The position numbers were made by a program, and so were the translations under genes. The notes beneath the pieces were generated by a model. It saw only the letters and a list, made by a program, of their open reading frames with translations. It ran no database searches and was not told where the DNA came from. From Calothrix sp. C42_A2020_038 (GTDB taxonomy: Bacteria > Cyanobacteriota > Cyanobacteriia > Cyanobacteriales > Nostocaceae), in the NCBI GenBank assembly GCA_015272395.1, contig JACYLQ010000014.1, positions 1 through 64,000 on the forward strand: DNA of 64,000 nucleotides. Reading direction: 5' to 3'. Positions 1-64,000 of the stretch are shown piece by piece. Positions within the stretch are counted from its first letter, which is position 1. Every line of letters begins with the position of its first letter.

Positions 1-21
1 AAGACTGTCGGGCGAGGGCGA

Positions 22-47
22 AAGCCCCCGTGCTTCAGCCGGGGCTT
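22..47. repeat. GC-rich hairpin resembling an IS200/IS605-type end
   Basis: A seven-base-pair stem (AAGCCCC at 22-28 with GGGGCTT at 41-47) closes a 12-base loop containing TGCTTCAG. Hairpins of this look are common at the ends of cyanobacterial IS200/IS605 (TnpB) elements. No transposase is visible in the window, so this may be the edge of an element lying off the left side, or a solitary remnant. The family assignment is inference. Confidence 0.3.
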
Positions 48-92
48 AGCTTACAACCTACCCTTGTAAGAGGGGGTTTCGGTAGTGATTAG

Positions 93-299
93 ATGGTGTG
101 CCAGGGCGAAACTCGGCAAAATTCAGATTGGCAATTAGTTCATGTTTCTAACGAAGAAGAAACTTTTAACGATAGAAAGCATAGTGATTTAATTAATTTA
201 ATGCCTGAAGTGTATAAACAGGCGCCTTGGATTGAAGTCGAAGCCAAACACAAGGAAGAAGCTATTGCAAATTTACGCGAATGGTGGCTTGATAATTGA
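93..299 (+). CDS. small hypothetical protein (68 aa)
   Basis: I do not recognise this protein. It is short, soluble and acidic, with no membrane segment or signal peptide. The C-terminal half is helical and charged and ends in a Trp-rich tail (EWWLDN). A stop codon lies directly before the ATG, so the frame cannot extend upstream. No strong ribosome-binding site is visible, and the N-terminal third may have been created by the repeat-like DNA to its left. It could equally be a truncated C-terminal fragment of a larger protein. Confidence 0.4.
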   Translation: MVCQGETRQNSDWQLVHVSNEEETFNDRKHSDLINLMPEVYKQAPWIEVEAKHKEEAIANLREWWLDN

Positions 300-341
300 A
301 AACAATATCATCTCCGGTAACATAACCGTAATTAACTCCTC

Positions 342-370
342 GTAGAGACGCAATTAAATCGCGTCTCTAC
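342..370. repeat. dispersed cyanobacterial inverted repeat (GTAGAGACGC type)
   Basis: A perfect ten-base inverted repeat, GTAGAGACGC then GCGTCTCTAC, flanks a nine-base AT-rich loop. Repeats of this sequence are widespread in intergenic DNA of filamentous cyanobacteria. Degenerate relatives occur in this window near 19426-19455 and 32562-32621. No function is known to me. Confidence 0.75.
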
Positions 371-584
371 ATTGGTTTTTCACCAGATAGACTCGGAGCG
401 TTGGGTTTTGCTAATAGTTCAGCCATTAACCGAACATGATATCAGTACTAATATGCTATCCATGCAAAGTGACCAAAGTCATGGAACTATTCATGACTAT
501 AGCGAGAACTATTTTTATTGGATATGAGGCTAAATAGTAGCTAGGGAAAGGTATTAACTTACCATACGTTGGTTTCAGCATAAT

Positions 585-620
585 AAAACCTCGCGAATTA
601 TCTTAAATTTGCGAGGTTTT
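585..620 (-). terminator. terminator hairpin of the ECF sigma/anti-sigma operon
   Basis: AAAACCTCGC (585-594) pairs perfectly with GCGAGGTTTT (611-620) around a 16-base AT-rich loop. Read on the minus strand the stem ends in a T tract, about 45 bases after the stop of the anti-sigma gene. The symmetric T runs mean it could also stop transcription coming from the left. Confidence 0.65.
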
Positions 621-666
621 TCTCTCAACATTTTGCTCACAACCAAAGAACATGGAAATATGCTGA

Positions 667-1266
667 TTAATATTCATCATCCATCGAAGTGCGAAACAAG
701 AACATACAACCACCTTTTGTATAAGGAGCATGGGATGAACCGGGTGTGGAGCGGATGTAGTCAAAAGTACCATAGACTTCTGAGCCAATTATCAAATCAC
801 CTTCCAACATATAAATTTCCTCACCTATTGCGTGACGATGTAAGGGATAATGCACACCCTTTTGTGCCCGCAAAATTCCTACGACTTCGCGCTTGACGTT
901 ATCAGTATGTAAAATCGCAATTTCTACGCCTGGAACTAGGTGAGGTTGCCATTGAATATCTTGCGCGCGTACCGCAGTCAAAGACCTTTGGACATTCTCT
1001 GATTGATTTTGATTTATTGGCTGATGAGACTCAACAGGCGCCAGTTCCAAAAGCGCGAACAATCTATCCTTCAAATCTGTAGCCATTGCCACAACGGGCA
1101 CACCGTAAGGAATAGCTGTTGCGGCTGTGTAGTAGTAAGCTAATTCTTCAGCTAGCTCTGGAAATTCTTGCAACTGCTGCTCAACCCAAAGTCGCTTTGA
1201 ATCACTTAATAAGTCTAATACATATAGTGGAGCTAATTCGCAGAAACAATAGTTTTCAATAGCCAT
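667..1266 (-). CDS. putative anti-sigma factor with C-terminal ChrR-like cupin
   Basis: 199 aa. The N-terminal ~50 residues (APLYVLDLLSDSKR.. then PELAEEL) resemble the helical sigma-binding region of RskA/ChrR-type anti-sigma factors. From about residue 105 the protein is a ChrR-like cupin with HRHAIGEE, a later G..YIRSTPGSSHAP stretch and candidate metal ligands at His, His, Glu and His. The zinc-binding HxxxCxxC motif of classical ChrR is not evident; only CFC near residue 7 is seen. The gene starts five bases after the stop of an ECF sigma factor gene, so the two are surely co-transcribed. Inference: it holds the sigma factor inactive and releases it after oxidative or redox sensing by the cupin. 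The ligand is unknown. Confidence 0.7.
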   Translation of the reverse strand: MAIENYCFCELAPLYVLDLLSDSKRLWVEQQLQEFPELAEELAYYYTAATAIPYGVPVVAMATDLKDRLFALLELAPVESHQPINQNQSENVQRSLTAVRAQDIQWQPHLVPGVEIAILHTDNVKREVVGILRAQKGVHYPLHRHAIGEEIYMLEGDLIIGSEVYGTFDYIRSTPGSSHAPYTKGGCMFLFRTSMDDEY

Positions 1267-1271
1267 TATTA

Positions 1272-1832
1272 CTATTCAAGTGCTGATTTTAACTTATTCA
1301 AGCCTAACCTAATTCTGGTTTTGACAGTACCCAAGGAAATGCCTGTTTGAACTGAAATCTGACTATGGCTTAAACCATGATAATAAGCGAGTTCAATTAC
1401 CAGACGCTGTTCTGAGGGTAAAAGTTTTAGTGCGGCTAACACGCGCGAGCGACGCTCACTAACTACTACCTCCTCAATCGGGTCTACACTCGAAGATAAA
1501 GTTTGCGTCTCTGAAACTTTGGTTAAAACTGGTGTTAATGGTTGACTTCGTTGAAGTTTACGCAGTTTATCTAAAATTCGACTGCGAGTTAGCATAAAAA
1601 GCCAAGTATCAACTCTACCTTTAGTCGCATCATAGCGTTCGGAGATGCGCCAGACTTGAGAAAAAACATCCAGCACAACCTCTTCACTTTCCTCGACTGA
1701 TTTCAAACTTTTAAAGGCTACGGAGTAGATAATTCTAGCATAACGATTATACAGTTCCTCAAAAGCAGTCTGGTCATGCTTGGCGATCTGATTTAGCAAT
1801 GAGTGATCAGAAGCTATGGGTCGGCAATCCAT
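1272..1832 (-). CDS. RNA polymerase ECF-type sigma factor (sigma-70 region 2 and 4 only)
   Basis: 186 aa, the usual ECF length. Region 2 spans roughly residues 20-95 (AFEELYNRYARIIYSVAF, then DVFSQVWRISERYD and WLFMLTRSRILDKLR). Region 4 spans about 125-183 (LLPSEQRLVIELAYYHGLSH, then ISLGTVKTRIRLGLNKLK), a helix-turn-helix for the -35 element. Region 3 is absent, as expected. It lies directly upstream of a ChrR-like cupin anti-sigma gene, the classical sigma/anti-sigma pair. It would direct core polymerase to a small stress regulon, probably including its own promoter. I cannot assign a SigG/H/I/J-type name. Confidence 0.88.
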   Translation of the reverse strand: MDCRPIASDHSLLNQIAKHDQTAFEELYNRYARIIYSVAFKSLKSVEESEEVVLDVFSQVWRISERYDATKGRVDTWLFMLTRSRILDKLRKLQRSQPLTPVLTKVSETQTLSSSVDPIEEVVVSERRSRVLAALKLLPSEQRLVIELAYYHGLSHSQISVQTGISLGTVKTRIRLGLNKLKSALE

Positions 1833-2117
1833 TTACAGGCTTAGTTTTTTTCAATCTAAGGAACTTCCAAAAAATTAATTCTCCCGGAATATGGGGTGGA
1901 CATCCATACCTGCCCTGAAAATCTGACGGGCGAGGACACCTATCCTACAAAAAATTTTGAGTATTTATTTAATTGCAAGTCCCTAACTACAGAGTATATC
2001 CTTTTCTCGTCAACCATTGACTATGAATCTGTTTTCGTTGGGTGTAATATAAAAACTAATAAAGACTTCTATACGCAAGCATGTTTTGTTTGCTAGGTAA
2101 CAAGTAACTGACTACCA
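1833..2117. other. divergent intergenic region with a dispersed palindromic repeat
   Basis: This spacer separates the ECF sigma gene (leftward) from the Hsp70-like gene (rightward) and must hold both promoters. It contains a degenerate copy of the repeat family whose core reads GGGCgaggacacCTATCCTAC (about 1923-1946). A 66-codon open frame at 1896-2096 has no ribosome-binding site, has no recognisable product and overlaps the repeat. I see no RNA gene. Confidence 0.5.
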
Positions 2118-3719
2118 ATGGCAATAGCAATCGATTTTGGCACCAGTAATACCGTCATTGCGCGCTGGAATCCAGTCACTCAGCAACCAGAGACTCTAAA
2201 TATACCGGGTTTATCGATTCAACAAAGTTTTAATCCTCCGTTGATTCCAAGTTTGGTGTACATCGAAGATGCGTCTAAAAGTCAAGTTTTGGTGGGACAA
2301 AAAGTACGTGACCAAGGTTTAGATTTATCGAAAGACCCAAGATTTTTTCGCAGTTTCAAGCGTGGTATTGGCGCCTCACTACAAGGATTTTTACCAGAAC
2401 TCGATGGGCAAATGGTAACATTTGAGAAAGTGGGGAAATGGTTTTTGACAAGTGTTATCACTTCTTTGAGTACAACCAATCCCGAAATAGCAGAGTCATT
2501 GGTGTTAACAGTACCTGTTGATAGCTTTGAAGCATACCGTCATTGGTTGGGAAGCGTTTGTCAAGACTTAGCGGTGCAAGAAGTGCGGATGCTTGATGAA
2601 CCAACAGCAGCAGCCCTAGGTTATGGAATTGCCGACCAAGATATACTACTAGTAATTGACTTTGGTGGTGGTACGCTTGATTTATCGTTAGTACGTTTGG
2701 ATAAAAGCTCACAGCAGGGAAACAAACCATTGGGATTTTTATTAAAGTTTGGTAACAAGTCACTTGCAGAGGACTCCAAACAAAAAGTTAAAACAGCGCG
2801 CGTACTAGCGAAAGCTGGGCAAAATTTAGGTGGTACTGATATTGATAATTGGGTAGTAGATTATTTTGTTCAAAATATAGGTATAGTCGCAAGTCCTTTG
2901 ACCACACGTTTAGCAGAAAAGGTCAAAATTCAGCTTTCAACCCAAACCAGCGCTACCGAAGTTTATTTTAATGATCAAACGTTTGAAACCTACGAACTCA
3001 GTTTAAATCGAGAAACCTTTGAGAGCATTCTTAAAGACCATGCATTTTTTGAACGTCTTGATGACTCAATGACAAGCTTACTCCAACAAGCACGGCGCCA
3101 GGGCATCGAAGTTTCAGATATTAACTCAGTCTTACTGGTGGGTGGAACATCACAACTTCCAGCAGTGCAAACATGGGTAAAAAATTATTTTGATGCGAGT
3201 CAAGTTCGTAGCGAGCGTCCGTTTGAAGCTATCGCACAAGGCGCCTTACAATTAACGCAAGGTGTGGAAATCAAAGATTTTTTGTATCACAGCTACGGTA
3301 TTCGCTATTGGGATAAGCGTAACAATCGTCATAGTTGGCATCCCATAGTTAAATCAGGTCAACCTTACCCAATGACTCAACCTATAGAACTACTTTTAGG
3401 CGCCTCGTTGGAAAATCAGCCCAGCATTGAACTAATTATGGGCGAATTAGGCGCCGAAACTGGTGGTACAGAAGTTTTCTTTGATGGTGATAGGTTAATA
3501 ACTCGTCGTCTTGATAGTAGTGTAACTAGCGTCAAACCCCTCAACGATAAAGATGGTGCTAGAACTATCGCCAATTTAACTCCTCCCGGTTTTCCCGGAA
3601 GCGATAGAATTAAAATCTACTTTCAAGTCGATGAGCAACGTTTTTTACGAATTACTGTAGAAGATTTACTCACAAACCAAACACTACTCGAAAACCAATT
3701 AGTTGCACAGTTAAGTTGA
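2118..3719 (+). CDS. Hsp70 family protein (DnaK-like ATPase, non-canonical)
   Basis: 533 aa. The N-terminal ~370 residues are an actin/Hsp70-fold ATPase: phosphate-1 motif DFGTSNT (residues 6-12), phosphate-2 motif VIDFGGGT (about 179-186) and the adenosine motif LLVGGTSQLP (about 339-348). The C-terminal ~150 residues are far shorter than the substrate-binding domain of DnaK and lack its lid. This architecture is typical of the cyanobacterial 'Hsp70 family protein' group, distinct from DnaK1-3. Role inferred: ATP-dependent chaperone or regulator with an unknown client. It stands alone, transcribed away from the ECF sigma operon. ATG at 2118 is well placed, since the first residues are already the phosphate-1 strand. 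Confidence 0.85.
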   Translation: MAIAIDFGTSNTVIARWNPVTQQPETLNIPGLSIQQSFNPPLIPSLVYIEDASKSQVLVGQKVRDQGLDLSKDPRFFRSFKRGIGASLQGFLPELDGQMVTFEKVGKWFLTSVITSLSTTNPEIAESLVLTVPVDSFEAYRHWLGSVCQDLAVQEVRMLDEPTAAALGYGIADQDILLVIDFGGGTLDLSLVRLDKSSQQGNKPLGFLLKFGNKSLAEDSKQKVKTARVLAKAGQNLGGTDIDNWVVDYFVQNIGIVASPLTTRLAEKVKIQLSTQTSATEVYFNDQTFETYELSLNRETFESILKDHAFFERLDDSMTSLLQQARRQGIEVSDINSVLLVGGTSQLPAVQTWVKNYFDASQVRSERPFEAIAQGALQLTQGVEIKDFLYHSYGIRYWDKRNNRHSWHPIVKSGQPYPMTQPIELLLGASLENQPSIELIMGELGAETGGTEVFFDGDRLITRRLDSSVTSVKPLNDKDGARTIANLTPPGFPGSDRIKIYFQVDEQRFLRITVEDLLTNQTLLENQLVAQLS

Positions 3720-3886
3720 CACTTCATTAATTGAGTGCCACTTGTGCAGCTTAAATGCATAGGCTAGCTTTACTGTCAATGCGTAAGTCGTAGAATTTTA
3801 GATTTAGCGTTTGTATATTTTTTTTAAGATATTTCTCTAAAATACATAATTAATGATGGTTTGCCACTACTCAAATATATAGGTAG

Positions 3887-3909
3887 AGGTGCCTTCGGTT
3901 AAGGCACCT
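3887..3909. terminator. hairpin between the hsp70-like gene and the next gene
   Basis: AGGTGCCTT (3887-3895) pairs perfectly with AAGGCACCT (3901-3909) around a five-base loop. Only a short T run follows. It lies 168 bases after the hsp70-like stop and 30 bases before the next ATG. It could be a weak terminator or a structured leader of the downstream gene. Confidence 0.4.
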
Positions 3910-3938
3910 TTAAGGAAACTTTGAGGAGTATCTAAACT

Positions 3939-4313
3939 ATGTCAACCACAAAAAACATACTTAACTTATCACTCGTAGGCTTTTCGATCTCGGTTCTTGC
4001 AGCTTCGACTATTGGTTTTTTTTACAGTCCCTCTGCTGTTCAAGCACAGAAAAGCCAAAGGCCAACAGTTGCAAGAGTTACACAATTATCAAATGGTGAC
4101 TTAGCTTGTTACATCACGTTAGTCGATAGTAAAGGAAAGAAGCACAACAGTATTGTTGGAGGTTTTGATTTTTGTGCGAAACCAAAAACTTACTTAAACA
4201 AAAGAGTACGTCTAACCTATGGTCAAATGCGAATTAATGATTGTCAAAGCGCAGAACCTTGTGGTAAAACGCGCGTGGTAACAGGGATTAGAAAGATGCA
4301 AGTTATTAAGTAA
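3939..4313 (+). CDS. small exported protein of unknown function (124 aa)
   Basis: The first ~36 residues form a Sec signal peptide: a short basic start, a hydrophobic core (SLVGFSISVLAASTIGFFY) and a likely AQA cleavage site before QKSQRP. The mature ~88 residues are basic and contain four cysteines (DLACYI, FDFCAK, NDCQSAEPCG), suggesting two disulfides in the periplasm. GAGGAG about 12 bases before the ATG is a good ribosome-binding site. I do not recognise a named family. A hairpin sits in the leader. Confidence 0.65.
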   Translation: MSTTKNILNLSLVGFSISVLAASTIGFFYSPSAVQAQKSQRPTVARVTQLSNGDLACYITLVDSKGKKHNSIVGGFDFCAKPKTYLNKRVRLTYGQMRINDCQSAEPCGKTRVVTGIRKMQVIK

Positions 4314-4380
4314 TATTTAAGCTCCACCTAGGGGTTAGGTTTTTAAGAGGATATTTAAAAAGTATAAAAACATACATTAA

Positions 4381-4500
4381 CTTCCTCTCTCAGCCTTTCC
4401 CTGACACGGGGAGAGGCTTTGAAACCAGTATTTTTTTGTTCACCTTCCCGCATCTGGGAAGGAGTTAAAGGTTAGGTTAGAGCGTTAACATTGATACTTT
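4381..4500 (-). repeat. ~120-bp interspersed repeat, copy A
   Basis: Read on the minus strand, this begins AAAGTATCAATGTTAACGCT and continues through a CCTTCCC/GGGAAGG hairpin, GAACA..AAAATAC, GTTTCA and CTCCCC blocks. The same order of blocks occurs in the opposite orientation at 37895-38011 (copy B), and a shorter relative lies at 54507-54550. Copy A is wholly intergenic, in the ~295-base spacer between two convergent small exported-protein genes, and contains no open frame. Confidence 0.8.
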
Positions 4501-4608
4501 CCAAACACCCTCTAAGACAACCGCGACTAAATGGAGTATCAAAACTACAATGCCAACAGGCGCCATGAATGATATGGTAACATCTCTGTGACTAGATTAC
4601 GTATCTAC

Positions 4609-5019
4609 TTACTTGAGTAAGTGAATTGCAGCACCAGCAGCGGCGCCAGTTATCGCGTTATTTCCAGTGTTTCTATTTCCTCGAATGGCTCCTGCTGCTA
4701 CACCAGCACCAGCACCAACACCGATATCTTGAACTGCGTTACGGTTTGTTCTGCGAGCTCTATTGGTGCTGCCTTGTTTTGTAGTACCCTGTGCCGCATT
4801 GACAGCAGCACCAGCAGCACCACCGTTAACGGCATTGCCTAAAAAGGAACCTCGACCAGTAATTAAACCAGCAGCGGCACCAGCAGCAGCGCCAACACCA
4901 ATATCACGTAGAACTCGGTCGTCTGCTGATGCTTGTTGTGCTGGCAATAATGTGGCGCTGAACAAGGTTGTAGCCATTAAGCCAGGTAGTAATTTGCGTT
5001 TTAAGGATAGATTTATCAT
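4609..5019 (-). CDS. exported glycine-zipper protein
   Basis: 136 aa. A signal peptide covers residues 1-32 (LLPGLMATTLFSATLLPAQQ, then ASA before DDRV). The mature protein has two copies of a glycine-zipper unit: DIGVGAAAGAAAGLI with GGAAGAAVNAA, then DIGVGAGAGVAAGAI with GAAAGAAIHLL. They are separated by a basic, Asn-rich linker. Glycine-zipper (YmgG/17-kDa antigen-like) segments insert into or span membranes as packed helices, so an outer-membrane or periplasmic location is likely. The function is unknown. It is monocistronic. Confidence 0.75.
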   Translation of the reverse strand: MINLSLKRKLLPGLMATTLFSATLLPAQQASADDRVLRDIGVGAAAGAAAGLITGRGSFLGNAVNGGAAGAAVNAAQGTTKQGSTNRARRTNRNAVQDIGVGAGAGVAAGAIRGNRNTGNNAITGAAAGAAIHLLK

Positions 5020-5140
5020 GCACCTACCTATTCATTCAATAATATGTTGTGTTTTTGCTCTTATCTCTAGTTTAAAGAATATTACTGAAATGAGAATTGT
5101 AATGTTTAACTTACGTAAGTGTCACATCATACTTATGAAA

Positions 5141-5503
5141 TCACATGATTGGGGGATGTTTAATATCAAGAGTTTCATTTAATAACTTGGGTTGAGTTGA
5201 TGCTGAAATATCCTTTAAAGCTTGTTTTTTCTCGACTACAGCTTGTCGAAAACCTAGGACAATTAGTATGTTAGTAAGCGTTAAAAACACTTCTGCACTA
5301 CCATGCAACCAGTCAACATTTGCTAAAGATTGACCATAGTGCAGTTGGGCATAAATTCCAGCAGGAATTGTAACTGCGACAAATACGAGAGTTCCATAAA
5401 AGCCATACAGAGCTAGTTTGGGCATTTGACCGGAACGGGTAATAAACCATAAAAAACCCAAATAAGGAAATAGCGAAAGCGCAAATAAAGTTTCTTTTGA
5501 CAT
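5141..5503 (-). CDS. DUF3593 family membrane protein
   Basis: 120 aa with three hydrophobic segments: LFALSLFPYLGFLWFI, LALYGFYGTLVFVAVTIPAG and a later TLTNILIVLGF. The latter two flank HYGQSLANVDWLHGSAE, a motif region typical of DUF3593, a family of cyanobacteria and plastids. The C-terminal 30 residues are a hydrophilic tail. It follows the DUF2499 gene after 20 bases on the same strand. The pair is conserved and probably encodes interacting thylakoid or plasma membrane proteins. The molecular role is unknown. Confidence 0.8.
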   Translation of the reverse strand: MSKETLFALSLFPYLGFLWFITRSGQMPKLALYGFYGTLVFVAVTIPAGIYAQLHYGQSLANVDWLHGSAEVFLTLTNILIVLGFRQAVVEKKQALKDISASTQPKLLNETLDIKHPPIM

Positions 5504-5523
5504 GTTGATGTAACTAAAAGTTT

Positions 5524-5829
5524 TTAAACTTGCTGTGATTTACTCGCGCGCCACACAAAGAATGCGGCAATCAATAAAGTAAAATTACCTAATACTGTCA
5601 TGCTAGCTTGTAATGTTACTAACCATTCCAAAGATGGAGAATTATCAAAATAATGCCATGTACAAGCACACATAGCGCTGACTAATGCTGGTAACATTGC
5701 AAATGACAAACCCCACCAAGTCTTATTTTGAGTAAGTTCACCATAAGTCCAAATTAACCAAATAGCGGCTATCCATTCAATAACGCTAGAAATATGAATT
5801 ATCCAAGTGGGAATTGAAAGAGCGTGCAT
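5524..5829 (-). CDS. DUF2499 family membrane protein
   Basis: 101 aa from the chosen start. MHALSIPTWIIHISSVIEW is the conserved N-terminus of DUF2499, so I start at the ATG whose complement is 5827-5829. An open frame extends upstream to 5910, but its extra 27 residues (NPSPNPSPLRGRG) are a translation of a common cyanobacterial G/C-rich intergenic repeat and are very unlikely to be native. Three hydrophobic segments and ALVSAMCACTWHYF are visible. It precedes the DUF3593 gene by 20 bases. Both families occur in cyanobacteria and plastids; function unknown. Confidence 0.85.
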   Translation of the reverse strand: MHALSIPTWIIHISSVIEWIAAIWLIWTYGELTQNKTWWGLSFAMLPALVSAMCACTWHYFDNSPSLEWLVTLQASMTVLGNFTLLIAAFFVWRASKSQQV

Positions 5830-5854
5830 AAAAATCAAAAATAGTAGTATTTGT

Positions 5855-5900
5855 ATACCCCGTCCCCGCAACGGAGAGGGGTTAGGGGAGGGGTTATGTA
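5855..5900. repeat. G/C-rich dispersed repeat (CCCCTCTCC/GGAGAGGGG type)
   Basis: The stretch CCCCGTCCCCGCAACGGAGA, followed by GGGGTTAGGGGAGGGG, is a well-known intergenic repeat type of filamentous cyanobacteria. Here it abuts and extends the DUF2499 open frame. Related fragments lie inside the cobN gene near 9675-9735. Confidence 0.6.
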
Positions 5901-5989
5901 TCGGGTTCACATACCCAGTTTATATAAAAGCTGTTAATCTAAAATCCATTCATTGTCGAAGATAAATCTAAAATCCACAATTATTTACT

Positions 5990-7027
5990 ATGCGCGCGTT
6001 ACTATCTGGATATTACGGAAAAGGGAATGGTGGTGATGAAGCACTGTTGGCAACACTTTTACAAATGCTTCCATCACACGTTACACCTGTAGTGCTGTCA
6101 GGAAACCCTGATGAAACGAGTCAGCGTTATGGAGTTGAGGCATACGAACGTATGTCTATTCCTACCGTAATTAAAACTTTACGTTCGTGCGATGCATTTA
6201 TTTGGGGTGGTGGTAGTTTAATTCAAGATGCAACAAGCGCAATTAGTCCATTTTATTACGGCGCCTTGATGGCATTAGCGCAGAGAATGGGGTTAAAGAC
6301 TGTAGCCTGGGCACAGGGTATTGGTCCACTCAAACGGGCACAAGCACGTTGGTTAGCAAAACAGACATTCAGTAATTGTACGAAAGTAAGTGTGCGAGAT
6401 AATGCGAGTGCAGCACTGTTAACAGAATGGAAAATTCCCCATTTTTTGGCGCCAGACCCAGTGTGGGCAATGGAATCAAAACCAACACCAGGATTATGGG
6501 ACTTACCTGCACCAAGGGTAGCAGTAACACTTAGGTCACATCCTCAACTAACGGCACCAAGGTTAGAAACATTAACACGCGCGTTAGTTGATTTTCAAAA
6601 AGCAACACAAACATTTATAGTGCTTTTACCGTTCCAGAAAGCACAAGATTATGCGATTGCTCAAGCTATCCAACCTGCACTCAAAGACGTTAGTAAAGTA
6701 TTACATTTTGAAGAACCGCAAATATTGAAGGGTGTGTTTCGCGGTGTTGAAATGGCGATAGGAATGCGCTTACATAGTTTGATTATGGCAGCAAGCGAAG
6801 GATGTCGAGCATTTGCAATTAGCTATGACCCCAAAGTCAATCGTTTGATGGAAGATACGGATATGCCAGGTTGGGATTTGGCAAATTTACCTAATGATGC
6901 CAACGTAATTAGTAAAACTTGGATTGAACATTATGCTAACGGTGAGCCATTATCGCCAGATAAAATACAATATTTACTAGATAGGGCACTAATTCATAAA
7001 GCGGTTTTAAGTGATGCTTTGAACTGA
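5990..7027 (+). CDS. csaB: polysaccharide pyruvyl transferase CsaB
   Basis: 345 aa, full length for CsaB. The N-terminus LLSGYYGKGNGGDEALLATL is the family signature. It is followed by FIWGGGSLIQDATS and VAWAQGIGPL, and by GMRLHSLIMAASEG in the C-terminal half. The enzyme transfers pyruvate from PEP to a cell-wall-linked polysaccharide, which in other bacteria creates the anchor for SLH-domain proteins. That fits the two SLH proteins encoded at 22 and 52 kb. It converges with the histidine kinase gene, leaving only six bases between stops, so there is no room for separate terminators. Confidence 0.88.
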   Translation: MRALLSGYYGKGNGGDEALLATLLQMLPSHVTPVVLSGNPDETSQRYGVEAYERMSIPTVIKTLRSCDAFIWGGGSLIQDATSAISPFYYGALMALAQRMGLKTVAWAQGIGPLKRAQARWLAKQTFSNCTKVSVRDNASAALLTEWKIPHFLAPDPVWAMESKPTPGLWDLPAPRVAVTLRSHPQLTAPRLETLTRALVDFQKATQTFIVLLPFQKAQDYAIAQAIQPALKDVSKVLHFEEPQILKGVFRGVEMAIGMRLHSLIMAASEGCRAFAISYDPKVNRLMEDTDMPGWDLANLPNDANVISKTWIEHYANGEPLSPDKIQYLLDRALIHKAVLSDALN

Positions 7028-7033
7028 TCACAA

Positions 7034-9028
7034 TTACTCATTGTTGTTGGGTTGCTCAGGTATCCAAACTGTAAAAATAGAACCAACTTCAACTGTTGAC
7101 TCAACTTCTATCCTGCCGCGATGCATTTCAACTAGTTGTTTTGTTAAAGCTAATCCTAAACCAGTACCACCGTAACGGCGCCGATAGGGAGTATCAAGTT
7201 GATGAAACTTTTCAAACAACTGTGGTAATTGTTCTTCAGGTATGCCAATACCTGTATCTTCAACTTGAAAAACCGCGTTACCATCTTCATACCACAACCG
7301 TAAGGTAACACTACCTCCTTCGGGAGTAAATTTAATCGCGTTACTGAGAAGATTGTTAAGAACTTGCTGCACTCTCCGTGCATCTGCACAAAAACGACGA
7401 TTCTCATCAAATTGTAAATCGAGCCTTAAATCGACTTGTTGAGCAGTCGCTTTTTCTTGGAGTGAATCCGTGATCGCTTCAGCTATTTCTTTCAATGAAA
7501 ACTCTGTATTATTTAATACTGCTTTTCCGGCTTCAATTTGTGATAAATCCAAGATATCATTAATCATTTCTAGCAGGTGTTCACCACTATCATGAATAGT
7601 TTGTAGATAGTCACGTTGACGCTGTGTTAATTCACCAAAAGACCAACGCAGCAATGTTGATGACATTCCGATTACGTATGTTAACGGAGTCAATAACTCA
7701 TGACTGATTGTGGCTAAAAACTCACTCCGGATACGACTAGCAGCTTCAGCGGCAACTAGTGCATCATGTAGCGCCATTGTACGTTCGATTACCCGTTGTT
7801 CAAGGTTTTGCTTTTCTTGGGTAAGCGATTTCATTAATTCAGCTTGGTGGATTGCAATCGCAAGTTGTTCTGCAACTGCACTTAATAAATTTTTCTCACT
7901 TTCATTCCAATTACGGGCGTCTTGGCATTGGTGGGCAATGAGCAAACCCCACAGTTTGTCTTCAAAAATTATCGGCGCCACTAATTTTGCACGAACTTGA
8001 ATCTCTTCCAAAAAATCAAACAGACACTTTTCAATGCGATAAGTTTTATTAATATCACTAACTGCAAGGGTAAAACCCTGACGGTACTTTTGCCAACATT
8101 CGGTAGTGGGGGTGAAACAGTTTTCTTCTTTATAATTTAATACTGACGAAATAGTATCATTTGCACGAACTTCATAAACAATACAACCACCATTGATGAA
8201 AGGATGCTGTTTCAGCTTTGCAACTACCGAACCGAATGTAGGCGAAGATAAAGGTGTATACGTGGGCAATGTAGATGGGGATGTAGATACAGATAAATCA
8301 CGATGATCAATTTTTGATTCAAACTTATATATTACTAGTCGATCTAATTCTAAGAACTCACGCACTTGCGAAAGTGCTGTTGTCATAATTACAGACAAAT
8401 CTAAACTTTTACGGATTTGAGTGGTGACACGATTTAAAAGTCGCTCTTGTGCGATTTGCTTAGAGAGTGCATCTTCAACATGTTGGCAAGCAGAATTATT
8501 TAAGTTTTTTTCTTCTGATACTGATGTGATTTGAGACTCTGTGAATAAATATTCTAAGAGCAGTAACGTAAACTTTTGTTGGAGTGCAGCATCGTTAGGT
8601 GCAATAATCTGACGACAATGTTCTAAATCTTGATATGTTTGACAATGGCGTGCAAATAAATCTCCTAATTCCAACAAAAAGGAACTAATTAGACCTCTAT
8701 CAAAAGTCAAGCTGACATTTAGCGAACTCAAATCATCCTGTTTTATATAATTGTTGGTTAAATTCTTTTGTACCAAATCATTTTCAGAATCATGATCCTG
8801 TATTTTCCCTACTAACAGCGCACTAAACCCTTGTGAAACAACTACTGTAAACCGTTGGAACTGCCATTGGTCAGAAACTGGTATTCTCAACAGCACAGCT
8901 TCCGTCAGTATTAAAGCGTCATTTTCAACTGCCTGAGCCATCTGCTCTAACAAGTTGCCAAGCTGATTAAATATATTGACACTTAATGTTCGAGAAAAGC
9001 CCAAATCAGGTGAACTCAGCATTTTCAT
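7034..9028 (-). CDS. GAF-domain sensor histidine kinase
   Basis: 664 aa, soluble. Residues ~1-170 are a cyanobacterial N-terminal sensory region (FTVVVSQGFSALLVGK). Residues ~190-400 are a phytochrome-like GAF domain (FLELDRLVIYKFESK .. KLVAPIIFEDKLWGLLIAHQ). A short coiled coil follows, then HisKA with phospho-acceptor His443 in ISHELLTPL. The HATPase domain shows the N box NLLSNAIKFTPEGG, DTGIGIP and GGTGLGLAL. The GAF contains ENCF and KCLF cysteines but lacks the Cys-His pair usual for bilin attachment, so chromophore binding looks unlikely. No receiver domain or partner response regulator is adjacent. The start may be the first or third codon (both ATG). Confidence 0.88.
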   Translation of the reverse strand: MKMLSSPDLGFSRTLSVNIFNQLGNLLEQMAQAVENDALILTEAVLLRIPVSDQWQFQRFTVVVSQGFSALLVGKIQDHDSENDLVQKNLTNNYIKQDDLSSLNVSLTFDRGLISSFLLELGDLFARHCQTYQDLEHCRQIIAPNDAALQQKFTLLLLEYLFTESQITSVSEEKNLNNSACQHVEDALSKQIAQERLLNRVTTQIRKSLDLSVIMTTALSQVREFLELDRLVIYKFESKIDHRDLSVSTSPSTLPTYTPLSSPTFGSVVAKLKQHPFINGGCIVYEVRANDTISSVLNYKEENCFTPTTECWQKYRQGFTLAVSDINKTYRIEKCLFDFLEEIQVRAKLVAPIIFEDKLWGLLIAHQCQDARNWNESEKNLLSAVAEQLAIAIHQAELMKSLTQEKQNLEQRVIERTMALHDALVAAEAASRIRSEFLATISHELLTPLTYVIGMSSTLLRWSFGELTQRQRDYLQTIHDSGEHLLEMINDILDLSQIEAGKAVLNNTEFSLKEIAEAITDSLQEKATAQQVDLRLDLQFDENRRFCADARRVQQVLNNLLSNAIKFTPEGGSVTLRLWYEDGNAVFQVEDTGIGIPEEQLPQLFEKFHQLDTPYRRRYGGTGLGLALTKQLVEMHRGRIEVESTVEVGSIFTVWIPEQPNNNE

Positions 9029-9138
9029 CTATGAGAATAAAAGGGGCAGTGCAAGACATCTTAACAGTTTGTAATATTTCCGCTTTATTTTTGGCTCTAT
9101 TTATCTATTTATATAGTTTAAAACGGTAACACAGGACT

Positions 9139-12100
9139 ATGCATCGTATTAATACCACATCAGCCACTACAATTTCTCAATCTGAAGGAGTTGTTTTTGT
9201 TGAACAAAATCCGGCTCCAGTTGTATTTTTAACGGCTGCGGATACAGACATTCACAGCATTGCAGCTGCTTATGCCAAGTTACCGAATTTTCCTGCGCTC
9301 CGAGTCGCGAACTTATTACAGTTGCAGGCACAAATTAGTATTGATGCATACGCTGAAAAAGTTCTAGAGTTTGCAAGCGTGATTGTTTTGCGCCTTTTAG
9401 GGGGACGTTCATATTGGACTTACGGCTTTGAAGTTGTGCAAGAACTTGTGCAACGTAACCATATAGATTTAATTGTAATGCCAGGAGACGACGCTCTTGA
9501 CCCTTATTTAATATCTCATTCCACTTTAGGAGAAGCTAAAGTCAATAAGATATGGCGTTATTTTAACGAAGGTGGCATAGACAATATTGTTAATGCATTA
9601 AAGTATATTTCAGATTGCTGCTTATCAACTGCATTTAATCCACCTCCTGTGCAGGTAGTTCCACGCATAGGTATATATCACCCCTGTCACTCCACCTCCT
9701 CACAACCCCAGCAATTAGGGGAGAGGTTTAAAGTGGGAATTCTTTTCTATCGCGCGCACTATTTGGTAGGTAACACCAAAGTGATTGATGCTTTGTGCGA
9801 AGCTTTAATTCAAAAAAATTTAGAGCCAGTGCCTATCTTTGTGTCTTCGCTGCGAGAAAAAGACGTTCAAGCCGAACTCGAAGCGATTTTACAACAACCA
9901 ACTCCCCTTTCCTTGCTACTTAATACAACAAGTTTTTCACTCGCGCGTTTAGAAACTGAAACCCCACAAATCGAACTTTGGCAAAAATTAGATGTGCCAG
10001 TATTGCAAGTTATTTTCAGTGGTGGCTTTGTGGAACAGTGGGAGTCAGATTTTCAGGGATTATCACCCCGTGATCTGGCGATGAATGTGGCGCTGCCTGA
10101 AGTTGATGGCAGAATTATTAGTCGTGCGGTTTCGTTTAAAGCAGTGCAAATGCGTCACCCCGACCTGGAAACTGATGTGGTTGTTTATGAACCAATTGCC
10201 TCGCGTATTGAGTTTGTTGCTGAACTTGCTGCAAACTGGGTGCGACTGCGTAATAAACAACCATCACAACGGCGCCTTGCGTTAATTTTAGCCAACTATC
10301 CAACACGCAACGCGCGTCTGGCAAATGGTGTTGGTTTGGATACACCTCAAAGTTGCGTAGAAATTTTAAAAGCTTTGCAAAGCCAAGGTTATAACCTGAA
10401 TAAAATTCCTCAAGATGGAGATGAATTAATACAGTGGTTAACTCAAGGAATCACAAACGACCCGGAAGGTAAAGAACTAAGACCAATATACCAAAGTCTC
10501 TCATGGGAAAAATATCAAGCTTTTTTCACCTCTTTACCTGAAATTGTTCAACAAGGGATTAATCAACGTTGGGGAGAAAGTGGAGATTTTGGATTCGAGA
10601 TTGAATCCCAAATCCCCAATCCAAAATCCAAAATTCCAATTCCTGGTATTCAACTTGGCAATATCTTTATCGGCATTCAACCTTCACGGGGTTATGACCT
10701 TGACCCAAGTTTAAATTATCATGCACCTGACCTGGAACCAACTCATACCTATTTAGCGTTCTATTATTGGGTGCGCGAATCTTTTGGAGCGGATGCAGTG
10801 GTTCATGTTGGCAAACACGGAAACTTGGAATGGTTGCCAGGTAAAAGCGTGGCATTATCTAGCAATTGCTACCCTGAAGTCGCATTAGGCGCCATGCCGC
10901 ATTTGTATCCTTTTATTGTTAATGATCCAGGAGAAGGTTCTCAAGCCAAACGACGCGCGCAAGCAGTAATTGTAGATCACCTCACACCTCCTTTAACTCG
11001 TGCCGAACTTTACAATTCGCTACAAAACTTAGAAAATCTCATTGATGAGTATTATGAAGCTGAAAGTTTAAACCCCAGCAGATTGCCTGCTATTTACGCC
11101 CGTATCAACGAACTTGTAACTCAAGAAAATCTTCATTTAGATTTGGGAATTACTCCTTCGCTACCCCTCTCCACAAAAGGAAAAATACCTAATTCTTCAG
11201 TACCAATTAATCGAATCGACGGTTATCTATGTGAACTGAAAGAAGCACAAATTCGTGATGGGTTACATATCTTTGGGCAATGTCCATCTGGAACACAACT
11301 TCGAGATTTAATCATTGCCATATCAAGACAACCAAATCGTCACCAGATCGGTATTACTTGTGCCATCGCTGAAGATTGGGGTTTAGAAATCAACCCTTTG
11401 GTAGATGATTTTAGTAGCAAGCTAAACAGTAAAGAAATTGAAATTTTGGAGTCTAAAACACAGCGGATCTGTCACACTATCGGTGATGCAGTCGAGTTAC
11501 TCGAAGAACACGCTGCCCATCTAGTAGAAAAACTAATTAACTTGCTTCGTCCTATACCCTCTACTTCCCCTACTCCCCTTTTCCAATCTCTGACTTGGAT
11601 ACAATCGCGCTTGTTACCTGCCCTTTTACAAACCGACCAAGAAATTATCAATTTGTTACGTGGACTTGATGGTAAATACGTACCTAGTGGGCTAAGTGGG
11701 GCACCAACGCGCGGGCGCCCAGAAGTTGTACCTACTGGCAAAAACTTTTACTCTGTTGATATACGTGCAGTACCAACAGAATCGGCGTGGGATGTAGGCA
11801 GGAAGGCAGCAGAAGCGCTGATAGAATGTTATACTCAGGAAAATGGTGAGTATCCAAAAACATTAATACTATCTTTGTGGGGAACCGCAACAATGCGAAC
11901 TGGGGGTGATGATATCGCCCAGGCATTAGCTTTACTGGGTGTACAGCCTGTATGGGATAGTGTCGCGCGACGTGTTGTTGGCACTGAAATATTACCGCTT
12001 TCGGTGTTAGGGCGCCCGCGTGTGGATGTAACATTGCGCGTTTCGGGGTTTTTTCGAGATGCTTTCGGAAATTTGATAGACTTATTTGACCAAGCAGTAG

Positions 12101-12936
12101 AAGCTGTGGCAGCATTAGATGAACCGCTTTCTCTAAACCCGCTCTTAACTCAAGTGTCACAAGAAACGGAGTATTGGCGGATGGTTGGATTGAGTGAAGA
12201 AGAAGCTAGAGAACGTTCTCGCTACCGAATTTTTGGCTCCAAACCGGGTGCGTATGGTGCTGGACTTCAAGGTTTAATCGAGTCGCAAAGCTGGTCTGGT
12301 GATGAAGATTTAGCGCGCGCTTATATGAATTGGAGTTCTTATGCTTATACAAGGAAAAGGGATGGATATTCTGCACCCGAAGCGTTCTCTAAACGTTTAC
12401 TCTCGACACAAATAGTGCTGCACAATCAAGATAACCGCGAACACGATTTACTTGATTCTGATGATTATTATCAATTTCAAGGCGGTTTAACAGCAGCAGT
12501 ACGTTCGCTGTCAGGAAAAAACCCTCATACTTATTTTGGTGATAACTCGATTCCAGCAAAGCCGCGAGTTCGCCAACTTAAAGAAGAAATAGCCAGGGTA
12601 TACCGTTCACGAGTAATTAATCCCAAATGGATTGCTGGAGTTATGCGTCACGGTTACAAAGGTGCATTTGAAATGGCTGCAACGGTAGACTATTTATTTG
12701 CTTATGATGCGACTGCCAAGTGTGTTGAAGACCACATGTATGAAGGAATTGCAAAGACGTACTTATTTGATTCAAGAGTTTGTAAATTTATTGAAGAAAA
12801 AAACCCTTATGCTCTGCGTGATATTGCTGAGAGATTACTTGAAGCACACAAGCGTGGTTTATGGGAGGATGTAAATATACAAACATTAGAAAATCTGAGA
12901 AACTTAGTACATCAAGCCGAAGCAGCTATTGAATAG
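9139..12936 (+). CDS. cobN: aerobic cobaltochelatase large subunit CobN
   Basis: 1265 aa, normal length. The family signature LNYHAPDLEPTHTYLAFYYW is followed by VVHVGKHGNLEWLPGK, and later by LDGKYVPSGLSGAPTRGRP. CobN inserts cobalt into hydrogenobyrinate a,c-diamide in the late-insertion cobalamin pathway; in cyanobacteria it probably borrows ChlI/ChlD as ATPase partners. The divergent 110-base spacer before it holds no clear cobalamin riboswitch. Oddities: several Pro/Ser-rich loops (CHSTSSQPQQLGER; SQIPNPKSKIPIP at about residues 488-500; PSLPLSTKGK; RPIPSTSPTPLFQ) look like translated intergenic repeats that entered the gene in frame. It is not ChlH, whose motifs differ. Confidence 0.9.
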   Translation: MHRINTTSATTISQSEGVVFVEQNPAPVVFLTAADTDIHSIAAAYAKLPNFPALRVANLLQLQAQISIDAYAEKVLEFASVIVLRLLGGRSYWTYGFEVVQELVQRNHIDLIVMPGDDALDPYLISHSTLGEAKVNKIWRYFNEGGIDNIVNALKYISDCCLSTAFNPPPVQVVPRIGIYHPCHSTSSQPQQLGERFKVGILFYRAHYLVGNTKVIDALCEALIQKNLEPVPIFVSSLREKDVQAELEAILQQPTPLSLLLNTTSFSLARLETETPQIELWQKLDVPVLQVIFSGGFVEQWESDFQGLSPRDLAMNVALPEVDGRIISRAVSFKAVQMRHPDLETDVVVYEPIASRIEFVAELAANWVRLRNKQPSQRRLALILANYPTRNARLANGVGLDTPQSCVEILKALQSQGYNLNKIPQDGDELIQWLTQGITNDPEGKELRPIYQSLSWEKYQAFFTSLPEIVQQGINQRWGESGDFGFEIESQIPNPKSKIPIPGIQLGNIFIGIQPSRGYDLDPSLNYHAPDLEPTHTYLAFYYWVRESFGADAVVHVGKHGNLEWLPGKSVALSSNCYPEVALGAMPHLYPFIVNDPGEGSQAKRRAQAVIVDHLTPPLTRAELYNSLQNLENLIDEYYEAESLNPSRLPAIYARINELVTQENLHLDLGITPSLPLSTKGKIPNSSVPINRIDGYLCELKEAQIRDGLHIFGQCPSGTQLRDLIIAISRQPNRHQIGITCAIAEDWGLEINPLVDDFSSKLNSKEIEILESKTQRICHTIGDAVELLEEHAAHLVEKLINLLRPIPSTSPTPLFQSLTWIQSRLLPALLQTDQEIINLLRGLDGKYVPSGLSGAPTRGRPEVVPTGKNFYSVDIRAVPTESAWDVGRKAAEALIECYTQENGEYPKTLILSLWGTATMRTGGDDIAQALALLGVQPVWDSVARRVVGTEILPLSVLGRPRVDVTLRVSGFFRDAFGNLIDLFDQAVEAVAALDEPLSLNPLLTQVSQETEYWRMVGLSEEEARERSRYRIFGSKPGAYGAGLQGLIESQSWSGDEDLARAYMNWSSYAYTRKRDGYSAPEAFSKRLLSTQIVLHNQDNREHDLLDSDDYYQFQGGLTAAVRSLSGKNPHTYFGDNSIPAKPRVRQLKEEIARVYRSRVINPKWIAGVMRHGYKGAFEMAATVDYLFAYDATAKCVEDHMYEGIAKTYLFDSRVCKFIEEKNPYALRDIAERLLEAHKRGLWEDVNIQTLENLRNLVHQAEAAIE

Positions 12937-13092
12937 CCAATTGGCTCAAAGTGGCTACCGCTTTGGGCCAGCTAGCGCCTCAAATATTGCCTTTCGGTTC
13001 AATCCGATAAGGAAATTGGCGCCCCTCTAGGTTATGTGGGTGCTATTGGCATCGAAAAACAAGTGGTGTAGGAAAACATTAGGAAAAAAACT
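12937..13092. other. intergenic region between cobN and the peptidoglycan-binding gene
   Basis: The stretch holds an imperfect inverted repeat (CAAAGTGGCTACCGCTTTGG) shortly after the cobN stop and one GGCGCC site at 13019-13024. No T-rich terminator tail is obvious. A purine-rich AGGAAAAAAA precedes the next ATG. Confidence 0.35.
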
Positions 13093-14241
13093 ATGGAAAA
13101 CCTTGCGTATTTACACTTAGCTTTCGATTACGAAGACTGCCCTTCGAGTGAATTAGCAACATTTAGCTTTTTGGTCAATCGGGGAACATCACCAGATTGG
13201 AAAAAACTATCTAGTCGGGCTTGGCGGTATATGCTGCCTGTTGCTTTGACTTTATCGGTTATGGCTGCCATGAGTAGCGCTTTTGCGCTTCAAAAAGGCG
13301 ACCAAGGACCCTCAGTTCGGCAATTGCAGCAAGATTTAAGACGGGCAGGTTTTTATCAAGCTCCGATTACTCAAGTATATGACACCCGCACCGAAGATGC
13401 AGTCAAACGATTCCAAAAAGCTGCGGGATTACAGACAAACGGTATTGCTGGACCAACAACAATAGGTAAGTTAGAAAATTGGCGCCCTCCAACCCAAAAT
13501 GCCCAAGCCAGAAAAACTCAGAACGTGGCAAATACTCAAACTAAACCTCGCGCTGCAAATCTTCAAGCAAAAGCTCCACAGCAAACAAATGTAACTTCGC
13601 GGCACCGTTCTTCTTCTAATATTCTTGGTAAAGGTGATGAAGGAGAGGAAGTTCGTATTCTACAAGAACGGTTACGGGTGGCAGGATACTATTACGGTAA
13701 TGCAACTGGTATTTTTGGTCCAATCACCGAAGACGCAGTGAAGCGGTTCCAGCAAGCTTATAAATTAGAAGCTGATGGATTGGTAGGTCCTGCAACCCTA
13801 CGTCGTCTGCCTCCTATAGGTGTTGGTTATGGAGAAGATACTCCAAGGCGCCAAACAAGTGATAAACTTCGTTTGGGTGACCGTGGTGAAGCTGTCCGCG
13901 TTTTACAAGAACAGTTAATTAAAGCTGGATACTTAGAAGGAGAACCAAACGGTTACTTTGGTCCCTACACAGCAGATGCTGTTAAACGCTTTCAAGCTGA
14001 AAATTATTTAGCTGCAAGCGGAATTGCCGGACCAACAACTCGTGCCAAGTTGTACGCGACTACCAACACTGGAAGTAGTAACGAATTTAACGTTTTGGAG
14101 ATTCAGCGTCGGCTTAGAGAACGTGGTTTTTATAAAGGCCCACTCAATGGTGTAATGGGTAACGATACACAACGCGCGATTAAACAGGCACAAGAGTTCT
14201 ACGGCATTAGTCTTAATGATGTAAGAACAGGACGTTTTTAG
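13093..14241 (+). CDS. peptidoglycan-binding protein with four PG_binding_1-like repeats
   Basis: 382 aa. A single membrane segment at about residues 50-66 (MLPVALTLSVMAAMSSAFAL) anchors or exports the protein after a 45-residue cytoplasmic N-terminus. Four PG-binding repeats follow: QKGDQGPSVRQLQQDLRRAG, GKGDEGEEVRILQERLRVAG, RLGDRGEAVRVLQEQLIKAG, and a diverged NVLEIQRRLRERGFYKGP. The first three each include AVKRFQ.. and G.AGPTT-like ends. Linkers are rich in Gln, Thr and Asn. No catalytic domain is present, so it probably tethers the envelope to peptidoglycan. Confidence 0.85.
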   Translation: MENLAYLHLAFDYEDCPSSELATFSFLVNRGTSPDWKKLSSRAWRYMLPVALTLSVMAAMSSAFALQKGDQGPSVRQLQQDLRRAGFYQAPITQVYDTRTEDAVKRFQKAAGLQTNGIAGPTTIGKLENWRPPTQNAQARKTQNVANTQTKPRAANLQAKAPQQTNVTSRHRSSSNILGKGDEGEEVRILQERLRVAGYYYGNATGIFGPITEDAVKRFQQAYKLEADGLVGPATLRRLPPIGVGYGEDTPRRQTSDKLRLGDRGEAVRVLQEQLIKAGYLEGEPNGYFGPYTADAVKRFQAENYLAASGIAGPTTRAKLYATTNTGSSNEFNVLEIQRRLRERGFYKGPLNGVMGNDTQRAIKQAQEFYGISLNDVRTGRF

Positions 14242-14293
14242 TTACGCTTGTACGGGAAAGTCATCGCGTGAATGATAAATTTACAGTAATTAG

Positions 14294-14324
14294 AAATCCC
14301 ACGCTGGGCAATGCGTGGGATTTT
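14294..14324 (+). terminator. rho-independent terminator of the peptidoglycan-binding gene
   Basis: AAATCCCACGC (14294-14304) pairs with GCGTGGGATTT (14313-14323), followed by a T run. It lies 53 bases after the stop codon. Confidence 0.8.
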
Positions 14325-14427
14325 CGTTTGAACTGTAATTTGAGCTTTGATGTGCTGGTAATGCAAACCGCTCATAACTAATTTGAGTAGTCAATGTGAG
14401 AGATTCCCCAATAAACCTACCCAGCTG

Positions 14428-14883
14428 CTACAACGGCATGAGCGCGCGCTGACACTTGGGACAAACGGCATGTATTGTCAATTGACAGTCAAGAAGACTA
14501 AAACCTTCTTTCTGAGCTGTCTTAGATCCAATTTTCAAAATTGAATCGTTTTTAAACTCAATCGTGGCGTTGCATCTAACACAAACCAAGTGATGGTGAT
14601 GATGAGGGTATGGCTGGTTGATTTCGTAATGTTTATGTCCTTCTCCCAGTTCCAATTCCCGTAAAATCCCCATCCGCGCCATTAATTTGAGGGTGCGGTA
14701 AATCGTTGATAAACTAATACCCTCACCTTGCTCTTCTAACCTTTCGTAAAGGTCTTCTGCACTCAGATGCTCACCTTGTGGAAGTTCTTGAAAAATATGC
14801 AGTATAACTTCTCTTTGGGGAGTTAAACGCCAGCCACGTTCATTAAGTTCCGCTTTCAAAGAAGCAGATGTGTAGACGGACAT
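14428..14883 (-). CDS. furA: ferric uptake regulator FurA
   Basis: 151 aa from the ATG at 14883. The frame continues five codons to a TTG, but MSVYTSASLKAELNERGWRL matches the known N-terminus of cyanobacterial FurA. The winged helix spans about residues 10-85 (LTPQREVIL, ISLSTIYRTLKLMARMGI). The dimerisation/metal region has HYEINQPYPHHHHHLVC, CVRC and CPKC, the CXXC pairs typical of FurA. It is not Zur or PerR-type, which lack this exact N-terminus and His run. With Fe(II) bound it represses iron-uptake genes; in Nostoc it also controls redox and nitrogen genes. It is monocistronic, with a ~700-base upstream spacer. Confidence 0.9.
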   Translation of the reverse strand: MSVYTSASLKAELNERGWRLTPQREVILHIFQELPQGEHLSAEDLYERLEEQGEGISLSTIYRTLKLMARMGILRELELGEGHKHYEINQPYPHHHHHLVCVRCNATIEFKNDSILKIGSKTAQKEGFSLLDCQLTIHAVCPKCQRALMPL

Positions 14884-15580
14884 ACTATTTTTTCTCAATA
14901 AACGCTGTCAATTGAGAATATAACAAATATTTAGACTAAGTTGCAACAATCAGGTATTATTGATAATATTTTCTAGATAATTTGCTCAAAAAAAGGTAGA
15001 AGAAAACCAACTCAAAAGTCTCTGTTGCCTATCATAGATAGGTTTTTTGTCCTTAATTACTGATATAGTAACTTTTATAGTAAGTTTGGAAAGCCTGATT
15101 CAAATGCTTCCTAAAACTAATTGCAAACTGTATTCATGAGAGTTTGTCTTGTATTAATTGCAAATCTATTGCTATAGATTGCAAAAATATTACAAAAGTG
15201 AACATTTGTTTATTGTCAACTCTTCGCTGATCGCGATTACTCTGGCTAGTTCTTAGCTTTAGTCAGCAAAAAAAAATCCATTTTGTAATAAAAAATTAAT
15301 TTTTGTATAAATCTCTTAATAATTGATCAGGATATTTGATCGCAAAAGCATAGGAACGGCGAAATCAAGTCAAAAGCCTAACTACTGCAATAGGAAAGAT
15401 CTGAAAAACAGAGAGTTGTAGGCGCCGTTCCTGCTTATTGCCCCCGATTAAATACCTACGGTGTACACACAACTCCTTGGCAACGGGGGTTTTTGAAGTA
15501 GGGGAGCAGGGGAGGTAGGAATCGGAAGATTCATTTATGAGGTGCCAAGAGTTTAAGAAAGCGACAGGAAATAACAAAAA
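14884..15580. other. AT-rich spacer between furA and sigC
   Basis: This region holds the furA promoter and the 3' flank of sigC. I see no convincing gene: a 70-codon frame at 15365-15577 has no recognisable product. The part nearest furA is very AT-rich. One GGCGCC site lies at 15421-15426 and a short CCCCCGATTAA/ACGGGGG-like imperfect hairpin follows at about 15440-15490. Confidence 0.5.
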
Positions 15581-16831
15581 CTAGCTTAAAGATTCCAGGT
15601 AATCGCGAATTAAGTTGCGACGTTTGGGTTGACGTAGTTTTTGCAGTGCTTTGGATTCGATTTGGCGTACTCGTTCGCGGGATAAGTCTAAAGCACGTCC
15701 AATCTCAGCCAAAGAGTAAGGATGACCATCTGCCAAACCAAAGCGCATGAGAATAACATCGCGTTCACGGCTTGTTAGATCTGCCAACAAGTGCTGTAAG
15801 TCGCGCTGAAGCGATTCGCGCATTAGCATTTCTTCTGGGGTTACTCCATCGGTTTCGAGAAGTTCACCCAATTCGGTATCTTTATCTTTACCAACTTTAG
15901 TTTCGAGAGATACAGAACGAGGTACACGCAGCAACACTTCTCGAACTTGTGTTGGTGACATTTCGAGTTCGACTGCCAAATCTTCTAAAGTTGGTGTACG
16001 ACCTTTTTCCTGAGCAATTTTACGCTGTGCCTTCTTGATTTTATTGAGCTTTTCTGTAATATGAACTGGGAGGCGAATAGTACGGCTGCTGGTTGCAATT
16101 GCACGAGTAATTCCCTGACGAATCCACCAGTAAGCATAAGTGCTAAAGCGATATCCTTTAGTAGGGTCGAACTTTTCAACCGCGCGCTCTAAGCCTAAAG
16201 TACCTTCTTGAACTAAATCCAAAAGTTCCAAGCCACGATTTTGATACTTCTTAGCAACTGACACCACAAGGCGGAGATTCGCCTTAATCATGTGTTCCTT
16301 GGATTGAAGTCCTTGGCTTTGAATTTGCTCTAACTCTTCCACTGTTAACTTCGCAATTTCTGCCCAGCGTCGCTTACCTTTGGCAATAATTTGCTTGAGT
16401 TCAAAAACATCAATACCACAAGTTTTTGCCCAGCGTTCGAGTGAAGGGCGGTGACCTAATTCGGAAGTGAGACGCTCTTGGGTTTCAATAACTCGCAGGT
16501 AGAGAGCGACAACTTCATCACTTTGCTTGGCAGAGTTCGATAACAGTATCCGTAAACGTAGATAGCGTTGAACTTTCTGAGCTTCTGAAACTTCTTCATC
16601 GCGTCCTAGCAAACGAACCCGCCCAATCTCCTGAAGATATAAACGTACCAGGTCTGTGCTGCGGCGATTTGGAGCAGTAGCGAAGCTGGCTGGGTCTTGC
16701 GCGACCATTTCTAGTTCTTCCAAATCTTCTTGTGACAACTCGCTCTCATCAACTCCCAAGTCTGGGTCAAACGCTTGGTTGGATTGTTGAGCTTCGTAGG
16801 CATCTGCGGCGTAAAAAGATGTTGCTGGCAT
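15581..16831 (-). CDS. sigC: group 2 RNA polymerase sigma factor SigC
   Basis: 416 aa from the chosen ATG at 16831 (MPATSFYAADAYEAQQ), which matches the SigC N-terminus; a frame ten codons longer exists. Region 1.2 is DLVRLYLQEIGRVRLLGRDE. Region 2 includes ANLRLVVSVAKKYQNRGLEL and FSTYAYWWIRQGITRAIA. Region 3 is LPVHITEKLNKIKKAQRKIA, and region 4 ends GRALDLSRERVRQIESKALQ. Region 1.1 is short and the LGRDEEVSEAQKVQRYLRLR stretch differs from SigA, so this is a non-essential group 2 factor. In Nostoc SigC is induced early in nitrogen step-down and heterocyst differentiation. It is preceded by a long regulatory spacer. Confidence 0.85.
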   Translation of the reverse strand: MPATSFYAADAYEAQQSNQAFDPDLGVDESELSQEDLEELEMVAQDPASFATAPNRRSTDLVRLYLQEIGRVRLLGRDEEVSEAQKVQRYLRLRILLSNSAKQSDEVVALYLRVIETQERLTSELGHRPSLERWAKTCGIDVFELKQIIAKGKRRWAEIAKLTVEELEQIQSQGLQSKEHMIKANLRLVVSVAKKYQNRGLELLDLVQEGTLGLERAVEKFDPTKGYRFSTYAYWWIRQGITRAIATSSRTIRLPVHITEKLNKIKKAQRKIAQEKGRTPTLEDLAVELEMSPTQVREVLLRVPRSVSLETKVGKDKDTELGELLETDGVTPEEMLMRESLQRDLQHLLADLTSRERDVILMRFGLADGHPYSLAEIGRALDLSRERVRQIESKALQKLRQPKRRNLIRDYLESLS

Positions 16832-17412
16832 AAGGTTCGTCTCAATGGCTCCAGGTAACAATAGATTGTGGTGGGCAGCGCGCTTTTAGGTGGTTTGCAT
16901 CTAAGAGCGACTGCGAACCCAAAGGGTCAGCTAATCAACTGTTGATATTGTTCCCGCGATTTTGGTCGGACTAACATTCAGTTGAGGAATATTTTCGGAA
17001 TTTTTTTGATTTTTTTCAGGACACAGAATCATAAATGTATTTTTTAATACTTTAATTTACATTTTTGTGTCGCTTGTCTGGTTCGATACTTCGATTCGTA
17101 TTAGGCAGAAAGATCTATCAATAGTTGTTTTTAGAAAATTAAACTAAATTTTTGATGTGTAAATATTGACGGTATTTTTTGTTACGCATTATAATCATAA
17201 ATTAAGTAGAAGAAGTAAGTAAAAGAAGTAGAAATATTTTTTATTCAGGTCATGGCTATATATACAGGTGTAGCTTGACAGTTTCCTGAAGGTTTTTGTG
17301 TGTTTACTGTTGATTTCGTATTAAGTATTGTTCGCATTGTTTTAAGGATTGCTGTTTGCACGCCCAACATACGAGCGTTTTTATTGGGACGGAGGCAAAA
17401 AATTTGTGTTCC
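16832..17412. promoter_or_regulatory. long leader/promoter region of sigC with a GTA-N8-TAC palindrome
   Basis: About 580 AT-rich bases lie between sigC and the gpsA stop. At 17172-17185 there is a perfect GTA-N8-TAC, the NtcA-binding consensus, readable on either strand. On the minus strand (sigC direction) a TANNNT box (TAGTTT) lies about 25 bases further, close to but not exactly the canonical 22-base spacing. A regulatory site about 340 bases upstream of the sigC start is plausible given nitrogen control of sigC. A match of this length can also occur by chance in AT-rich DNA. Confidence 0.3.
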
Positions 17413-18342
17413 TTAGTTGTAATATTCGGGTTTGATGTGGCGTAACATTAGTTCTTCTAAAGCTTGGCGGGGTGTGGATTCGTTATGGAGGACACGGTAA
17501 ACTTGTTCAGTAATCGGTACTTCGATATTTTGTGCCTTCGCGCGCGCCATTAGTACCGAACAAGTATTTATTCCTTCAGCAGTTCCTTGTAAGTGAGTGA
17601 GAATATCAGAAAGTGTTTTTCCACAAGCAAGCTGATAGCCAATTTGGTAATTGCGACTTAGAGAACTATTACAAGTGGCGAGTAAGTCACCTAACCCTGA
17701 CAAACCGTAGAATGTTTCAGTTTTGGCGCCCCAAGAAACGCCAACGCGAACCATTTCGGTAAGTCCGCGAGTGACCAAAGCGGCTTTCGCATTGGTGCCA
17801 AGTTGCAACCCATCACAGGCGCCTGCTGCAATAGCGATAACATTCTTTAGAGTTCCGCCAAGTTCAACACCTAAAGGGTCAAGATTTGTATAAACTCGAA
17901 ACCGTGGTGACGAGAAAACGAGTTGTACAGACTCTGCTGCGGTTGCCGAATAACTTGCTACTACTGTTGCAGCAGGTAATCCGAGTTCTATTTCTTTAGA
18001 TAAATTTGGACCAGATAAAACCACAACCGGATGTGAAGGAAACGCTGCTTGTAAAATTTGTGAGGGTGTACAAGTAGTTTGTGGGTCTAATCCTTTTGTG
18101 GCGGTTACAAAAATAGCCGTGTCCGAAAGTTTTATTCCTTCAAGTTGCATGATCACCTCACGCACTCCTTTCATAGATATGGCACTAACTATAATGTCAG
18201 CATCTAATATTGCAGGCGCCAATTCTAATCCACTACCACGCGACCAGATGCGTACTTGATGACCATTTATCGATACTAATTGTGCAAGCGCAGTTCCCCA
18301 AGCACCTGCGCCGAGGATAACTACAGATTTTGAATTAGTCAT
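17413..18342 (-). CDS. gpsA: glycerol-3-phosphate dehydrogenase [NAD(P)+]
   Basis: 309 aa. The Rossmann dinucleotide-binding motif ILGAGAWGTALAQL begins at residue 9. The central VLSGPNLSKEI and the catalytic segment GGTLKNVIAIAAG (catalytic Lys) are present, followed by TRGLTEMVRVG and GLSGLGDLLATC. The enzyme reduces dihydroxyacetone phosphate to sn-glycerol-3-phosphate for membrane lipids. It is slightly shorter than E. coli GpsA, typical for cyanobacteria. It sits 134 bases downstream of lipA on the same strand, separated by a repeat, and may be a separate transcript. Confidence 0.92.
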   Translation of the reverse strand: MTNSKSVVILGAGAWGTALAQLVSINGHQVRIWSRGSGLELAPAILDADIIVSAISMKGVREVIMQLEGIKLSDTAIFVTATKGLDPQTTCTPSQILQAAFPSHPVVVLSGPNLSKEIELGLPAATVVASYSATAAESVQLVFSSPRFRVYTNLDPLGVELGGTLKNVIAIAAGACDGLQLGTNAKAALVTRGLTEMVRVGVSWGAKTETFYGLSGLGDLLATCNSSLSRNYQIGYQLACGKTLSDILTHLQGTAEGINTCSVLMARAKAQNIEVPITEQVYRVLHNESTPRQALEELMLRHIKPEYYN

Positions 18343-18348
18343 TATGCT

Positions 18349-18478
18349 AATAGTTAGGAGTTAGAAGTTAAAGGTGAAGTGACACTACATAGTAAATCAA
18401 AACATAATGCGGGCAAATAACCCTCAATTTCTAACTTTCAATTCCTAACTCATAACTCCTAACTCATAACTTTTAACT
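18349..18478. repeat. intergenic repeat with TAACTCCTAACTC-type arms
   Basis: The lipA-gpsA spacer is bracketed by GTTAGGAGTTAGAAGTTA on the left and heptamer-like TAACTCATAACTCCTAACTC on the right, which are inverted relative to each other. Similar inverted arms occur at about 32546-32685 and, in part, 19404-19420. Such short tandem repeats are frequent in filamentous cyanobacterial spacers. Confidence 0.65.
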
Positions 18479-19355
18479 ATTCTTTAAACCGTGGATAGCG
18501 CTGCATTAGTTCTCTAACTTGTTCTGCATGATAAGAACTTCTTGTCAAGGGTGATGAAACAACTTGTAAAAAACCAATTTCTTCACCAAAAGCTTGCCAA
18601 GCATCAAATTGTTCGGGACGGACAAAATCATTTACCTGCAAATGTTTTTGGCTAGGCTGTAAATATTGCCCAATGGTCAGAATATCACAATCAACCTTGC
18701 GTAAATCCTGCATAACTTGACGAATTTCCTCGTCGGTTTCACCAAGTCCGACCATGATGCCAGATTTTGTATAAACCCAAGGTGTAATTTCACGACTGCG
18801 TTTTAATAATTCTAAAGTACGCTCGTAATTAGCTTGTGGACGCACTCGACGATACAAGCGTGGGATTGTTTCTGTATTGTGGTTGAGTACTTCCGGTTGT
18901 GAAGAAAGAATAATTTCTAGCGCTTCCCAATTTCCGCACAAGTCAGGAATAAGTAATTCGATAGTAGTATGCGGTGATACAGCATGAATATTTTCGATAC
19001 ATTTTACAAACTGTGAGGCGCCTCCATCGGGTAAATCATCCCGGTTGACCGAAGTAATTACCACATGGTTGAGCTTCATGCGTCGTACTGCTTCTGCCAA
19101 ACGTTCAGGTTCAGTAGGGTCTAGAGGTTTAGGTTTTTTCTCAAAATCGATATCGCAATAAGGACAAGCGCGCGTGCAAGCTGGTCCCATAATTAGAAAC
19201 GTCGCGGTTCCTGCGTTAAAGCATTCACCAATATTCGGACACGAGGCTTCTTCACATACTGTATTCAGCGATAAATCCCGCAGTATTTCCTTAACGCTAC
19301 CAACACGCTGCCATTGAGGCGCCTTTACCCGTAACCAATCTGGTTTTACAGCCAC
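18477..19355 (-). CDS. lipA: lipoyl synthase LipA
   Basis: 292 aa. The auxiliary cluster motif is [12 protein letters not shown] and the radical-SAM cluster motif is [11 protein letters not shown]. The C-terminal RSSYHAEQ supplies the conserved Arg-Ser-Ser-Tyr. LipA inserts two sulfurs at C6 and C8 of protein-bound octanoyl chains to give lipoyl cofactor for pyruvate dehydrogenase and the glycine cleavage system. Many cyanobacteria carry two lipA paralogues; this one begins [20 protein letters not shown]. No lipB is adjacent. Confidence 0.95.
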
Positions 19356-19462
19356 AATCTACTTTTACCCATCTTAAATATATACAAAATTTATCGTAGC
19401 AAGTTGTGTTTAAGTTAGGAGTTAGTAGAGACGCTCCGGTTCCTCGCGTCTGTACGGAGTTA

Positions 19463-19543
19463 TTAGTGGCCTGTGTCATAAGTTTTGGGGATATAGGGGA
19501 TATAAATAATATCCACCCCAAAATTAATGACATAGACCATTAA
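19463..19543. mobile_element. MITE-like element, copy 1 (81 bp)
   Basis: Two ~28-base terminal inverted repeats (left from TTAGTGGCCTGTGTCATAAG; right ending ATTAATGACATAGACCATTA plus A) match at about 23 of 28 positions. They flank a ~25-base AT-rich centre with TATAAATAATAT. It contains no open frame. A second copy with the same ends and the same TATAAATAATAT is at 23823-23950. It lies between lipA and tRNA-Pro. Confidence 0.7.
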
Positions 19544-19615
19544 GCATCCAATACTTAATAATCCTCATTTCCCTTTCTTTGTGATACACTGCAATGTAGG
19601 CTAATTAAACTATGC

Positions 19616-19689
<74 letters not shown>

Positions 19690-19783
19690 TTTACACTTTA
19701 GATTAGAGCATGATTTGTCGTTAAATGCTCTAGTATGACCCCAAAAAATTCTTTGGCGCCGCACTCTTGAGGAATTTTTAAGA

Positions 19784-19803
19784 CCCCGTCCTTAAGGACG
19801 GGG
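19784..19803. repeat. perfect 20-base palindrome (CCCCGTCC type)
   Basis: CCCCGTCCTTAAGGACGGGG is perfectly self-complementary. Palindromes of this type are common solitary repeats, and ends of IS200/IS605-like elements, in cyanobacteria. Here it lies between tRNA-Pro and the RqcH gene with no transposase nearby. It lacks a T tail, so it is a poor terminator candidate. Confidence 0.6.
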
Positions 19804-19876
19804 ACTCATAATGGTTAATGCTGTTGTGAGCGAGTTATACTAAGCTTTGTAGCTTGAATGTAACGGACAAATCGCT

Positions 19877-21601
19877 GTGCAATCTTTTGACTTTACTACT
19901 CTCACTGCGGTTTGTAATGAACTGCGCGAAACTTGGCTACCATCGCGCGTTGAACAAGTTTACCAGCGTGACCGCAATACTATTTCAATTGCTTTACGTA
20001 CTTTCAAGGCACGTGGATGGTTGGAAATTTCTTGGCATCCTCAAGCTGCGCGCTTACATATTGGTTCGGCGCCACCAAGAATTCCTGATACTTTTACTTT
20101 TAGTCAGCAGTTAGTTAGTCAATTGAATGGTTTGGCGCTTGTTAAAATTGAGACAATTGCTGCTTGGGAGCGAGTTGTGGATTTGCAGTTTGCTCGGCGC
20201 CCTGGAGAAGATGCTGTTTATCATATATATATAGAAATCATGGGTAAGTATAGTAATGTTGTGCTTACTAATGCCAAAAATGAAATTATTACTACAGCAC
20301 ATCAAGTCAATGAACAACAGTCGAGCGTCCGTACTATTTTAACTGGGCAAATTTATGAGGCGCCTCCCAGTATGACAAATACTGCACCAAGTTTGAGTGA
20401 ATCTTTTGAACGCTGGCATGAACGGGTAAGTTTGGTACCAGGCGCCTTGAAAAAACAGTTGCTCAAAAATTATCGTGGTGTTTCACCAATGTTGATACAG
20501 TCAATGTTACAAGCAGCAAATATTGATTTAAACGCAACAACTGATAAGTTAAATATCTCAGAATGGGAAAAATTATTTCAACGCTGGCAGGAATGGTTAC
20601 AACGACTCGAAAACAACCAGTTTGAACCAACATATTTGGAGTCTGGTTACACGGTGTTAGGTTGGGGTGGAATCAAAAAAACTAATAGTATACAAGAACT
20701 AATAAACAATTACTATACAACAGAGTTTAATCAATTGGTGTTTTCGCAGTTGCGACACCAGTTAACCCAAAAGCTGAATAATCTTTTGGAGAAGTTACGC
20801 CAAAAAGCAAACACCTTTAAACAGAGATTAGAACAAAGCTCACGCGCGGATGAATATCGTAATCAAGCTGATTTGTTAATGGCGTACCTACATGAGTGGG
20901 CGCCTGGGATGGATAAAATAACGCTAGCTGATTTTGAAACGGGTCAACCTGTTACTATTCCCCTGGAACCTGATAAGAACGCTGTTACTAACGCGCAAAT
21001 GCTTTACAAACAGCACCAAAAACTCAAACGCGCGCGTGGAGCAGTCGAACCGTTACTCGCTGATGTAGAAGCCGAAATCGAATATTTGGAACAAGTTGAA
21101 GCTGCTACTTTACAAATCGAAAGTTACTCAACCAGCGAGGATTTGCAAACCCTCGAAGAAATTCGCGATGAACTTGTTTCTCAAAAATACCTTGAAGATA
21201 CAGACTACCGCAACCGCAGTCACCATAAAGATAAAGATGTTAACTTTAGACGTTTCCAAACTCCTAATGGGTTTGAAATCTTAATTGGTCGCAACAACCG
21301 CCAAAACGACCAACTTACCTTTCGCTTTGCTGGTGATTACGATTTGTGGTTTCATACTCAGGAAATTCCTGGTAGTCATGTGCTTTTACGTCTCCAAGCT
21401 GGAACTGTTCCTGACGAAGTTGATTTACAACACACCGCTGACCTTACAGCCTACTACAGCCGCGCGCGTCAAAGCGAACAAGTACCTGTTGTTTATACCC
21501 AACCCAAGTATGTCTATAAACCCAAAGGCGCCAAACCTGGAATCGCTATTTACAAAAACGAGCGCATCATTTGGGGACAACCACAAAAACTTAGAAGCTA
21601 A
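19877..21601 (+). CDS. rqcH: Rqc2/RqcH-type NFACT protein (fibronectin-binding-like)
   Basis: 574 aa with a GTG start. NFACT-N occupies about residues 1-200 (FDFTTLTAVCNELRETWLPS, EIMGKYSNVVLTN). A helical, coiled-coil middle follows (LRQKANTFKQRLEQSSRADE). NFACT-R (DUF814) lies at about 450-570 (GRNNRQNDQLTFRFAGDYDL, WFHTQEIPGSHVLL). RqcH binds stalled 50S-peptidyl-tRNA complexes and recruits tRNA-Ala to add C-terminal alanine tails for degradation. The DR pair essential in Bacillus RqcH appears here as ER (AAWERVVDL). I believe this variant is common in cyanobacteria. The family is also annotated as fibronectin-binding. Confidence 0.85.
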   Translation: MQSFDFTTLTAVCNELRETWLPSRVEQVYQRDRNTISIALRTFKARGWLEISWHPQAARLHIGSAPPRIPDTFTFSQQLVSQLNGLALVKIETIAAWERVVDLQFARRPGEDAVYHIYIEIMGKYSNVVLTNAKNEIITTAHQVNEQQSSVRTILTGQIYEAPPSMTNTAPSLSESFERWHERVSLVPGALKKQLLKNYRGVSPMLIQSMLQAANIDLNATTDKLNISEWEKLFQRWQEWLQRLENNQFEPTYLESGYTVLGWGGIKKTNSIQELINNYYTTEFNQLVFSQLRHQLTQKLNNLLEKLRQKANTFKQRLEQSSRADEYRNQADLLMAYLHEWAPGMDKITLADFETGQPVTIPLEPDKNAVTNAQMLYKQHQKLKRARGAVEPLLADVEAEIEYLEQVEAATLQIESYSTSEDLQTLEEIRDELVSQKYLEDTDYRNRSHHKDKDVNFRRFQTPNGFEILIGRNNRQNDQLTFRFAGDYDLWFHTQEIPGSHVLLRLQAGTVPDEVDLQHTADLTAYYSRARQSEQVPVVYTQPKYVYKPKGAKPGIAIYKNERIIWGQPQKLRS

Positions 21602-21772
21602 AACTCAAGCCTGAATATTCTACTCTTGCTTCTTAATCGGCAGAATCAAAAATTTTTAGTCAAAATTTGATTGAAATTGTGTTGACTGTTACAATATTGT
21701 AATGAAAAGTATCCTGCTGCACTTTGGTACGCAACCGGGAGTACTCTTTTGAGAAGATGACGAAACATATCT

Positions 21773-21803
21773 TGACCAGTTGTGGTAGACTGGTCATTTT
21801 TAT
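21773..21803 (+). terminator. rho-independent terminator
   Basis: TGACCAGT (21773-21780) pairs with ACTGGTCA (21789-21796) around an eight-base loop, followed by TTTTTATTATTTT. It is 170 bases past the rqcH stop. It therefore either ends the rqcH mRNA after a long 3' UTR or ends a small independent RNA. Confidence 0.7.
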
Positions 21804-21963
21804 TATTTTACATAGTCATCATTCTATCACAGTTACTACTGATGTTTGCATAGTATTTTGTAAAATTATAATACATATAAGTAAAAATACTTACGTAGAT
21901 TTATTGATATTCCGAAGATTTATCAATATCTATTAATATTGTTTTACTTTTTGTTCGGTAAGT

Positions 21964-21996
21964 TTAAAAAAAGCCAAGATACTTGGATCTTGGCTG
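21964..21996 (-). terminator. rho-independent terminator of the porin gene
   Basis: On the minus strand GCCAAGAT pairs with ATCTTGGC (plus coordinates 21973-21980 and 21987-21994) around a six-base loop, followed by seven T. It lies about 140 bases after the porin stop. Confidence 0.85.
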
Positions 21997-22131
21997 TTGT
22001 GCAAGGTGTGAGAATAAAACAAAGGGAAATTTGACCCTCTGCTCATGCGCTTAGAAATCCTGTATGGGCAAGTTAGGTCTATGAATGAAGAATCTCCGCA
22101 CTTATAAGGCGGAGAGTGTCAATATTTGGAA

Positions 22132-23781
22132 CTAGAAACTAAACGTGGTTCGCAAGGCGCCTATTACAACATCATCATTATTGTTGTTGTGATCAGGTGC
22201 TGTTAACCAAACGACACCAGGAGTAATAGTGATATTATCCGAGACTTTGTACTGGTAAAAGGCTTCAATGTGATATGACGTGTCTCTGTCTCTTGCATAT
22301 CCGTTGATACTGGAACTAGTTACCTTCGGTTCCATACCGAAAATAATACCAGCTAAGTTACCTTTTTTACCAAGGTCAGGGAAGCCCAGAGTAACTGCCC
22401 AATTCACAATATCAAGCTGACCACGCTCGACTAAGCCACCTTTAGTAGAAACGTTACGAGAAGTAGTATACCCAAACCAACCACCTAAAACAAATCTTTC
22501 ACTTAAACCTAACGATGCTTGTATGCCATACGAATTGCTGGCAAATGGTACATCTAAATTATCTTCTACCCCATCTCCGTCAAAATCAACAGTGCTGAGT
22601 GCGGAAATTGGATTTGCTCGAATACTGCCTGTTCCAAGTTCCTGCTTGTAAGAGTTGATATATGTTAAGCCAATAGAAAAGCGCTCACTTGGTTTAAAGG
22701 TTAACTGTGCTAATGCTCCGTAAGCACCATCAAATAAACCGCTTTTCAGTCCAGGGTTATTTGACTCACCTGCTAAATAAGCTAAACTCAGTGCCAAACT
22801 ATCACCGAAATTATGAGTGACTCCCAAACCAGCACCATCCATTTGATAATAAATCGGGTTGCGGGTACCAAAGGTTGATATTGCACCAAAAGAACCATCA
22901 CCATCGAATAAGTTGATAGTGTCAGTTACATCGTCAGCAGCACCTGCATTGGCAATAGCGATAACTTCTGTGTTCTTACCTAACGGGAATTTGTACCACA
23001 GAGCGTCTATTTCAGCATTCATGTTACCTGAATCACCAGCAAAAAATAAGCTTCCTTCTGGTGTTCCAAGTTCGGGGTTCAGAATATTATTGGCTTGAAT
23101 CCGGGTAAATAATGTATCTTTACCAGTAAAGCTAGTAACAAACTCTACCCTCGCGCGGGCGCCAAAGGTTGTATTATTGTCTTTTACATTTACACCATTT
23201 ACATCCTTGCCACCAAATACATCACTAAATACCCCGACTACTTCTCCTTGTAGTTTGGTTGTAGTAGAAAATTGATTTGCCTCTAATTCTGCTGCTTTCG
23301 CTTCAACTGCATCAAGACGTCCGCGCAGCGTAGCAAGCTCTGCACTGAACTCTTCTTGCAGTCTCTGTATCACATTTAAATCTTCTTTGCGTACCAAATC
23401 TGCTGTCGCGGTTGCAATTAGTTCGTTGACTCTATCCAAACATGCATTCAAACCTGCTGCAAACTCGTACCGTGTCATCGCTCTGTTGCCACGATAAGTT
23501 CCATTTGGGTAACCTGCTATACAACCGTAACGCTCTACAAGTGATTGCAGTGCTTGAAATGCCCAATCTGTTGGTTGCACGTCCGATAGCTGTGACACTG
23601 ATGTTACTTGTGCCATCGTTGTCTGTTGAGGAATACTACCAGTTAATACAACTGGAGTTTCAATTACGGATGCTTCCTGTTGTTCTGACTGCGTTGTTTC
23701 CGCAACTACAGTTGTATTCATCATCAAGACTGCACCTAACACAGCTGGACTAGCTGCTAGTACTTTCCATATTTTTTGCAC
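22132..23781 (-). CDS. SLH-domain OprB-family outer-membrane porin
   Basis: 549 aa with a GTG start preceded by GAGGGG. A signal peptide covers about residues 1-27 (VLAASPAVLGAVLMMNTTVV). One SLH domain follows at about 65-125 (LSDVQPTDWAFQALQSLVER, GYPNGTYRGNRAMTRYEFAA), binding peptidoglycan or its pyruvylated polymer. A coiled-coil spacer (LQEEFSAELATLRGRLDAVE) leads to a ~370-residue OprB-like beta-barrel ending in the aromatic terminal residue F (TTFSF). Cyanobacterial members are often annotated as iron uptake or carbohydrate-selective porins. It is divergent from zinc transporter genes. Inference: it could belong to the same metal-responsive locus, but substrate selectivity cannot be read from sequence. 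Confidence 0.88.
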   Translation of the reverse strand: MQKIWKVLAASPAVLGAVLMMNTTVVAETTQSEQQEASVIETPVVLTGSIPQQTTMAQVTSVSQLSDVQPTDWAFQALQSLVERYGCIAGYPNGTYRGNRAMTRYEFAAGLNACLDRVNELIATATADLVRKEDLNVIQRLQEEFSAELATLRGRLDAVEAKAAELEANQFSTTTKLQGEVVGVFSDVFGGKDVNGVNVKDNNTTFGARARVEFVTSFTGKDTLFTRIQANNILNPELGTPEGSLFFAGDSGNMNAEIDALWYKFPLGKNTEVIAIANAGAADDVTDTINLFDGDGSFGAISTFGTRNPIYYQMDGAGLGVTHNFGDSLALSLAYLAGESNNPGLKSGLFDGAYGALAQLTFKPSERFSIGLTYINSYKQELGTGSIRANPISALSTVDFDGDGVEDNLDVPFASNSYGIQASLGLSERFVLGGWFGYTTSRNVSTKGGLVERGQLDIVNWAVTLGFPDLGKKGNLAGIIFGMEPKVTSSSINGYARDRDTSYHIEAFYQYKVSDNITITPGVVWLTAPDHNNNNDDVVIGALRTTFSF

Positions 23782-23822
23782 GTTTACCCCTCACTCACAC
23801 TAACTGAATAAATTTCACCAGT

Positions 23823-23950
23823 CTAGAGTCTGTGTCAAAACTTTTGGCGGTATAAATAATATTTTGTCGCTCAGGCATTATTGCCTAAGCAATAGAACAG
23901 GCAGGATGCCTATTCCACAACAACCTAAAATTAATGACATAGACCACTAG
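23823..23950. mobile_element. MITE-like element, copy 2 (~128 bp)
   Basis: The left end CTAGAGTCTGTGTCAAAACT and the right end AAAATTAATGACATAGACCA plus CTAG are inverted relatives of each other and match the ends of the element at 19463-19543. The sub-terminal TATAAATAATAT is shared. The interior additionally holds a dispersed palindrome (GGCAGGATGCC, 23899-23909). It sits about 40 bases upstream of the porin start, in the porin-znuA divergent region, where it may affect porin expression. Confidence 0.65.
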
Positions 23951-24151
23951 TAGTTTTTGACCGGCATCTAAACAGTAATTAAAAAATGATTGCAGGTACG
24001 TTATCAAGTTTTAATTACTACTTATTCATTTATTTAATCAAAATTCTAGATTTCTTAACCTCTAAATGTAAAAAGCGTCTCAATGACATGCAATTAGTCA
24101 AAATTGTAATTGACTTTTACACTTACTTTTGGTTAAGATAGTGCAATATAA

Positions 24152-24166
24152 CGAGAATCATTATCA
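24152..24166 (+). promoter_or_regulatory. candidate Zur box upstream of znuA
   Basis: CGAGAATCATTATCA matches the cyanobacterial Zur consensus TGATAATNATTATCA at 13 of 15 positions. It lies 43 bases upstream of the ATG at 24210, a position suited to repression when zinc is replete. No zur gene is in the window. Confidence 0.6.
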
Positions 24167-24209
24167 TGTAATATTAGCTTTTTTGTCAAGGAAAAAATTA
24201 GTTAGTTTT

Positions 24210-25244
24210 ATGAGTAAACACAAGGCGCCGAGATTAAAGGAATTGAGCAAAAAGCTGTGTAGAGCCAAAAGTAGTGCAGTATCAGTACTAGTGTTGTTAG
24301 TTTTGGGGACTACAGGATGTAACCAGTCTAGCAATAACCAAGTAACCTCGGAGGTGCCACCGCCAGCACAAGAAGCTGCGGCGCCAACTACACCATCAGC
24401 TCCCAAGCCGAAGATTGTGACAACATTTTTACCTATGTACTGGTTTACCAGGGCAGTAACTGGTGATGCTGCTGATATAGAAATATTAATACCACCTGGA
24501 ACAGAAGTTCATGATTACCAGGCTACACCAGAAAATGTCAAAGCAATTGCAACAGCCAACGTTCTTGTTAAAAATGGGTTGGGTTTGGAAGGGTTTCTGG
24601 ACTCGACGGTCAAAAATGCTCAAAATGCTAACTTGAAAAAAGTTGATACCAGCAAGGGGATTAAACCTTTGAACGAAATTTCCCCGGTGGTTAAAGCTGT
24701 AAAAGGAAGAGGACACCATCATCACCATCATCATGCACAGGGAAACCCGCATGTATGGTTAGATCCAGTACTAGCAAAACAGCAAGTTACGAATATTCGC
24801 GATGGCTTGGTTGCTGCTGACCCTGCGAATAAAGCTGTATATGAAGCAAATGCATCAGCTTATATCAAGCAACTCGATAATTTGCATAATGAGTTTCAAC
24901 AAGGATTACAAAAGACTCCTAACTGTACTTTTGTTACTTTCCATGATGCTTATCCTTATTTAGCAAGACGGTATAATCTTAAACAAGTAGCAGTCGTAGA
25001 AATACCTGAAGACCAATTGGCGCCATCTGATGTGCAAAAAGTAGTTAACACTGTTAGAAAGTATAACGTCAAGGCTTTATTTAATGAACCGGGAACTGAT
25101 AATAAATTACTCGCTAGCTTATCCAAAGACTTGAACTTAACCCTTCGTGAAATTGATCCCTTGGAAACAGGAGATAAAGACCCACAGCATTATTTCCGAG
25201 CAATGCAAAACAATTTACAAGCTTTACAGTCAGCTTGCCAGTAA
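24210..25244 (+). CDS. znuA: zinc ABC transporter substrate-binding lipoprotein ZnuA
   Basis: 344 aa from the chosen ATG (MSKHKAPRLKELSKKL). The frame is open from 24129, but that would read through a Zur-box-like palindrome, and AAGGAAAAAA precedes the ATG at 24210. The signal sequence ends in a lipobox, VLGTTGC, for lipidation. The mature protein is a cluster A-I metal-binding protein: FLPMYWFTRAVTGD, PPGTEVHDYQATPEN, NPHVWLDP and FHDAYPYLARRY carry the metal-ligand histidines. The flexible loop GRGHHHHHHHAQ is the His-rich loop characteristic of zinc-specific members. It delivers Zn(II) to the transporter; znuC follows 59 bases later. Confidence 0.88.
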   Translation: MSKHKAPRLKELSKKLCRAKSSAVSVLVLLVLGTTGCNQSSNNQVTSEVPPPAQEAAAPTTPSAPKPKIVTTFLPMYWFTRAVTGDAADIEILIPPGTEVHDYQATPENVKAIATANVLVKNGLGLEGFLDSTVKNAQNANLKKVDTSKGIKPLNEISPVVKAVKGRGHHHHHHHAQGNPHVWLDPVLAKQQVTNIRDGLVAADPANKAVYEANASAYIKQLDNLHNEFQQGLQKTPNCTFVTFHDAYPYLARRYNLKQVAVVEIPEDQLAPSDVQKVVNTVRKYNVKALFNEPGTDNKLLASLSKDLNLTLREIDPLETGDKDPQHYFRAMQNNLQALQSACQ

Positions 25245-25303
25245 GCAGACGCGGTATGTCGCGCAATTACAACTTCGTTTTCTCTAAGTAATAAGTATTA
25301 AAA

Positions 25304-26071
25304 ATGACAAGCGACATTCCAGTTCTCAAAGTCGAAGGTTTAACAGTATATCAAGGAAAATATCTTGCACTTCGCGATATTTCATTTACATTAAGACCAG
25401 GAACAAATACTGCAATAGTTGGCCCCAATGGTGCGGGTAAAAGCACATTAGTTCAAGCAGTATTAGATTTAATTCCTCGTAGCAGTGGTAATATTCAGAT
25501 TTTTGGTCGTCCAATTACACGTTTAGGACATTTACGGCGCCAAATTGGATACATGCCACAAAATTTTATCTTTGATCGCAGCTTTCCAATTTCGGTTTCG
25601 GAGTTGGTTGGTTTAGGGTGGACGGGAAGAGCAAGGGGAGTTTTTGAGAGGTTTTGGAGGAAAGATACAAGTAAAGCTGCTGCTGTTGAAAAAGCTTTAG
25701 CAAGAACTGATGCGCTACATTTGCGTAACCAAGCGATTGGTACTCTTAGTGGAGGACAATTTAAACGAGTGCTACTTGCCTACTGCTTGGTGGCGCCGCG
25801 TCAGCTATTAGTTTTAGATGAAGCTTTTGCTGGCGTTGATGCACAAGGTACAGCTGAATTTTATACTTTGCTCAACCAGATAAAGCAAGAAGAAGGTTGG
25901 ACTATTTTACAAGTTTCTCACGATATAGACATGGTTAACCAGAATTGTGACCGTGTTATTTGTCTAAACCAAACGATTGTTTGTAGTGGCATACCTGAAG
26001 TTGCGCTCTCACAAGAAAATCTTCTTGCTACCTACGGTCCCTCTTTTAGCCGCTATCAACATCATCATTAA
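25304..26071 (+). CDS. znuC: metal (zinc) ABC transporter ATP-binding protein
   Basis: 255 aa. Walker A is GPNGAGKST, the Q-loop region is IGYMPQNFIFD, the signature is LSGGQFKRVLLA, Walker B is LLVLDEAFAGVD, and the switch His is in QVSHDID. It belongs to the manganese/zinc/iron ABC subfamily. The C-terminus ends in a short His run (QHHH). It is 59 bases downstream of znuA and certainly in the same operon. The expected membrane permease (znuB) does not follow: the next gene is an unrelated fusion protein after ~385 bases and a palindrome. The permease must be encoded elsewhere. Confidence 0.85.
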   Translation: MTSDIPVLKVEGLTVYQGKYLALRDISFTLRPGTNTAIVGPNGAGKSTLVQAVLDLIPRSSGNIQIFGRPITRLGHLRRQIGYMPQNFIFDRSFPISVSELVGLGWTGRARGVFERFWRKDTSKAAAVEKALARTDALHLRNQAIGTLSGGQFKRVLLAYCLVAPRQLLVLDEAFAGVDAQGTAEFYTLLNQIKQEEGWTILQVSHDIDMVNQNCDRVICLNQTIVCSGIPEVALSQENLLATYGPSFSRYQHHH

Positions 26072-26456
26072 TATCTTAATAGAACATATGTTCGATAAAG
26101 ACGTTACATGTAACGTCTTTAGTCATCGATATTTTTATACCAAGTGTAAATAAATAAAAATATATATAAATTTTTGAGCTTGATGTATTAAAAGAATCTT
26201 GTGGAATTAAAAATAAGTGGTGAAAGGACTGAGAATTGGTACTCGGTGCGACCTATTGATGTGACTTGCATAACTTTGACGTTTTTTGGTTAAATCAGCA
26301 ATAAAGTTTTTTTATTACGTGGTGTCTCACTTTAATTGTTGTATATTACGTTCAACTAACGCCACTTTCAAATTCACGACCTCGCAGAAGTCGTGAATAC
26401 AACTACAAAATTAACTAAAATTAACATTTGAAATCGAAAGAGGAGCAATTGTAAGG
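26072..26456. other. spacer with two palindromes upstream of the DUF4912 fusion gene
   Basis: A perfect 24-base palindrome (AAAGACGTTACA and its complement, 26097-26120) lies 26 bases after znuC and is probably its terminator. A nine-base-pair hairpin ATTCACGAC/GTCGTGAAT (26372-26398, loop with CTCGCAGAA) is a recurrent cyanobacterial repeat type and lies ~60 bases before the next gene. I see nothing coding. Confidence 0.5.
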
Positions 26457-28715
26457 GTGTCTGATAAACGCAGTTCCTTATCCGCAATAGCGGTTTTGTT
26501 CACATTTAGTGCTGGCGTACCAGTGGTTTCATCAATTTCAATTCCTCCTGTTATCGCTCAATCTCCGGTGCCAAGTGCTTTCCCTATACCCACAAATGTC
26601 CCAGACAAGGCGGTTGTGCGTATTAATGGTTCGAGCAGCATGATGAAAATCAATGATGCTCTTGCGAAGAAGTTTGAAGCTAAGTTTCCAGGCAGCGATG
26701 TCAAAGTAGCCTACAACGGAACTGATGCAGCTTTGAAAGCAGTTGTAGAGGGAAAAGCCGACTTAGCGTCAATTGGTCGTCCACTAACTGATGCGGAAAC
26801 GGCAAAGGGGTTGGTTGCTGTACCTGTTGCACGCAACAAGATCGCACTGTTTGTACGTAAAGATAATCCTCTTAAGACTAGTCTTACAATCGACCAATTT
26901 GCTCAAATTTTTCGGGGACAGATAACTGACTTGTCTAAACTTGGAGGTGGTAAGGCGAAGATTCGCTTGGTTGACCGTCCAGAAACGAGTGATACTAGAC
27001 GAGCATTTCAAAATTATCCAGTTTTCAAGAGCGCACCGTTTAAAGCTGGAGCCAATTCAGTTAATGTCAAAGAAGATAGCACCGATGTTGTAATTAAAGC
27101 TTTGGGTAAAGATGGTATTGGGTATGCAATTGCTGACCAAGTTTTAAACAACCAGAACGTCCGAGTTGTGCCTATGCACAAAGTGGCGCCAAGTGACGCA
27201 CGGTACCCTTTTTCCCAGCCTTTGATGTATGTTTACAAGGGAGATAAACCGAATTTAGCAGTACAAGCATTCTTAGGTTATGCAACAGCCGACGAAAATC
27301 AAAAAGTTGTTGAACAAGCAAGAGCAGCTACCGCAGTTGCTCCGAATGTAGCTCCTCAAAATGAAAAGCAAACAGTGACTGCTTCTGGAGAACAAGTAGA
27401 TAAGGAAAATACAAAGAATACTGATGTTGTAACGGCGCCTGGTACAGTTGCAGATGCAAATGCACCAAATAATAGTAATGATTTTCTGTGGTTATTCTTT
27501 TTTGTACCATTCCTGGCAGGAGCATTCTGGTGGGTGTTGAAAAAGTTCAATGACCAGCCCAAAACTGCCTCAACTGCTAACATCCCAACTACACCACTCG
27601 TTGCAAATACGCTCGAAAACCGCATACCCGAAAGCCGGATAATTTTAACACCACGTGATTCGCAGAATGCTTATGCATATTGGGAAATTCCGAATCAAGT
27701 TCAGGAAGATTTACGACGCGAAGGTAGACGTGGGTTGAAACTGCGTTTATACGATGCGACTGCTACCGATACCGATTTACAAGCACCAACTCTTGTTCAA
27801 GAATTAAATTGTATCGAATCTGAACATGATTTACATGTAACGATTCCAGCAGCAAATCGCGACTACTTCGTAGAGATTGGCTATGCTACAGGTAATGATG
27901 AATGGCTCAAGGTTGCTAGTTCTCCACAAGTTCACGTTACAGGGGATATGTATACTTCCCGTCTTGAAACCGACGCTGAATTACAAGCTGCTTCGCTTTG
28001 GGGCAATTATGAAAATAGCAATCTAGTTAATGGTAACTATGACGATAGTGTAGAAGCTACTCCTGCTAAAGCTTCTCACAACAATTCTGCTATGGGTTTA
28101 GCCGGCGCCGCAGCAGGTGTAGCAGCTGGAGGGGTAGCACTTTTAAATCGATTTAAGAAAAATCGTCAACCTCAAACAGAAACCAAGCTTGACAGTAACA
28201 CGAATGTAGCTCAAACAAATGAACTAATAGAACCAACCCAAGTCAAGTTTAGTAGCTTTGAGGATGACATTGACAATAGAACAAGCGCATACGTCGAAAC
28301 ATCAAGTGTCAACGAAACACTCTTAAATTTGACTGACGTTGAGACTCAACATGTCACTAATAATGGTGGTAGCGAGTATCAGACAACAAAGAAATTATGT
28401 CAAATTATTCTCGTACCGCTTAACTCTCAAGATGCTTATGCATATTGGGAAGTTTCTGAACACTATAAAGCTGCCGCACGCGACCAAGGTGGACAAAGGT
28501 TTGTATTACGAGTTCACGACTCAACTAATCTAGATATTGATTATACTCAACCTCACGCAACACAAGAATACGCTTGCGATGAACACGAATATGATAAGCA
28601 TGTTGTGATTCCAGTTAGTGACCGTGACTATATCGCCGAAGTTGGTTACTACACTCTAGATAATCGCTGGATTAGAATTATCCGCTCTTTCCATGTTCGT
28701 GTTCTTTGCAATTAA
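26457..28715 (+). CDS. phosphate-binding-like protein fused to two DUF4912 domains
   Basis: 752 aa with a GTG start preceded by GAGGAGCAATT. A signal peptide covers residues 1-35. A PstS-like type 2 periplasmic-binding domain follows at about 50-285 (INGSSSMMKINDALAKKFEA, VAYNGTDAALKAVVEGKADL, FAQIFRGQITDLSKLGG, KDGIGYAIADQ). A polar linker leads to one membrane segment at about 344-362 (FLWLFFFVPFLAGAFWW). Then come two DUF4912 domains (ILTPRDSQNAYAYWEIP and ILVPLNSQDAYAYWEVS) separated by an alanine/glycine-rich stretch (GLAGAAAGVAAGGVALL). The binding domain would face the periplasm and, with one clear membrane crossing, the DUF4912 repeats the cytoplasm. It may sense rather than transport phosphate. 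A 25-base gap leads to the next gene. Confidence 0.75.
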   Translation: MSDKRSSLSAIAVLFTFSAGVPVVSSISIPPVIAQSPVPSAFPIPTNVPDKAVVRINGSSSMMKINDALAKKFEAKFPGSDVKVAYNGTDAALKAVVEGKADLASIGRPLTDAETAKGLVAVPVARNKIALFVRKDNPLKTSLTIDQFAQIFRGQITDLSKLGGGKAKIRLVDRPETSDTRRAFQNYPVFKSAPFKAGANSVNVKEDSTDVVIKALGKDGIGYAIADQVLNNQNVRVVPMHKVAPSDARYPFSQPLMYVYKGDKPNLAVQAFLGYATADENQKVVEQARAATAVAPNVAPQNEKQTVTASGEQVDKENTKNTDVVTAPGTVADANAPNNSNDFLWLFFFVPFLAGAFWWVLKKFNDQPKTASTANIPTTPLVANTLENRIPESRIILTPRDSQNAYAYWEIPNQVQEDLRREGRRGLKLRLYDATATDTDLQAPTLVQELNCIESEHDLHVTIPAANRDYFVEIGYATGNDEWLKVASSPQVHVTGDMYTSRLETDAELQAASLWGNYENSNLVNGNYDDSVEATPAKASHNNSAMGLAGAAAGVAAGGVALLNRFKKNRQPQTETKLDSNTNVAQTNELIEPTQVKFSSFEDDIDNRTSAYVETSSVNETLLNLTDVETQHVTNNGGSEYQTTKKLCQIILVPLNSQDAYAYWEVSEHYKAAARDQGGQRFVLRVHDSTNLDIDYTQPHATQEYACDEHEYDKHVVIPVSDRDYIAEVGYYTLDNRWIRIIRSFHVRVLCN

Positions 28716-28740
28716 AAAGATTTGCTAACGAGATACCATT

Positions 28741-29271
28741 ATGAGCTTTTTCTTTGACCTTCTCAGCGCTATTAACAATCCCAACCAGCAAGCAAATGTT
28801 CCACAACTTGCTTCCATAATTAACTCTGTAGAAAGTTTAACAACTAATCGTGGCATCCAACCAACTCAGGTGCAAACTATGATATCGATTGTAGGTAATA
28901 TGATTCGTCCTGTTCTCAAACAACAGCAGACTGTGATTGGTAGCGGTAGGTTAGAAAACTTAATTAGTCAAGTTGTTACTGGTGGCACCAGTAGTAGTGC
29001 ATTTGCTTCACTCATTTCACCTGAGTTGATGCAGCAGATTAGCGAAACGGTAACACAACGAACTGGTATGAGTCCAAACCTTGTCCAGTCAGCTTTACCA
29101 AGTGCCATTTCCACTGTTTTCGGTTTACTACAAATGGGCGCCCCTCAAACAGGCGCCTGGGGGAACTCAAATCCTCTACTTAGTTCCTTTCTCGATAGCG
29201 ATGAAAACGGAGTCGATTTTGGGGATGTTGTCAAGTTTGCGAATCGTTTTCTCCATACAAATGCAGCTTAG
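28741..29271 (+). CDS. DUF937/YidB-like helical protein
   Basis: 176 aa, soluble, rich in Ala, Ser, Gln and Asn, with repeated amphipathic helices (LASIINSVESLTT, LENLISQVVTGG, LVQSALPSAISTVFGLLQMG). The pattern resembles DUF937/YidB-like proteins, though I am not certain of the family. The C-terminus has DSDENGVDFGDVVKF, an acidic EF-hand-like stretch (D-S-D-E-N-G-V-D-F-G-D). The gene begins 25 bases after the DUF4912 fusion gene and is likely in its operon. Function unknown. Confidence 0.6.
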   Translation: MSFFFDLLSAINNPNQQANVPQLASIINSVESLTTNRGIQPTQVQTMISIVGNMIRPVLKQQQTVIGSGRLENLISQVVTGGTSSSAFASLISPELMQQISETVTQRTGMSPNLVQSALPSAISTVFGLLQMGAPQTGAWGNSNPLLSSFLDSDENGVDFGDVVKFANRFLHTNAA

Positions 29272-29288
29272 TGACGCAAAAAATTAGT

Positions 29289-29338
29289 AAGGTGGGTAAC
29301 GCGATTCAACATTAACTTCGTTGTCACGCACCCTACTA
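29289..29338. repeat. GGTGCGTTACG-type inverted repeat
   Basis: AAGGTGGGTAACGCG at the left and TCACGCACCCTAC at the right form an imperfect long hairpin. A related copy (GTAGGGAGCGTTACGGCA with TGCCATAACGCACCTTAC) is at 43596-43664. These belong to a dispersed repeat type common in Nostocales spacers. Confidence 0.55.
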
Positions 29339-29403
29339 GTTTTTTTCTATAAACCCTTGCAATTTTCATTCCTTATGGTAATATAAATAATCGTGGAGCG
29401 TTT

Positions 29404-29484
29404 GGGTCGATGTCCGAGTGGTTAATGGAGACGGACTGTAAATCCGTTGCGAAAGCTACGCTGGTTCAAATCCAGCTCGGCCCA
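29404..29484 (+). tRNA. tRNA-Tyr (anticodon GTA)
   Basis: An 81-base class II tRNA. The acceptor GGGTCGA pairs with TCGGCCC and the discriminator is A. The anticodon stem ACGGA/TCCGT encloses CTGTAAA, giving GTA. A long variable arm (TGCGAAAGCTACG region) is present. The T arm contains GGTTCAAATCC. CCA is not encoded. Confidence 0.95.
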
Positions 29485-29507
29485 CATTTACGATTTCTAA
29501 CTAAAAT

Positions 29508-29579
29508 GCCCATGTAGCTCAGTGGTAGAGCACACCCTTGGTAAGGGTGAGGTCACGAGTTCAATCCCCGTCATGGGCT
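29508..29579 (+). tRNA. tRNA-Thr (anticodon GGT)
   Basis: A 72-base cloverleaf. The acceptor GCCCATG pairs with CATGGGC and the discriminator is T. The anticodon stem ACCCT/AGGGT encloses loop TGGTA with anticodon GGT. The T loop is TTCAATC. It lies 23 bases after tRNA-Tyr; the two are probably co-transcribed. Confidence 0.95.
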
Positions 29580-29590
29580 TATCAACAAAG

Positions 29591-29616
29591 AAGGTTCCTA
29601 AATTTAAGGAACCTTT
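29591..29616. terminator. terminator shared by the tRNA pair and the convergent small gene
   Basis: AAGGTTCCT (29591-29599) pairs with AGGAACCTT (29607-29615) around a seven-base AT loop. It lies 11 bases after tRNA-Thr and 13 bases from the stop of the leftward gene. It can act in both directions, although the T tails are short. Confidence 0.65.
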
Positions 29617-29628
29617 GATTTCAATAAC

Positions 29629-29871
29629 CTACTTGCTGTGGGCATAAGGGATAATAATATCTGGATAACCAGGATATACGACTATAAATCGTTCGATCCC
29701 AATATCCAAATTGGAGAGCGCAGAAGCTTCCTTAAATATTGCTTTTCTTGTATCAGGGTTGACACAACGCATATACAAAGTGTTATACTTTGGGTCAAAT
29801 TTGATTTGGCAAATCCCCCACCAGGGGAATTTGTAAGCCAAGAACTGAGAAATAATTTGCAGCGGACTCAT
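29629..29871 (-). CDS. conserved cyanobacterial small hypothetical protein (80 aa)
   Basis: 80 aa, mixed alpha/beta, soluble, with no signal or membrane segment. It begins MSPLQIISQFLAYKFPWW and ends VYPGYPDIIIPYAHSK. It has the look of a small conserved cyanobacterial protein, but I cannot name a family. An 83-codon frame on the opposite strand covers the same DNA. I prefer the minus strand because its composition is protein-like and it ends neatly before a terminator. Confidence 0.55.
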   Translation of the reverse strand: MSPLQIISQFLAYKFPWWGICQIKFDPKYNTLYMRCVNPDTRKAIFKEASALSNLDIGIERFIVVYPGYPDIIIPYAHSK

Positions 29872-30371
29872 GACTTCAGCGTCTCCTAGCTGACCTCAAA
29901 TAATTAGCGCTTTCAAGTCGCTTTCAAGATTGAGAATTAGCATTTAACTGTAATGTTATATGATCTAATCCAAATCGTTGTGACATTGTAGTACATATTA
30001 AACCTCAATTAGACAAGCGCCAAACCCGATAAAATTAGCTTGACGCTTACATTTGAGTTTACGATTTTAGCTAACTGTTTCTGCATTACAGAGACTTTCT
30101 ACACTATGTCTCCGTTTTTATTTGATCGTTTACACTTATACTTAGAATCGCATTCAAACAGCAATTCTAATAATAATCTTAAGGTTGTTTTTAGATTTTG
30201 GTGCATACCATAAGTAGTTAGCTTTGTAAATATCAAGGCACAACTAAAATTATAAACTGTAAAACTAAGTGTATAGTTTTGTTGATTAGTTTAGAATATA
30301 TTATCAAAGAAATTAAGTATTTTTTATATTGATGTCATAACTACTTCATATTCATTGACTATAATCAGAGT
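29872..30371. other. AT-rich spacer upstream of Yfr1
   Basis: Apart from the Yfr1 promoter (TATAAT at 30360-30365, about seven bases before the predicted RNA start), I see no gene or strong repeat here. Confidence 0.5.
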
Positions 30372-30444
30372 AATGCAAACATTTAGTTTGCTCCTCACAC
30401 CACACCATTGCTTCCTTGTTGAGAAATAACAGGGAAGCTTTTTT
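30372..30444 (+). ncRNA. yfr1: Yfr1 small regulatory RNA
   Basis: All parts of the Yfr1 architecture are present in order. A 5' hairpin GCAAAC/GTTTGC (30375-30391) is followed by an unpaired CU-rich stretch CTCCTCACACCACACC, which holds the near-invariant CUCCUCACAC motif. The 3' terminator hairpin GCTTCCTTGTT/AACAGGGAAGC (30410-30438) is followed by six T. A TATAAT box lies directly upstream. Yfr1 is found in nearly all cyanobacteria. In Prochlorococcus it represses outer-membrane protein mRNAs by base pairing through the CU-rich motif. The start is estimated from the -10 box. Confidence 0.87.
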
Positions 30445-30611
30445 ATGCAATATGTCAGTCTGACATCTGTCTACCGACATAACAGGTGACAGTGGCTACT
30501 GGCAAAGAATGAGCTTTTTGATCGAGGACATTCGGTAAACTGCCCGTTTGAATAAGTATTAGGGGTAATTAGTAGCGTAGTTTAGATACATAATGATTAA
30601 AAAATTATTTA

Positions 30612-31577
30612 GTGAGTAGCAGCACAATGAAATCAATGTTGCAGTATCAGCCAACGCTAGAACAGGAATGTCAAATACTTTTACCCAAACTGGCGCCAGA
30701 AACAATCAATCGTGCCAGAGAAGGTGTTGCGTTTGCACGCTGTATGAAAAGCAACAAGATGATTGAACAAGCGTTGTCACAACAAGAAGCAATAATAAGG
30801 GGTGGTAAAGAAAGAAGAATTAGCGGAACAATTCGCCGCATGGTGTTGCGAGGGTTAATCCATACATTATTTAGTGTCAGAGTTGAAAATTCAGAAAGGA
30901 TACCTAACACTTCAGTGCTGTTTGCTGCCAATCATCTGAATCATATCGACCCGTTTCTGTTGTTATCAGAATTACCAGCAAAGCCTTTTTTCCATATTTT
31001 AGGTGACGCGCGGACGTTATATAACAGTGGTTGGAAAAGATTGTTGTTGCGCTTTGCTAAAGGAGTTATTCCTTTAGAAAGAATGTGGAAAGAAGAAATA
31101 GCAGTGCTAGAAGCAGCGAAAAACGGATGTGAAGACCTTGCCGAACTAGCAGCAAATATTGAAGAACACGTGCCCAAGGGTAATTCTATCGAATCAATGC
31201 GAAGGCTTGACCGTGTTGTGCAAGGAATTTTCGCACGGGGTGAAAGTGTGATGTTATTTCCTGAAGGTAAACTGGGTAATGTCGAAGGTCAATTGTTACC
31301 TTTGAAACGAGGCGCCGTTATTTACGCCTTACGTTCAGGAGTACCAATTGTACCAATAGCATTGATTGGGACAAAAAATTTATTTCTCCGTAAACAGTTA
31401 ACAGTTAGAATTGGCGAACCATTGATATTCCCCCAATGTAACCGTCCTAAAGCGCAACAAGTACAAACAGTTTGCGACGAGTTGTATTCCAACATCCAAA
31501 ATTTATTATCTCAAGATTACGAAGAACCAAAGGGCGCCAAGCTCTTGTGTAACTTCCTTAATCATTTATTTTGGTGA
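30612..31577 (+). CDS. 1-acyl-sn-glycerol-3-phosphate acyltransferase-like protein (PlsC family)
   Basis: 321 aa with a GTG start; an ATG five codons later (30627) is an alternative. The acyltransferase block I is NHLNHIDPF (HX4D catalytic motif) at about residue 103. Block III is LFPEGKLGNVEGQLLPLKRG, and PIVPIALIGTKNLF is block IV. A ~40-residue insertion with LAANIEEHVPKGNSIESMRR lies between blocks and is unusual for short PlsC. The family adds a second acyl chain to lysophosphatidate, but other acceptors are possible. It is monocistronic, ~170 bases after Yfr1. Confidence 0.8.
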   Translation: MSSSTMKSMLQYQPTLEQECQILLPKLAPETINRAREGVAFARCMKSNKMIEQALSQQEAIIRGGKERRISGTIRRMVLRGLIHTLFSVRVENSERIPNTSVLFAANHLNHIDPFLLLSELPAKPFFHILGDARTLYNSGWKRLLLRFAKGVIPLERMWKEEIAVLEAAKNGCEDLAELAANIEEHVPKGNSIESMRRLDRVVQGIFARGESVMLFPEGKLGNVEGQLLPLKRGAVIYALRSGVPIVPIALIGTKNLFLRKQLTVRIGEPLIFPQCNRPKAQQVQTVCDELYSNIQNLLSQDYEEPKGAKLLCNFLNHLFW

Positions 31578-31603
31578 AATTGAGATACCGTATCTGAAAA
31601 AAA

Positions 31604-32464
31604 TCAAGGGTTACAATACATACACTGACTTGGGTCAGCAAACTCGGTGCCATCAGGATACAATCTTTCTTGTTTGTACCCACACTTGTGGCATTGGTAA
31701 ATTACAGATTTAGTTAACAGCGTTGGTGCATAGCACAATTCGCAAGGTAAACCCTGAATTCTTTGAGTAATTTCAAAACCTGGTGTCGAACATTGAGGAC
31801 AGCAACTATTAATTTTACTAATTAAATTGCGAGTTGCTTTCTCAATATTTTTCATTCGTGTCGGGTTATACATCGCGCGCATATCTGTTTCTATATGCGC
31901 TTTTCCAGTTGTAGAGTGATTTAGTACAAAATTTACAGCTTCGGTAAGTTTCTCTGGGTTAGTAATGCCTTTAAATACTTCATTACTATTCTGAGGGTTT
32001 TCATCAAACATCACAATTAAACCATGCTCAGGGAAACCCACTTTAGTGGCAAACTCATGAGCTTGATCAACACTAGTGATGATTTGATAACTATGATTAG
32101 TATCGATTGAAAACTCTTCGCCAATAATTTCTAAATCATTTTCTTTATCAATGAAAATAACTATTTCGCGATTGCTAGAAATATAAGGTAAACTAGGATG
32201 CGGTGCAAAACTCCCTTCACTGGCTACAGCAATTGTTTCACCTGTAATTTCTAATACTTTCTCTGCTTTAATACGTGCAGCTTCAATTTGTGTTCCTGCT
32301 CGTTTAACTTCACGAGTGAAAGTACCAAATACATCGGTATTAAAATTTGCAGGTACTACAACTTTTAGTCCTAATTCTTTTAAAAGAGGCGCTATGACTT
32401 GCTCTTTTCGATGCATAGTCGCCAGTATCCCGACTCGATTATAAAATAATGATTGTTCTTGCAT
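31604..32464 (-). CDS. DUF6671-like protein with C-terminal zinc ribbons
   Basis: 286 aa, soluble. The N-terminal two thirds is a mixed alpha/beta domain (VGILATMHRKEQVIAPLLKE .. GTFTREVKRAGTQIEAARIK .. VASEGSFAPHP). The C-terminal ~75 residues carry four cysteine pairs (CCPQC, CELC, CHKCG, CMYC) that look like two zinc ribbons. I associate this layout with the cyanobacterial DUF6671 family, whose function is unknown. It converges with the acyltransferase gene, leaving ~26 bases. Confidence 0.65.
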   Translation of the reverse strand: MQEQSLFYNRVGILATMHRKEQVIAPLLKELGLKVVVPANFNTDVFGTFTREVKRAGTQIEAARIKAEKVLEITGETIAVASEGSFAPHPSLPYISSNREIVIFIDKENDLEIIGEEFSIDTNHSYQIITSVDQAHEFATKVGFPEHGLIVMFDENPQNSNEVFKGITNPEKLTEAVNFVLNHSTTGKAHIETDMRAMYNPTRMKNIEKATRNLISKINSCCPQCSTPGFEITQRIQGLPCELCYAPTLLTKSVIYQCHKCGYKQERLYPDGTEFADPSQCMYCNP

Positions 32465-32545
32465 CTCTATCTATATTTTTCTCTTTGTACCTCTGTGGAA
32501 AAAATTGATTTATGTTTTGACCTTTATATTTATTAATATATGACA

Positions 32546-32685
32546 TGTTGGGAGTTAGGAGTTGTAGACACGCGACATGTGAGCGAACCCGTAAGGGTTG
32601 CGTCTGTAGGGAGACGCAGAGTTTATTGTTTGCTCACTTATCGTTTTTGATTCTTAACTCATAACTTTGCACCTCATAACTTTGA
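32546..32685. repeat. intergenic repeat with GAGTTAGGAGTT arms and GAGACGC core
   Basis: Left GGGAGTTAGGAGTTGTAGAC and right AACTCATAACTTTGC arms bracket fragments of the GTAGAGACGC family (GCGTCTGTAGGGAGACGC). It has the same composition as the repeats at 18349-18478 and 19404-19455. It fills the whole spacer upstream of the DUF6671-like gene and downstream of hemJ. Confidence 0.6.
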
Positions 32686-33273
32686 TTACGCTTGTTCTTG
32701 AAGTTGTTGAGGCGCCGTTTGGGCTAGTTCTCTTTCTTTATCAAGGCGACGTTTACGAGCGTAAAGTTGAATAGTAACAGCCATGAGGACAACAAGTCCA
32801 AAAATTACCCAGACGGTTGTATCTGTAGGTAAGCTGTTTTTGAAGACTGCGAGCAAGACAATAGCAACGAGTAGAAGAGTAGGTGCCTCATTGAGCGCGC
32901 GCATTTGTTTGCTTGTCCATTTACAGGTTCCCACTTCGAGTTGCTTCATCAAGCGTTTGCAGTAATGGTGATAACCTAGTAACAAAACCACAAAACCAAG
33001 TTTGACGTGTAGCCAAGTTTGGTGTAACCAGTCTGGTTGAAAAACCAGTAAACCAACAGCACAAGCGACAGTCACCAACATCCCAGGAGTCGTAATGATA
33101 TTGTAGAGACGCTTCTCCATGAGAATATACTGTTTCTTCAAAATCGAGCTAGCGGGTTCTGGTTCTTGTTCAGCCTCAATATGGTAAATGAACAGACGCA
33201 CTAAGTAAAATAACCCAGCAAACCAAACGACGACGCCAATAATGTGAAATGCTTTAAACCAGGAATAAGCCAT
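32686..33273 (-). CDS. hemJ: protoporphyrinogen IX oxidase HemJ
   Basis: 195 aa from the chosen ATG (MAYSWFKAFHIIGVVVWFAG). The frame extends 20 codons upstream, but the HemJ N-terminus begins here. Helices are seen at about residues 4-24, 55-80, 84-105 and 128-150. The conserved AFHIIG (haem-ligand His), LKLGFVVLLLGYHHYC-like KLGF segment and MRALNEAPTLLLVAIVLLAV are visible. A C-terminal basic helix (YARKRRLDKERELAQ) follows a fifth hydrophobic segment. HemJ oxidises protoporphyrinogen IX to protoporphyrin IX for haem and chlorophyll in the plasma or thylakoid membrane. It is the usual enzyme in cyanobacteria that lack HemY/HemG. Confidence 0.88.
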   Translation of the reverse strand: MAYSWFKAFHIIGVVVWFAGLFYLVRLFIYHIEAEQEPEPASSILKKQYILMEKRLYNIITTPGMLVTVACAVGLLVFQPDWLHQTWLHVKLGFVVLLLGYHHYCKRLMKQLEVGTCKWTSKQMRALNEAPTLLLVAIVLLAVFKNSLPTDTTVWVIFGLVVLMAVTIQLYARKRRLDKERELAQTAPQQLQEQA

Positions 33274-33333
33274 CGAATCGTAACCTGCCTTTGTTATAAC
33301 TTGGCTCATACAGGAGCCACATATCCTATACAT

Positions 33334-33553
33334 AACAGGTTACGGTAAAAAGCTTTCAATAAACCTTATTGATTATTGCTGTCTTGTGGAACGGGTGAGG
33401 ACACCCGTCTTAGTATCGAATGGCACGAAAAAAGGCAGAGGGCAGAAGGATGCAGAAGAATAAGGTTTTAAGTTTCAAACCTTATCATTGAGTTTGAATT
33501 TGTAGTAAGCCTCTAAATCATAAAATGACGCAGACTGTTAGCCTTCTCTACCT
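33334..33553. other. spacer with a degenerate dispersed palindrome
   Basis: GAACGGGTGAGGACACCCGT (33389-33408) belongs to the same repeat family as those at 1923, 23896, 50574 and 51744. Nothing else is recognisable. Confidence 0.45.
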
Positions 33554-34801
33554 CTAACTCCGATTTAATACTTTTTCAAGATACTGTAAAATCATAATCG
33601 TTATGATTACGCTAGCTGCTAAACAAATCCAATAAGTATTGGCAATCCTATTATCTAATACCCAACCACCGATAGCGGGACCGATGAAATACCCACAAGC
33701 CCAGCAGAGTGAGTTAATTGATAGATATACACCACGCTGTGACTTTGGCGCCAAATCACTCACTAGCGCTACCGCGTATGGTGTGTAGGAAACAATCGCA
33801 ATTGCAAATACACTTAAAGCCACAATTGCTATTTCTCTTGATGCCAAGGCGCCTGTTTGCCAAACTAAACCAAAACCGATTGCCCAAACCAAAGCACTTA
33901 TACTTAAAGCTTGTGTATGGGAAAAACGATTCAAAATTCGGGCAATTGGTAACTGAGCAAAAATTGCCACAATTAAATGCCAAGCGAATAAACTGCTAAT
34001 ATCAATTTCACTAAAAACATTAATTTTGCCTTGAATATATATGTAGTTTTTAAAATATAAGGGCAGAGTACTGTGGAGTTGAGATATATACGTTGTAAAA
34101 AGAATATTTACGACTACAAAAATACCAAGCTGACGATTTTGTAGCGCTGCTAACCAAGCACTTAAATATTGATTTTTTTCGTCTCTATTTTCAAATATTA
34201 AAGTTTCATTGATTGCAATCCAGATAACCAAAAAAAACACAAGGAATGAGATAGCATCGGCTATGAACAATATCCGGTAATTTCTCGTTGTCCCTACCAC
34301 GACCCCAGCTAAGATAATCCCCATCCCCATACCCAGGTTATCTGCTAATCGGGTAATCGCGAAAGATAGGCGCCGATTACTACTTATCGTTAAGTCCGCA
34401 ACGACTGCTTCTGTTGCTGGCCAGTACAAACCTGTACCAAACCCGTAAATCAAATTGCCAATTACCAGGGTGATAAAACTGTAAGTCATCGCCAGTACTG
34501 ATGAACCTATTACTGCTGTCCCAGTAGCTAGCAGTAAAGTATTTCGGCGCCCCCATCGTGGTGAGTCAGCAAGCGAACCGCCCAAAATTCTACCAAAAAT
34601 TCCGGCAACCGAACCAAAACCGATAGCCAGACCGACGAAAGTTGCACTCAAACCGACTTGATTCACAAAAAATATCGGAGCATAAAACAACGTAAATCCT
34701 GTTCCTACCTCCGATAAAAAACGACCAATAGCTAGAATCCATACCTGTGAATGTATTGTATATAACCATTCCGGTATTCTTCGCTTAGGCAGTAATTTCA
34801 T
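33554..34801 (-). CDS. MFS transporter
   Basis: 415 aa with about 12 hydrophobic segments. The motif A-like loop between helices 2 and 3 is GRILGGSLADSPRWGRRNTL. After helix 6 there is a short hydrophilic loop (NETLIFENRDEKNQ), then the C-terminal half (YAVALVSDLAPKSQRGVYLS, a second motif A-like loop). It resembles drug/solute antiporters of the DHA/YcaD-like type; the substrate cannot be predicted. It is transcribed away from a cluster of DnaA-box-like sequences. Confidence 0.8.
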   Translation of the reverse strand: MKLLPKRRIPEWLYTIHSQVWILAIGRFLSEVGTGFTLFYAPIFFVNQVGLSATFVGLAIGFGSVAGIFGRILGGSLADSPRWGRRNTLLLATGTAVIGSSVLAMTYSFITLVIGNLIYGFGTGLYWPATEAVVADLTISSNRRLSFAITRLADNLGMGMGIILAGVVVGTTRNYRILFIADAISFLVFFLVIWIAINETLIFENRDEKNQYLSAWLAALQNRQLGIFVVVNILFTTYISQLHSTLPLYFKNYIYIQGKINVFSEIDISSLFAWHLIVAIFAQLPIARILNRFSHTQALSISALVWAIGFGLVWQTGALASREIAIVALSVFAIAIVSYTPYAVALVSDLAPKSQRGVYLSINSLCWACGYFIGPAIGGWVLDNRIANTYWICLAASVIITIMILQYLEKVLNRS

Positions 34802-35236
34802 TTCCAGCAGTATTAATTAAAATTTACTTTTTCGTAATTCTTATCATTTTCTCTACGTAATCCTCACTAATTCCACAAGTTTTCCACAGGCTGTTGGAAG
34901 TTTTCCACAGCTATTTTACGATTAAATCAGCTGTTTGTAGTCGGTTGTGGATTTTTTCACACTTATTATTCTTTTACTGACAATACTGAGTTTATGTAAA
35001 GAAAAGTAAAAAAAACTGGTCTCAAACACCTATTATTAGGTAAATCTTTATTCTTTATAAACTATCTTGTAATATTTCGCAGCATTGACAAACCTACCCC
35101 CTCTTAGCGCACAATTATTCGGCTTGCTTTTTTAGTCCGCTGTTTCAGTGATACTAAATTACTACTTTATCGAGCTGAAAGCAGAGGGTAAATTAGCATT
35201 TAACGATTGATGGACGAGATATGGAGATTCCGACGC
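34802..35236. other. AT-rich divergent region containing a DnaA-box-like cluster
   Basis: Two exact TTTTCCACA nonamers (34880-34888 and 34901-34909, same orientation, 21 bases apart) are flanked by AATTCCACA (34869-34877) and an inverted TGTGGATTT (34946-34954). AT-rich stretches follow. TTTTCCACA is the DnaA-box consensus used in cyanobacterial origins. Neither dnaA nor dnaN is adjacent in this window. It may be a replication origin, a DnaA-titration or regulatory site, or chance. Confidence 0.45.
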
Positions 35237-35434
35237 ATGAACGCAACAGTTAGCATATTCAGTGAAATTCCCGAAACCCTCCACGAATCCCTCAAAACCT
35301 ACTTGGAAACTCATCCTGATTGGGACCAAAATCGGGTGCTGACAGCGGCTTTGTCGTTGTTCTTGCTCCAAAATGGTGAAAGTGACCGTCGTGCTGCGCG
35401 CGTCTACCTTGAGACGTTGTTTCACCACTGCTAG
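35237..35434 (+). CDS. DUF2811 family protein
   Basis: 65 aa from the chosen ATG (MNATVSIFSEIPETLHESLK). Two earlier in-frame starts add ten residues (MMDEIWRFRR) that do not fit the family. The protein is a single compact domain, followed by TYLETHPDWDQNRVLTAALS and ending RAARVYLETLFHHC. DUF2811 is a cyanobacterial family whose shape resembles ribbon-helix-helix or antitoxin-like proteins, but its role is unknown. It is monocistronic. Confidence 0.8.
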   Translation: MNATVSIFSEIPETLHESLKTYLETHPDWDQNRVLTAALSLFLLQNGESDRRAARVYLETLFHHC

Positions 35435-35758
35435 CAAAATTAGGTGCTTTCGGTACTGTGGTTATAACAATTACCTCAGTACTTGAGGAGATAAATCTGA
35501 TTTAAGTCAACAGTTAAGAGTCAAAAATCGGCAAGTTCAGATATGTTCATTAAAATTTCAGATTGACTCTTGACTAATGACTTGATATGGGAAGCTAAAA
35601 TTTTTAGAAACTCTATAAAACAAGCGCAACAAACAGCGATTGCTCGATTTTATGAGTGAGGAAGTAAAACTGGAGACAGCCTGAATAATATTAAAGTTAT
35701 ATTAAGCAGCCAAAATGCTGCTTAACACAACTGTGTTTGAATTAGCCAAAGCATAATT
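35435..35758. other. spacer with a long imperfect inverted repeat
   Basis: AGTCAACAGTTAAGAGTCAA (35507-35526) and GATTGACTCTTGACTAATGA (about 35562-35581) are inverted relatives and give a long imperfect hairpin of the TAACTC/GAGTTA repeat type. Close to the regulator gene, GCTTAACACAACTG follows AAATGCTGC. No coding frame is convincing. Confidence 0.4.
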
Positions 35759-36481
35759 TCAAATCGCAGCTTTTTGCTCTTGGTGGGTTGGACATTCAAA
35801 TTTGTATCCAACACCGCGAACAGTTTGAATTAAAGCTGGCTGACTCGCATCAGCCTCGATTTTTTTGCGGATTTGACCAATATGAACATCAACAACTCGT
35901 TGGTCGCCTACATATTCATAGTCCCATACTTCTTGAATTAGTTCGGCTCGGCGCCAAACACGACCGGGGTGGCTTGCAAGAAAATGCAATAAGTCGAACT
36001 CCAGTGCAGTCAAAAGCACAGGTTGGCTATTTAATGTGACTTCACGCCGTACAGGGTCAATCATCAGCTTTTCAAAAACTAGCCGTTTTTGTTCGGCTGT
36101 AGTAACGACTCGCTGGCGTTTTAATATGGCCGCAACACGCACTTCTAATTCTCCTAAACCAAATGGCTTAGTCAAGTAATCATCAGCACCTTTAGAGAAA
36201 CCGCGAATTTTATCGGCTTCGTCAGCACGGCTAGTCAGCATTAGTACAAACACTCCGTTACGGCTTTGCATCTCTTGGCAGAGGTTAAACCCGATAACAT
36301 CTGGTAAATTCACATCTAGAATCACCAAATCAGGGTTGAACTGCTCGAACAAAGCAAGTGCTGACTTGCCATCTTCGGCTGCTTCGACCTGGTAGCTTTG
36401 CTTGCTTAGAAAGCGTTGAATTAGGTTACGAACGGCTGGGTCGTCATCGACAACAAGAATCTTGGCAGGAGCCATGACCAT
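35759..36481 (-). CDS. OmpR/PhoB-family response regulator
   Basis: 240 aa. The receiver domain (about residues 7-120) has the acidic pair DDD, the phospho-acceptor Asp in LVILDVNLPD, and KPF in DDYLTKPFGLGE. The winged-helix output domain (about 138-232) has LLTALEFDLLHFLASHPGRV, WRRAELIQEVWDYEYVGDQR and VRGVGYKFE. No histidine kinase gene is adjacent. It differs from RpaA, RpaB and NrrA as I remember them, so no symbol is given. Both M1 and M3 are possible starts. The ~735-base upstream spacer is long. Confidence 0.88.
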   Translation of the reverse strand: MVMAPAKILVVDDDPAVRNLIQRFLSKQSYQVEAAEDGKSALALFEQFNPDLVILDVNLPDVIGFNLCQEMQSRNGVFVLMLTSRADEADKIRGFSKGADDYLTKPFGLGELEVRVAAILKRQRVVTTAEQKRLVFEKLMIDPVRREVTLNSQPVLLTALEFDLLHFLASHPGRVWRRAELIQEVWDYEYVGDQRVVDVHIGQIRKKIEADASQPALIQTVRGVGYKFECPTHQEQKAAI

Positions 36482-37217
36482 CTCTTCTTACAAAAATTTA
36501 TAGGATTAAATGTGCGTGCTTGTCGCGATACTCCGCGAATGGCTGCGCTTAGTGGGTTAATAACAATCTACAAGGCTAAGACATAAATCCCTGATTTTAC
36601 CTCATACAAGTTTAATCAGGATTGCGGAGAATTAGAACCCAGAGCCAGAAGTGGTAGTACTACCTTGGAACAAAAATTCCTATCAGGTTGCGATTTTCGC
36701 CCGTTGTATTCACCAATGTAGATGCATTAAATCTTAACGTTATCTTCATAGTACTTCAGGATACTTTCGTTATCTTAGTTACTATGTAATTAAACTCGCT
36801 TAGATTTTAAATCGAAGTGTAGCTATATGCCATAAATAATTATGACACCTACCAATTAAAGCTTAATTAAGGTACTGTGAGTAACCAAATTGGAAAAAAA
36901 AATTGTATCCTTTTCATATACGCTGTTTGTACGCAGTATTCTTAACTTAAATTCTAGAGTAGAGCTTACTACCTGATGGCGACATGGGGGGATACACTGA
37001 GTTATTGCAATATGTTAAAGTAACTATAGTTAAAATTACCAACTTTTTGCTAAAAAAGTCGTGCTAGTATCCAGGTATAGCATATATTTTAGAGCTAAAC
37101 TGAGTCTAAACTTAATCAAAGTGAAGCTCAGTTTCGACCAATAAGAATCTGTAGATTTCCTTTAGTTTGTTTTTTACAACTTGCACCTGTTGACTGAGGC
37201 TAAGATAATTAACTCCC
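36482..37217. other. long AT-rich spacer upstream of the response regulator
   Basis: About 735 bases between the divergent regulator and CPP1-like genes. I see no ORF of substance, no tRNA and no strong hairpin. Direct-repeat-like AACGTTATCTTC and TTTCGTTATCTTAG (about 36736-36777) could be regulatory. It presumably contains two promoters. Confidence 0.4.
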
Positions 37218-37844
37218 ATGAGCGACCAAAATCCCTACGAAAAACTTGGGGTATCAGAAGATGCAACCTTCGAGGAAATACAAACCGCTCGTAGTCACCT
37301 TATCGAGCAGTATAGTGGTGACAGTAAGCGTGTAGAATTTATCGAAGCAGCATATGATGCGATTTTAATGGATCGCTTGCGGATGCGCCAAGAAGGTAAA
37401 ATTAAGGTTCCCGAACGTATTCGATTCCCAGAACGTGTCGTGCAACCACCTCCGCAAGAAACTCTACCACGCCGCGACCAATCACCTGCTTGGCTAGATA
37501 AAATACTTGATAAGCCGACTCCAGGTGATGTAGTTTTACCTCTGGTTTGGTATTTAGGTTTGGGCGCCATTTCTATTTTCTACCGAACTACAGGCGACCA
37601 AATCCTACAATTGTCATTAATAGTGGGTGTTGGTATTAGTGTTTACTTTTTAAATCGTAAAGAAAACAGGCTAGGCAGAGCTGTATTGTGGACTTTTGCG
37701 GGATTGATAATTGGTTTAGTCGGTGGAGGACTAATCGCGTCTGCCATACTACCTCAAATTTTTATGCTTGGCATAACATCAAACCAATTTTCGACAGTGT
37801 TTACTTTTATACTGTTATGGTTAATCAGTAGTTTTTTGCGGTAA
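37218..37844 (+). CDS. CPP1-like (DUF3353) J-like membrane protein
   Basis: 208 aa. The N-terminal ~70 residues are a degenerate J-like domain (NPYEKLGVSEDATFEEIQTA) without the HPD tripeptide. A Pro-rich linker (ERVVQPPPQETLPRR) follows, then four hydrophobic segments (VVLPLVWYLGLGAISIFY, LQLSLIVGVGISVYFL, AVLWTFAGLIIGLVGGGL, FSTVFTFILLWLISSFL). In plants CPP1 stabilises the light-dependent protochlorophyllide oxidoreductase. The cyanobacterial homologue probably has a related chaperone role at thylakoids, which is inference. Confidence 0.82.
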   Translation: MSDQNPYEKLGVSEDATFEEIQTARSHLIEQYSGDSKRVEFIEAAYDAILMDRLRMRQEGKIKVPERIRFPERVVQPPPQETLPRRDQSPAWLDKILDKPTPGDVVLPLVWYLGLGAISIFYRTTGDQILQLSLIVGVGISVYFLNRKENRLGRAVLWTFAGLIIGLVGGGLIASAILPQIFMLGITSNQFSTVFTFILLWLISSFLR

Positions 37845-37849
37845 AGAAT

Positions 37850-37875
37850 TGAGTGTTGAGTATAATCAACACTCA
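37850..37875 (+). terminator. hairpin after the CPP1-like gene
   Basis: TGAGTGTTGA and TCAACACTCA pair around a short loop immediately after the stop codon. There is no long T run, so termination strength is uncertain. Confidence 0.5.
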
Positions 37876-37894
37876 GTGGCTTTAGCTTGTTTGA

Positions 37895-38011
37895 AAAGTA
37901 TCAATGTTAACGCTTGAATCTAACCCGTAATCCCTTCCCTACCAGGGAAGGAGAACAGTAAAATACAAGTTTCAGAGTTACTCCCCCTGTCGGAGAAGTT
38001 TATTAGAGGAG
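37895..38011 (+). repeat. ~120-bp interspersed repeat, copy B
   Basis: This begins with AAAGTATCAATGTTAACGCT, identical over 20 bases to the minus-strand start of the repeat at 4381-4500. The two then share TAACC, a CTTCCC/GGGAAG hairpin, GAACA, AAAATAC, GTTTCA and CTCCCC blocks in the same order. It lies between the convergent CPP1-like and HAD-phosphatase genes. Confidence 0.8.
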
Positions 38012-38064
38012 TATCACATATATTTTTGTATATTTTTAGACTTTTAAAACATCCTCTTCGGAGT

Positions 38065-38772
38065 CTATATAGCAGTCAAAACTTTTAACTCAACGCTTCT
38101 CAATACTGTGTCAATCGCTACACTTAGATCTTTAACAATAAAATCAGGTTTAAAATTCTCTAGTTGATTGCGACTGCGTATACCACACTCTACAGCTATA
38201 ACTTTAATACCGTGCTTTTTCGCGGCAGCAATATCAGCTTCTGTATCTCCAATCATCCAAGTATCTGTTGATGAAGGTAGCTCTGAAAGCGCGCGCTGCA
38301 TTAATAATGGTTTATCATCGACATCGCGAGTTTTAACGTAATCATTACTAAGGCAATAGCAACGGTTCTCTGGAAAAAACCTGCCCAAGTTGTGCTGTTC
38401 AAACGCGAAGTCCAGTTCACGGACACGTCGCATTGTCATTACCGCTAAATCGATATCAAGCTGTTTAACTCTTTTTAACGCCTCAACTGCTCCAGGCATC
38501 AAGGTATCATAGCCAAAGTATGGTTGAGTATGAACTGTCTTTTTGCGTAAACTAGCAAACTCTATAGACTGTTCTTCACTTAATCCTGAAATAATACCTA
38601 TTTGCTTTTCAGGAACACGTTCGCGCTTCATTTGCCAAAATTCTTGTTTTGAGAGCAACCGCACTTGCTGTTGTGGGTGCTTAGTCTTTTCTAGACAAAG
38701 CTCATAGACTCTGTAGTAACGCTCAGATACATCAACTATCGGGCCATCAAAATCTGTAAAAATTCTTAACAT
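38065..38772 (-). CDS. HAD-family hydrolase (phosphoglycolate-phosphatase-like)
   Basis: 235 aa. Motif I is FTDFDGPIVDVS (the nucleophile Asp is the first of DFDG and the second Asp the acid). A helical cap follows at about residues 18-85. Motif II is MTMRRV, motif III includes Lys in KTRDVDDKPL, and motif IV is MIGDTEADIAAAKKHG. It is likely a phosphatase of small phosphorylated metabolites such as phosphoglycolate, but the substrate is not determinable. It starts ~150 bases downstream of the hppD terminator and is probably a separate transcript. Confidence 0.82.
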   Translation of the reverse strand: MLRIFTDFDGPIVDVSERYYRVYELCLEKTKHPQQQVRLLSKQEFWQMKRERVPEKQIGIISGLSEEQSIEFASLRKKTVHTQPYFGYDTLMPGAVEALKRVKQLDIDLAVMTMRRVRELDFAFEQHNLGRFFPENRCYCLSNDYVKTRDVDDKPLLMQRALSELPSSTDTWMIGDTEADIAAAKKHGIKVIAVECGIRSRNQLENFKPDFIVKDLSVAIDTVLRSVELKVLTAI

Positions 38773-38895
38773 CTTATTGAAAAAGTTTTACTAAAGTTAA
38801 TATTTATAATTACCTTACTTTAGTAAAGGTTAAGTTTAGATACTAATAACTTTTAAATAACTTATAACCAAGATTAGAAATTTCAATAAAAAGTC

Positions 38896-38920
38896 CCTCC
38901 TCGTTGATGAGGAGGTGTAA
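38896..38920 (-). terminator. terminator of the hppD gene
   Basis: On the minus strand CCTCCTC and GAGGAGG (38896-38902 with 38909-38915) pair around a six-base loop and are followed by GAC and four to five T. It lies just after the hppD stop. Confidence 0.8.
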
Positions 38921-38922
38921 GG

Positions 38923-39966
38923 TTATCGACGTTTGAGCTGCTCGCGTTCGATAGCTTCAAATAGGGCACGGAAATTACCTTCACCAAAACCTTTGGCAAG
39001 GTTGCGACGCTCAATGAATTCAAAGAAAAACGTTGGTTGCCCGAAGATCGGTTGAGTAAAAATTTGTAATAATAAGGCGCCAGGATTGTCTTGTTGCCAG
39101 TCCACTAAAATTTCCTGTTGGCAAATAGCATCAATTTCGGATAGAGACAGAGGGAAACCAGGTCGAGTGACAAGCTTTTCGTAATAAGTTTGGGGAACAA
39201 CCAAAAAGGGCAGGTCACGAGAACGAAATAGAGCAATTGTTTCGATTAGATTAAGCGAACCCAAGGCAATATGCTGAACTCCCGCACCTTGATTAAAGTC
39301 CAAAAACTCTTGAATTTGGGAATTGCCTGTTGCTGGTTGATTAATTGGTAGCTGCACTCCTCCACAGTCCGATATCATCACTCGACTGTGTAAACCTGAA
39401 TACTCAGTTTGAATGTTAAACATTTGCTGTGGTTGAAAACCGAGGATTTTTTCGTACCACGCTACAGCATTTTCTAATTCCCCTGTTGGTACATTTAGGA
39501 CAACATGGTCGATGTTGACTAAGGGTAAGGGCAAAGTTGTAGGGGTGGAGGAGTGTGTTTCGATTAAAGTATGCGATAGGGAACCCCAAGCTTTGATTTT
39601 GCTGGATTTAATATCAAAACCATTCCAATAATATTCGCTAATTGGTTGCAAAATTTTGGCACCGTTATTGTGCGCGCGCTCCATGATGTCTTGAATATCT
39701 TCTACAGCAAGCGCTACATCCGCGACTCCAGGTGGATGATGACGTAGAAACTCTGCTACAGGACTAGTGAAATTAAGGGGTGAAGAAAGTACAAAGCAGA
39801 TAGAACCGCTTTTGACCACTTGAGTACAGGTATGTTTTTCCTTTTGTTCAAGCGGATAAGGAGGAAGCATGTAGTCATCTACTACCTCAAAAGCTAAAAC
39901 GCTTACAAACCAGTCACGCCAAGCTTTGGCATCTTCCACGTAGAAGTGAACGTGTTCAATTCTCAT
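38923..39966 (-). CDS. hppD: 4-hydroxyphenylpyruvate dioxygenase
   Basis: 347 aa, the length of bacterial HPPD. Two vicinal-oxygen-chelate halves are visible: the N-terminal EHVHFYVEDAKAWRDWF and the C-terminal NIDHVVLNV, which supplies the first Fe ligand His. VQHIAL supplies the second His and FFFEFIERR the ligand Glu. GFGEGNFRALFEAIE is the conserved C-terminal helix. The enzyme converts 4-hydroxyphenylpyruvate to homogentisate, the head group of tocopherol in cyanobacteria. It is monocistronic with its own terminator. Confidence 0.93.
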   Translation of the reverse strand: MRIEHVHFYVEDAKAWRDWFVSVLAFEVVDDYMLPPYPLEQKEKHTCTQVVKSGSICFVLSSPLNFTSPVAEFLRHHPPGVADVALAVEDIQDIMERAHNNGAKILQPISEYYWNGFDIKSSKIKAWGSLSHTLIETHSSTPTTLPLPLVNIDHVVLNVPTGELENAVAWYEKILGFQPQQMFNIQTEYSGLHSRVMISDCGGVQLPINQPATGNSQIQEFLDFNQGAGVQHIALGSLNLIETIALFRSRDLPFLVVPQTYYEKLVTRPGFPLSLSEIDAICQQEILVDWQQDNPGALLLQIFTQPIFGQPTFFFEFIERRNLAKGFGEGNFRALFEAIEREQLKRR

Positions 39967-40182
39967 AATCGATGAAAATCCAGCCTCACAGCTTATCTGT
40001 TTGTAAATTTTGCCTTTTTTCGCGATTTTTCTGCTCCTTCTTAAGTAATAGTTCGCAATTGCTCTTTGATAATTTTCAAGTCAGAAGCTTCACAAATAAT
40101 AAATTTTCACACTTCGTTTAATCTCTGTTGAATATTCAAAATTTCGATTATCAACTTCAAAAAGTTGGCAATCTCACGTTTC
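39967..40182. other. AT-rich spacer upstream of hppD
   Basis: About 215 bases presumably carrying the hppD promoter. I see no repeat or open frame of note. Confidence 0.35.
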
Positions 40183-40404
40183 TTATTGTTCATCCAATGT
40201 ATGACTATTAACTACTAATTTTGGATACAATAATAAGAAAAACCCCATCCATGTTAGTATTGGTATCGCAACCAAAACAGTTAACCAAATCATTTTAAAT
40301 ACTACCCAACTGGCACCAATGATAGTTGTACCCGTCAGCAAGATAGACCAAGGTTGGCACCACCAAGGTTTATAATCCCATACATCAACAGGTTTTTGTG
40401 ACAT
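40183..40404 (-). CDS. small membrane protein, DUF6737-like
   Basis: 73 aa with two hydrophobic segments (WSILLTGTTIIGASWVVF and MIWLTVLVAIPILTWMGF). The hydrophilic N-terminus contains the conserved-looking VWDYKPWWCQPWS. The motif and size fit the cyanobacterial DUF6737 family, which I recall only approximately. It is probably in the plasma or thylakoid membrane. No operon partner is present; function unknown. Confidence 0.65.
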   Translation of the reverse strand: MSQKPVDVWDYKPWWCQPWSILLTGTTIIGASWVVFKMIWLTVLVAIPILTWMGFFLLLYPKLVVNSHTLDEQ

Positions 40405-40482
40405 TATTATTTAAGTAAAGTAAATACTAATTCTTATTTGTTAATTTTATTATATAGCATAAAGCTTTTTAAATTTGTTGTA

Positions 40483-40605
40483 GGTAACGATGTGTTAATT
40501 GGTCAAGTTATTTTGGAAAAGTTAGATTTGCTAGTGGAACGTAGAAAACAGCGATTAATTCCTAGTCCACAATCTCCAGATTATCCCTTGGTAATAATTA
40601 AGTAA
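40483..40605 (+). pseudogene. remnant of a clan AA aspartic protease gene
   Basis: In the frame ending with TAA at 40603-40605 the DNA reads GNDVLIGQVILEKLDLLVER, followed by RKQRLIPSPQSPDYP. This is the conserved C-terminus of the small retropepsin-like (clan AA) aspartic proteases often found in cyanobacteria. The N-terminal ~80 residues, including the catalytic DTG-type motif, are absent: the DNA upstream is AT-rich and unrelated. The fragment has no start codon or ribosome-binding site and is a decayed gene. Confidence 0.7.
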
Positions 40606-40621
40606 AAAAATAAAATTAAAG

Positions 40622-40638
40622 TCCCCCTTATTAAGGGG
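40622..40638. repeat. CCCCCTTATTAAGGGGG palindrome
   Basis: A perfect 17-base interrupted palindrome lies between the protease remnant and the murG stop. It is a very common cyanobacterial intergenic repeat. It could serve as a weak terminator. Confidence 0.6.
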
Positions 40639-40687
40639 GATAATAGGGAATCTAAAACATAAGTGTATGGTAAAGCTGTAATTATTT

Positions 40688-41761
40688 TTATTTTTCTATC
40701 ACTTCACGTACTAGCTGCGCTAATTTTTCTGCGCTATCGGTTAGTGCTACAGTTCTAGCATTTTCTCCCATTTGCCTCAGTTCGTCTTTTGATTCTAATA
40801 GGCGCAAAACTTCGCTTTGTAAAGTTTCTGCTGTTAACTCTGATTGTTTAAATAATAATGCTGCGTTGACAGCAGTAAATACTTTGGCGTTATAGGTTTG
40901 GTGATCTTCTGCGGCAAAAGGATAAGGTATTAATATTGACGGAGTTCCACATACTGCTAACTCGGTTAAACTGCCTGCACCTGAACGGCTGATCGCTAAA
41001 TTTGCCCTCCGTAATAATGCTGCCATATTCTTATAAAATGGCAAACATATATACTGTGGGTGTTGTAAACTATTAGCATCAGGATCATTATCTCCTGTTA
41101 AATGGACAACGTAGGCGCCTGCTTCAAACCAAGCAGATGCAGCTTGTCGAACTAGTTTGTTAATTGCGACAGCACCTTGGCTACCACCAAACACCACTAT
41201 TAAAGGTACCCCTTCCGGAATCGCTAAATCTAAAGTCGAAACAATTCCCTCGTCTAAAAACTGAGATCGAACAGGAGTACTCGTATAAATAGTTTTAGCT
41301 TTAGGTAAGTATTTAGCAGCCACCTCAAAACCGACTGCGACAGCATCGCACCAGGGTCCAAAAAAACGGGTGACTTTACCAGGTAGGGCATTTGCTTCGT
41401 GCAAAATTACAGGTAAACCCAGAGTACGCGCGGCAATAACGGAAGGCCCAGCAATATAACCACCTGTGGTGAAAACTCCTTGGAAGTTTCCTTGCTTAAG
41501 GAGTTTGCGTACTTCTAAAATTGAACCGATAAGTTTTCCTAAAGTCAATAACGAAGAAATTCCAAAACCTTTTTGAAATCCTTCAACTGATATAGTATTC
41601 AGCTTATACTGTTTGGGAACTAGCTGTGTCTCCAGACGATTGGGAACCCCCAGCCATTCAATTTGATACTGTGGCAATTTCTCGGAGAGTGCTATTGCAG
41701 GGAATAAATGCCCTCCGGTTCCACTCGCAGCAATTAATAATCTTGTCGGTGTGTCTACCAT
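40688..41761 (-). CDS. murG: UDP-GlcNAc:undecaprenyl-PP-MurNAc-pentapeptide GlcNAc transferase MurG
   Basis: 357 aa. The N-terminal glycine loop is ASGTGGHLFPAIALSE. The second is VFTTGGYIAGPSVIAA with LHEANALPGKVTRFF. The donor-site loop is VVFGGSQGAVAINKLV, and RSGAGSLTEL with PYPFAAEDHQTYNA binds UDP-GlcNAc. MurG makes lipid II on the inner face of the plasma membrane. No division or cell-wall (dcw) cluster is present, as usual in cyanobacteria. Confidence 0.95.
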   Translation of the reverse strand: MVDTPTRLLIAASGTGGHLFPAIALSEKLPQYQIEWLGVPNRLETQLVPKQYKLNTISVEGFQKGFGISSLLTLGKLIGSILEVRKLLKQGNFQGVFTTGGYIAGPSVIAARTLGLPVILHEANALPGKVTRFFGPWCDAVAVGFEVAAKYLPKAKTIYTSTPVRSQFLDEGIVSTLDLAIPEGVPLIVVFGGSQGAVAINKLVRQAASAWFEAGAYVVHLTGDNDPDANSLQHPQYICLPFYKNMAALLRRANLAISRSGAGSLTELAVCGTPSILIPYPFAAEDHQTYNAKVFTAVNAALLFKQSELTAETLQSEVLRLLESKDELRQMGENARTVALTDSAEKLAQLVREVIEK

Positions 41762-41848
41762 CTCAAAAAAAGTACCCGTGTCAGCCCTAGCTTAATTAAG
41801 ATAAAACAAATTCGCAGTTTTCTGTAGTAAATATTTTACGTATCAGCA

Positions 41849-42658
41849 ATGCCTAACTTTATTAATTTATTACTAAGACGCTCGTATCGTACCAAAGTCA
41901 ACCAGAAGTTAACTTTTTTTCTGCTCGTACTGAGTTTATTCACTGGTTGGCAATGTGTTCAAGCTAGTACCGCACAAAATGCCCCAGCCGAACTCAAAAA
42001 TTTGTTAACACAAATTGATACTGCTGCGAATCAAGGTAATGTCAAAGCAGTCATGCAATATTACAGCCCTAGTTTTACCCACGGTGATGGTTTAACGCGC
42101 CAAGCTATGGAAAAAGCTTTGGTTTCTCTATGGCAGCGTCATCCAAAATTACGCTACACAACGCAGTTACAATCATGGAGGAGACAAGGTAATATAGTTA
42201 TCGCTGAAACAGTAACACAAATTTCTGGGGCGCCAAGTGCTAACAGTCAGAATATGGCACTCAATGCGACTATTCGCTCCGAGCAGCGTATCAGTGGGCA
42301 GCAGATAGTTCAACAAAATATAATATCTGAACGCACCCAGTTAACATCGGGAGCAAAACCACCGCAAATAGATTTTAAATTACCCCAACAAGTTAAAGTC
42401 GGACAACAGTTTAGTTTTGATGCTATTGTCTCCGAACCTCTTGGTGATGATTATCTCCTTGGCGCCGCATTAGAAGAACCAGTAAAAGCTGATACGCTTC
42501 TCAAACCAAGTTCTGTAAATCTTCAATTACTTTCTGCGGGAGGATTATTCAAAATTGGACGCGCACCTGCAACCCCTGGCGATACTTGGGTCTCAGCTGT
42601 GATTATGCGAAGCGAAGGTACAACGATGGTAACGCAACGGTTACGAATTGTGAAATGA
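41849..42658 (+). CDS. exported NTF2-like protein
   Basis: 269 aa. A signal peptide or anchor (LTFFLLVLSLFTGWQCVQAS, about residues 21-40) follows a basic N-terminus. An NTF2/SnoaL-like cone domain spans about 48-160 (LLTQIDTAANQGNVKAVMQY, FTHGDGLTRQAMEKALVSLW). A beta-rich C-terminal domain covers about 170-269 (PQQVKVGQQFSFDAIVSEPL). No enzyme signature is seen. It lies 57 bases upstream of an SDR gene on the same strand and may share its transcript. Function unknown. Confidence 0.7.
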   Translation: MPNFINLLLRRSYRTKVNQKLTFFLLVLSLFTGWQCVQASTAQNAPAELKNLLTQIDTAANQGNVKAVMQYYSPSFTHGDGLTRQAMEKALVSLWQRHPKLRYTTQLQSWRRQGNIVIAETVTQISGAPSANSQNMALNATIRSEQRISGQQIVQQNIISERTQLTSGAKPPQIDFKLPQQVKVGQQFSFDAIVSEPLGDDYLLGAALEEPVKADTLLKPSSVNLQLLSAGGLFKIGRAPATPGDTWVSAVIMRSEGTTMVTQRLRIVK

Positions 42659-42715
42659 TCTGTTTAGATACTCGATTTAACGTCGGGTATCAACATATTT
42701 TTCAATTCTCGTCCC

Positions 42716-43477
42716 ATGAATCAAATTGTTCTAATTACAGGTGCAAGCAGTGGTATTGGTGCTGCTTGTGCCAGAGTTTTTGCCAACAATGGCGCCAAGT
42801 TAATTTTAGCCGCGCGTCGATTTGAAAAATTGCAGCAATTAGTTAAGTCCCTAAGTATAAACCCATCGCAAGCACATTTAGTTGAACTTGATGTACGTAA
42901 CCGTACTGCTGTTGAATCTGCTATTGCTTCGCTTCCCCCCCAATGGTCAAGTATAGATATTCTAGTAAATAATGCTGGCTTAAGTCGCGGTTTAGACAAA
43001 CTCCACGAAGGTGAGTTTCAAGACTGGGAGGAAATGATTGATACTAATATTAAAGGTCTACTTTATATGACACGTTATGTAGTACCAGGAATGATACAGC
43101 GTGGGCGTGGTCATGTAATTAATATTGGTTCGATTGCCGGACACCAAACATATCCAGGTGGTAATGTATACTGCGGTACTAAAGCTGCCGTTAAATCTAT
43201 TTCCGAAGGATTAAAACAAGATTTACTCGGTACTCCTATTCGCGTAACTTCGGTTGACCCAGGTTTAGTGGAAACTGAATTTAGCGAAGTGCGGTTTCGT
43301 GGGGATATAGAACGCTCGAAAAAAGTCTATCAAGGACTCACACCCCTAACACCTGATGATATAGCCGATGTCGTCTATTTCTGTGCAACTCGACCAGCAC
43401 ACGTTAACATCAACGAAGTTATCTTAATGCCTGTAGACCAAGCAAGTGCGACTTTAGTTAACCGTAATTTTAATTAA
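42716..43477 (+). CDS. SDR-family NAD(P)-dependent oxidoreductase (YdfG-like)
   Basis: 253 aa, classical short-chain dehydrogenase. The cofactor motif is ITGASSGIGAACARVF, and AARRFEKL with Arg favours NADP(H). The structural motif is LVNNAGLS and the catalytic triad is Ser in INIGSIAG with Tyr-x-x-x-Lys in YCGTKAAVKS. The tail resembles YdfG 3-hydroxy acid/malonic semialdehyde dehydrogenases (VDPGLVETEFSEVRFRGD). The substrate is unproven. Confidence 0.88.
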   Translation: MNQIVLITGASSGIGAACARVFANNGAKLILAARRFEKLQQLVKSLSINPSQAHLVELDVRNRTAVESAIASLPPQWSSIDILVNNAGLSRGLDKLHEGEFQDWEEMIDTNIKGLLYMTRYVVPGMIQRGRGHVINIGSIAGHQTYPGGNVYCGTKAAVKSISEGLKQDLLGTPIRVTSVDPGLVETEFSEVRFRGDIERSKKVYQGLTPLTPDDIADVVYFCATRPAHVNINEVILMPVDQASATLVNRNFN

Positions 43478-43662
43478 AAATTAAGAATTAAAATATTAAG
43501 AGTTATTCCAGATTATCAGTCAAAAAGAACAATCAATGTCTTCCAAATATAGTGCGCGGTTAATTCCGTTGATTTGGTGAAATGAAGAATCATCGTAGGG
43601 AGCGTTACGGCAGTTTATTTTCTTGCTTCGTTTTCTTTTTTTGCGTGCCATAACGCACCTTA

Positions 43663-44691
43663 CTATTTCACCTTGCAAATGACCATTATGTGTGATTGGT
43701 ATTTGTTAGTACTATAGTGAACGAGTTGTAGTCCTGCTTGTCCAATTTCTTGAATAAGTTCGGGAATCTGGTGTTTGTGATGGCGCCAAATAGTGATTTC
43801 TTCATCTTTGGAAATTTCTACCTTTCTATTTATTCCCATGCTACTAAAATCAATAGTGTAATCAGAAAGAAATTTCATGTTAGCAACTACACTATCTGTT
43901 TTTTTATCGTATTTTCTAATTAGCTCACAGTATTGATTTGGAATACCTATATTACTGTTAATACCTCGATATATTTGTTCAGCATGATAGTAACATCCTC
44001 CTCTTGCGATTCCATCCCATTGAGAACTGTAACCAATTTCATTCGTTAATACTAGTAAGTCATGCTTATGCATACTTTGTCTAAAGTTTTGAAGGGCTTT
44101 GACTCGATGTTGGAGATTGCCAATAGTCACACCTAAGTGCAAAAATATATTGATACCATCTTGGTATAGCAAGTATTCAGGAATAGGGCTATTTTCTATA
44201 TCAATGTAGCTATTTGTATACTTAATGAACGGAAACCATTTAGTAAAGTTTCTTTTTGATACTTCGAGTAATTCTTCACTTATATCTAAGGCTATATATC
44301 TATTTATCCTACTTAATTTATCTAATTTACGAATATAATCTTTAACAGGATACGAATTTCCGGCGCCAACATCGACTATATTGACTTTGTGGCAATTTTG
44401 TGGTTTGCCGTTGAGGTATTTAAAGTTGTCCCTCAATAGTTTAATTTCTACATTCGAGCGATACCAATTAGGAATAATCAGCTTTCTGTAGAAATTATCC
44501 CAAATGTTGGCGCCGTAACCTTTGTAGGAATACTTCAAAGGTATTTCACGTCGAGTTTTTAGTGCTTCAATTAAGTTTAAAAGTTCCTTTTGGGAGAAAA
44601 CCGTGTAGAACTCAGAACTTGGCTTTGCAATACGGTTGTTGGTTATGCTATGATTCTGGTTCTTTAATCTAAGATTATTTTTATCAGCCAC
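43663..44691 (-). CDS. EgtD-like SAM-dependent methyltransferase (Methyltransf_33)
   Basis: 342 aa with a GTG start. The SAM-binding motif is VNIVDVGAGNSYPVKDYIRK, with acidic motif II in YIALDISEELLEVSKRNF and LGVTIGNLQHRVKALQNF matching the family's G-x-T-I-G-N segment. The family includes the histidine N-alpha-trimethyltransferase EgtD of ergothioneine synthesis. No EgtB/sulfatase-like oxygenase or EgtC is adjacent, and the N-terminal region (YKGYGANIWDNFYR) differs from mycobacterial EgtD. The histidine specificity is therefore only a suggestion. The 3' end overlaps a dispersed repeat. It lies ~60 bases downstream of the acyl-ACP synthetase on the same strand. Confidence 0.7.
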   Translation of the reverse strand: MADKNNLRLKNQNHSITNNRIAKPSSEFYTVFSQKELLNLIEALKTRREIPLKYSYKGYGANIWDNFYRKLIIPNWYRSNVEIKLLRDNFKYLNGKPQNCHKVNIVDVGAGNSYPVKDYIRKLDKLSRINRYIALDISEELLEVSKRNFTKWFPFIKYTNSYIDIENSPIPEYLLYQDGINIFLHLGVTIGNLQHRVKALQNFRQSMHKHDLLVLTNEIGYSSQWDGIARGGCYYHAEQIYRGINSNIGIPNQYCELIRKYDKKTDSVVANMKFLSDYTIDFSSMGINRKVEISKDEEITIWRHHKHQIPELIQEIGQAGLQLVHYSTNKYQSHIMVICKVK

Positions 44692-44752
44692 TGTTCTGAA
44701 GATTTAACGGTATAAATAACTATACAGTGCTGAATGGTTTATGAACAATTTA

Positions 44753-46687
44753 TTATTTAAACATCTTACGAATAATATCTTGATAACGCTCCATGACAAC
44801 ATTTCGACGAATTTTCAGCGTTTGGGTTAACAAACCATTTTCAATTGTAAATGGCTCTGGAATTAAATCAAACACCAAAATTTCATCATCGCGACGATAA
44901 CCCGGACGGTCGCGCGTTTCACGGTTAAGTTCTTCCCGGAATAAGTCTCGCACTACTTTACTATTTAAATCAAGTTGGCTGCCTAGCTTTGTTTCTAATG
45001 CTTCCATATTCGGTACAATTAAGGCACCAAGATATTTCTCATCTTGACCAACAAGCATGATTTGGTCTATGTAAGCACTTCGTAGACAAGCGTCTTCAAT
45101 CGGTTGAGGCTCGATATTTTCACCGTTAGTTAATACAATTGTATCTTTAGCTCGACCAGTTAAGACTATCTGATTATCTGGAGTTAACCAACCAATGTCA
45201 CCAGTATCAAACCATCCTTGATCATCGATAGCTTTGCGTGTAGCTTCGGGGTTGAGATAATATCCTTTCATGATTTGCGGACCCCTTGCCATTACCAAAC
45301 CTTTTTGCATTGGAGGTAAAGTTTGACGAGTTTCCAAGTCTACTATTTTGAACTCTGTACCAGCAATTGGTAAACCTGAAGAACCACGCAAATTTTTGTA
45401 ATAACGCCGTGCGGAGAGAACCGGGGATGTTTCTGTCAGTCCATAACCGACTAAAATATCAATGCCAATGATTTCAAAGAAATCTTCCAAGTGTTGTGCT
45501 AGCGAACCACCACCGCAAATTAATTGTTTGACATTGCCACCTGTTGCTTGCTGAATTTTCTTGTAAACTATCATCTCACCCAGGAAATGCAGCGGCGCCA
45601 ATAAAATAGTAGTAGTCCAAGCACCCATAATTTCTGCGCGCGTTGGATTTAAGTTTTGTAAGTCTAAACCTTTCCAAGTTCTGACTGCTTTGATAAATTT
45701 ACCACTGACAGCCAGGAAATTATTAATCAGCTTTTGCATACGTGGGGATTTTTCGCGGAAGGATTTTTGAATTCCCTCATAGATAGATTCCCACAGACGT
45801 GGTACACCAACAACATACTGCGGTTTATACTCCTGCAAATCTTGCTTTAAAAAGCGACGGTTAGTGTAAACTTGAGTACAACCTTGAGAAAGCGTGTAAT
45901 ATTCTCCGATTCGTCCAAAACTATGCCACGTCGGCAATATACTTAATGTTTTATCACCTACCACAGGTTGAATTATTGCTGTGAGAGTATTTAGTTGATG
46001 TATTAAATTACTATGGGTTAACATTACACCTTTGGGCTTACCAGTTGTCCCGGAAGTGTAAATTAAAGTTGCTAGCTGTTCACGATTGATCTTAACTTCT
46101 TTAAGACTATTATTTGATGCTAGCTGCATAAGCTGATTAAAGTTAATCGTCTTAATTGTGGGGTCTGTTTGTGGTTCCTCGTCAGATAACAAAACTATCC
46201 ACTGTACTTTTGAACTATAAACTTCTGGTTCAAGTTTATTAAGGGTTTTAAGATTTTCGATGACTAAACCCACACTTCCGCTATTTTCCAATATATAAAG
46301 TAGCTCTTCTTTTTCTGCAGCCGAAGACCTAACGGCATTTGCGGCACCTGCCATCATTATACCTTGGTCAGCGATTATCCAGCGGGAACTATTATCTGCA
46401 AACAACGCAATTCGTGGTAGCACTGAATCTTCTATATCTTGAGCAACTCCTAGTACCTGAATTCCAATCGCGAACTGCTGAATTTGATAGTATAGTTGCT
46501 CGTAAGTAAGAGTAACTTTTGGCTTGACGTGAGGGTCAATCAATGCAATAACATCTTTAAACTGTTGTGCAGCAATTCGCCACATTTCAGATACAGACTG
46601 TAACTCAGCATAGCTAACTAAACCAGTCATTTGGTATCTTTCAACATCTGAAAAAGAGTATTCGCTTACGGTATCTTGAATTTTCAT
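44753..46687 (-). CDS. aas: long-chain acyl-ACP (acyl-CoA) synthetase
   Basis: 644 aa, an AMP-forming ligase. The P-loop-like motif is LIYTSGTTGKPKGVMLTHSN, followed by LPTWHSFGRIGEYYTLSQ. The A5 motif is VGYGLTETSPVLSARR, then GWFDTGDIGWLTPDNQIVLT and GRAKDTIVLTNGENIEPQPI. Cyanobacterial enzymes of this length recycle free fatty acids onto acyl carrier protein and are the only acyl-activating enzyme in many species, hence the symbol. Acyl-CoA use cannot be ruled out. It is probably co-transcribed with the downstream EgtD-like gene. Confidence 0.87.
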   Translation of the reverse strand: MKIQDTVSEYSFSDVERYQMTGLVSYAELQSVSEMWRIAAQQFKDVIALIDPHVKPKVTLTYEQLYYQIQQFAIGIQVLGVAQDIEDSVLPRIALFADNSSRWIIADQGIMMAGAANAVRSSAAEKEELLYILENSGSVGLVIENLKTLNKLEPEVYSSKVQWIVLLSDEEPQTDPTIKTINFNQLMQLASNNSLKEVKINREQLATLIYTSGTTGKPKGVMLTHSNLIHQLNTLTAIIQPVVGDKTLSILPTWHSFGRIGEYYTLSQGCTQVYTNRRFLKQDLQEYKPQYVVGVPRLWESIYEGIQKSFREKSPRMQKLINNFLAVSGKFIKAVRTWKGLDLQNLNPTRAEIMGAWTTTILLAPLHFLGEMIVYKKIQQATGGNVKQLICGGGSLAQHLEDFFEIIGIDILVGYGLTETSPVLSARRYYKNLRGSSGLPIAGTEFKIVDLETRQTLPPMQKGLVMARGPQIMKGYYLNPEATRKAIDDQGWFDTGDIGWLTPDNQIVLTGRAKDTIVLTNGENIEPQPIEDACLRSAYIDQIMLVGQDEKYLGALIVPNMEALETKLGSQLDLNSKVVRDLFREELNRETRDRPGYRRDDEILVFDLIPEPFTIENGLLTQTLKIRRNVVMERYQDIIRKMFK

Positions 46688-46956
46688 ATATAAAACGGGT
46701 TGAGTTTACGTAGGATATAGGTTTTACTAACTACTATTTATGCAGTTCAAGTTGAAAAGATAACTTAGGTACGGACAGTTTGACAAGCTGTTGATGAAAA
46801 ATACTATGGTAACAATAAACTAATAGTGATTAAGATGTTGTTTATTTGTGATTAAATAAAATATTTACACTCTGTAATGTAAGCACTGCCTACACTTATA
46901 CCCGTAGATGTGATGTGTACTGCTTATGTTATGGCGCCAATTAAAATAGCTTTGTT

Positions 46957-48330
46957 ATGGACAGTACAAAATTCTTTGACTTTCCGCATGAAGAGAAACT
47001 TTTTGGACTGCGACCCGAAGTTGGAAGATGGTTATTTGTTCCTTTAGGGTTAGTGGTACTACTATGTTTGGGAACAGTTTACTCTTGGAGTATTTTCAGC
47101 AGTCCATTTGAGATAGCCTTAAAAGCTAAACCGGGAACTATCCTATTACCATTCATGGTGCTTGGTGTGATTTTTACCTTAGTCATGCCAATTTCCGGGT
47201 TATACATATATAGGTTTAGTCCTCGTATACTCACCAGTATTGGTGGAATCATTGTTGGAGTTGGGTATTTACTCTCAAGTATTGCTCCTAACTTACCATT
47301 TTTGATAGTTAGTTACGGTTTGATAGCAGGTATTGGTGTTGGTATTGCTTATGGTGTACCACTTGCAGTTGCTGCACGTTGGTTTCCTGAGCGTAAGGGT
47401 TTAGCTGTAGGAATGACGGTTATTGGTTTTGGGTTGTCACCATTGGTAACGGCGCCGTTAGCGATTACCTTAATGAATGGTAACAGTGCAATTGGTATTC
47501 CTAGTTTTGGTGTGCGCGGCACTTTTGTAATTTTAGGTATTGCCTTCGCTGTAATCATTTTAGCAATTGCGAGTGTATTGAAAATGCCACCGCAGCGCTG
47601 GCAACCTCCAAATTGGCACCCACTGATATCAAACAAAATAGATAGCAACGAGTTAGATATACCAATGGTGCAAACACAAGCTTTCTACGGACTGTGGATT
47701 TGCTATATCATTGGTACATTTGTTGGACTCACAGCAATTGCGACAACTGCACAAGTTGGTAAAGAAATAGTTGGATTGCAACAAGAGCAATTAGCATTTG
47801 CAGTTCCATTATTTGCAGTTTTTAATGGTATTGGTCGTCCTTTATTTGGTTGGCTAAACGACCGTCTCAAACCAAAATTAACTATTACTGTTATTAATAC
47901 TCTTATTCTCATCGCCTCAATAGTGATGTGGAATACATCTCAAGGACAGGTCGCAAATTTTTTGATAGCGTACTGTATATTTTGGTTTTGTTTAGGAGCA
48001 TGGTTAGCAGTGGCGCCAGCTGCAACATTAAGCTTCTTTGGTTTGAGTAATTACCCAAGTAACTACGGTTTAATGTTTACAGCCTTTGGTTTTGGTGGTT
48101 TAGGCGGAATTTTTACAATTGGCACCATACGAGGTATTTCTGGAAGTTTTGCACCATTCTTTTTTGTCACAGCAACTTTAGCTTGTGTTGGAATTATAGT
48201 ATCAACATTTTTACTTAATCGTCCTCGTAAAAGCGTTATTGCTGATTTTTTGTTTAAATGGTTAATAAGTCCGATTAGTCCTGTGATGCTTTCGTTTGTG
48301 GAGTTTTGGTTGAAACGCGCGAGAGCTTAG
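46957..48330 (+). CDS. OFA-family MFS transporter (oxalate/formate antiporter-like)
   Basis: 457 aa with 12 predicted helices. The start FVPLGLVVLLCLGTVYSWSI and the loop after helix 4 (YGVPLAVAARWFPERKGLAV) are typical of the OFA family, as is FNGIGRPLFGWLNDRLKPKL in the second half. The family moves small carboxylates such as oxalate and formate, but cyanobacterial substrates are mostly unknown. It is divergent from the acyl-ACP synthetase gene. Confidence 0.85.
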   Translation: MDSTKFFDFPHEEKLFGLRPEVGRWLFVPLGLVVLLCLGTVYSWSIFSSPFEIALKAKPGTILLPFMVLGVIFTLVMPISGLYIYRFSPRILTSIGGIIVGVGYLLSSIAPNLPFLIVSYGLIAGIGVGIAYGVPLAVAARWFPERKGLAVGMTVIGFGLSPLVTAPLAITLMNGNSAIGIPSFGVRGTFVILGIAFAVIILAIASVLKMPPQRWQPPNWHPLISNKIDSNELDIPMVQTQAFYGLWICYIIGTFVGLTAIATTAQVGKEIVGLQQEQLAFAVPLFAVFNGIGRPLFGWLNDRLKPKLTITVINTLILIASIVMWNTSQGQVANFLIAYCIFWFCLGAWLAVAPAATLSFFGLSNYPSNYGLMFTAFGFGGLGGIFTIGTIRGISGSFAPFFFVTATLACVGIIVSTFLLNRPRKSVIADFLFKWLISPISPVMLSFVEFWLKRARA

Positions 48331-48336
48331 TATAAA

Positions 48337-48397
48337 CCGGGTTTCTTTTTGATTAAGCACAATAATCATTAATGTTCACGAAAGAAACCCGGTTTCT
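48337..48397 (+). terminator. inverted repeat with AAACCGGGTTTC arms
   Basis: AAACCGGGTTTCTTTTT (48343 region) and GAAAGAAACCCGGTTTC (about 48379-48395) form a long stem around an AT-rich loop just after the OFA transporter stop. Each arm is also nearly palindromic. Similar CCCGG.TTT hairpins occur at about 59170-59201. Confidence 0.55.
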
Positions 48398-48475
48398 CAC
48401 ACAAAGTGATTATCAAGTTAGAAGAGACGTAATTTTCTTACTCTTGAGAGAAGAATCAGTTCATGGAATAGAAAA

Positions 48476-49096
48476 ATGACGAAAGTAACTCCAAAACTTC
48501 TGAAATTCGATGATTTTATCGCTCGATATGGAGATGATGAACGTTACGAATTGATTGACGGGGAACTTATTGATATGGAACCAACTGGACCTCACGAAGA
48601 AGTAGCTGCTTTTTTAATGCGAAAAGTTAATGTTGAGATAGATAAAAAAAGTGTCCGTTGGTTCACACCTGCCCGTTGTTTAATCAAACCTCTAGGAATA
48701 TTAACAGGTTTTCGTCCAGATGTAATAGTGCTAGATAAAACTGCCCTCGTCAAAGAACCCTTGTGGCAAAATGAGCCTGTTATCACATTAGGGACTTCTG
48801 TCAAGCTTGTTATAGAAGTGGTTAGCACAAACTGGCAAAATGATTACGCCCGAAAAGTGGAAGATTACAGTACATTAGGCATACCAGAATATTGGATTGT
48901 GGATTATTTAGGTTTAGGGGGTAGAGATTATATTGGCGACCCAAAGCAACCGACAATATCAATTTATACACTATCAGCTAGCGGAAATAAATACCAGAAG
49001 CCTGTGCAATTTCGTGACAACGACCGCATTATCTCTCCTACATTCAACTCATTGCAGCTAACGGCTGAAGAAATATTTGTATCAGCCCAACCTTAA
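48476..49096 (+). CDS. Uma2-family (DUF820) putative restriction endonuclease
   Basis: 206 aa. It has a PD-(D/E)xK-like fold: YELIDGELIDMEPTGPHEEV, then FRPDVIVLDK, LVIEVVSTNWQNDY and KVEDYSTLGIPEYWIVDYLG. The conserved Asp and the Glu-x-x-Ser/Lys elements are visible. Uma2 genes are expanded in cyanobacteria, often by dozens of copies, and their biological role is not established. It lies ~230 bases upstream of the RuBisCO-like gene, with no indication that the two are linked. Confidence 0.85.
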   Translation: MTKVTPKLLKFDDFIARYGDDERYELIDGELIDMEPTGPHEEVAAFLMRKVNVEIDKKSVRWFTPARCLIKPLGILTGFRPDVIVLDKTALVKEPLWQNEPVITLGTSVKLVIEVVSTNWQNDYARKVEDYSTLGIPEYWIVDYLGLGGRDYIGDPKQPTISIYTLSASGNKYQKPVQFRDNDRIISPTFNSLQLTAEEIFVSAQP

Positions 49097-49325
49097 CATT
49101 AGCTGTTATAGATTATCCTCAAGACCTTAATTTTAACATCGGGTAATATTTCCCTGTTTAATTTCCTTAATTCACTACAGCAAATGTATTGTATAATTGT
49201 TAGATTTTTTATCATTTTATTATAGTGATTATTTTATTAACAAAATAGACACAATTTTAGGTATCTTGGTAAAGAGGCTAATGTCGGATACTCTTGCTGA
49301 TTAAAAATATTAAAAATAACTACAA
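49097..49325. other. AT-rich spacer upstream of the RuBisCO-like gene
   Basis: An AT-rich spacer of 229 bases. No S-box (SAM) riboswitch consensus, hairpin ladder or other recognisable regulator is evident to me. Confidence 0.35.
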
Positions 49326-50501
49326 ATGGCTATCGAAGTAGACTATCGTTTTACACCGACTATAGATGCACACAAGCAAGCTAAAGTTATTGCGATAGGG
49401 CAAACAGTAGGAACTTGGGACGCGCGCTTTGCTCATCGTGAGGCAAGTTTAACATCACATAAGAGTGAAGTTGTATCGGTTTTCAAAGAACCCGATAATT
49501 ACAGCATTGCTACAATTCGCTTTCCTGAAGCTAATGTCGAGAACGATGTGAGTAGTTTACTGACAATGATATTCGGTAAGTACTCAATGGCAGGCACCGC
49601 GAAAGTCATTGCAGTGCGGTTGCCTGAAAATTATGGGTTGCGTCCAAAATTTGGCATATCTGGAATACGTGAGTTATTGAACGTGCGCGAACGTCCATTG
49701 ATAATGGCAATTTTCAAACCTGCTTTGGGACTTTCTGCAATAGACCATGCTGCAATTTTGAAAGAAGTTGCTTTTGCGGGTTTAGATATTATTAAAGATG
49801 ATGAAATTTTAGGTAATCTTCCTTCTTGTCAGACTTTAGAACGCTTAAAAGCTTGCCGTGAAGTACTTGATACAGTTAAACAACAAACTGGACGCACTGT
49901 ACTTTATGCTGTTAACGTTACAGGAAATGCAGCACAATTACTACAGCGTGCGCGCGAGTTAGTAAGTCATGGCGCCAATGCTTTACTATTAAATGTCTTT
50001 TCCTACGGGTTTTCTGTTCTGGAAGCTTTAGTTAGTGATCCAGAAGTCAATGTGCCTATATTTACTCACCCTGCTGGTGCAGGCGCCCTTTGTGCTGCTC
50101 CTGACTATGGGTTTGCTTATTCGGTTTCCTTGGGAACTTTAATGGCTTATGCAGGCGCCGATGCTGTTTTGTACCCAGCACATTATGGTAATTTACCATT
50201 CGATGCCAATCAAGAAGCCCAAATTCGCGATACTTTAAGAGCTAGAAATACAATGCCAGTACCTTCAGCAGGTATTCATCCAGGTGTTGTAAGTAAAGCA
50301 ATTTCTGACTATGGACAAGATGTAATTCTCAACGCTGGTACAGGTATTATGGACCACCCCGACGGCGCCGCATCCGGTGTCAAAGCATTTTTTGAAGCAC
50401 TTGAATACGCTCAAAAAGGTGAATCTTTGAGTTTGGATAGCTTACCAGATGGCGCTTTAAAAAGTGCAATTCAAAAATGGGGTGTTTGGGTAGACAAGTA
50501 A
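49326..50501 (+). CDS. mtnW: RuBisCO-like protein, MtnW-type (DK-MTP-1-P enolase)
   Basis: 391 aa, form IV RuBisCO-like. Conserved elements are IFKPALGLS (Lys131), DIIKDDE (Lys157 for carbamylation, with Asp159 and Glu160 as Mg ligands), FTHPAGAGALCAAPDYGFAY and PVPSAGIHPGVVSK. The last replaces RuBisCO loop 6 Lys334, as in YkrW/MtnW. The C-terminal LKSAIQKWGV is typical. MtnW enolises 2,3-diketo-5-methylthiopentyl-1-phosphate in the methionine salvage pathway; a Microcystis homologue does this. It cannot be a carboxylase. No other salvage gene (mtnA, mtnB, mtnX, mtnD) is in the window. The catalytic base Lys of MtnW was not pinpointed. Confidence 0.8.
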   Translation: MAIEVDYRFTPTIDAHKQAKVIAIGQTVGTWDARFAHREASLTSHKSEVVSVFKEPDNYSIATIRFPEANVENDVSSLLTMIFGKYSMAGTAKVIAVRLPENYGLRPKFGISGIRELLNVRERPLIMAIFKPALGLSAIDHAAILKEVAFAGLDIIKDDEILGNLPSCQTLERLKACREVLDTVKQQTGRTVLYAVNVTGNAAQLLQRARELVSHGANALLLNVFSYGFSVLEALVSDPEVNVPIFTHPAGAGALCAAPDYGFAYSVSLGTLMAYAGADAVLYPAHYGNLPFDANQEAQIRDTLRARNTMPVPSAGIHPGVVSKAISDYGQDVILNAGTGIMDHPDGAASGVKAFFEALEYAQKGESLSLDSLPDGALKSAIQKWGVWVDK

Positions 50502-50743
50502 TATAGTTGATGCAACAAAAAAATATATCCATAATTAAAGTTACAGCAAATTTCAAGTTGATTAAATACATTTGAGCGGGCAAGAATGCCCACTCCACAA
50601 TAGTTTGATTTTAATCTATGTACCTCACTTACCTCAAAAATATTGTACAATTTTTACTAACTTTCCGAGTAATTGGTATCATTTTACGAAACCCAGAGAT
50701 TTTTGATGAATTTTTGAAAAATATCTAGGATTTGTATACGTGA
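50502..50743. other. spacer with dispersed GGGC..GCCC repeat
   Basis: GAGCGGGCAAGAATGCCCAC (50573-50592), followed by TCCACAA, is a good copy of the dispersed palindrome family. The rest is AT-rich and holds the methyltransferase promoter. Confidence 0.5.
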
Positions 50744-51727
50744 ATGAGTAAGCAAGCACAACACACTAGTTTAAGAATTATTGACTTTTTTGCTGGCTGC
50801 GGTGGATTGTCTTTAGGCTTTCAAAATGCAGGTTTTGAAATTATTGCAGCATTTGACAAATGGGAACCAGCGATACAAGTCTATAGAAAGAATTTCTCAC
50901 ATCAAATTTATAGTTGTGACCTTGGCAAGTTAGATAATTATGAGTGCTTTCTTCGCTTTAAACCTGACATGATTATAGGTGGTCCACCTTGTCAGGATTT
51001 TTCTAGTGCAGGTAAACGTAATGAAGATTTAGGTAGAGGTGATTTAAGTATAACTTTTGCGAAAATCATTGCTTTCGTAAAACCTAAATGGTTTGTAATG
51101 GAAAATGTAGATAGATATCAAAAAAGCAAAAAATATAGCCAGATTATAAAGATTGTTAAAGGCAATGGTTACGGGCTGACAGAAAGTGTAATTAATGCAG
51201 CATTTTGTGGTGTACCTCAAAGCAGAAAGAGGTATTTTTGTATTGGAGAATTAAATGGTGTAGATAATGCCTTAACGACCTATATAAATACCAATTTATC
51301 TAAAGAACCCACTACGATTAGGCAATATTTAGGAAACAGTTTAGGAATTGAATATTATTACAGGCATCCTAGAAGTTATGAAAGACGTGCTATCTTTAGC
51401 ATTGATGAGCCAAGTCCGACAATTAGAGGCGTAAATAGACCTGTTCCTAAAACATATAAATTACATCCTGGAGATGCGGCGCCTGTCACTCCTAACTTAC
51501 GTCCATTAACAACTATTGAGCGAAGCTATATACAGACATTTCCCAAAAATTTTATTTTTGATGAAAATAATCAATCTAAAACCGATTTGGAACAGATGAT
51601 TGGTAATGCAGTACCAGTAAAATTGGCTGAGTTTGTTGCAAGATGTTTACTTCAATATTTAGATGATAATGGGTCGAATGTTAAACAAATACAATCGACA
51701 CAACTAGAATTTTGTTTACAGGTTTAG
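50744..51727 (+). CDS. solitary C5-cytosine DNA methyltransferase
   Basis: 327 aa, complete. Motif I is DFFAGCGGLSLGFQNAGF, and motif IV is GGPPCQDFSSAGKR with catalytic Cys83. Motif VI is WFVMENVDRYQ and motif VIII is CGVPQSRKRYFCIG. The short target-recognition region (about residues 175-245) contains YYYRHPRSYERRAIFSIDEP and PTIRGVNRP. Motifs IX-X are LTTIERSYIQTFP and MIGNAVPVKLAEF. No restriction endonuclease or Vsr gene is adjacent, so it appears to be an orphan (Dmt-type) methylase. The target site cannot be read from sequence. Codon use appears somewhat more AT-rich than neighbours, and only one GGCGCC lies within it. Confidence 0.92.
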   Translation: MSKQAQHTSLRIIDFFAGCGGLSLGFQNAGFEIIAAFDKWEPAIQVYRKNFSHQIYSCDLGKLDNYECFLRFKPDMIIGGPPCQDFSSAGKRNEDLGRGDLSITFAKIIAFVKPKWFVMENVDRYQKSKKYSQIIKIVKGNGYGLTESVINAAFCGVPQSRKRYFCIGELNGVDNALTTYINTNLSKEPTTIRQYLGNSLGIEYYYRHPRSYERRAIFSIDEPSPTIRGVNRPVPKTYKLHPGDAAPVTPNLRPLTTIERSYIQTFPKNFIFDENNQSKTDLEQMIGNAVPVKLAEFVARCLLQYLDDNGSNVKQIQSTQLEFCLQV

Positions 51728-51742
51728 TTAGCACCCTAAATT

Positions 51743-51772
51743 AAGAACGGGCAAGGATGCCCATTCCACAAG
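51743..51772. repeat. dispersed GGGCAAGGATGCCC palindrome
   Basis: GAACGGGCAAGGATGCCCAT followed by TCCACAAG is the best-preserved copy of this family in the window. It lies between the convergent methyltransferase and glycosidase genes. Other copies are near 1923, 23896, 33389, 50573 and, shortened, 54580. Confidence 0.7.
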
Positions 51773-51783
51773 AAATGGTTAAC

Positions 51784-53829
51784 TTAACTAACAGTGATGA
51801 CAACACCTGTGCTTTCGTTGGCGAGTCTATCGACTGCACAAACGGCATATTGTCCTGGTTCGATGGTGGCGAAGTTTGTACCGCGACTTAAGATGCGCTG
51901 AAGTGTCCAACTGTCCCCACTGCGTCGGTATAGAGTCCAAGAACGAATTTCGCGCGTGTCTCCTGGTTGCCAAGATAGGCGCCGCGAAGTGACTTGCAGT
52001 TGAGTCGGTGGGGATGGTGGGTTAGAATTGCGCCAAGGCATAGTCGGCGCCAGTGCGGGAGTATTATATATAGATTGTCGGAATTTGTCGGCGATACCCT
52101 GACGATTATCTCTGATCGCACTCATACTAAAAAAGATGTTGCCCAAAGATAAATCGTTAATTAGGTTACGACTAATTATTACTTGTTTTTCGATTTCTTC
52201 GTCTTTCCAAGCTTTTCCATCCAGTTGACTAAGATTATTACCTGCGTAAACATGGCGTTGTCTGATATTAATTTCTGTCCACCATTTGAGTAAGGCTGGG
52301 TAACTTTGCTGTGTTTGGTCGGTACGCCAATATAATTGGGGAGCGATATAATCAACCCAACCTTGTTCAAGCCATTTCTTGGCATCTGCATACAGTACAG
52401 CGAAAGCGTCTAGACCTCTAATACCTGGTGGTTGTTCAGGTCTATAAATTCCAAAAGGACTAATGCCGAATTTGACATGGGGTTTTGCTATTCTGATACC
52501 TTGGGAAAGACGTGATACCATTTGATTGACATTTTCGCGGCGCCAATCTTCTAAGCTCAAATTACCGCCAGCACTACGATAAGCTGCATAAGTTCTATTA
52601 TCCGGGAAGGACTGTCCTTGTATTGGGTAAGGGTAAAAATAATCATCAAGATGGATACCGTCAACATCGTAGCGTTGCAGCACATCCATAATCACATTGT
52701 ATGCACGGTCTTGCACTACCTTGGCGCCGGGGTCCATCCATAGCTGGTTGCCCCATTGGTAGACAACATCAGGGTTCGTGACAGCGAGATGGGGACGAGC
52801 AAGGTTCCCCTGTCTAATAGAAGTTTTAGCACGATAAGGATTAAACCATGCGTGAAGTTCAATATTGCGTTTACGACATTCGGCAATAGCAAATTCTAGC
52901 GGGTCATAAAATGGTTCGGGTGGTTGACCTTGTGTTCCAGAAAACCACGCACTCCAAGGTTCTAATTGTGACCGATAAGCCGCATCACCTTCGGGACGTA
53001 CTTGAAAAATCAGCGCGTTGAAATTCAGTTGTTGGAGTTGGGTGATAATATCTACAAGTTCAGCTTTTTGCCTGTCGGCAGATAAACCTGCTTTTGAGGG
53101 AAAGTCGCTGTTCCATACACACGCTAACCAGGCGCCGCGAAACTCACGACGATGACCCACACGAACAGTTCCTGTAGAAGGTGGAGTTGGAGTTGGGGTT
53201 GGGGTTGGGGTTGTAGTTGGTCGATGAGAGACTAAAAAACTCGATGCAATTTTTGGAGCTTCGCCAAGGTATACCAAACCTTGGTAAATAAATACAGCCA
53301 CATCAGCGCGCGTTGCTGCTAAATTTGGATTGAGTAATTTAGTATTTGGATAGCTAGATACTATTTCTGCACTTGTTGCTATTGCTACTTGATTACGCGC
53401 ATATCCAGGTATTTGTGTTGAATCTTGATAGATTTGGGGTAAGCTAGTTACTAAATCAGGCCTGACTTTTGAGGCAATGTCTAAACCGGATACCAGTGAA
53501 ATTAGAACTTCGAGGCGTGAAATCCGGTTTTCAGGACGAAAGCGGTTATCTGGAAAGCCACTGATAAATCCAGTTTCAAAAGCTTTTTGAATTGCTGCTG
53601 CTGCCCAATGATTTGTTGGAACATCTAGAAAGGGTGTAAAAGAACGCCTTTTTGGAACATTCGCAAAAGCTTTGGTTATAATTGCTGCATACTCTGCGCG
53701 TGTAATAGAATTATCAGGACGAAAGGCGCCGTTTTGTCCTGCAACCACACCACGTCGCAATAAAGGTTCGATAAATGGACGTGCCCAGTGATTTTGAATA
53801 TCAGAAAATGATGTAGGATTAGATACCAT
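51784..53829 (-). CDS. SLH-domain glycoside hydrolase (GHL10/DUF187 family)
   Basis: 681 aa. Three SLH domains cover residues ~7-195 (FSDIQNHWARPFIEPLLRRG, FLDVPTNHWAAAAIQKAFET, a third near YQDSTQIPGYARNQV). A Thr-Pro linker (TTTPTPTPTPTPP) follows. A GHL10 TIM barrel spans about 225-590 (REFRGAWLACVWNSDFPSKA, FQVRPEGDAAYRS, HAWFNPYR, DGIHLDDYFYPYP, FGISPFGIYRP). A small C-terminal beta domain is likely fibronectin-like. Family members may act on glycosaminoglycan or wall-linked sugars. The SLH domains would bind peptidoglycan-linked pyruvylated polymer, which fits CsaB. Odd: no signal peptide at the N-terminus (MVSNPTSFSD). Confidence 0.85.
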   Translation of the reverse strand: MVSNPTSFSDIQNHWARPFIEPLLRRGVVAGQNGAFRPDNSITRAEYAAIITKAFANVPKRRSFTPFLDVPTNHWAAAAIQKAFETGFISGFPDNRFRPENRISRLEVLISLVSGLDIASKVRPDLVTSLPQIYQDSTQIPGYARNQVAIATSAEIVSSYPNTKLLNPNLAATRADVAVFIYQGLVYLGEAPKIASSFLVSHRPTTTPTPTPTPTPPSTGTVRVGHRREFRGAWLACVWNSDFPSKAGLSADRQKAELVDIITQLQQLNFNALIFQVRPEGDAAYRSQLEPWSAWFSGTQGQPPEPFYDPLEFAIAECRKRNIELHAWFNPYRAKTSIRQGNLARPHLAVTNPDVVYQWGNQLWMDPGAKVVQDRAYNVIMDVLQRYDVDGIHLDDYFYPYPIQGQSFPDNRTYAAYRSAGGNLSLEDWRRENVNQMVSRLSQGIRIAKPHVKFGISPFGIYRPEQPPGIRGLDAFAVLYADAKKWLEQGWVDYIAPQLYWRTDQTQQSYPALLKWWTEINIRQRHVYAGNNLSQLDGKAWKDEEIEKQVIISRNLINDLSLGNIFFSMSAIRDNRQGIADKFRQSIYNTPALAPTMPWRNSNPPSPPTQLQVTSRRLSWQPGDTREIRSWTLYRRSGDSWTLQRILSRGTNFATIEPGQYAVCAVDRLANESTGVVITVS

Positions 53830-54022
53830 TGTTTCTAGTTGATATTCGGTTTACTGGCATAGATTGTAGACTGGTTTGTTTTTTTGGGCACAAGGAATAA
53901 AATTTTGCTCTAATGGTGAAGCTTCAAAATGGACTTGTGGCAAATTGAGTAAGTAGATACAAAAAATAAATTATGTAAATATATATTAATAGCAATAACG
54001 TATCTACCAGTGATTAGAAAAG
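53830..54022. other. divergent spacer upstream of the glycosidase and a small exported-protein gene
   Basis: 193 AT-rich bases that presumably contain both promoters. I see no repeat or conserved motif. Confidence 0.3.
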
Positions 54023-54469
54023 GTGCGAAAACAGAAATTAATTTATATTCTTTTTACACTATCTTTAATTGGTGTTATGGGTTTTTCGTATTTATCAGAG
54101 AAGTCACCTGTTCTAGAGTGCCATTGGTGGGGCTTTTCAGATAATAGTCCCAAATATTACACACACCCAGAAAAAGTAGTAGTAGAACCTTGGCGTGGGC
54201 AACACCATGTATATGGGATTTTTATGATCAAGGGTGGATATCTTAACGACAAGCAATTTACACTCACTGTTGGAGGAGATCAAACTTTTTGTGGAGTTCT
54301 GGCTTTTGGAGGAACAACAGAATTAGAAGGAGTTCGTGCCAAACCAGGATATTATTTAATGAAAGCTTTGTTAAATACTCGAATTGCGTTGTGGTTAATT
54401 TCCCAAGGTAAAGGCAGCGAGTTAAAACAATTGACTAACTGGAAAGTTGGCTACTCAAAAATTAGGTAA
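54023..54469 (+). CDS. hypothetical exported or membrane-anchored protein (148 aa)
   Basis: 148 aa with a GTG start preceded by AAAAG. The N-terminal hydrophobic segment (LIYILFTLSLIGVMGFSYL) is a signal peptide or anchor. The rest is globular with two cysteines (LECHWWGF and QTFCGVLAFGG) and GGDQTF. I do not recognise a family. It stands between two leftward genes and is transcribed on its own. Confidence 0.6.
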   Translation: MRKQKLIYILFTLSLIGVMGFSYLSEKSPVLECHWWGFSDNSPKYYTHPEKVVVEPWRGQHHVYGIFMIKGGYLNDKQFTLTVGGDQTFCGVLAFGGTTELEGVRAKPGYYLMKALLNTRIALWLISQGKGSELKQLTNWKVGYSKIR

Positions 54470-54506
54470 CGTCAGTTCGACGGGTCTAAAAAACTCCTCT
54501 GGTAAA

Positions 54507-54550
54507 CCTCTCTCCTGCAAGGTCTTAGGCTTTGAAATACCTATTTTTCC
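54507..54550 (+). repeat. partial copy C of the ~120-bp repeat
   Basis: CCTCTCTCCTGCAAG then AGGCTTTGAAATACCTATTTT resembles the plus-strand sequence at 4384-4435 (CCTCTCTC .. AGGCTTTGAAACCAGTATTT), with the central part diverged. It is followed by a GGTGGGCAGTGCCCACC hairpin at 54580-54596, a short member of the dispersed palindrome family. Confidence 0.45.
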
Positions 54551-54604
54551 TTAAAAATCATGTTAAAGTAATTTCGTGTGGTGGGCAGTGCCCACCTTTC
54601 AAGA

Positions 54605-56560
54605 TTATTTCAGCAAGTATTCTTTGATGAACATTACTGTTGCATAGAATTGAAAGTCTATGTTCTTTTTCTTGCTAAACCCGTGTCCTTCATCTTTTGC
54701 CATCAAATACCATACAGGTATATTATTTTTTCGCACGGTTGCAACTATTTGTTCGGCTTCGTTTAAGGGAACGCGCGGGTCGTTTTTACCGTGAATAACA
54801 AATAGTGGCTTTTTGATGCGACTCGCGTTATTTAATGGCGAAATTTTTAAGAGAAACTCGCGCATTTTTGGGTCGCGTTCATCACCGTACTCAACTCTTC
54901 GTAAGTCTCGCCGATAGGCTTCGGTTCTTTCAAGAAAGGTAACAAAGTTGGAAATACCAACAATGTTTATAGCAGCACGAATTTTATCGGCATAATTAGT
55001 TGCTACTGCCAGTGACATATAACCACCATAACTGCCACCGGTCACTAATATTCTATCTTTGTCTAGGTCTGGTTGTGTTGCAATCCAATCTAAAAGGGCG
55101 CCGATATCTTTTACAGAGTCTTCACGTTTATAATCATTATCGAGTTTTAGGAAAGTTTTACCATAACCACTAGAGCCTCGGACGTTGGGAAATATTAACG
55201 CTACTCCTAATTCATTGAGGTAGTAATTATTACGTCCTAAGAAACCTGGACGGGATTGAGCTTCTGGTCCACCATGAATATCTATTATTACTGGACGTCT
55301 ACCTGTAAACTTTGTGGGAGGACGATATAGAAATCCAGAAATTGTTTTGCCATCAAAACTTTTCCATCTAATTAACTGTGCATCGCTAAAGTTTTCTGTG
55401 TTTAATCCTCCAGTTTCACTTTCTGTCCAACGTTCTACTTTATTGGTACGAATATTCAAAGAATATACGTCGGCAGTTGAGCGCGCGGAAACAAGTGTAA
55501 AACCTAAATCTTGATTATTTTTGTGCCAGCTAACACCGACTACTTGTCCTAGAGGTAGTTTTGGTAGTGGTTTTTCTTTACGAGTCGTAGTATCTAGAAT
55601 GTGCAATATACTTGCACCATCTTCGTTAGTTACAAAAGCTAAGTTTTTACCGTCCTCAGAAAGGTCAATGCCTTCTACATCCCATTTGATATCTGTGGTC
55701 AAGTAAGTATATTGCATTGTTGTCATATCAACATATGCTAACCGTAAAAACTCGGAGTCTTTATCGGTAATGACATACATGCCTTTACCATCTTTACTAA
55801 ATACAGCTCCTCCACTATATGAGACTTTCTCTTTACCACCTTTGGGTGTGATTAGTTTCTTTTCTCCAGATATTGGATCTAAAAGCCATAAATAGCTTTC
55901 ATTAATAGAAACATATTCTAGTATGAGTATCTTACTATCGTCCGGCGCCCAGTCCAAAGCACCCCAACCACCACCTTCAACTTGAGCGATGAGCTTGTCA
56001 GTTTTGGGGTCTTTTGGGTCAACGATATAAAAATCATTATCCTTGCCTGTACGACGGGTGGAGGTGTAAATTATTTTGTCACCTTTAGTTGACCATCTGC
56101 CACGACTATTTCGTGACTTTCCGTCGGTGAGCAACGTGATATCACCTGTTTTTAAGTCATAACGGTAATTTTGACTAAACTCATTACCACCAATATCTTT
56201 ACTGAAAACAAAGTATTCGCCTTGCGTTGGTTGAAAGCTTCCTCCTCCTACACGCTCAGGAAAAAATGTTAACTGCTTGCGGGCGCCAAGAGGAGACTTG
56301 ACGAGATGCACTTGTGGTGTGTCAGCAAAGCGTGTGGATATCAACATTTCGCGTCGTTGGGGATGCCAAGAAGCTAAAGTTGCAGCACGAAAATTTGTAT
56401 AGCGTTCGACAGTTTGAGCAATGCTAACAGGAATAGGTGGAATTCCTTCAACAACTAGATTATCACCCGGTGTGATTGTTGGGGTTTGGGCAAAAGCCAT
56501 GAAAGCAGGTAGTACAACAACTGCTAGAAGGGTAGCAAAAAATTTCGACAAGAATCCCAT
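54605..56560 (-). CDS. S9-family prolyl oligopeptidase-like peptidase
   Basis: 651 aa. A signal peptide covers residues 1-24 (FFATLLAVVVLPAFMAFAQ). A beta-propeller follows to about residue 390, with repeated WDP/DxK strands (LDWAPDDSKILILEYV, VEGIDLSEDGKNLAFVTNED). The alpha/beta-hydrolase domain contains nucleophile Ser510 in GGSYGGYMSL, the acid Asp in HGKNDPRVP and His in DEGHGFSKK. It is probably a periplasmic or secreted acylaminoacyl- or dipeptidyl-peptidase. The TPR gene ends 33 bases upstream of its start on the same strand, so the two are likely co-transcribed. Confidence 0.87.
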   Translation of the reverse strand: MGFLSKFFATLLAVVVLPAFMAFAQTPTITPGDNLVVEGIPPIPVSIAQTVERYTNFRAATLASWHPQRREMLISTRFADTPQVHLVKSPLGARKQLTFFPERVGGGSFQPTQGEYFVFSKDIGGNEFSQNYRYDLKTGDITLLTDGKSRNSRGRWSTKGDKIIYTSTRRTGKDNDFYIVDPKDPKTDKLIAQVEGGGWGALDWAPDDSKILILEYVSINESYLWLLDPISGEKKLITPKGGKEKVSYSGGAVFSKDGKGMYVITDKDSEFLRLAYVDMTTMQYTYLTTDIKWDVEGIDLSEDGKNLAFVTNEDGASILHILDTTTRKEKPLPKLPLGQVVGVSWHKNNQDLGFTLVSARSTADVYSLNIRTNKVERWTESETGGLNTENFSDAQLIRWKSFDGKTISGFLYRPPTKFTGRRPVIIDIHGGPEAQSRPGFLGRNNYYLNELGVALIFPNVRGSSGYGKTFLKLDNDYKREDSVKDIGALLDWIATQPDLDKDRILVTGGSYGGYMSLAVATNYADKIRAAINIVGISNFVTFLERTEAYRRDLRRVEYGDERDPKMREFLLKISPLNNASRIKKPLFVIHGKNDPRVPLNEAEQIVATVRKNNIPVWYLMAKDEGHGFSKKKNIDFQFYATVMFIKEYLLK

Positions 56561-56593
56561 TATATAAGTTATCTAAAATAATCAGCGTATAAA

Positions 56594-57865
56594 TTATCTT
56601 CGATCACGCTCAATATCACTAATTACTTTTTCCATATACCAATCATCTGACATCCCTGGGTAATAATACTTAGCATCTTCGATTAATCGTTCAGCAATTT
56701 CCCAATACCCACCAACTAATCTTAATAATTTTTGACGGAGTATATTTGATTTGGGTTTGCTTAAATCTTGACTCGGTACAGTTATCTTCTTCAAGCTGTC
56801 TAGTACTCTTTGATAGTTCTTCCAATCTTCTTTTTCGCAAAATATGCTTACTGCTTTTTGATAATCATCAATTGCTTGCTGCATTTCTTCGATGTGAGTG
56901 TATGCTAACCCCCGATTATAGTAGGCGTGAGCATCCGAAGGGTCAAGTTGTAGGGCTTTAGTATAATCTTGAATGGCGCCATAATGATTGCCGATGCTAC
57001 GGTAAGCGTTACCCCTTGCAATATACAGCATGGCATTGTCTGGCTCTAACTCTAATGCCTTGTTAAAATCAGCTACGGCGCCTTGATTATCTCCTATTTG
57101 TAATCTGGCTTTACCTCGGTTGCGGTAAACGATAGCATCTTGAAAGTTAAATTTTAAAGCTTGGTTAAAATCTGCAATTGCATCTATATATTTCTCTTGC
57201 TTACAGCGTATCACGCCTCTGCAGCAATAAGCTTTTCCATCTTGTGGGTCTACTTGAAACACCCAGTTCAAACTTTCTAATGCTTCACCAATCTCTCCCT
57301 GTTCTGCTTTTTCAATTAACTGCTTAAAGTAATCACCTTCATGAAATATTACAGGTTGCGGTGTTGGTTGCTTAACGCTAACAACTTGAGAAAGTTGCGT
57401 CGGTTGCAGTTGCCTTATTTTTTCCATGCACAACCGACAATTTTCAGCATCTTTCTGCACTATATATAATTCTGCTGCTTTTTTGAAACTAACAATGGCG
57501 CCGTCAATATCTCCGGTTTTTCGCAGTAGTGTCCCACGTAGATTATGCGCAGCTGCATAATTACAATCGATACGAAGCGCGCGCTCAATATCATCAATAG
57601 CACTAGGCAAATTTTTTAGCACCATGCGTGCCAATGCCCGACTGTAATACGCTTGAATTAACTGCGAATCTAACTTTAAAGCTTCGGTGTAATCTGAGAC
57701 TGCGCGTAGTACCTCACCCAAATCATAATAAGCCAAGCCACGCTGTAAGTAAGCTTCTGCAAAATAGGGATTGACTTCTAGTTCAGCGGTAAAATCGGCG
57801 ATTGCACCAGTATAGTCTTTAAGTCTAGCTTTTTCCAATCCCCGGTTGAAGTTCTCTTGAGTCAT
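56594..57865 (-). CDS. TPR-repeat protein
   Basis: 423 aa, soluble, with about eight tetratricopeptide repeats in two blocks: residues ~3-135 (GLEKARLKDYTGAIADFTAE, AYLQRGLAYYDLGEVLRAVS) and ~180-345 (AYCCRGVIRCKQEKYIDAIA, AYYNRGLAYTHIEEMQQAID). A linker with CRLCMEKIRQLQPTQLSQVV separates them. The C-terminal 70 residues lie outside the repeats (GGYWEIAERLIEDAKYYYPG). It is a scaffold for protein-protein contacts; the partner is unknown. It precedes the S9 peptidase gene by 33 bases. Confidence 0.85.
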   Translation of the reverse strand: MTQENFNRGLEKARLKDYTGAIADFTAELEVNPYFAEAYLQRGLAYYDLGEVLRAVSDYTEALKLDSQLIQAYYSRALARMVLKNLPSAIDDIERALRIDCNYAAAHNLRGTLLRKTGDIDGAIVSFKKAAELYIVQKDAENCRLCMEKIRQLQPTQLSQVVSVKQPTPQPVIFHEGDYFKQLIEKAEQGEIGEALESLNWVFQVDPQDGKAYCCRGVIRCKQEKYIDAIADFNQALKFNFQDAIVYRNRGKARLQIGDNQGAVADFNKALELEPDNAMLYIARGNAYRSIGNHYGAIQDYTKALQLDPSDAHAYYNRGLAYTHIEEMQQAIDDYQKAVSIFCEKEDWKNYQRVLDSLKKITVPSQDLSKPKSNILRQKLLRLVGGYWEIAERLIEDAKYYYPGMSDDWYMEKVISDIERDRR

Positions 57866-58023
57866 GGCAATGGCTTGAGTCGCAAAGTTACATGTTTCCT
57901 ATTGTGCTTCAAACTTTTGCCGTCTGCCATTGTCATACAAAAAAATTTCTGTTATTGCCCATATCAGTTCCCACACTTGGCAAGAGCGCACCAAAAAAAT
58001 AATCATTTATGATACGGCGTTAC
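57866..58023. other. spacer upstream of the TPR gene
   Basis: 158 bases, presumably the TPR gene promoter and the 3' flank of the PhyH gene. No repeat or terminator is obvious. Confidence 0.3.
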
Positions 58024-58962
58024 TTATAAAATAGATTTGAGATGAGCAGGTTCAACAAAATCATGCTGCGTACCATAGTCTTTGGCTGCAAACTCGACTT
58101 GTAACATCAGACGAGGTTTAGTTATTGGTAAAGTCCCTTTATGATAACCAAAGGTATCTTCGGCAAATCCCCAACCACGTGGGCCTGTGATTGGAACAAT
58201 ATTTTCTTTACCGTAGTAATCGATTAAATCTTGTTCAGTCGCGCGTCCTCGTAGCAACTGGTACAAAAATTTCTTGCGATTATGACTTCCCAGAATATAA
58301 ATATGTGAACCGCTTTTTGTATCCACATCAGTTAAGTAAAAGAAAAATTTGATGAACTTATAGTCGTCTAAGTCACAATGAAACACCTGTGCTGCTTTTG
58401 ACTGTTCAAAAAAGTTAGCATTTGCAGGAAAACTCCAAAAAAGTGAGTTAGATATATGTACTGGTTTAGTTTTGAGATATTTTGCCGCAATTTTGATTAA
58501 AACCGGGTCATTTTGCAGTGTATAAATAGCTTGGCATTGCGATGCAGTATTAAAATATTTACCTACTAATATTTTTTGTTTACAAGCAGTTTGTGCTTTA
58601 TCTTTTTCATGAACGAAAAAACCAAGTTTTGGATTTTTTGCGGCGTAGCAGCGTGTGTTATAAGCAAATTTTAATATGTCTTCGATTATATATTCAGGTA
58701 ATTGCAAGCCTTGATACAAACCATGTTTTTCTAAATCAGCAACAGCATTTTCTATATTAATATTAGTAAATATACTCAATTTATTACTAATTTCAATATC
58801 TGGATTATAGGTATTAAAACTAGCAGTTTTCCATCTACGAATTACTTCAAATCTTGCCAATCGGCGCATGATGAACCATTGAGGATGGACAAAAATTTCT
58901 TGAAAAATATCCTTGAAGTAATCAATTAACTTGATATGAAAGCCTTGAAAAAAATCTTGCAT
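58024..58962 (-). CDS. PhyH-family Fe(II)/2-oxoglutarate dioxygenase-like protein
   Basis: 312 aa. The double-stranded beta-helix ligands are visible: HxD in VFHCDLDD (about residue 195), distal His in FGYHKG (about 273) and the 2-oxoglutarate Arg in KPRLMLQVEF. The N-terminal ~90 residues are helical and basic (MRRLARFEVIRRWKTAS). The PhyH superfamily hydroxylates or halogenates small molecules, and no specific substrate can be inferred. It stands alone, leftward, with a ~280-base AT-rich spacer upstream. Confidence 0.75.
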   Translation of the reverse strand: MQDFFQGFHIKLIDYFKDIFQEIFVHPQWFIMRRLARFEVIRRWKTASFNTYNPDIEISNKLSIFTNINIENAVADLEKHGLYQGLQLPEYIIEDILKFAYNTRCYAAKNPKLGFFVHEKDKAQTACKQKILVGKYFNTASQCQAIYTLQNDPVLIKIAAKYLKTKPVHISNSLFWSFPANANFFEQSKAAQVFHCDLDDYKFIKFFFYLTDVDTKSGSHIYILGSHNRKKFLYQLLRGRATEQDLIDYYGKENIVPITGPRGWGFAEDTFGYHKGTLPITKPRLMLQVEFAAKDYGTQHDFVEPAHLKSIL

Positions 58963-59169
58963 TTTACTCCTATGGTTAAATATAACCGTTGATAAACACT
59001 TATCCTTATTCTATTAAAATATTTATTTATTAGCTAAAATAAAGCGATCATAAAGAAACAAGTTTCAACTGTATGTTTTTGATTAAAAAAAAATCTGATT
59101 AAAAAAATATTTTAATTACATAATGTATAGTAATTTGAAAATAAAAACCATCGAGTATAAAAACTTTAA

Positions 59170-59201
59170 ATCCCGATTTATTCAATAAACCGGGATTTGA
59201 A
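59170..59201 (-). terminator. hairpin after the AIM24-like gene
   Basis: AAATCCCGATTTATT (59170-59184) and AATAAACCGGGATTT (about 59186-59200) form a near-perfect stem about 45 bases past the stop of the AIM24-like gene. The same CCCGG..TTT motif recurs near 48343-48395. Confidence 0.6.
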
Positions 59202-59242
59202 AAATATCGAATTTTGTAAATTAAGAATAAAATTGTAATTAA

Positions 59243-59971
59243 TTAACTAATACCCATGCCATCATTTTCCGATATTAATAAGCGACCTTTACCTGTATAT
59301 ATCCATACATAACCTTCACCACCACCTTTGCCAAAATAGCCTAACTTAGAATATTCTTCTTTAATTCCGTTCGTAAAGCCTTTAACCATATCATAATCAG
59401 CGATTAAAACTTCATCGCTTCTAAGTTCAATTACTTTTGCAGGTGCTTGCGTACCTGTGACGATGTGTGCTTTCTGTCCTGGTAGTGCTTTAATTGCTAT
59501 TCTCCACCTTCCGTCTGTTGAACCAACCATCTGGCGCCAATTTAACTTTTTGGCGCCAATGACCACGTTATCAGAGCAAAATTGGAATACACCATCATCA
59601 AATTCCCATTGTTCATTTTCTGTAATATCAATTGCAGTATAGTCTAAGAAAAAACCTTTACGTTTTGGTTCAAGTTTAACTAGACCAGTACCACGATAAA
59701 CTGGTGCATTATAATCAATTTCCGTCATTAAGGATACCCAAATGTCTTTAAGTCGGTTATCGGTTTTATAAACTCCGTAATTCAGCTTTCCAAAACAGCT
59801 ATGCATAGCACCTTTTCTAACTACTACACCTGAATTTTCAAGTTTTATTTCTAATTGCTGAACGAACGGAATATCTTTAGTTGGATGATAGTATTTATTA
59901 GTTTCTTTGTTGATGTTATTTTGTAAATACCACAAATCTGTTGGTTCTAAAATTTTTACAGTGTGTAACAT
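59243..59971 (-). CDS. AIM24-like protein
   Basis: 242 aa from the ATG at 59971 (MLHTVKILEPTDLWYLQNNI); the frame continues four codons to a TTG. The protein is beta-rich with VYRGTGLVKLEPKRKGFFLD, FCSDNVVIGAKKLNWRQMVG and GGEGYVWIYTGKGRLLISEN. These segments resemble AIM24 (TRAP-like beta-barrel) proteins, which have no known enzymatic activity. I am moderately sure of the family. It is divergent from sfsA with only 39 bases between start codons, so the promoters must overlap or lie inside genes. Confidence 0.6.
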   Translation of the reverse strand: MLHTVKILEPTDLWYLQNNINKETNKYYHPTKDIPFVQQLEIKLENSGVVVRKGAMHSCFGKLNYGVYKTDNRLKDIWVSLMTEIDYNAPVYRGTGLVKLEPKRKGFFLDYTAIDITENEQWEFDDGVFQFCSDNVVIGAKKLNWRQMVGSTDGRWRIAIKALPGQKAHIVTGTQAPAKVIELRSDEVLIADYDMVKGFTNGIKEEYSKLGYFGKGGGEGYVWIYTGKGRLLISENDGMGIS

Positions 59972-59973
59972 AT

Positions 59974-60010
59974 ACAAATCCAAAGTTCAAGATTCAAAAT
60001 TAAAAATCAA
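59974..60010. repeat. AATCCAAA/ATTCAAAATT short tandem repeat
   Basis: The 39-base divergent spacer is composed of AAATCCAAAGTTCAAGATTC and AAAATTAAAAATC, a heptamer-like repeat frequent in cyanobacterial spacers. Related sequence lies upstream of csaB (5939-5980) and inside cobN (about 10600-10645). Confidence 0.5.
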
Positions 60011-60754
60011 ATGACTGAAAATTATTTATACCAGTATCCAAGCTTATATCCAGGTATTTTAATAAAACGCTACAAGCGATTTTTTGCAGATGTTGAACTT
60101 GCTTCAGGGGAAATAGTCACTGCACATTGTCCGAATACTGGACCGATGACGGGAGTTTCAACACCAGGTAGTACAGTTATGGTGTCAAAAAGTCAAAACG
60201 AATCCCGGAAGTTAGCTTACACTCTTGAACTGATACAGGTGAATGATAACGAACCAACTTGGGTTGGTATAAACACCGTTTTACCTAATCGAATAGTGAA
60301 ATTAGCACTTTCACAGTATTTATTTCCTGAACTCGGCAACTATACTTTGATTAAAGGTGAGGTGCCTTATGGGCTAGATAAAAAGAGCCGTATTGATTTT
60401 TTGTTGACAGGTGACAGTAGTTCTTTTTTACCAACTTATGTTGAAGTGAAAAATACAACTTGGGCTTCGGGTCGGTTAGCGCTATTTCCCGATACTGAAA
60501 CTACACGGGGACAAAAGCATCTGCGTGAGCTAATGGCATTGTTACCCCATAGTCGCGCGGTAATGCTGTATTTTATCAACCGAGGAGACTGTACGGCTTT
60601 TGCCCCAGGTGATATTGCTGACCCTGTATATGGTCAGTTGCTGAGGGATGCTTGTGCAATGGGTGTTGAGATATTACCTTGTCGATTTGAAGTGACTCCA
60701 CTCGGTGTTCGTTATTTGGGTTTAGCAACATTTAATTTTAATGAACTCACATAA
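60011..60754 (+). CDS. sfsA: SfsA-family DNA/RNA nuclease
   Basis: 247 aa, normal length. An N-terminal OB-like domain (ILIKRYKRFFADVELASGEI, VTAHCPNTGPMTGV) is followed by a PD-(D/E)xK domain (GYGLDKKSRIDFLL-like KSRIDFLLTGD, PTYVEVKNTTWASGRLALFP, DTETTRGQKHLRELM). The catalytic Asp in RIDF and Glu-x-Lys in VEVKN are present. E. coli SfsA was named as a sugar fermentation stimulation protein; its true role is unsettled. The A-rich spacer provides a poor ribosome-binding site. Confidence 0.92.
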   Translation: MTENYLYQYPSLYPGILIKRYKRFFADVELASGEIVTAHCPNTGPMTGVSTPGSTVMVSKSQNESRKLAYTLELIQVNDNEPTWVGINTVLPNRIVKLALSQYLFPELGNYTLIKGEVPYGLDKKSRIDFLLTGDSSSFLPTYVEVKNTTWASGRLALFPDTETTRGQKHLRELMALLPHSRAVMLYFINRGDCTAFAPGDIADPVYGQLLRDACAMGVEILPCRFEVTPLGVRYLGLATFNFNELT

Positions 60755-60756
60755 AA

Positions 60757-60784
60757 AAAGCAGGCGCCGAAATTGACGACTGCT
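60757..60784. terminator. weak hairpin between sfsA and ndhD
   Basis: AAGCAG and CTGCTT pair around a 16-base loop containing GGCGCC. An A run on the plus strand (60754-60758) gives a seven-T tail for leftward ndhD transcripts. The stem is only six base pairs. Confidence 0.5.
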
Positions 60785-60824
60785 TGATATTGTTCAGAGG
60801 TAGAGGTTGACCAGGTTGATCAAT

Positions 60825-62507
60825 TCACTTCAAAGTTCCTAAAACAGTTGCGGTTTCTGCTTCTGTAATTTTAGGAGTTAGGAATCCTTGAGCGTAAACA
60901 CTAGGATTAGACTGCGCTATTTGCGTGTAATTTTCACGAATTTGAGTATTAATTGCAACTGTTTTCACATCATACATTTGCATGGCAAATTTAGGATATA
61001 GGCCAATGCCTATAATTAGCACTAGGAAGCTAGCAGCGATGAAGACTTCGCGCGGGCTAGCATCTCGGTAAACTGATTTGGTTGGGAGAATACAGTCGGT
61101 TCCAAAACAGACTACATCGTCACTTTCCAAAGTTTGTAAACCAGTACTTCCAATTTCACATTTGAGTATGGCGCCGTTACCGTAGAATACCTGCTTGAGT
61201 AAACCGAGTAGGTATATTGGGGTGAGAATAACTCCCACAGCAGCAAGGAAGACTGTGACAGTACAGAAGGTAGAACTGTAAATGTCGCTTGAAGTCACAC
61301 CAACAAAAACTGCCAGTTCACTAGCAAAACCACTCATTCCAGGCAGTGCTAGCGAAGCCATCGCACCAATTGTAAATAGAGCAAACACTTTTGGCATTAC
61401 TTGACCGACACCACCCATTTCTTCCATCGTCATTGTGTGAGTGCGGTCGTAGGTAACACCGGCTAAAAAAAACAGTACTGCTGCAATCAAACCGTGGGAA
61501 ACCATCTGTAGCATCGCACCATTAATTCCCAAGTCGGTAAATGAAGCAATACCCAGCAGCACAAAACCCATGTGTGATACTGATGAATAGGCTAACCGAC
61601 GCTTCATGTTTTTCTGAGCTAACGAGTTTAAGGCGCCGTAGATAATATTAATCACACCAAGAATAGCTAAGACTGGCGCAAAATAAATGTGTGCATTACC
61701 AAGCAACTCCATATTGACGCGGATTAATCCGTATCCACCCATTTTGAGGAGTACACCAGCCAAAATCATAGATACAGGAGCAGAAGCTTCTCCGTGAGCA
61801 TCTGGCAACCATGTATGTAGAGGGAAAATAGCAAGCTTAACACCAAAGGCAATTAGCAATCCTGCATATAAAACAAGTTCTAAGCCAATCGGATAATCTT
61901 TCAAAGCAAGTGTGGCAATATCGAAAGTTAAATTACCACCGTAAAGTCCCATTCCCAATACTGCTACAAGAATAAAGATAGATGCTGCTGCTGTGTACAG
62001 TATGAACTTAGTAGCCGCATAACGACGCTTTTGCCCACCCCAAATTGAAACAAGTAAATAAACGGGAACTAGCTCAACTTCCCACATTATGAAAAATAAC
62101 AGCAAGTCCTGCGCGACGAATACCCCTATCTGTGCCGAATATAAAACCAGCATCAGCGCGTAAAATAAGCGCGGCCGTCGGTCAACTTGCCAAGCTGAAA
62201 AAATTGCTAGTGTCGTGACAAAACCCGCAAGAAGCACAAGCGGAACCGACAAACCATCAACCGAAACTGCCCAATTCAGACCTAACTGGGGTACCCAGGC
62301 GTAATTCTCCGCGAGTTGAAATTTTGCACTAGTTGCATCGTAATGCTTCCAAAACGCATAGCACATTAATACCAAGTCGGCGATACTTACTCCTAAAGCA
62401 TACCACCGCACCAGCTTGCCATCTTTATCTGGCAAAAACGGAATCGCTAGGGAAGCAACTAGTGGTAAGAAGATAATCGCGGTTAGCCAAGGAAAATGTT
62501 CCGCCAT
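60825..62507 (-). CDS. ndhD1: NAD(P)H-quinone oxidoreductase subunit 4 (NdhD1-type)
   Basis: 560 aa with about 14 helices. It is an antiporter-like subunit of the photosynthetic NDH-1 complex in thylakoids. The conserved Glu in [35 protein letters not shown], and Lys/His in [20 protein letters not shown] are proton-path residues. The C-terminal [20 protein letters not shown] and [20 protein letters not shown] extension is typical of filamentous cyanobacterial NdhD1 and makes it longer than plastid NdhD. NdhD1 with NdhF1 forms NDH-1L for respiration and cyclic flow. ndhF is not visible upstream within the 1.5 kb shown, which is unusual for an ndhF-ndhD order. Confidence 0.92.
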
Positions 62508-64000
62508 GATGTCAATAAGAAAAAATACTCATTTTTTTGTGATGAAGCTATTCTACTAAAGTTTGTTAATTTTTGTTCATAAGTCTTTATAATAGTTACA
62601 TGCAGCACTAACTTATAGTGCAGATATGCAGTCATCTCGCTCGATTAATCTCGATCAATATTTATCTGTTGTTGCCTTAACAAGAATTAATGTTTTGCAA
62701 TAATTTGCAAGCAAGCTAAAGAGCTTGTCCTAATTGTCACCAGAAGATGACAATCACTGACTTTAGAGAATCGGTTTCAAGTCGCCTGAAAGTATTAGTT
62801 TAGTGATCAAAGCACAATCATAGTACTTAAGTTCTAATAATTGCAGCAAACCATTGTAAAAAAATGTAGTGTAATTATGCCTACAATTACTTCACGTGGA
62901 TAAAATTTTTGCCTCGAAAAGGTGTATTAGGTGACTTTTTTCGTAAGTTTACTATGCATTTTTGTATCATGTAGGCTAATATTGTTAGTCCTGAGTGTCA
63001 AACCCGTTTTGAATTGATTAAAATACGTTGTATACAATAAGAACAGTTTGTCAAGTCTCACAGGGCTGACATTTCAGTAGTACGTTCGCGTGCGATTAAA
63101 ATTAAATAAGCTAAAGTTGAATTAATCTGCCAAATGGTTGATTTTGACTATGTCTTAGCAATCTCGTTTGGGTTGCTACATGTTCAAGTTGAGCCTCTTG
63201 ATTAGAATATGGCTCATTTTCTAAGGGTTAGGTGTTCATAGCTCATGAAAGCTTCAAAGCTTATTTGTGAGACAGGCGCCGATTCAGAAATGCTTTGCAC
63301 TTCGAGCATCTATGTTTGGGATAGTTTTGGGTTTGCGACCCAAAACAAGAAACAAATGAAGAGTTTTCTTTGTTTATTTCTGATTTCCCTGTAGTTAGCA
63401 AGGAGTGATTGGTAAATGCAAACAATAGCGCACGCTAAGGATTTTATTCAAAAATCTTGATAAGGAAGTGTAATGTAAGACCGCTAACAATTTTCGTTTA
63501 CGATTCTGCGTCTTTCATGAGCTTGATTACCAAATAGCGATTGAGGTTTTGGCGAAGAACTTGAACAAATCAAAATTTATTTTACGGAATCTTGAAGGTA
63601 ACAACAATTTCTTATTGGTTCCGATGAAGTTTTAGAAAAAGTTCAGGCATGTAGTAGCGGCTCAAGATTTGTATTTGGTATGGCAAGCTTTTGCCAATTC
63701 TAAGTAATTCATGGATATTACACAAAAAAAGTGCAATTTCTGTGAAACAGGCTACAATCTAAAAAGTCTTGACAAAAAAATATCCGAAGCCATTAGTAAA
63801 GATGTTTTTTTGCGAGAAGTATTTTTCTTGAAAAGCTTGTCATGGGCAATTCAATCTTAAAATTTTGTTGCACAGCAACATTTATCGTTTTTTGATTTAA
63901 CAAAAGTGCCAAACGAAAATGCGATTATCACTACTACTCTTGAAATGGGGTATTCCATAAGTGGTTTTTAGTATAAACGTGAGGTAAGTTGAAAAAGCTC
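62508..64000. other. ~1.5-kb gene-free region at the right edge
   Basis: I find no open frame of 60 codons or more on either strand. Small elements seen: a hairpin GTTTTGGGT/ACCCAAAAC (63324-63346); one GGCGCC (63276-63281); a 49-codon frame at 63245-63394 without a ribosome-binding site; and a 14-codon frame at 63417-63461 (MQTIAHAKDFIQKS) preceded by AAGGAGTGATTGG, which is a plausible ribosome-binding site. A -35-like TTGACA lies at 63772-63777. No tmRNA, RNase P, SRP or group II intron signature is recognised. It may be ndhD upstream DNA plus a long leader of a gene off the right edge, or decayed DNA. Confidence 0.5.

What the first reader, a model, noticed from the sequence alone, without database searches (positions are those of the whole stretch)
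1..64000. Massive over-representation of the palindrome GGCGCC with apparent absence of HIP1
Counting by eye, GGCGCC occurs about 89 times and GCGCGC about 26 times, with further CGCGCG runs. At roughly 40% G+C the chance expectation for any one all-G/C hexamer in 64 kb is about four. Copies are spread evenly, lie in all three reading frames of most genes as well as in spacers, and have varied flanks (TGGCGCCA, AGGCGCCT, CGGCGCCG), so codon use alone does not explain them. I found no GCGATCGC, the HIP1 octamer that marks many cyanobacterial genomes. GGCGCC and GCGCGC share the core GCGC. This looks like a replacement for HIP1 in this lineage.
Basis: partly seen in the sequence, partly recalled or inferred. 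Interest (0 to 1): 0.72.

Follow-up and report, generated by a model that had tools for sequence, protein, structure and literature searches.

The report
GGCGCC marks replacing HIP1 in Calothrix
A whole group of filamentous cyanobacteria has lost the short DNA mark that fills most cyanobacterial genomes and carries a different one, GGCGCC, thousands of times instead; the swap goes with the loss of one DNA-methylating enzyme and the keeping of another, and the new mark is held in place by a force that can be measured.

Summary
GGCGCC occurs 90 times and GCGATCGC never in the window; genome-wide they occur 7475 and 147 times in 6.53 Mb. The phenomenon is already in print for Calothrix PCC 7103 (Elhai 2015, PMC4390886). 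Added here: (1) the swap is genus-wide, 7 of 7 genomes, against 0 of 41 other family genomes. (2) The window carries a lone cytosine-5 methyltransferase (50744-51727), found in all 7. Its relatives outside the genus mostly sit beside HindVP restriction enzymes (27 of 39 loci) and share its recognition region; there GGCGCC is shunned, here it is 30-45 times over-represented. (3) A methyltransferase I take for the CGATCG class is missing in 7 of 7 and present in 24 of 24 family members tested. (4) Synonymous changes at the four outer bases of GGCGCC are almost absent (3 against 35.9 expected), with no protection of the flanks, while the central CpG changes freely. This fits a methylated, hypermutable centre and a fixation bias of S about 3-4, not repair spreading from the site. 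GCGCGC is a bystander. Selection or biased conversion remains open; methylation was not measured.

The parts
1..64000 (.). 90 copies of the palindrome GGCGCC; no GCGATCGC
   Evidence: exact count and Markov model; codon-shuffle control
50744..51727 (+). lone DNA cytosine-5 methyltransferase (327 aa, Pfam DNA_methylase), inferred specificity GRCGYC, which includes GGCGCC; no HindVP restriction-enzyme gene in the genome
   Evidence: in 7 of 7 genus genomes; same neighbours in 5 of 6 relatives; homologues outside the genus paired with HindVP enzymes in 27 of 39 loci (6 of 6 tested are PF09519); recognition region at least as conserved as the whole protein in 10 of 11 comparisons
49326..50501 (+). 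left neighbour of the methyltransferase, conserved synteny marker (RuBisCO-like by my reading, not tested)
51784..53829 (-). right neighbour of the methyltransferase, conserved synteny marker (S-layer-domain protein by my reading, not tested)

Best explanation
GGCGCC is an alternate highly iterated palindrome (HIP) fixed in the ancestor of one genus (the Calothrix PCC 7103 / Dulcicalothrix group). SHOWN: the genus-wide swap of GGCGCC for HIP1; presence in all seven members of a lone m5C methyltransferase (the one in the window) of a family otherwise mostly found in HindVP-type restriction-modification systems; absence of a second methyltransferase, probably the CGATCG class, that all 24 tested HIP1-bearing family members keep; near-freezing of the four outer bases at synonymous sites; no protection of neighbouring bases. 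INFERRED: the window enzyme methylates the inner C of GGCGCC (GG-m5C-GCC); once the old CGATCG mark was lost, the cell came to use this methylated site; sites are now kept by a fixation bias on the whole hexamer (S about 3-4), while deamination of the methylated C keeps making mostly short-lived GGTGCC/GGCACC losses. I think selection on the methylated mark is the likeliest source of the bias; biased conversion between chromosome copies is the main alternative.
For: Clade: 7 of 7 genus genomes have 1144-1711 GGCGCC per Mb and 31-163 HIP1 per genome; 41 other family genomes (17) have 0-530 GGCGCC and 535-7721 HIP1 per genome. Enzyme: 80-90% identical orthologue in 6 of 6 relatives, same neighbours in 5 of 6. 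Specificity: HindVP gene beside the homologue in 27 of 39 loci outside the genus, 6 of 6 tested PF09519; over those 39 loci GGCGCC is 18 against 103.5 expected, GACGTC 16 against 56.8, GACGCC 30.5 against 72.7 (sums of the two groups); recognition region 57-73% identical to six HindVP-linked enzymes that are 50-69% identical overall. HindVP itself: 0 of 7 genus genomes, 6 of 35 others. CGATCG-class enzyme: 0 of 7 against 24 of 24. Maintenance: outer synonymous losses 3 against 35.9 (P 2e-12), the lowest ratio of 182 hexamer classes; all outer losses 7 against 36.4 and gains 6 against 0.80. One S fits outer losses and gains: 4.2 (2.9-6.0) from synonymous losses, 3.0 (2.0-4.2) from all losses; the first predicts an enrichment e^S of 18-395, the second 8-65, against 30-45 seen.
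Against: Methylation was not measured. Losses outnumber gains on the terminal branches (46 to 6), so part of the set may be decaying. That central losses are short-lived rests on some comparisons only: 36 of 770 at 5.9% divergence, 40 of 689 at 12.4% and 16 of 305 at 10.0%, but 105 of 1131 at 6.3% for PCC 7103 and 5 of 42 for the clade against the own genome. In spacers no protection is seen, on very few sites (28 windows, outer losses 2 against 2.2). A lone homologue is not enough: Hassallia, Spirirestis, Tolypothrix and Plectonema loci (L026, L027, L029, L031; no HindVP gene within about 2.6 kb, HIP1 present) have 1, 0, 0, 0 GGCGCC in 16-21 kb, and G266, with the homologue, no HindVP and 6611 HIP1, has 277. 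Low HIP1 is not enough either: G267 has 535 HIP1 in 10.7 Mb and only 326 GGCGCC. The CGATCG class is named from recall of the slr0214 type and from prevalence; three low-HIP1 genomes outside the family keep it (G182, G192, G230). e^S ignores the hypermutable centre, which would lower the predicted enrichment. The substitution data come from one region of relatives, not from the window's own genome.
Confidence: 0.7

Rival explanations
1. Elhai's ratchet: a mismatch-repair system directed by G-m5C creates and protects sites as a by-product, until about one site per kb is reached and the bias stops.
For: Explains why HIPs carry a methylated GC and why density is about 1 per kb (PMC4390886, section 14 read). 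Gains through GGTGCC to GGCGCC are allowed in it, and 5 of 6 gains seen are of that kind.
Against: No drop of substitution rate around sites: at 4-500 bp O/E is 0.97-1.18, and it falls, not rises, further away (0.86 at 501-1000 bp, 0.63 beyond), while the hexamer's outer bases are at 3 of 35.9. The bias still acts at saturating density. No gain at positions 2 or 5 among 70 ancestral neighbours there, though under 0.1 was expected without bias. The paper's suggestion that a second methyltransferase copy was critical is not supported: the own genome and PCC 7102 show only one close copy among the listed matches.
Confidence: 0.15
2. Biased conversion or uptake drive: when chromosome copies (or taken-up kin DNA) pair, the intact GGCGCC strand wins over the mutated one, as in DNA uptake sequences or GC-biased conversion. 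No function of the site is needed.
For: Losses and gains fit one symmetric fixation bias, which drive gives as well as selection; losses do not clearly depend on how far the next site is; loss of CGATCG methylation in Synechocystis is reported to lower conjugation by half (PMC6604393, abstract and passages).
Against: Sites in the most crowded third are conserved slightly less (0.88, 0.76, 0.72 in PCC 7102, PCC 7103, NIES-4105, against 0.90-0.94, 0.78-0.80, 0.83 in the other thirds), a weak and non-independent hint of redundancy that drive does not predict.
Confidence: 0.25
3. Very short patch repair (Vsr) next to the methyltransferase turns TG mismatches back to CG and piles up GGCGCC, as at CCWGG in E. 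coli (recalled).
For: Gains are mostly T to C at the centre.
Against: Vsr (PF03852) is found in 0 of 42 genomes searched, 7 of them the genus; and the centre is the one place that is not protected.
Confidence: 0.03
4. Base composition or codon use alone.
For: 41 of 81 coding copies are GGC GCC in frame.
Against: Order-3 Markov 12 against 90; synonymous shuffle 5.9 against 81; CGCGCG and GCGCGC not protected.
Confidence: 0.02

Closest known systems
GGCGCC alternate HIP of Calothrix PCC 7103 (Elhai 2015, PMC4390886)
   Same: Same hexamer, same loss of HIP1, same genus, GRCGYC-type methyltransferase proposed as partner
   Different: There one genome and 19 kb of a second; alternate HIPs are called sporadic, not in clades. 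Here 7 of 7 genomes of a genus, the enzyme placed in the window, its HindVP kinship, and substitution data on maintenance
HIP1 (GCGATCGC)
   Same: GC-rich palindrome at about 1 per kb, partner m5C methyltransferase, claimed to be under selection (Xu et al. 2018, seen only as cited in PMC6604393; not read)
   Different: Other sequence, other methyltransferase; no GATC core, so no Dam-type adenine mark inside
HindVP / HgiDI-type GRCGYC restriction-modification systems (specificity recalled)
   Same: Window enzyme is of this methyltransferase family with a very similar recognition region
   Different: No HindVP enzyme in the genus; sites are amplified instead of avoided
DNA uptake sequences of Neisseria and Pasteurellaceae (recalled)
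   Same: Short word at about 1 per kb held against mutation by a genome-wide bias
   Different: Palindrome with a methyltransferase partner; no uptake link shown here

Membership tests
Alternate HIP (Elhai 2015) | GC-rich palindrome over-represented to roughly 500-2500 per Mb | tested here: met
   1144-1711 GGCGCC per Mb in 7 of 7 genus genomes
Alternate HIP (Elhai 2015) | HIP1 low or nearly absent in the same genome | tested here: met
   31-163 copies per genome, 0.6 to 4 times the reversed-word control; other family genomes 535-7721
Alternate HIP (Elhai 2015) | A methyltransferase able to methylate the palindrome is present | tested here: inconclusive
   Presence in 7 of 7; specificity only inferred from family, recognition region and site avoidance, not assayed
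Alternate HIP (Elhai 2015) | The palindrome is actually methylated | not testable with these tools
   No methylation data; a mutable central CpG is indirect
HIP1 | Sequence GCGATCGC at high density | tested here: not met
   0 in window, 147 in genome
HindVP-type R-M methyltransferase | Methyltransferase homologous over its full length including recognition region | tested here: met
   50-69% overall, 57-73% in the recognition region against six HindVP-linked enzymes
HindVP-type R-M system | Cognate restriction enzyme in the genome | tested here: not met
   PF09519 in 0 of 7 genus genomes
Vsr-linked over-representation | Vsr endonuclease in the genome | tested here: not met
   0 of 42, own genome included
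DNA uptake sequence | Preferred uptake of DNA bearing the word | not testable with these tools
   needs transformation assay

The most novel reading that the evidence does not exclude
Cyanobacteria need a genome-wide cytosine-methylated GC-palindrome, but not a particular one: an unknown reader protein recognises the shared G-m5C step, so that after the CGATCG methylase is lost a lone ex-restriction methylase can take over and selection rebuilds some 7,500-20,000 new sites. HIP1 and GGCGCC would then be exchangeable dialects of one chromosomal mark, each kept by selection of similar strength.
Probability: 0.2. Interest if true: 0.88.

Novelty: new member of a known kind. Interest (0 to 1): 0.6.

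Why it matters
What HIP1 is for is still open. A genus in which the mark has been swapped is a natural experiment: it separates the sequence from the methylation. The argument that alternate HIPs do not persist in clades, used in 2015 to argue that only HIP1 is functional, does not hold for this genus. The substitution pattern puts a number (S about 3-4) on the force that keeps GGCGCC, and shows that it acts on the hexamer alone, which narrows the possible mechanisms. The genus contains culture-collection strains (PCC 7102, PCC 7103, PCC 7716), so methylation mapping and deletion of the enzyme could be attempted.

Tried and rejected
Position-by-position conversion of HIP1 into GGCGCC: not seen, 0 of 21 positions (only 21 HIP1 and 14 GGCGCC window positions could be aligned). 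Vsr: rejected. GCGC core family: rejected. Local repair shadow around sites: not seen. Need for two methyltransferase copies: not supported. Redundancy test by neighbour distance: weak and not independent. PDB searches of two own methyltransferases gave only general m5C relatives such as HaeIII and HhaI and no specificity. NCBIfam gave the dcm superfamily and weaker hits, nothing for the two HindVP proteins sent. Alignable synteny of the own contig with relatives is only 19-33 kb, so the gain-loss analysis was done among relatives. A first pass on two branches only (450 windows, losses 17 against 45.7, gains 6 against 0.6) gave the same picture as the larger. Paper searches: 'GGCGCC cyanobacteria', 'Calothrix GGCGCC methyltransferase' and HIP searches listed no later paper on the GGCGCC mark that I recognised; the library holds open-licence papers only. 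A search for Dulcicalothrix listed nothing relevant in its 8 rows. Structure prediction and the viral, phage and plasmid collections were not used.
Full report
CHECK. The window is 64,000 bases at 39.6% G+C. GGCGCC occurs 90 times; an order-3 Markov model expects 12 and ranks it first among hexamers. GCGATCGC and CGATCG do not occur. Over the whole 6.53-Mb genome (50 contigs) GGCGCC occurs 7475 times against 2 for the reversed word and GCGATCGC 147 times against 37. Shuffling synonymous codons among 47 mechanically predicted genes gives 5.9 +- 2.2 GGCGCC against 81 in coding DNA.

ALREADY IN PRINT. Elhai 2015 (PMC4390886; I saw the abstract, sections 9, 13 and 14, and search passages) reports GGCGCC as a replacement of HIP1 in Calothrix PCC 7103 and in 19,301 bases of Calothrix D253, links it to two GRCGYC-specific methyltransferases, and proposes that mismatch repair directed by methylated GC creates such sites as a by-product. 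It states that exceptional HIPs occur sporadically, not in clades. The listings showed me no later treatment in the open-licence library.

A GENUS, NOT A STRAIN. In 243 genomes drawn from the order the 17 other genomes of the own family have 0-283 GGCGCC and 1285-6655 HIP1. Closer relatives include six of the same genus: PCC 7716 (G243), NIES-4105 (G244), Dulcicalothrix desertica PCC 7102 (G245), PCC 7103 (G246), MAG FI2-JRJ7 (G247) and HK-06 (G248). Five names come from contig lengths and positions shared; HK-06 is by elimination and identity. All six have 1511-1711 GGCGCC per Mb and 31-163 HIP1 per genome (reversed-word control 51-75). The 24 other family genomes have 3-530 GGCGCC and 535-7721 HIP1. 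So 7 of 7 against 0 of 41. G267 shows that low HIP1 alone does not bring GGCGCC (535 and 326 in 10.7 Mb). Outside the family some genomes are rich in GGCGCC too: G059 (9489 in 3.8 Mb, control 2450, HIP1 74), G116 (2365 in 2.2 Mb, control 1104), G194 (1840, control 579), several g13 genomes (about 1000-1100, control 600-684) and three genera of family f9 that keep HIP1 (G008 2493, G170 3403, G037/G060/G193 about 1050). Their composition was not examined, so I cannot say which are comparable; the HindVP gene is in none of G008, G170, G037, G060, G193, G059, G194, G116.

THE ENZYME IS IN THE WINDOW. The own genome has seven intact m5C methyltransferase genes and one fragment. Three have neighbours that Pfam names restriction enzymes (TdeIII, Bse634I/Cfr10I, Eco29kI). 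The gene at 50744-51727 has none. It has an 80-90% identical orthologue in all six relatives, between the same two neighbours in five of six (the HK-06 contig matches only the enzyme, with a second partial copy beside it). The own genome and PCC 7102 show no second copy above 55% identity among the matches listed (the list was cut at weak matches). Outside the genus 7 of 53 genomes have it near full length at 62-73% identity.

SPECIFICITY. Of the 57 loci, 39 outside the genus were examined for neighbours and sites: a gene of the HindVP cluster lies beside the homologue in 27, and 6 of 6 tested are HindVP restriction endonucleases (PF09519). That HindVP/HindV cuts GRCGYC is my recall. Site counts over those 39 loci, adding the two groups: GGCGCC 18 against 103.5 (14 against 71.9 with HindVP, 4 against 31.6 without), GACGTC 16 against 56.8, GACGCC 30.5 against 72.7. 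An earlier pool of 34 loci looked cleaner (GGCGCC 4 against 86, GACGTC 3 against 45, GGCGTC 18.5 against 59), but I had left out L054, L056, L063 and L073, which one search had shown to be little depleted, and L064; the 39-locus figures are the fair ones. Still outside both pools: L034, L038-L040, L042, L046, L058, L059, L070, L074, L075. Avoidance of palindromes is common in these genomes (GGGCCC, GTGCAC, AGATCT and others are about as low), so avoidance alone would not prove the specificity. The region between motifs VIII and IX of the window enzyme is 57-73% identical to six HindVP-linked enzymes that are 50-69% identical overall. HindVP is in 0 of 7 genus genomes and 6 of 35 others searched; the six have 3-88 GGCGCC. 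The same enzyme family thus goes with avoidance where a restriction enzyme is present and with 30-45-fold enrichment in this genus. A lone homologue with HIP1 kept does not bring enrichment (L026, L027, L029, L031: 1, 0, 0, 0 in 16-21 kb; G266: 277 in 6.5 Mb).

THE OLD MARK'S ENZYME. A 413-residue methyltransferase of G271 that I take, from recall of its sequence type, for the slr0214/DmtC class is present in 24 of 24 other family genomes, at 51-100% identity (G258, G262 and G265 matched in pieces, one piece of G265 at 44%), and in 0 of 7 of the genus, whose best-scoring matches are other methyltransferases at 35-40%. That slr0214 encodes the CGATCG m5C enzyme is stated in PMC6604393 (passages). 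Of nine low-HIP1 genomes outside the family, six lack it and three (G182, G192, G230) have it.

HOW SITES ARE KEPT. Stretches around the enzyme were aligned to 720 kb of PCC 7716: 219 kb of PCC 7102, 337 kb of PCC 7103, 84 kb of FI2-JRJ7, 191 kb of NIES-4105 and 33 kb of the own genome. Between PCC 7716 and PCC 7102 (94% identical) 278 of 307 GGCGCC counted from both sides are shared, against 44 of 64 CGCGCG. Changes were polarised on terminal branches of four relatives where all other relatives agree: 683 ancestral GGCGCC windows lost 46 against 69.7 expected from trinucleotide rates. The losses are lopsided: outer bases 1, 2, 5, 6 lost 7 against 36.4, the central CpG 39 against 33.4, of which 37 are C to T or G to A. 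Gains are 6 against 0.80, five of them at the centre. Control palindromes are on the whole lost near the expected rate (CGCGCG 23 against 19.6, GCGCGC 16 against 13.8). Restricted to synonymous changes: outer 3 against 35.9, centre 29 against 35.9; among 182 hexamer classes with at least 10 expected synonymous outer losses GGCGCC is the lowest (0.09; next 0.30; median 0.99). In spacers 28 windows show 2 outer losses against 2.2, too few to judge, but no sign of protection.

Do central losses accumulate? Single central differences are 36 of 770 occurrences at 5.9% divergence (PCC 7102), 40 of 689 at 12.4% (NIES-4105), and 16 of 305 at 10.0% for unanimous clade sites against NIES-4105, which looks like saturation; but PCC 7103 has 105 of 1131 at 6.3%, and the clade against the own genome 5 of 42 at 9.7%. 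FI2-JRJ7 and PCC 7103 have more central losses per site than the other two (7 of 61, 15 of 137 against 13 of 279, 4 of 206). Against expectation the central ratio is 0.37 and 0.64 at about 6% and 0.20-0.21 at 10-12%, 0.52 for the own genome. A hypermutable centre with removal or reversal of most losses explains most of this; methylation of that C by the window enzyme is the natural cause, with strength differing between strains. One fixation bias fits outer losses and gains together: S 4.2 (2.9-6.0) with synonymous losses, 3.0 (2.0-4.2) with all losses. The enrichments predicted (18-395, 8-65) include the observed 30-45, and the central mutation rate would have to be 7 to 19 times that of other GCG sites. 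This is a model; a hypermutable centre would by itself lower the predicted enrichment, and the imbalance of 46 losses to 6 gains could also mean slow decay.

REPAIR MODELS. Substitution rates next to sites are normal from 4 bp on (O/E 1.10, 1.03, 1.14, 1.18, 1.05, 1.04, 0.97 up to 500 bp) and lower far from sites (0.86 at 501-1000, 0.63 beyond); bases 1-3 away are at 0.87, 0.87, 0.65 with errors near 0.2. A repair system that protects DNA around the site should leave a shadow and none is seen. Vsr was found in 0 of 42 genomes.

HIP1 RELICS. At 21 window positions where relatives carry HIP1, the own sequence is GCTATTGC or GCAATAGC in 24 of 75 aligned pairs and never has a GGCGCC within 7 bp. 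GCAATTGC is over-represented in the window (10 against 1.6), but not beyond the codon-shuffle range (9 against 4.7, maximum 11).

VERDICT. A real, strong, genus-wide case of a known kind, with the likely enzyme inside the window and a measure of the force that keeps the sites.

Noticed in passing
window 1-64000 and stretches of five relatives: CGCGCG is about 3 times its trinucleotide expectation in the genus (971 against 318 in 2.2 Mb) but 3 against 20 in nine other Nostocaceae loci; it is not protected against loss. ACGCGT (7 against 362) and CCGCGG (0 against 151) are nearly absent in the genus.
   Followed up: partly
own genome, contig C24 about 424-445 kb (L138, L139), C32 about 92-101 kb (L125), C13 about 19.8 kb: The remaining HIP1 copies look clustered in the part of the 147 that one search listed; one lies in the gene of an Eco29kI-type methyltransferase. 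They may be imports from HIP1-bearing cyanobacteria.
   Followed up: partly
G059, G116, G194 (other families); G008, G170, G037, G060, G193 (family f9): Other genomes of the order with many GGCGCC; G059 has also lost HIP1, the f9 genomes keep it. Possible independent cases, composition not checked.
   Followed up: no
G246 (PCC 7103) and G247 (FI2-JRJ7): More central losses of GGCGCC per site than in PCC 7716 and PCC 7102, as if maintenance were weaker or methylation stronger.
   Followed up: no
own contigs C41, C43, C13 (L001, L006, L007): Three methyltransferase genes with TdeIII-, Cfr10I/Bse634I- and Eco29kI-type nuclease genes beside them.
   Followed up: no
L025-L073, several phyla: HindVP-type pairs with a similar recognition region occur in cyanobacteria, Poribacteria, Bacteroidota, Pseudomonadota, Bacillota and others, which suggests wide transfer.
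   Followed up: partly
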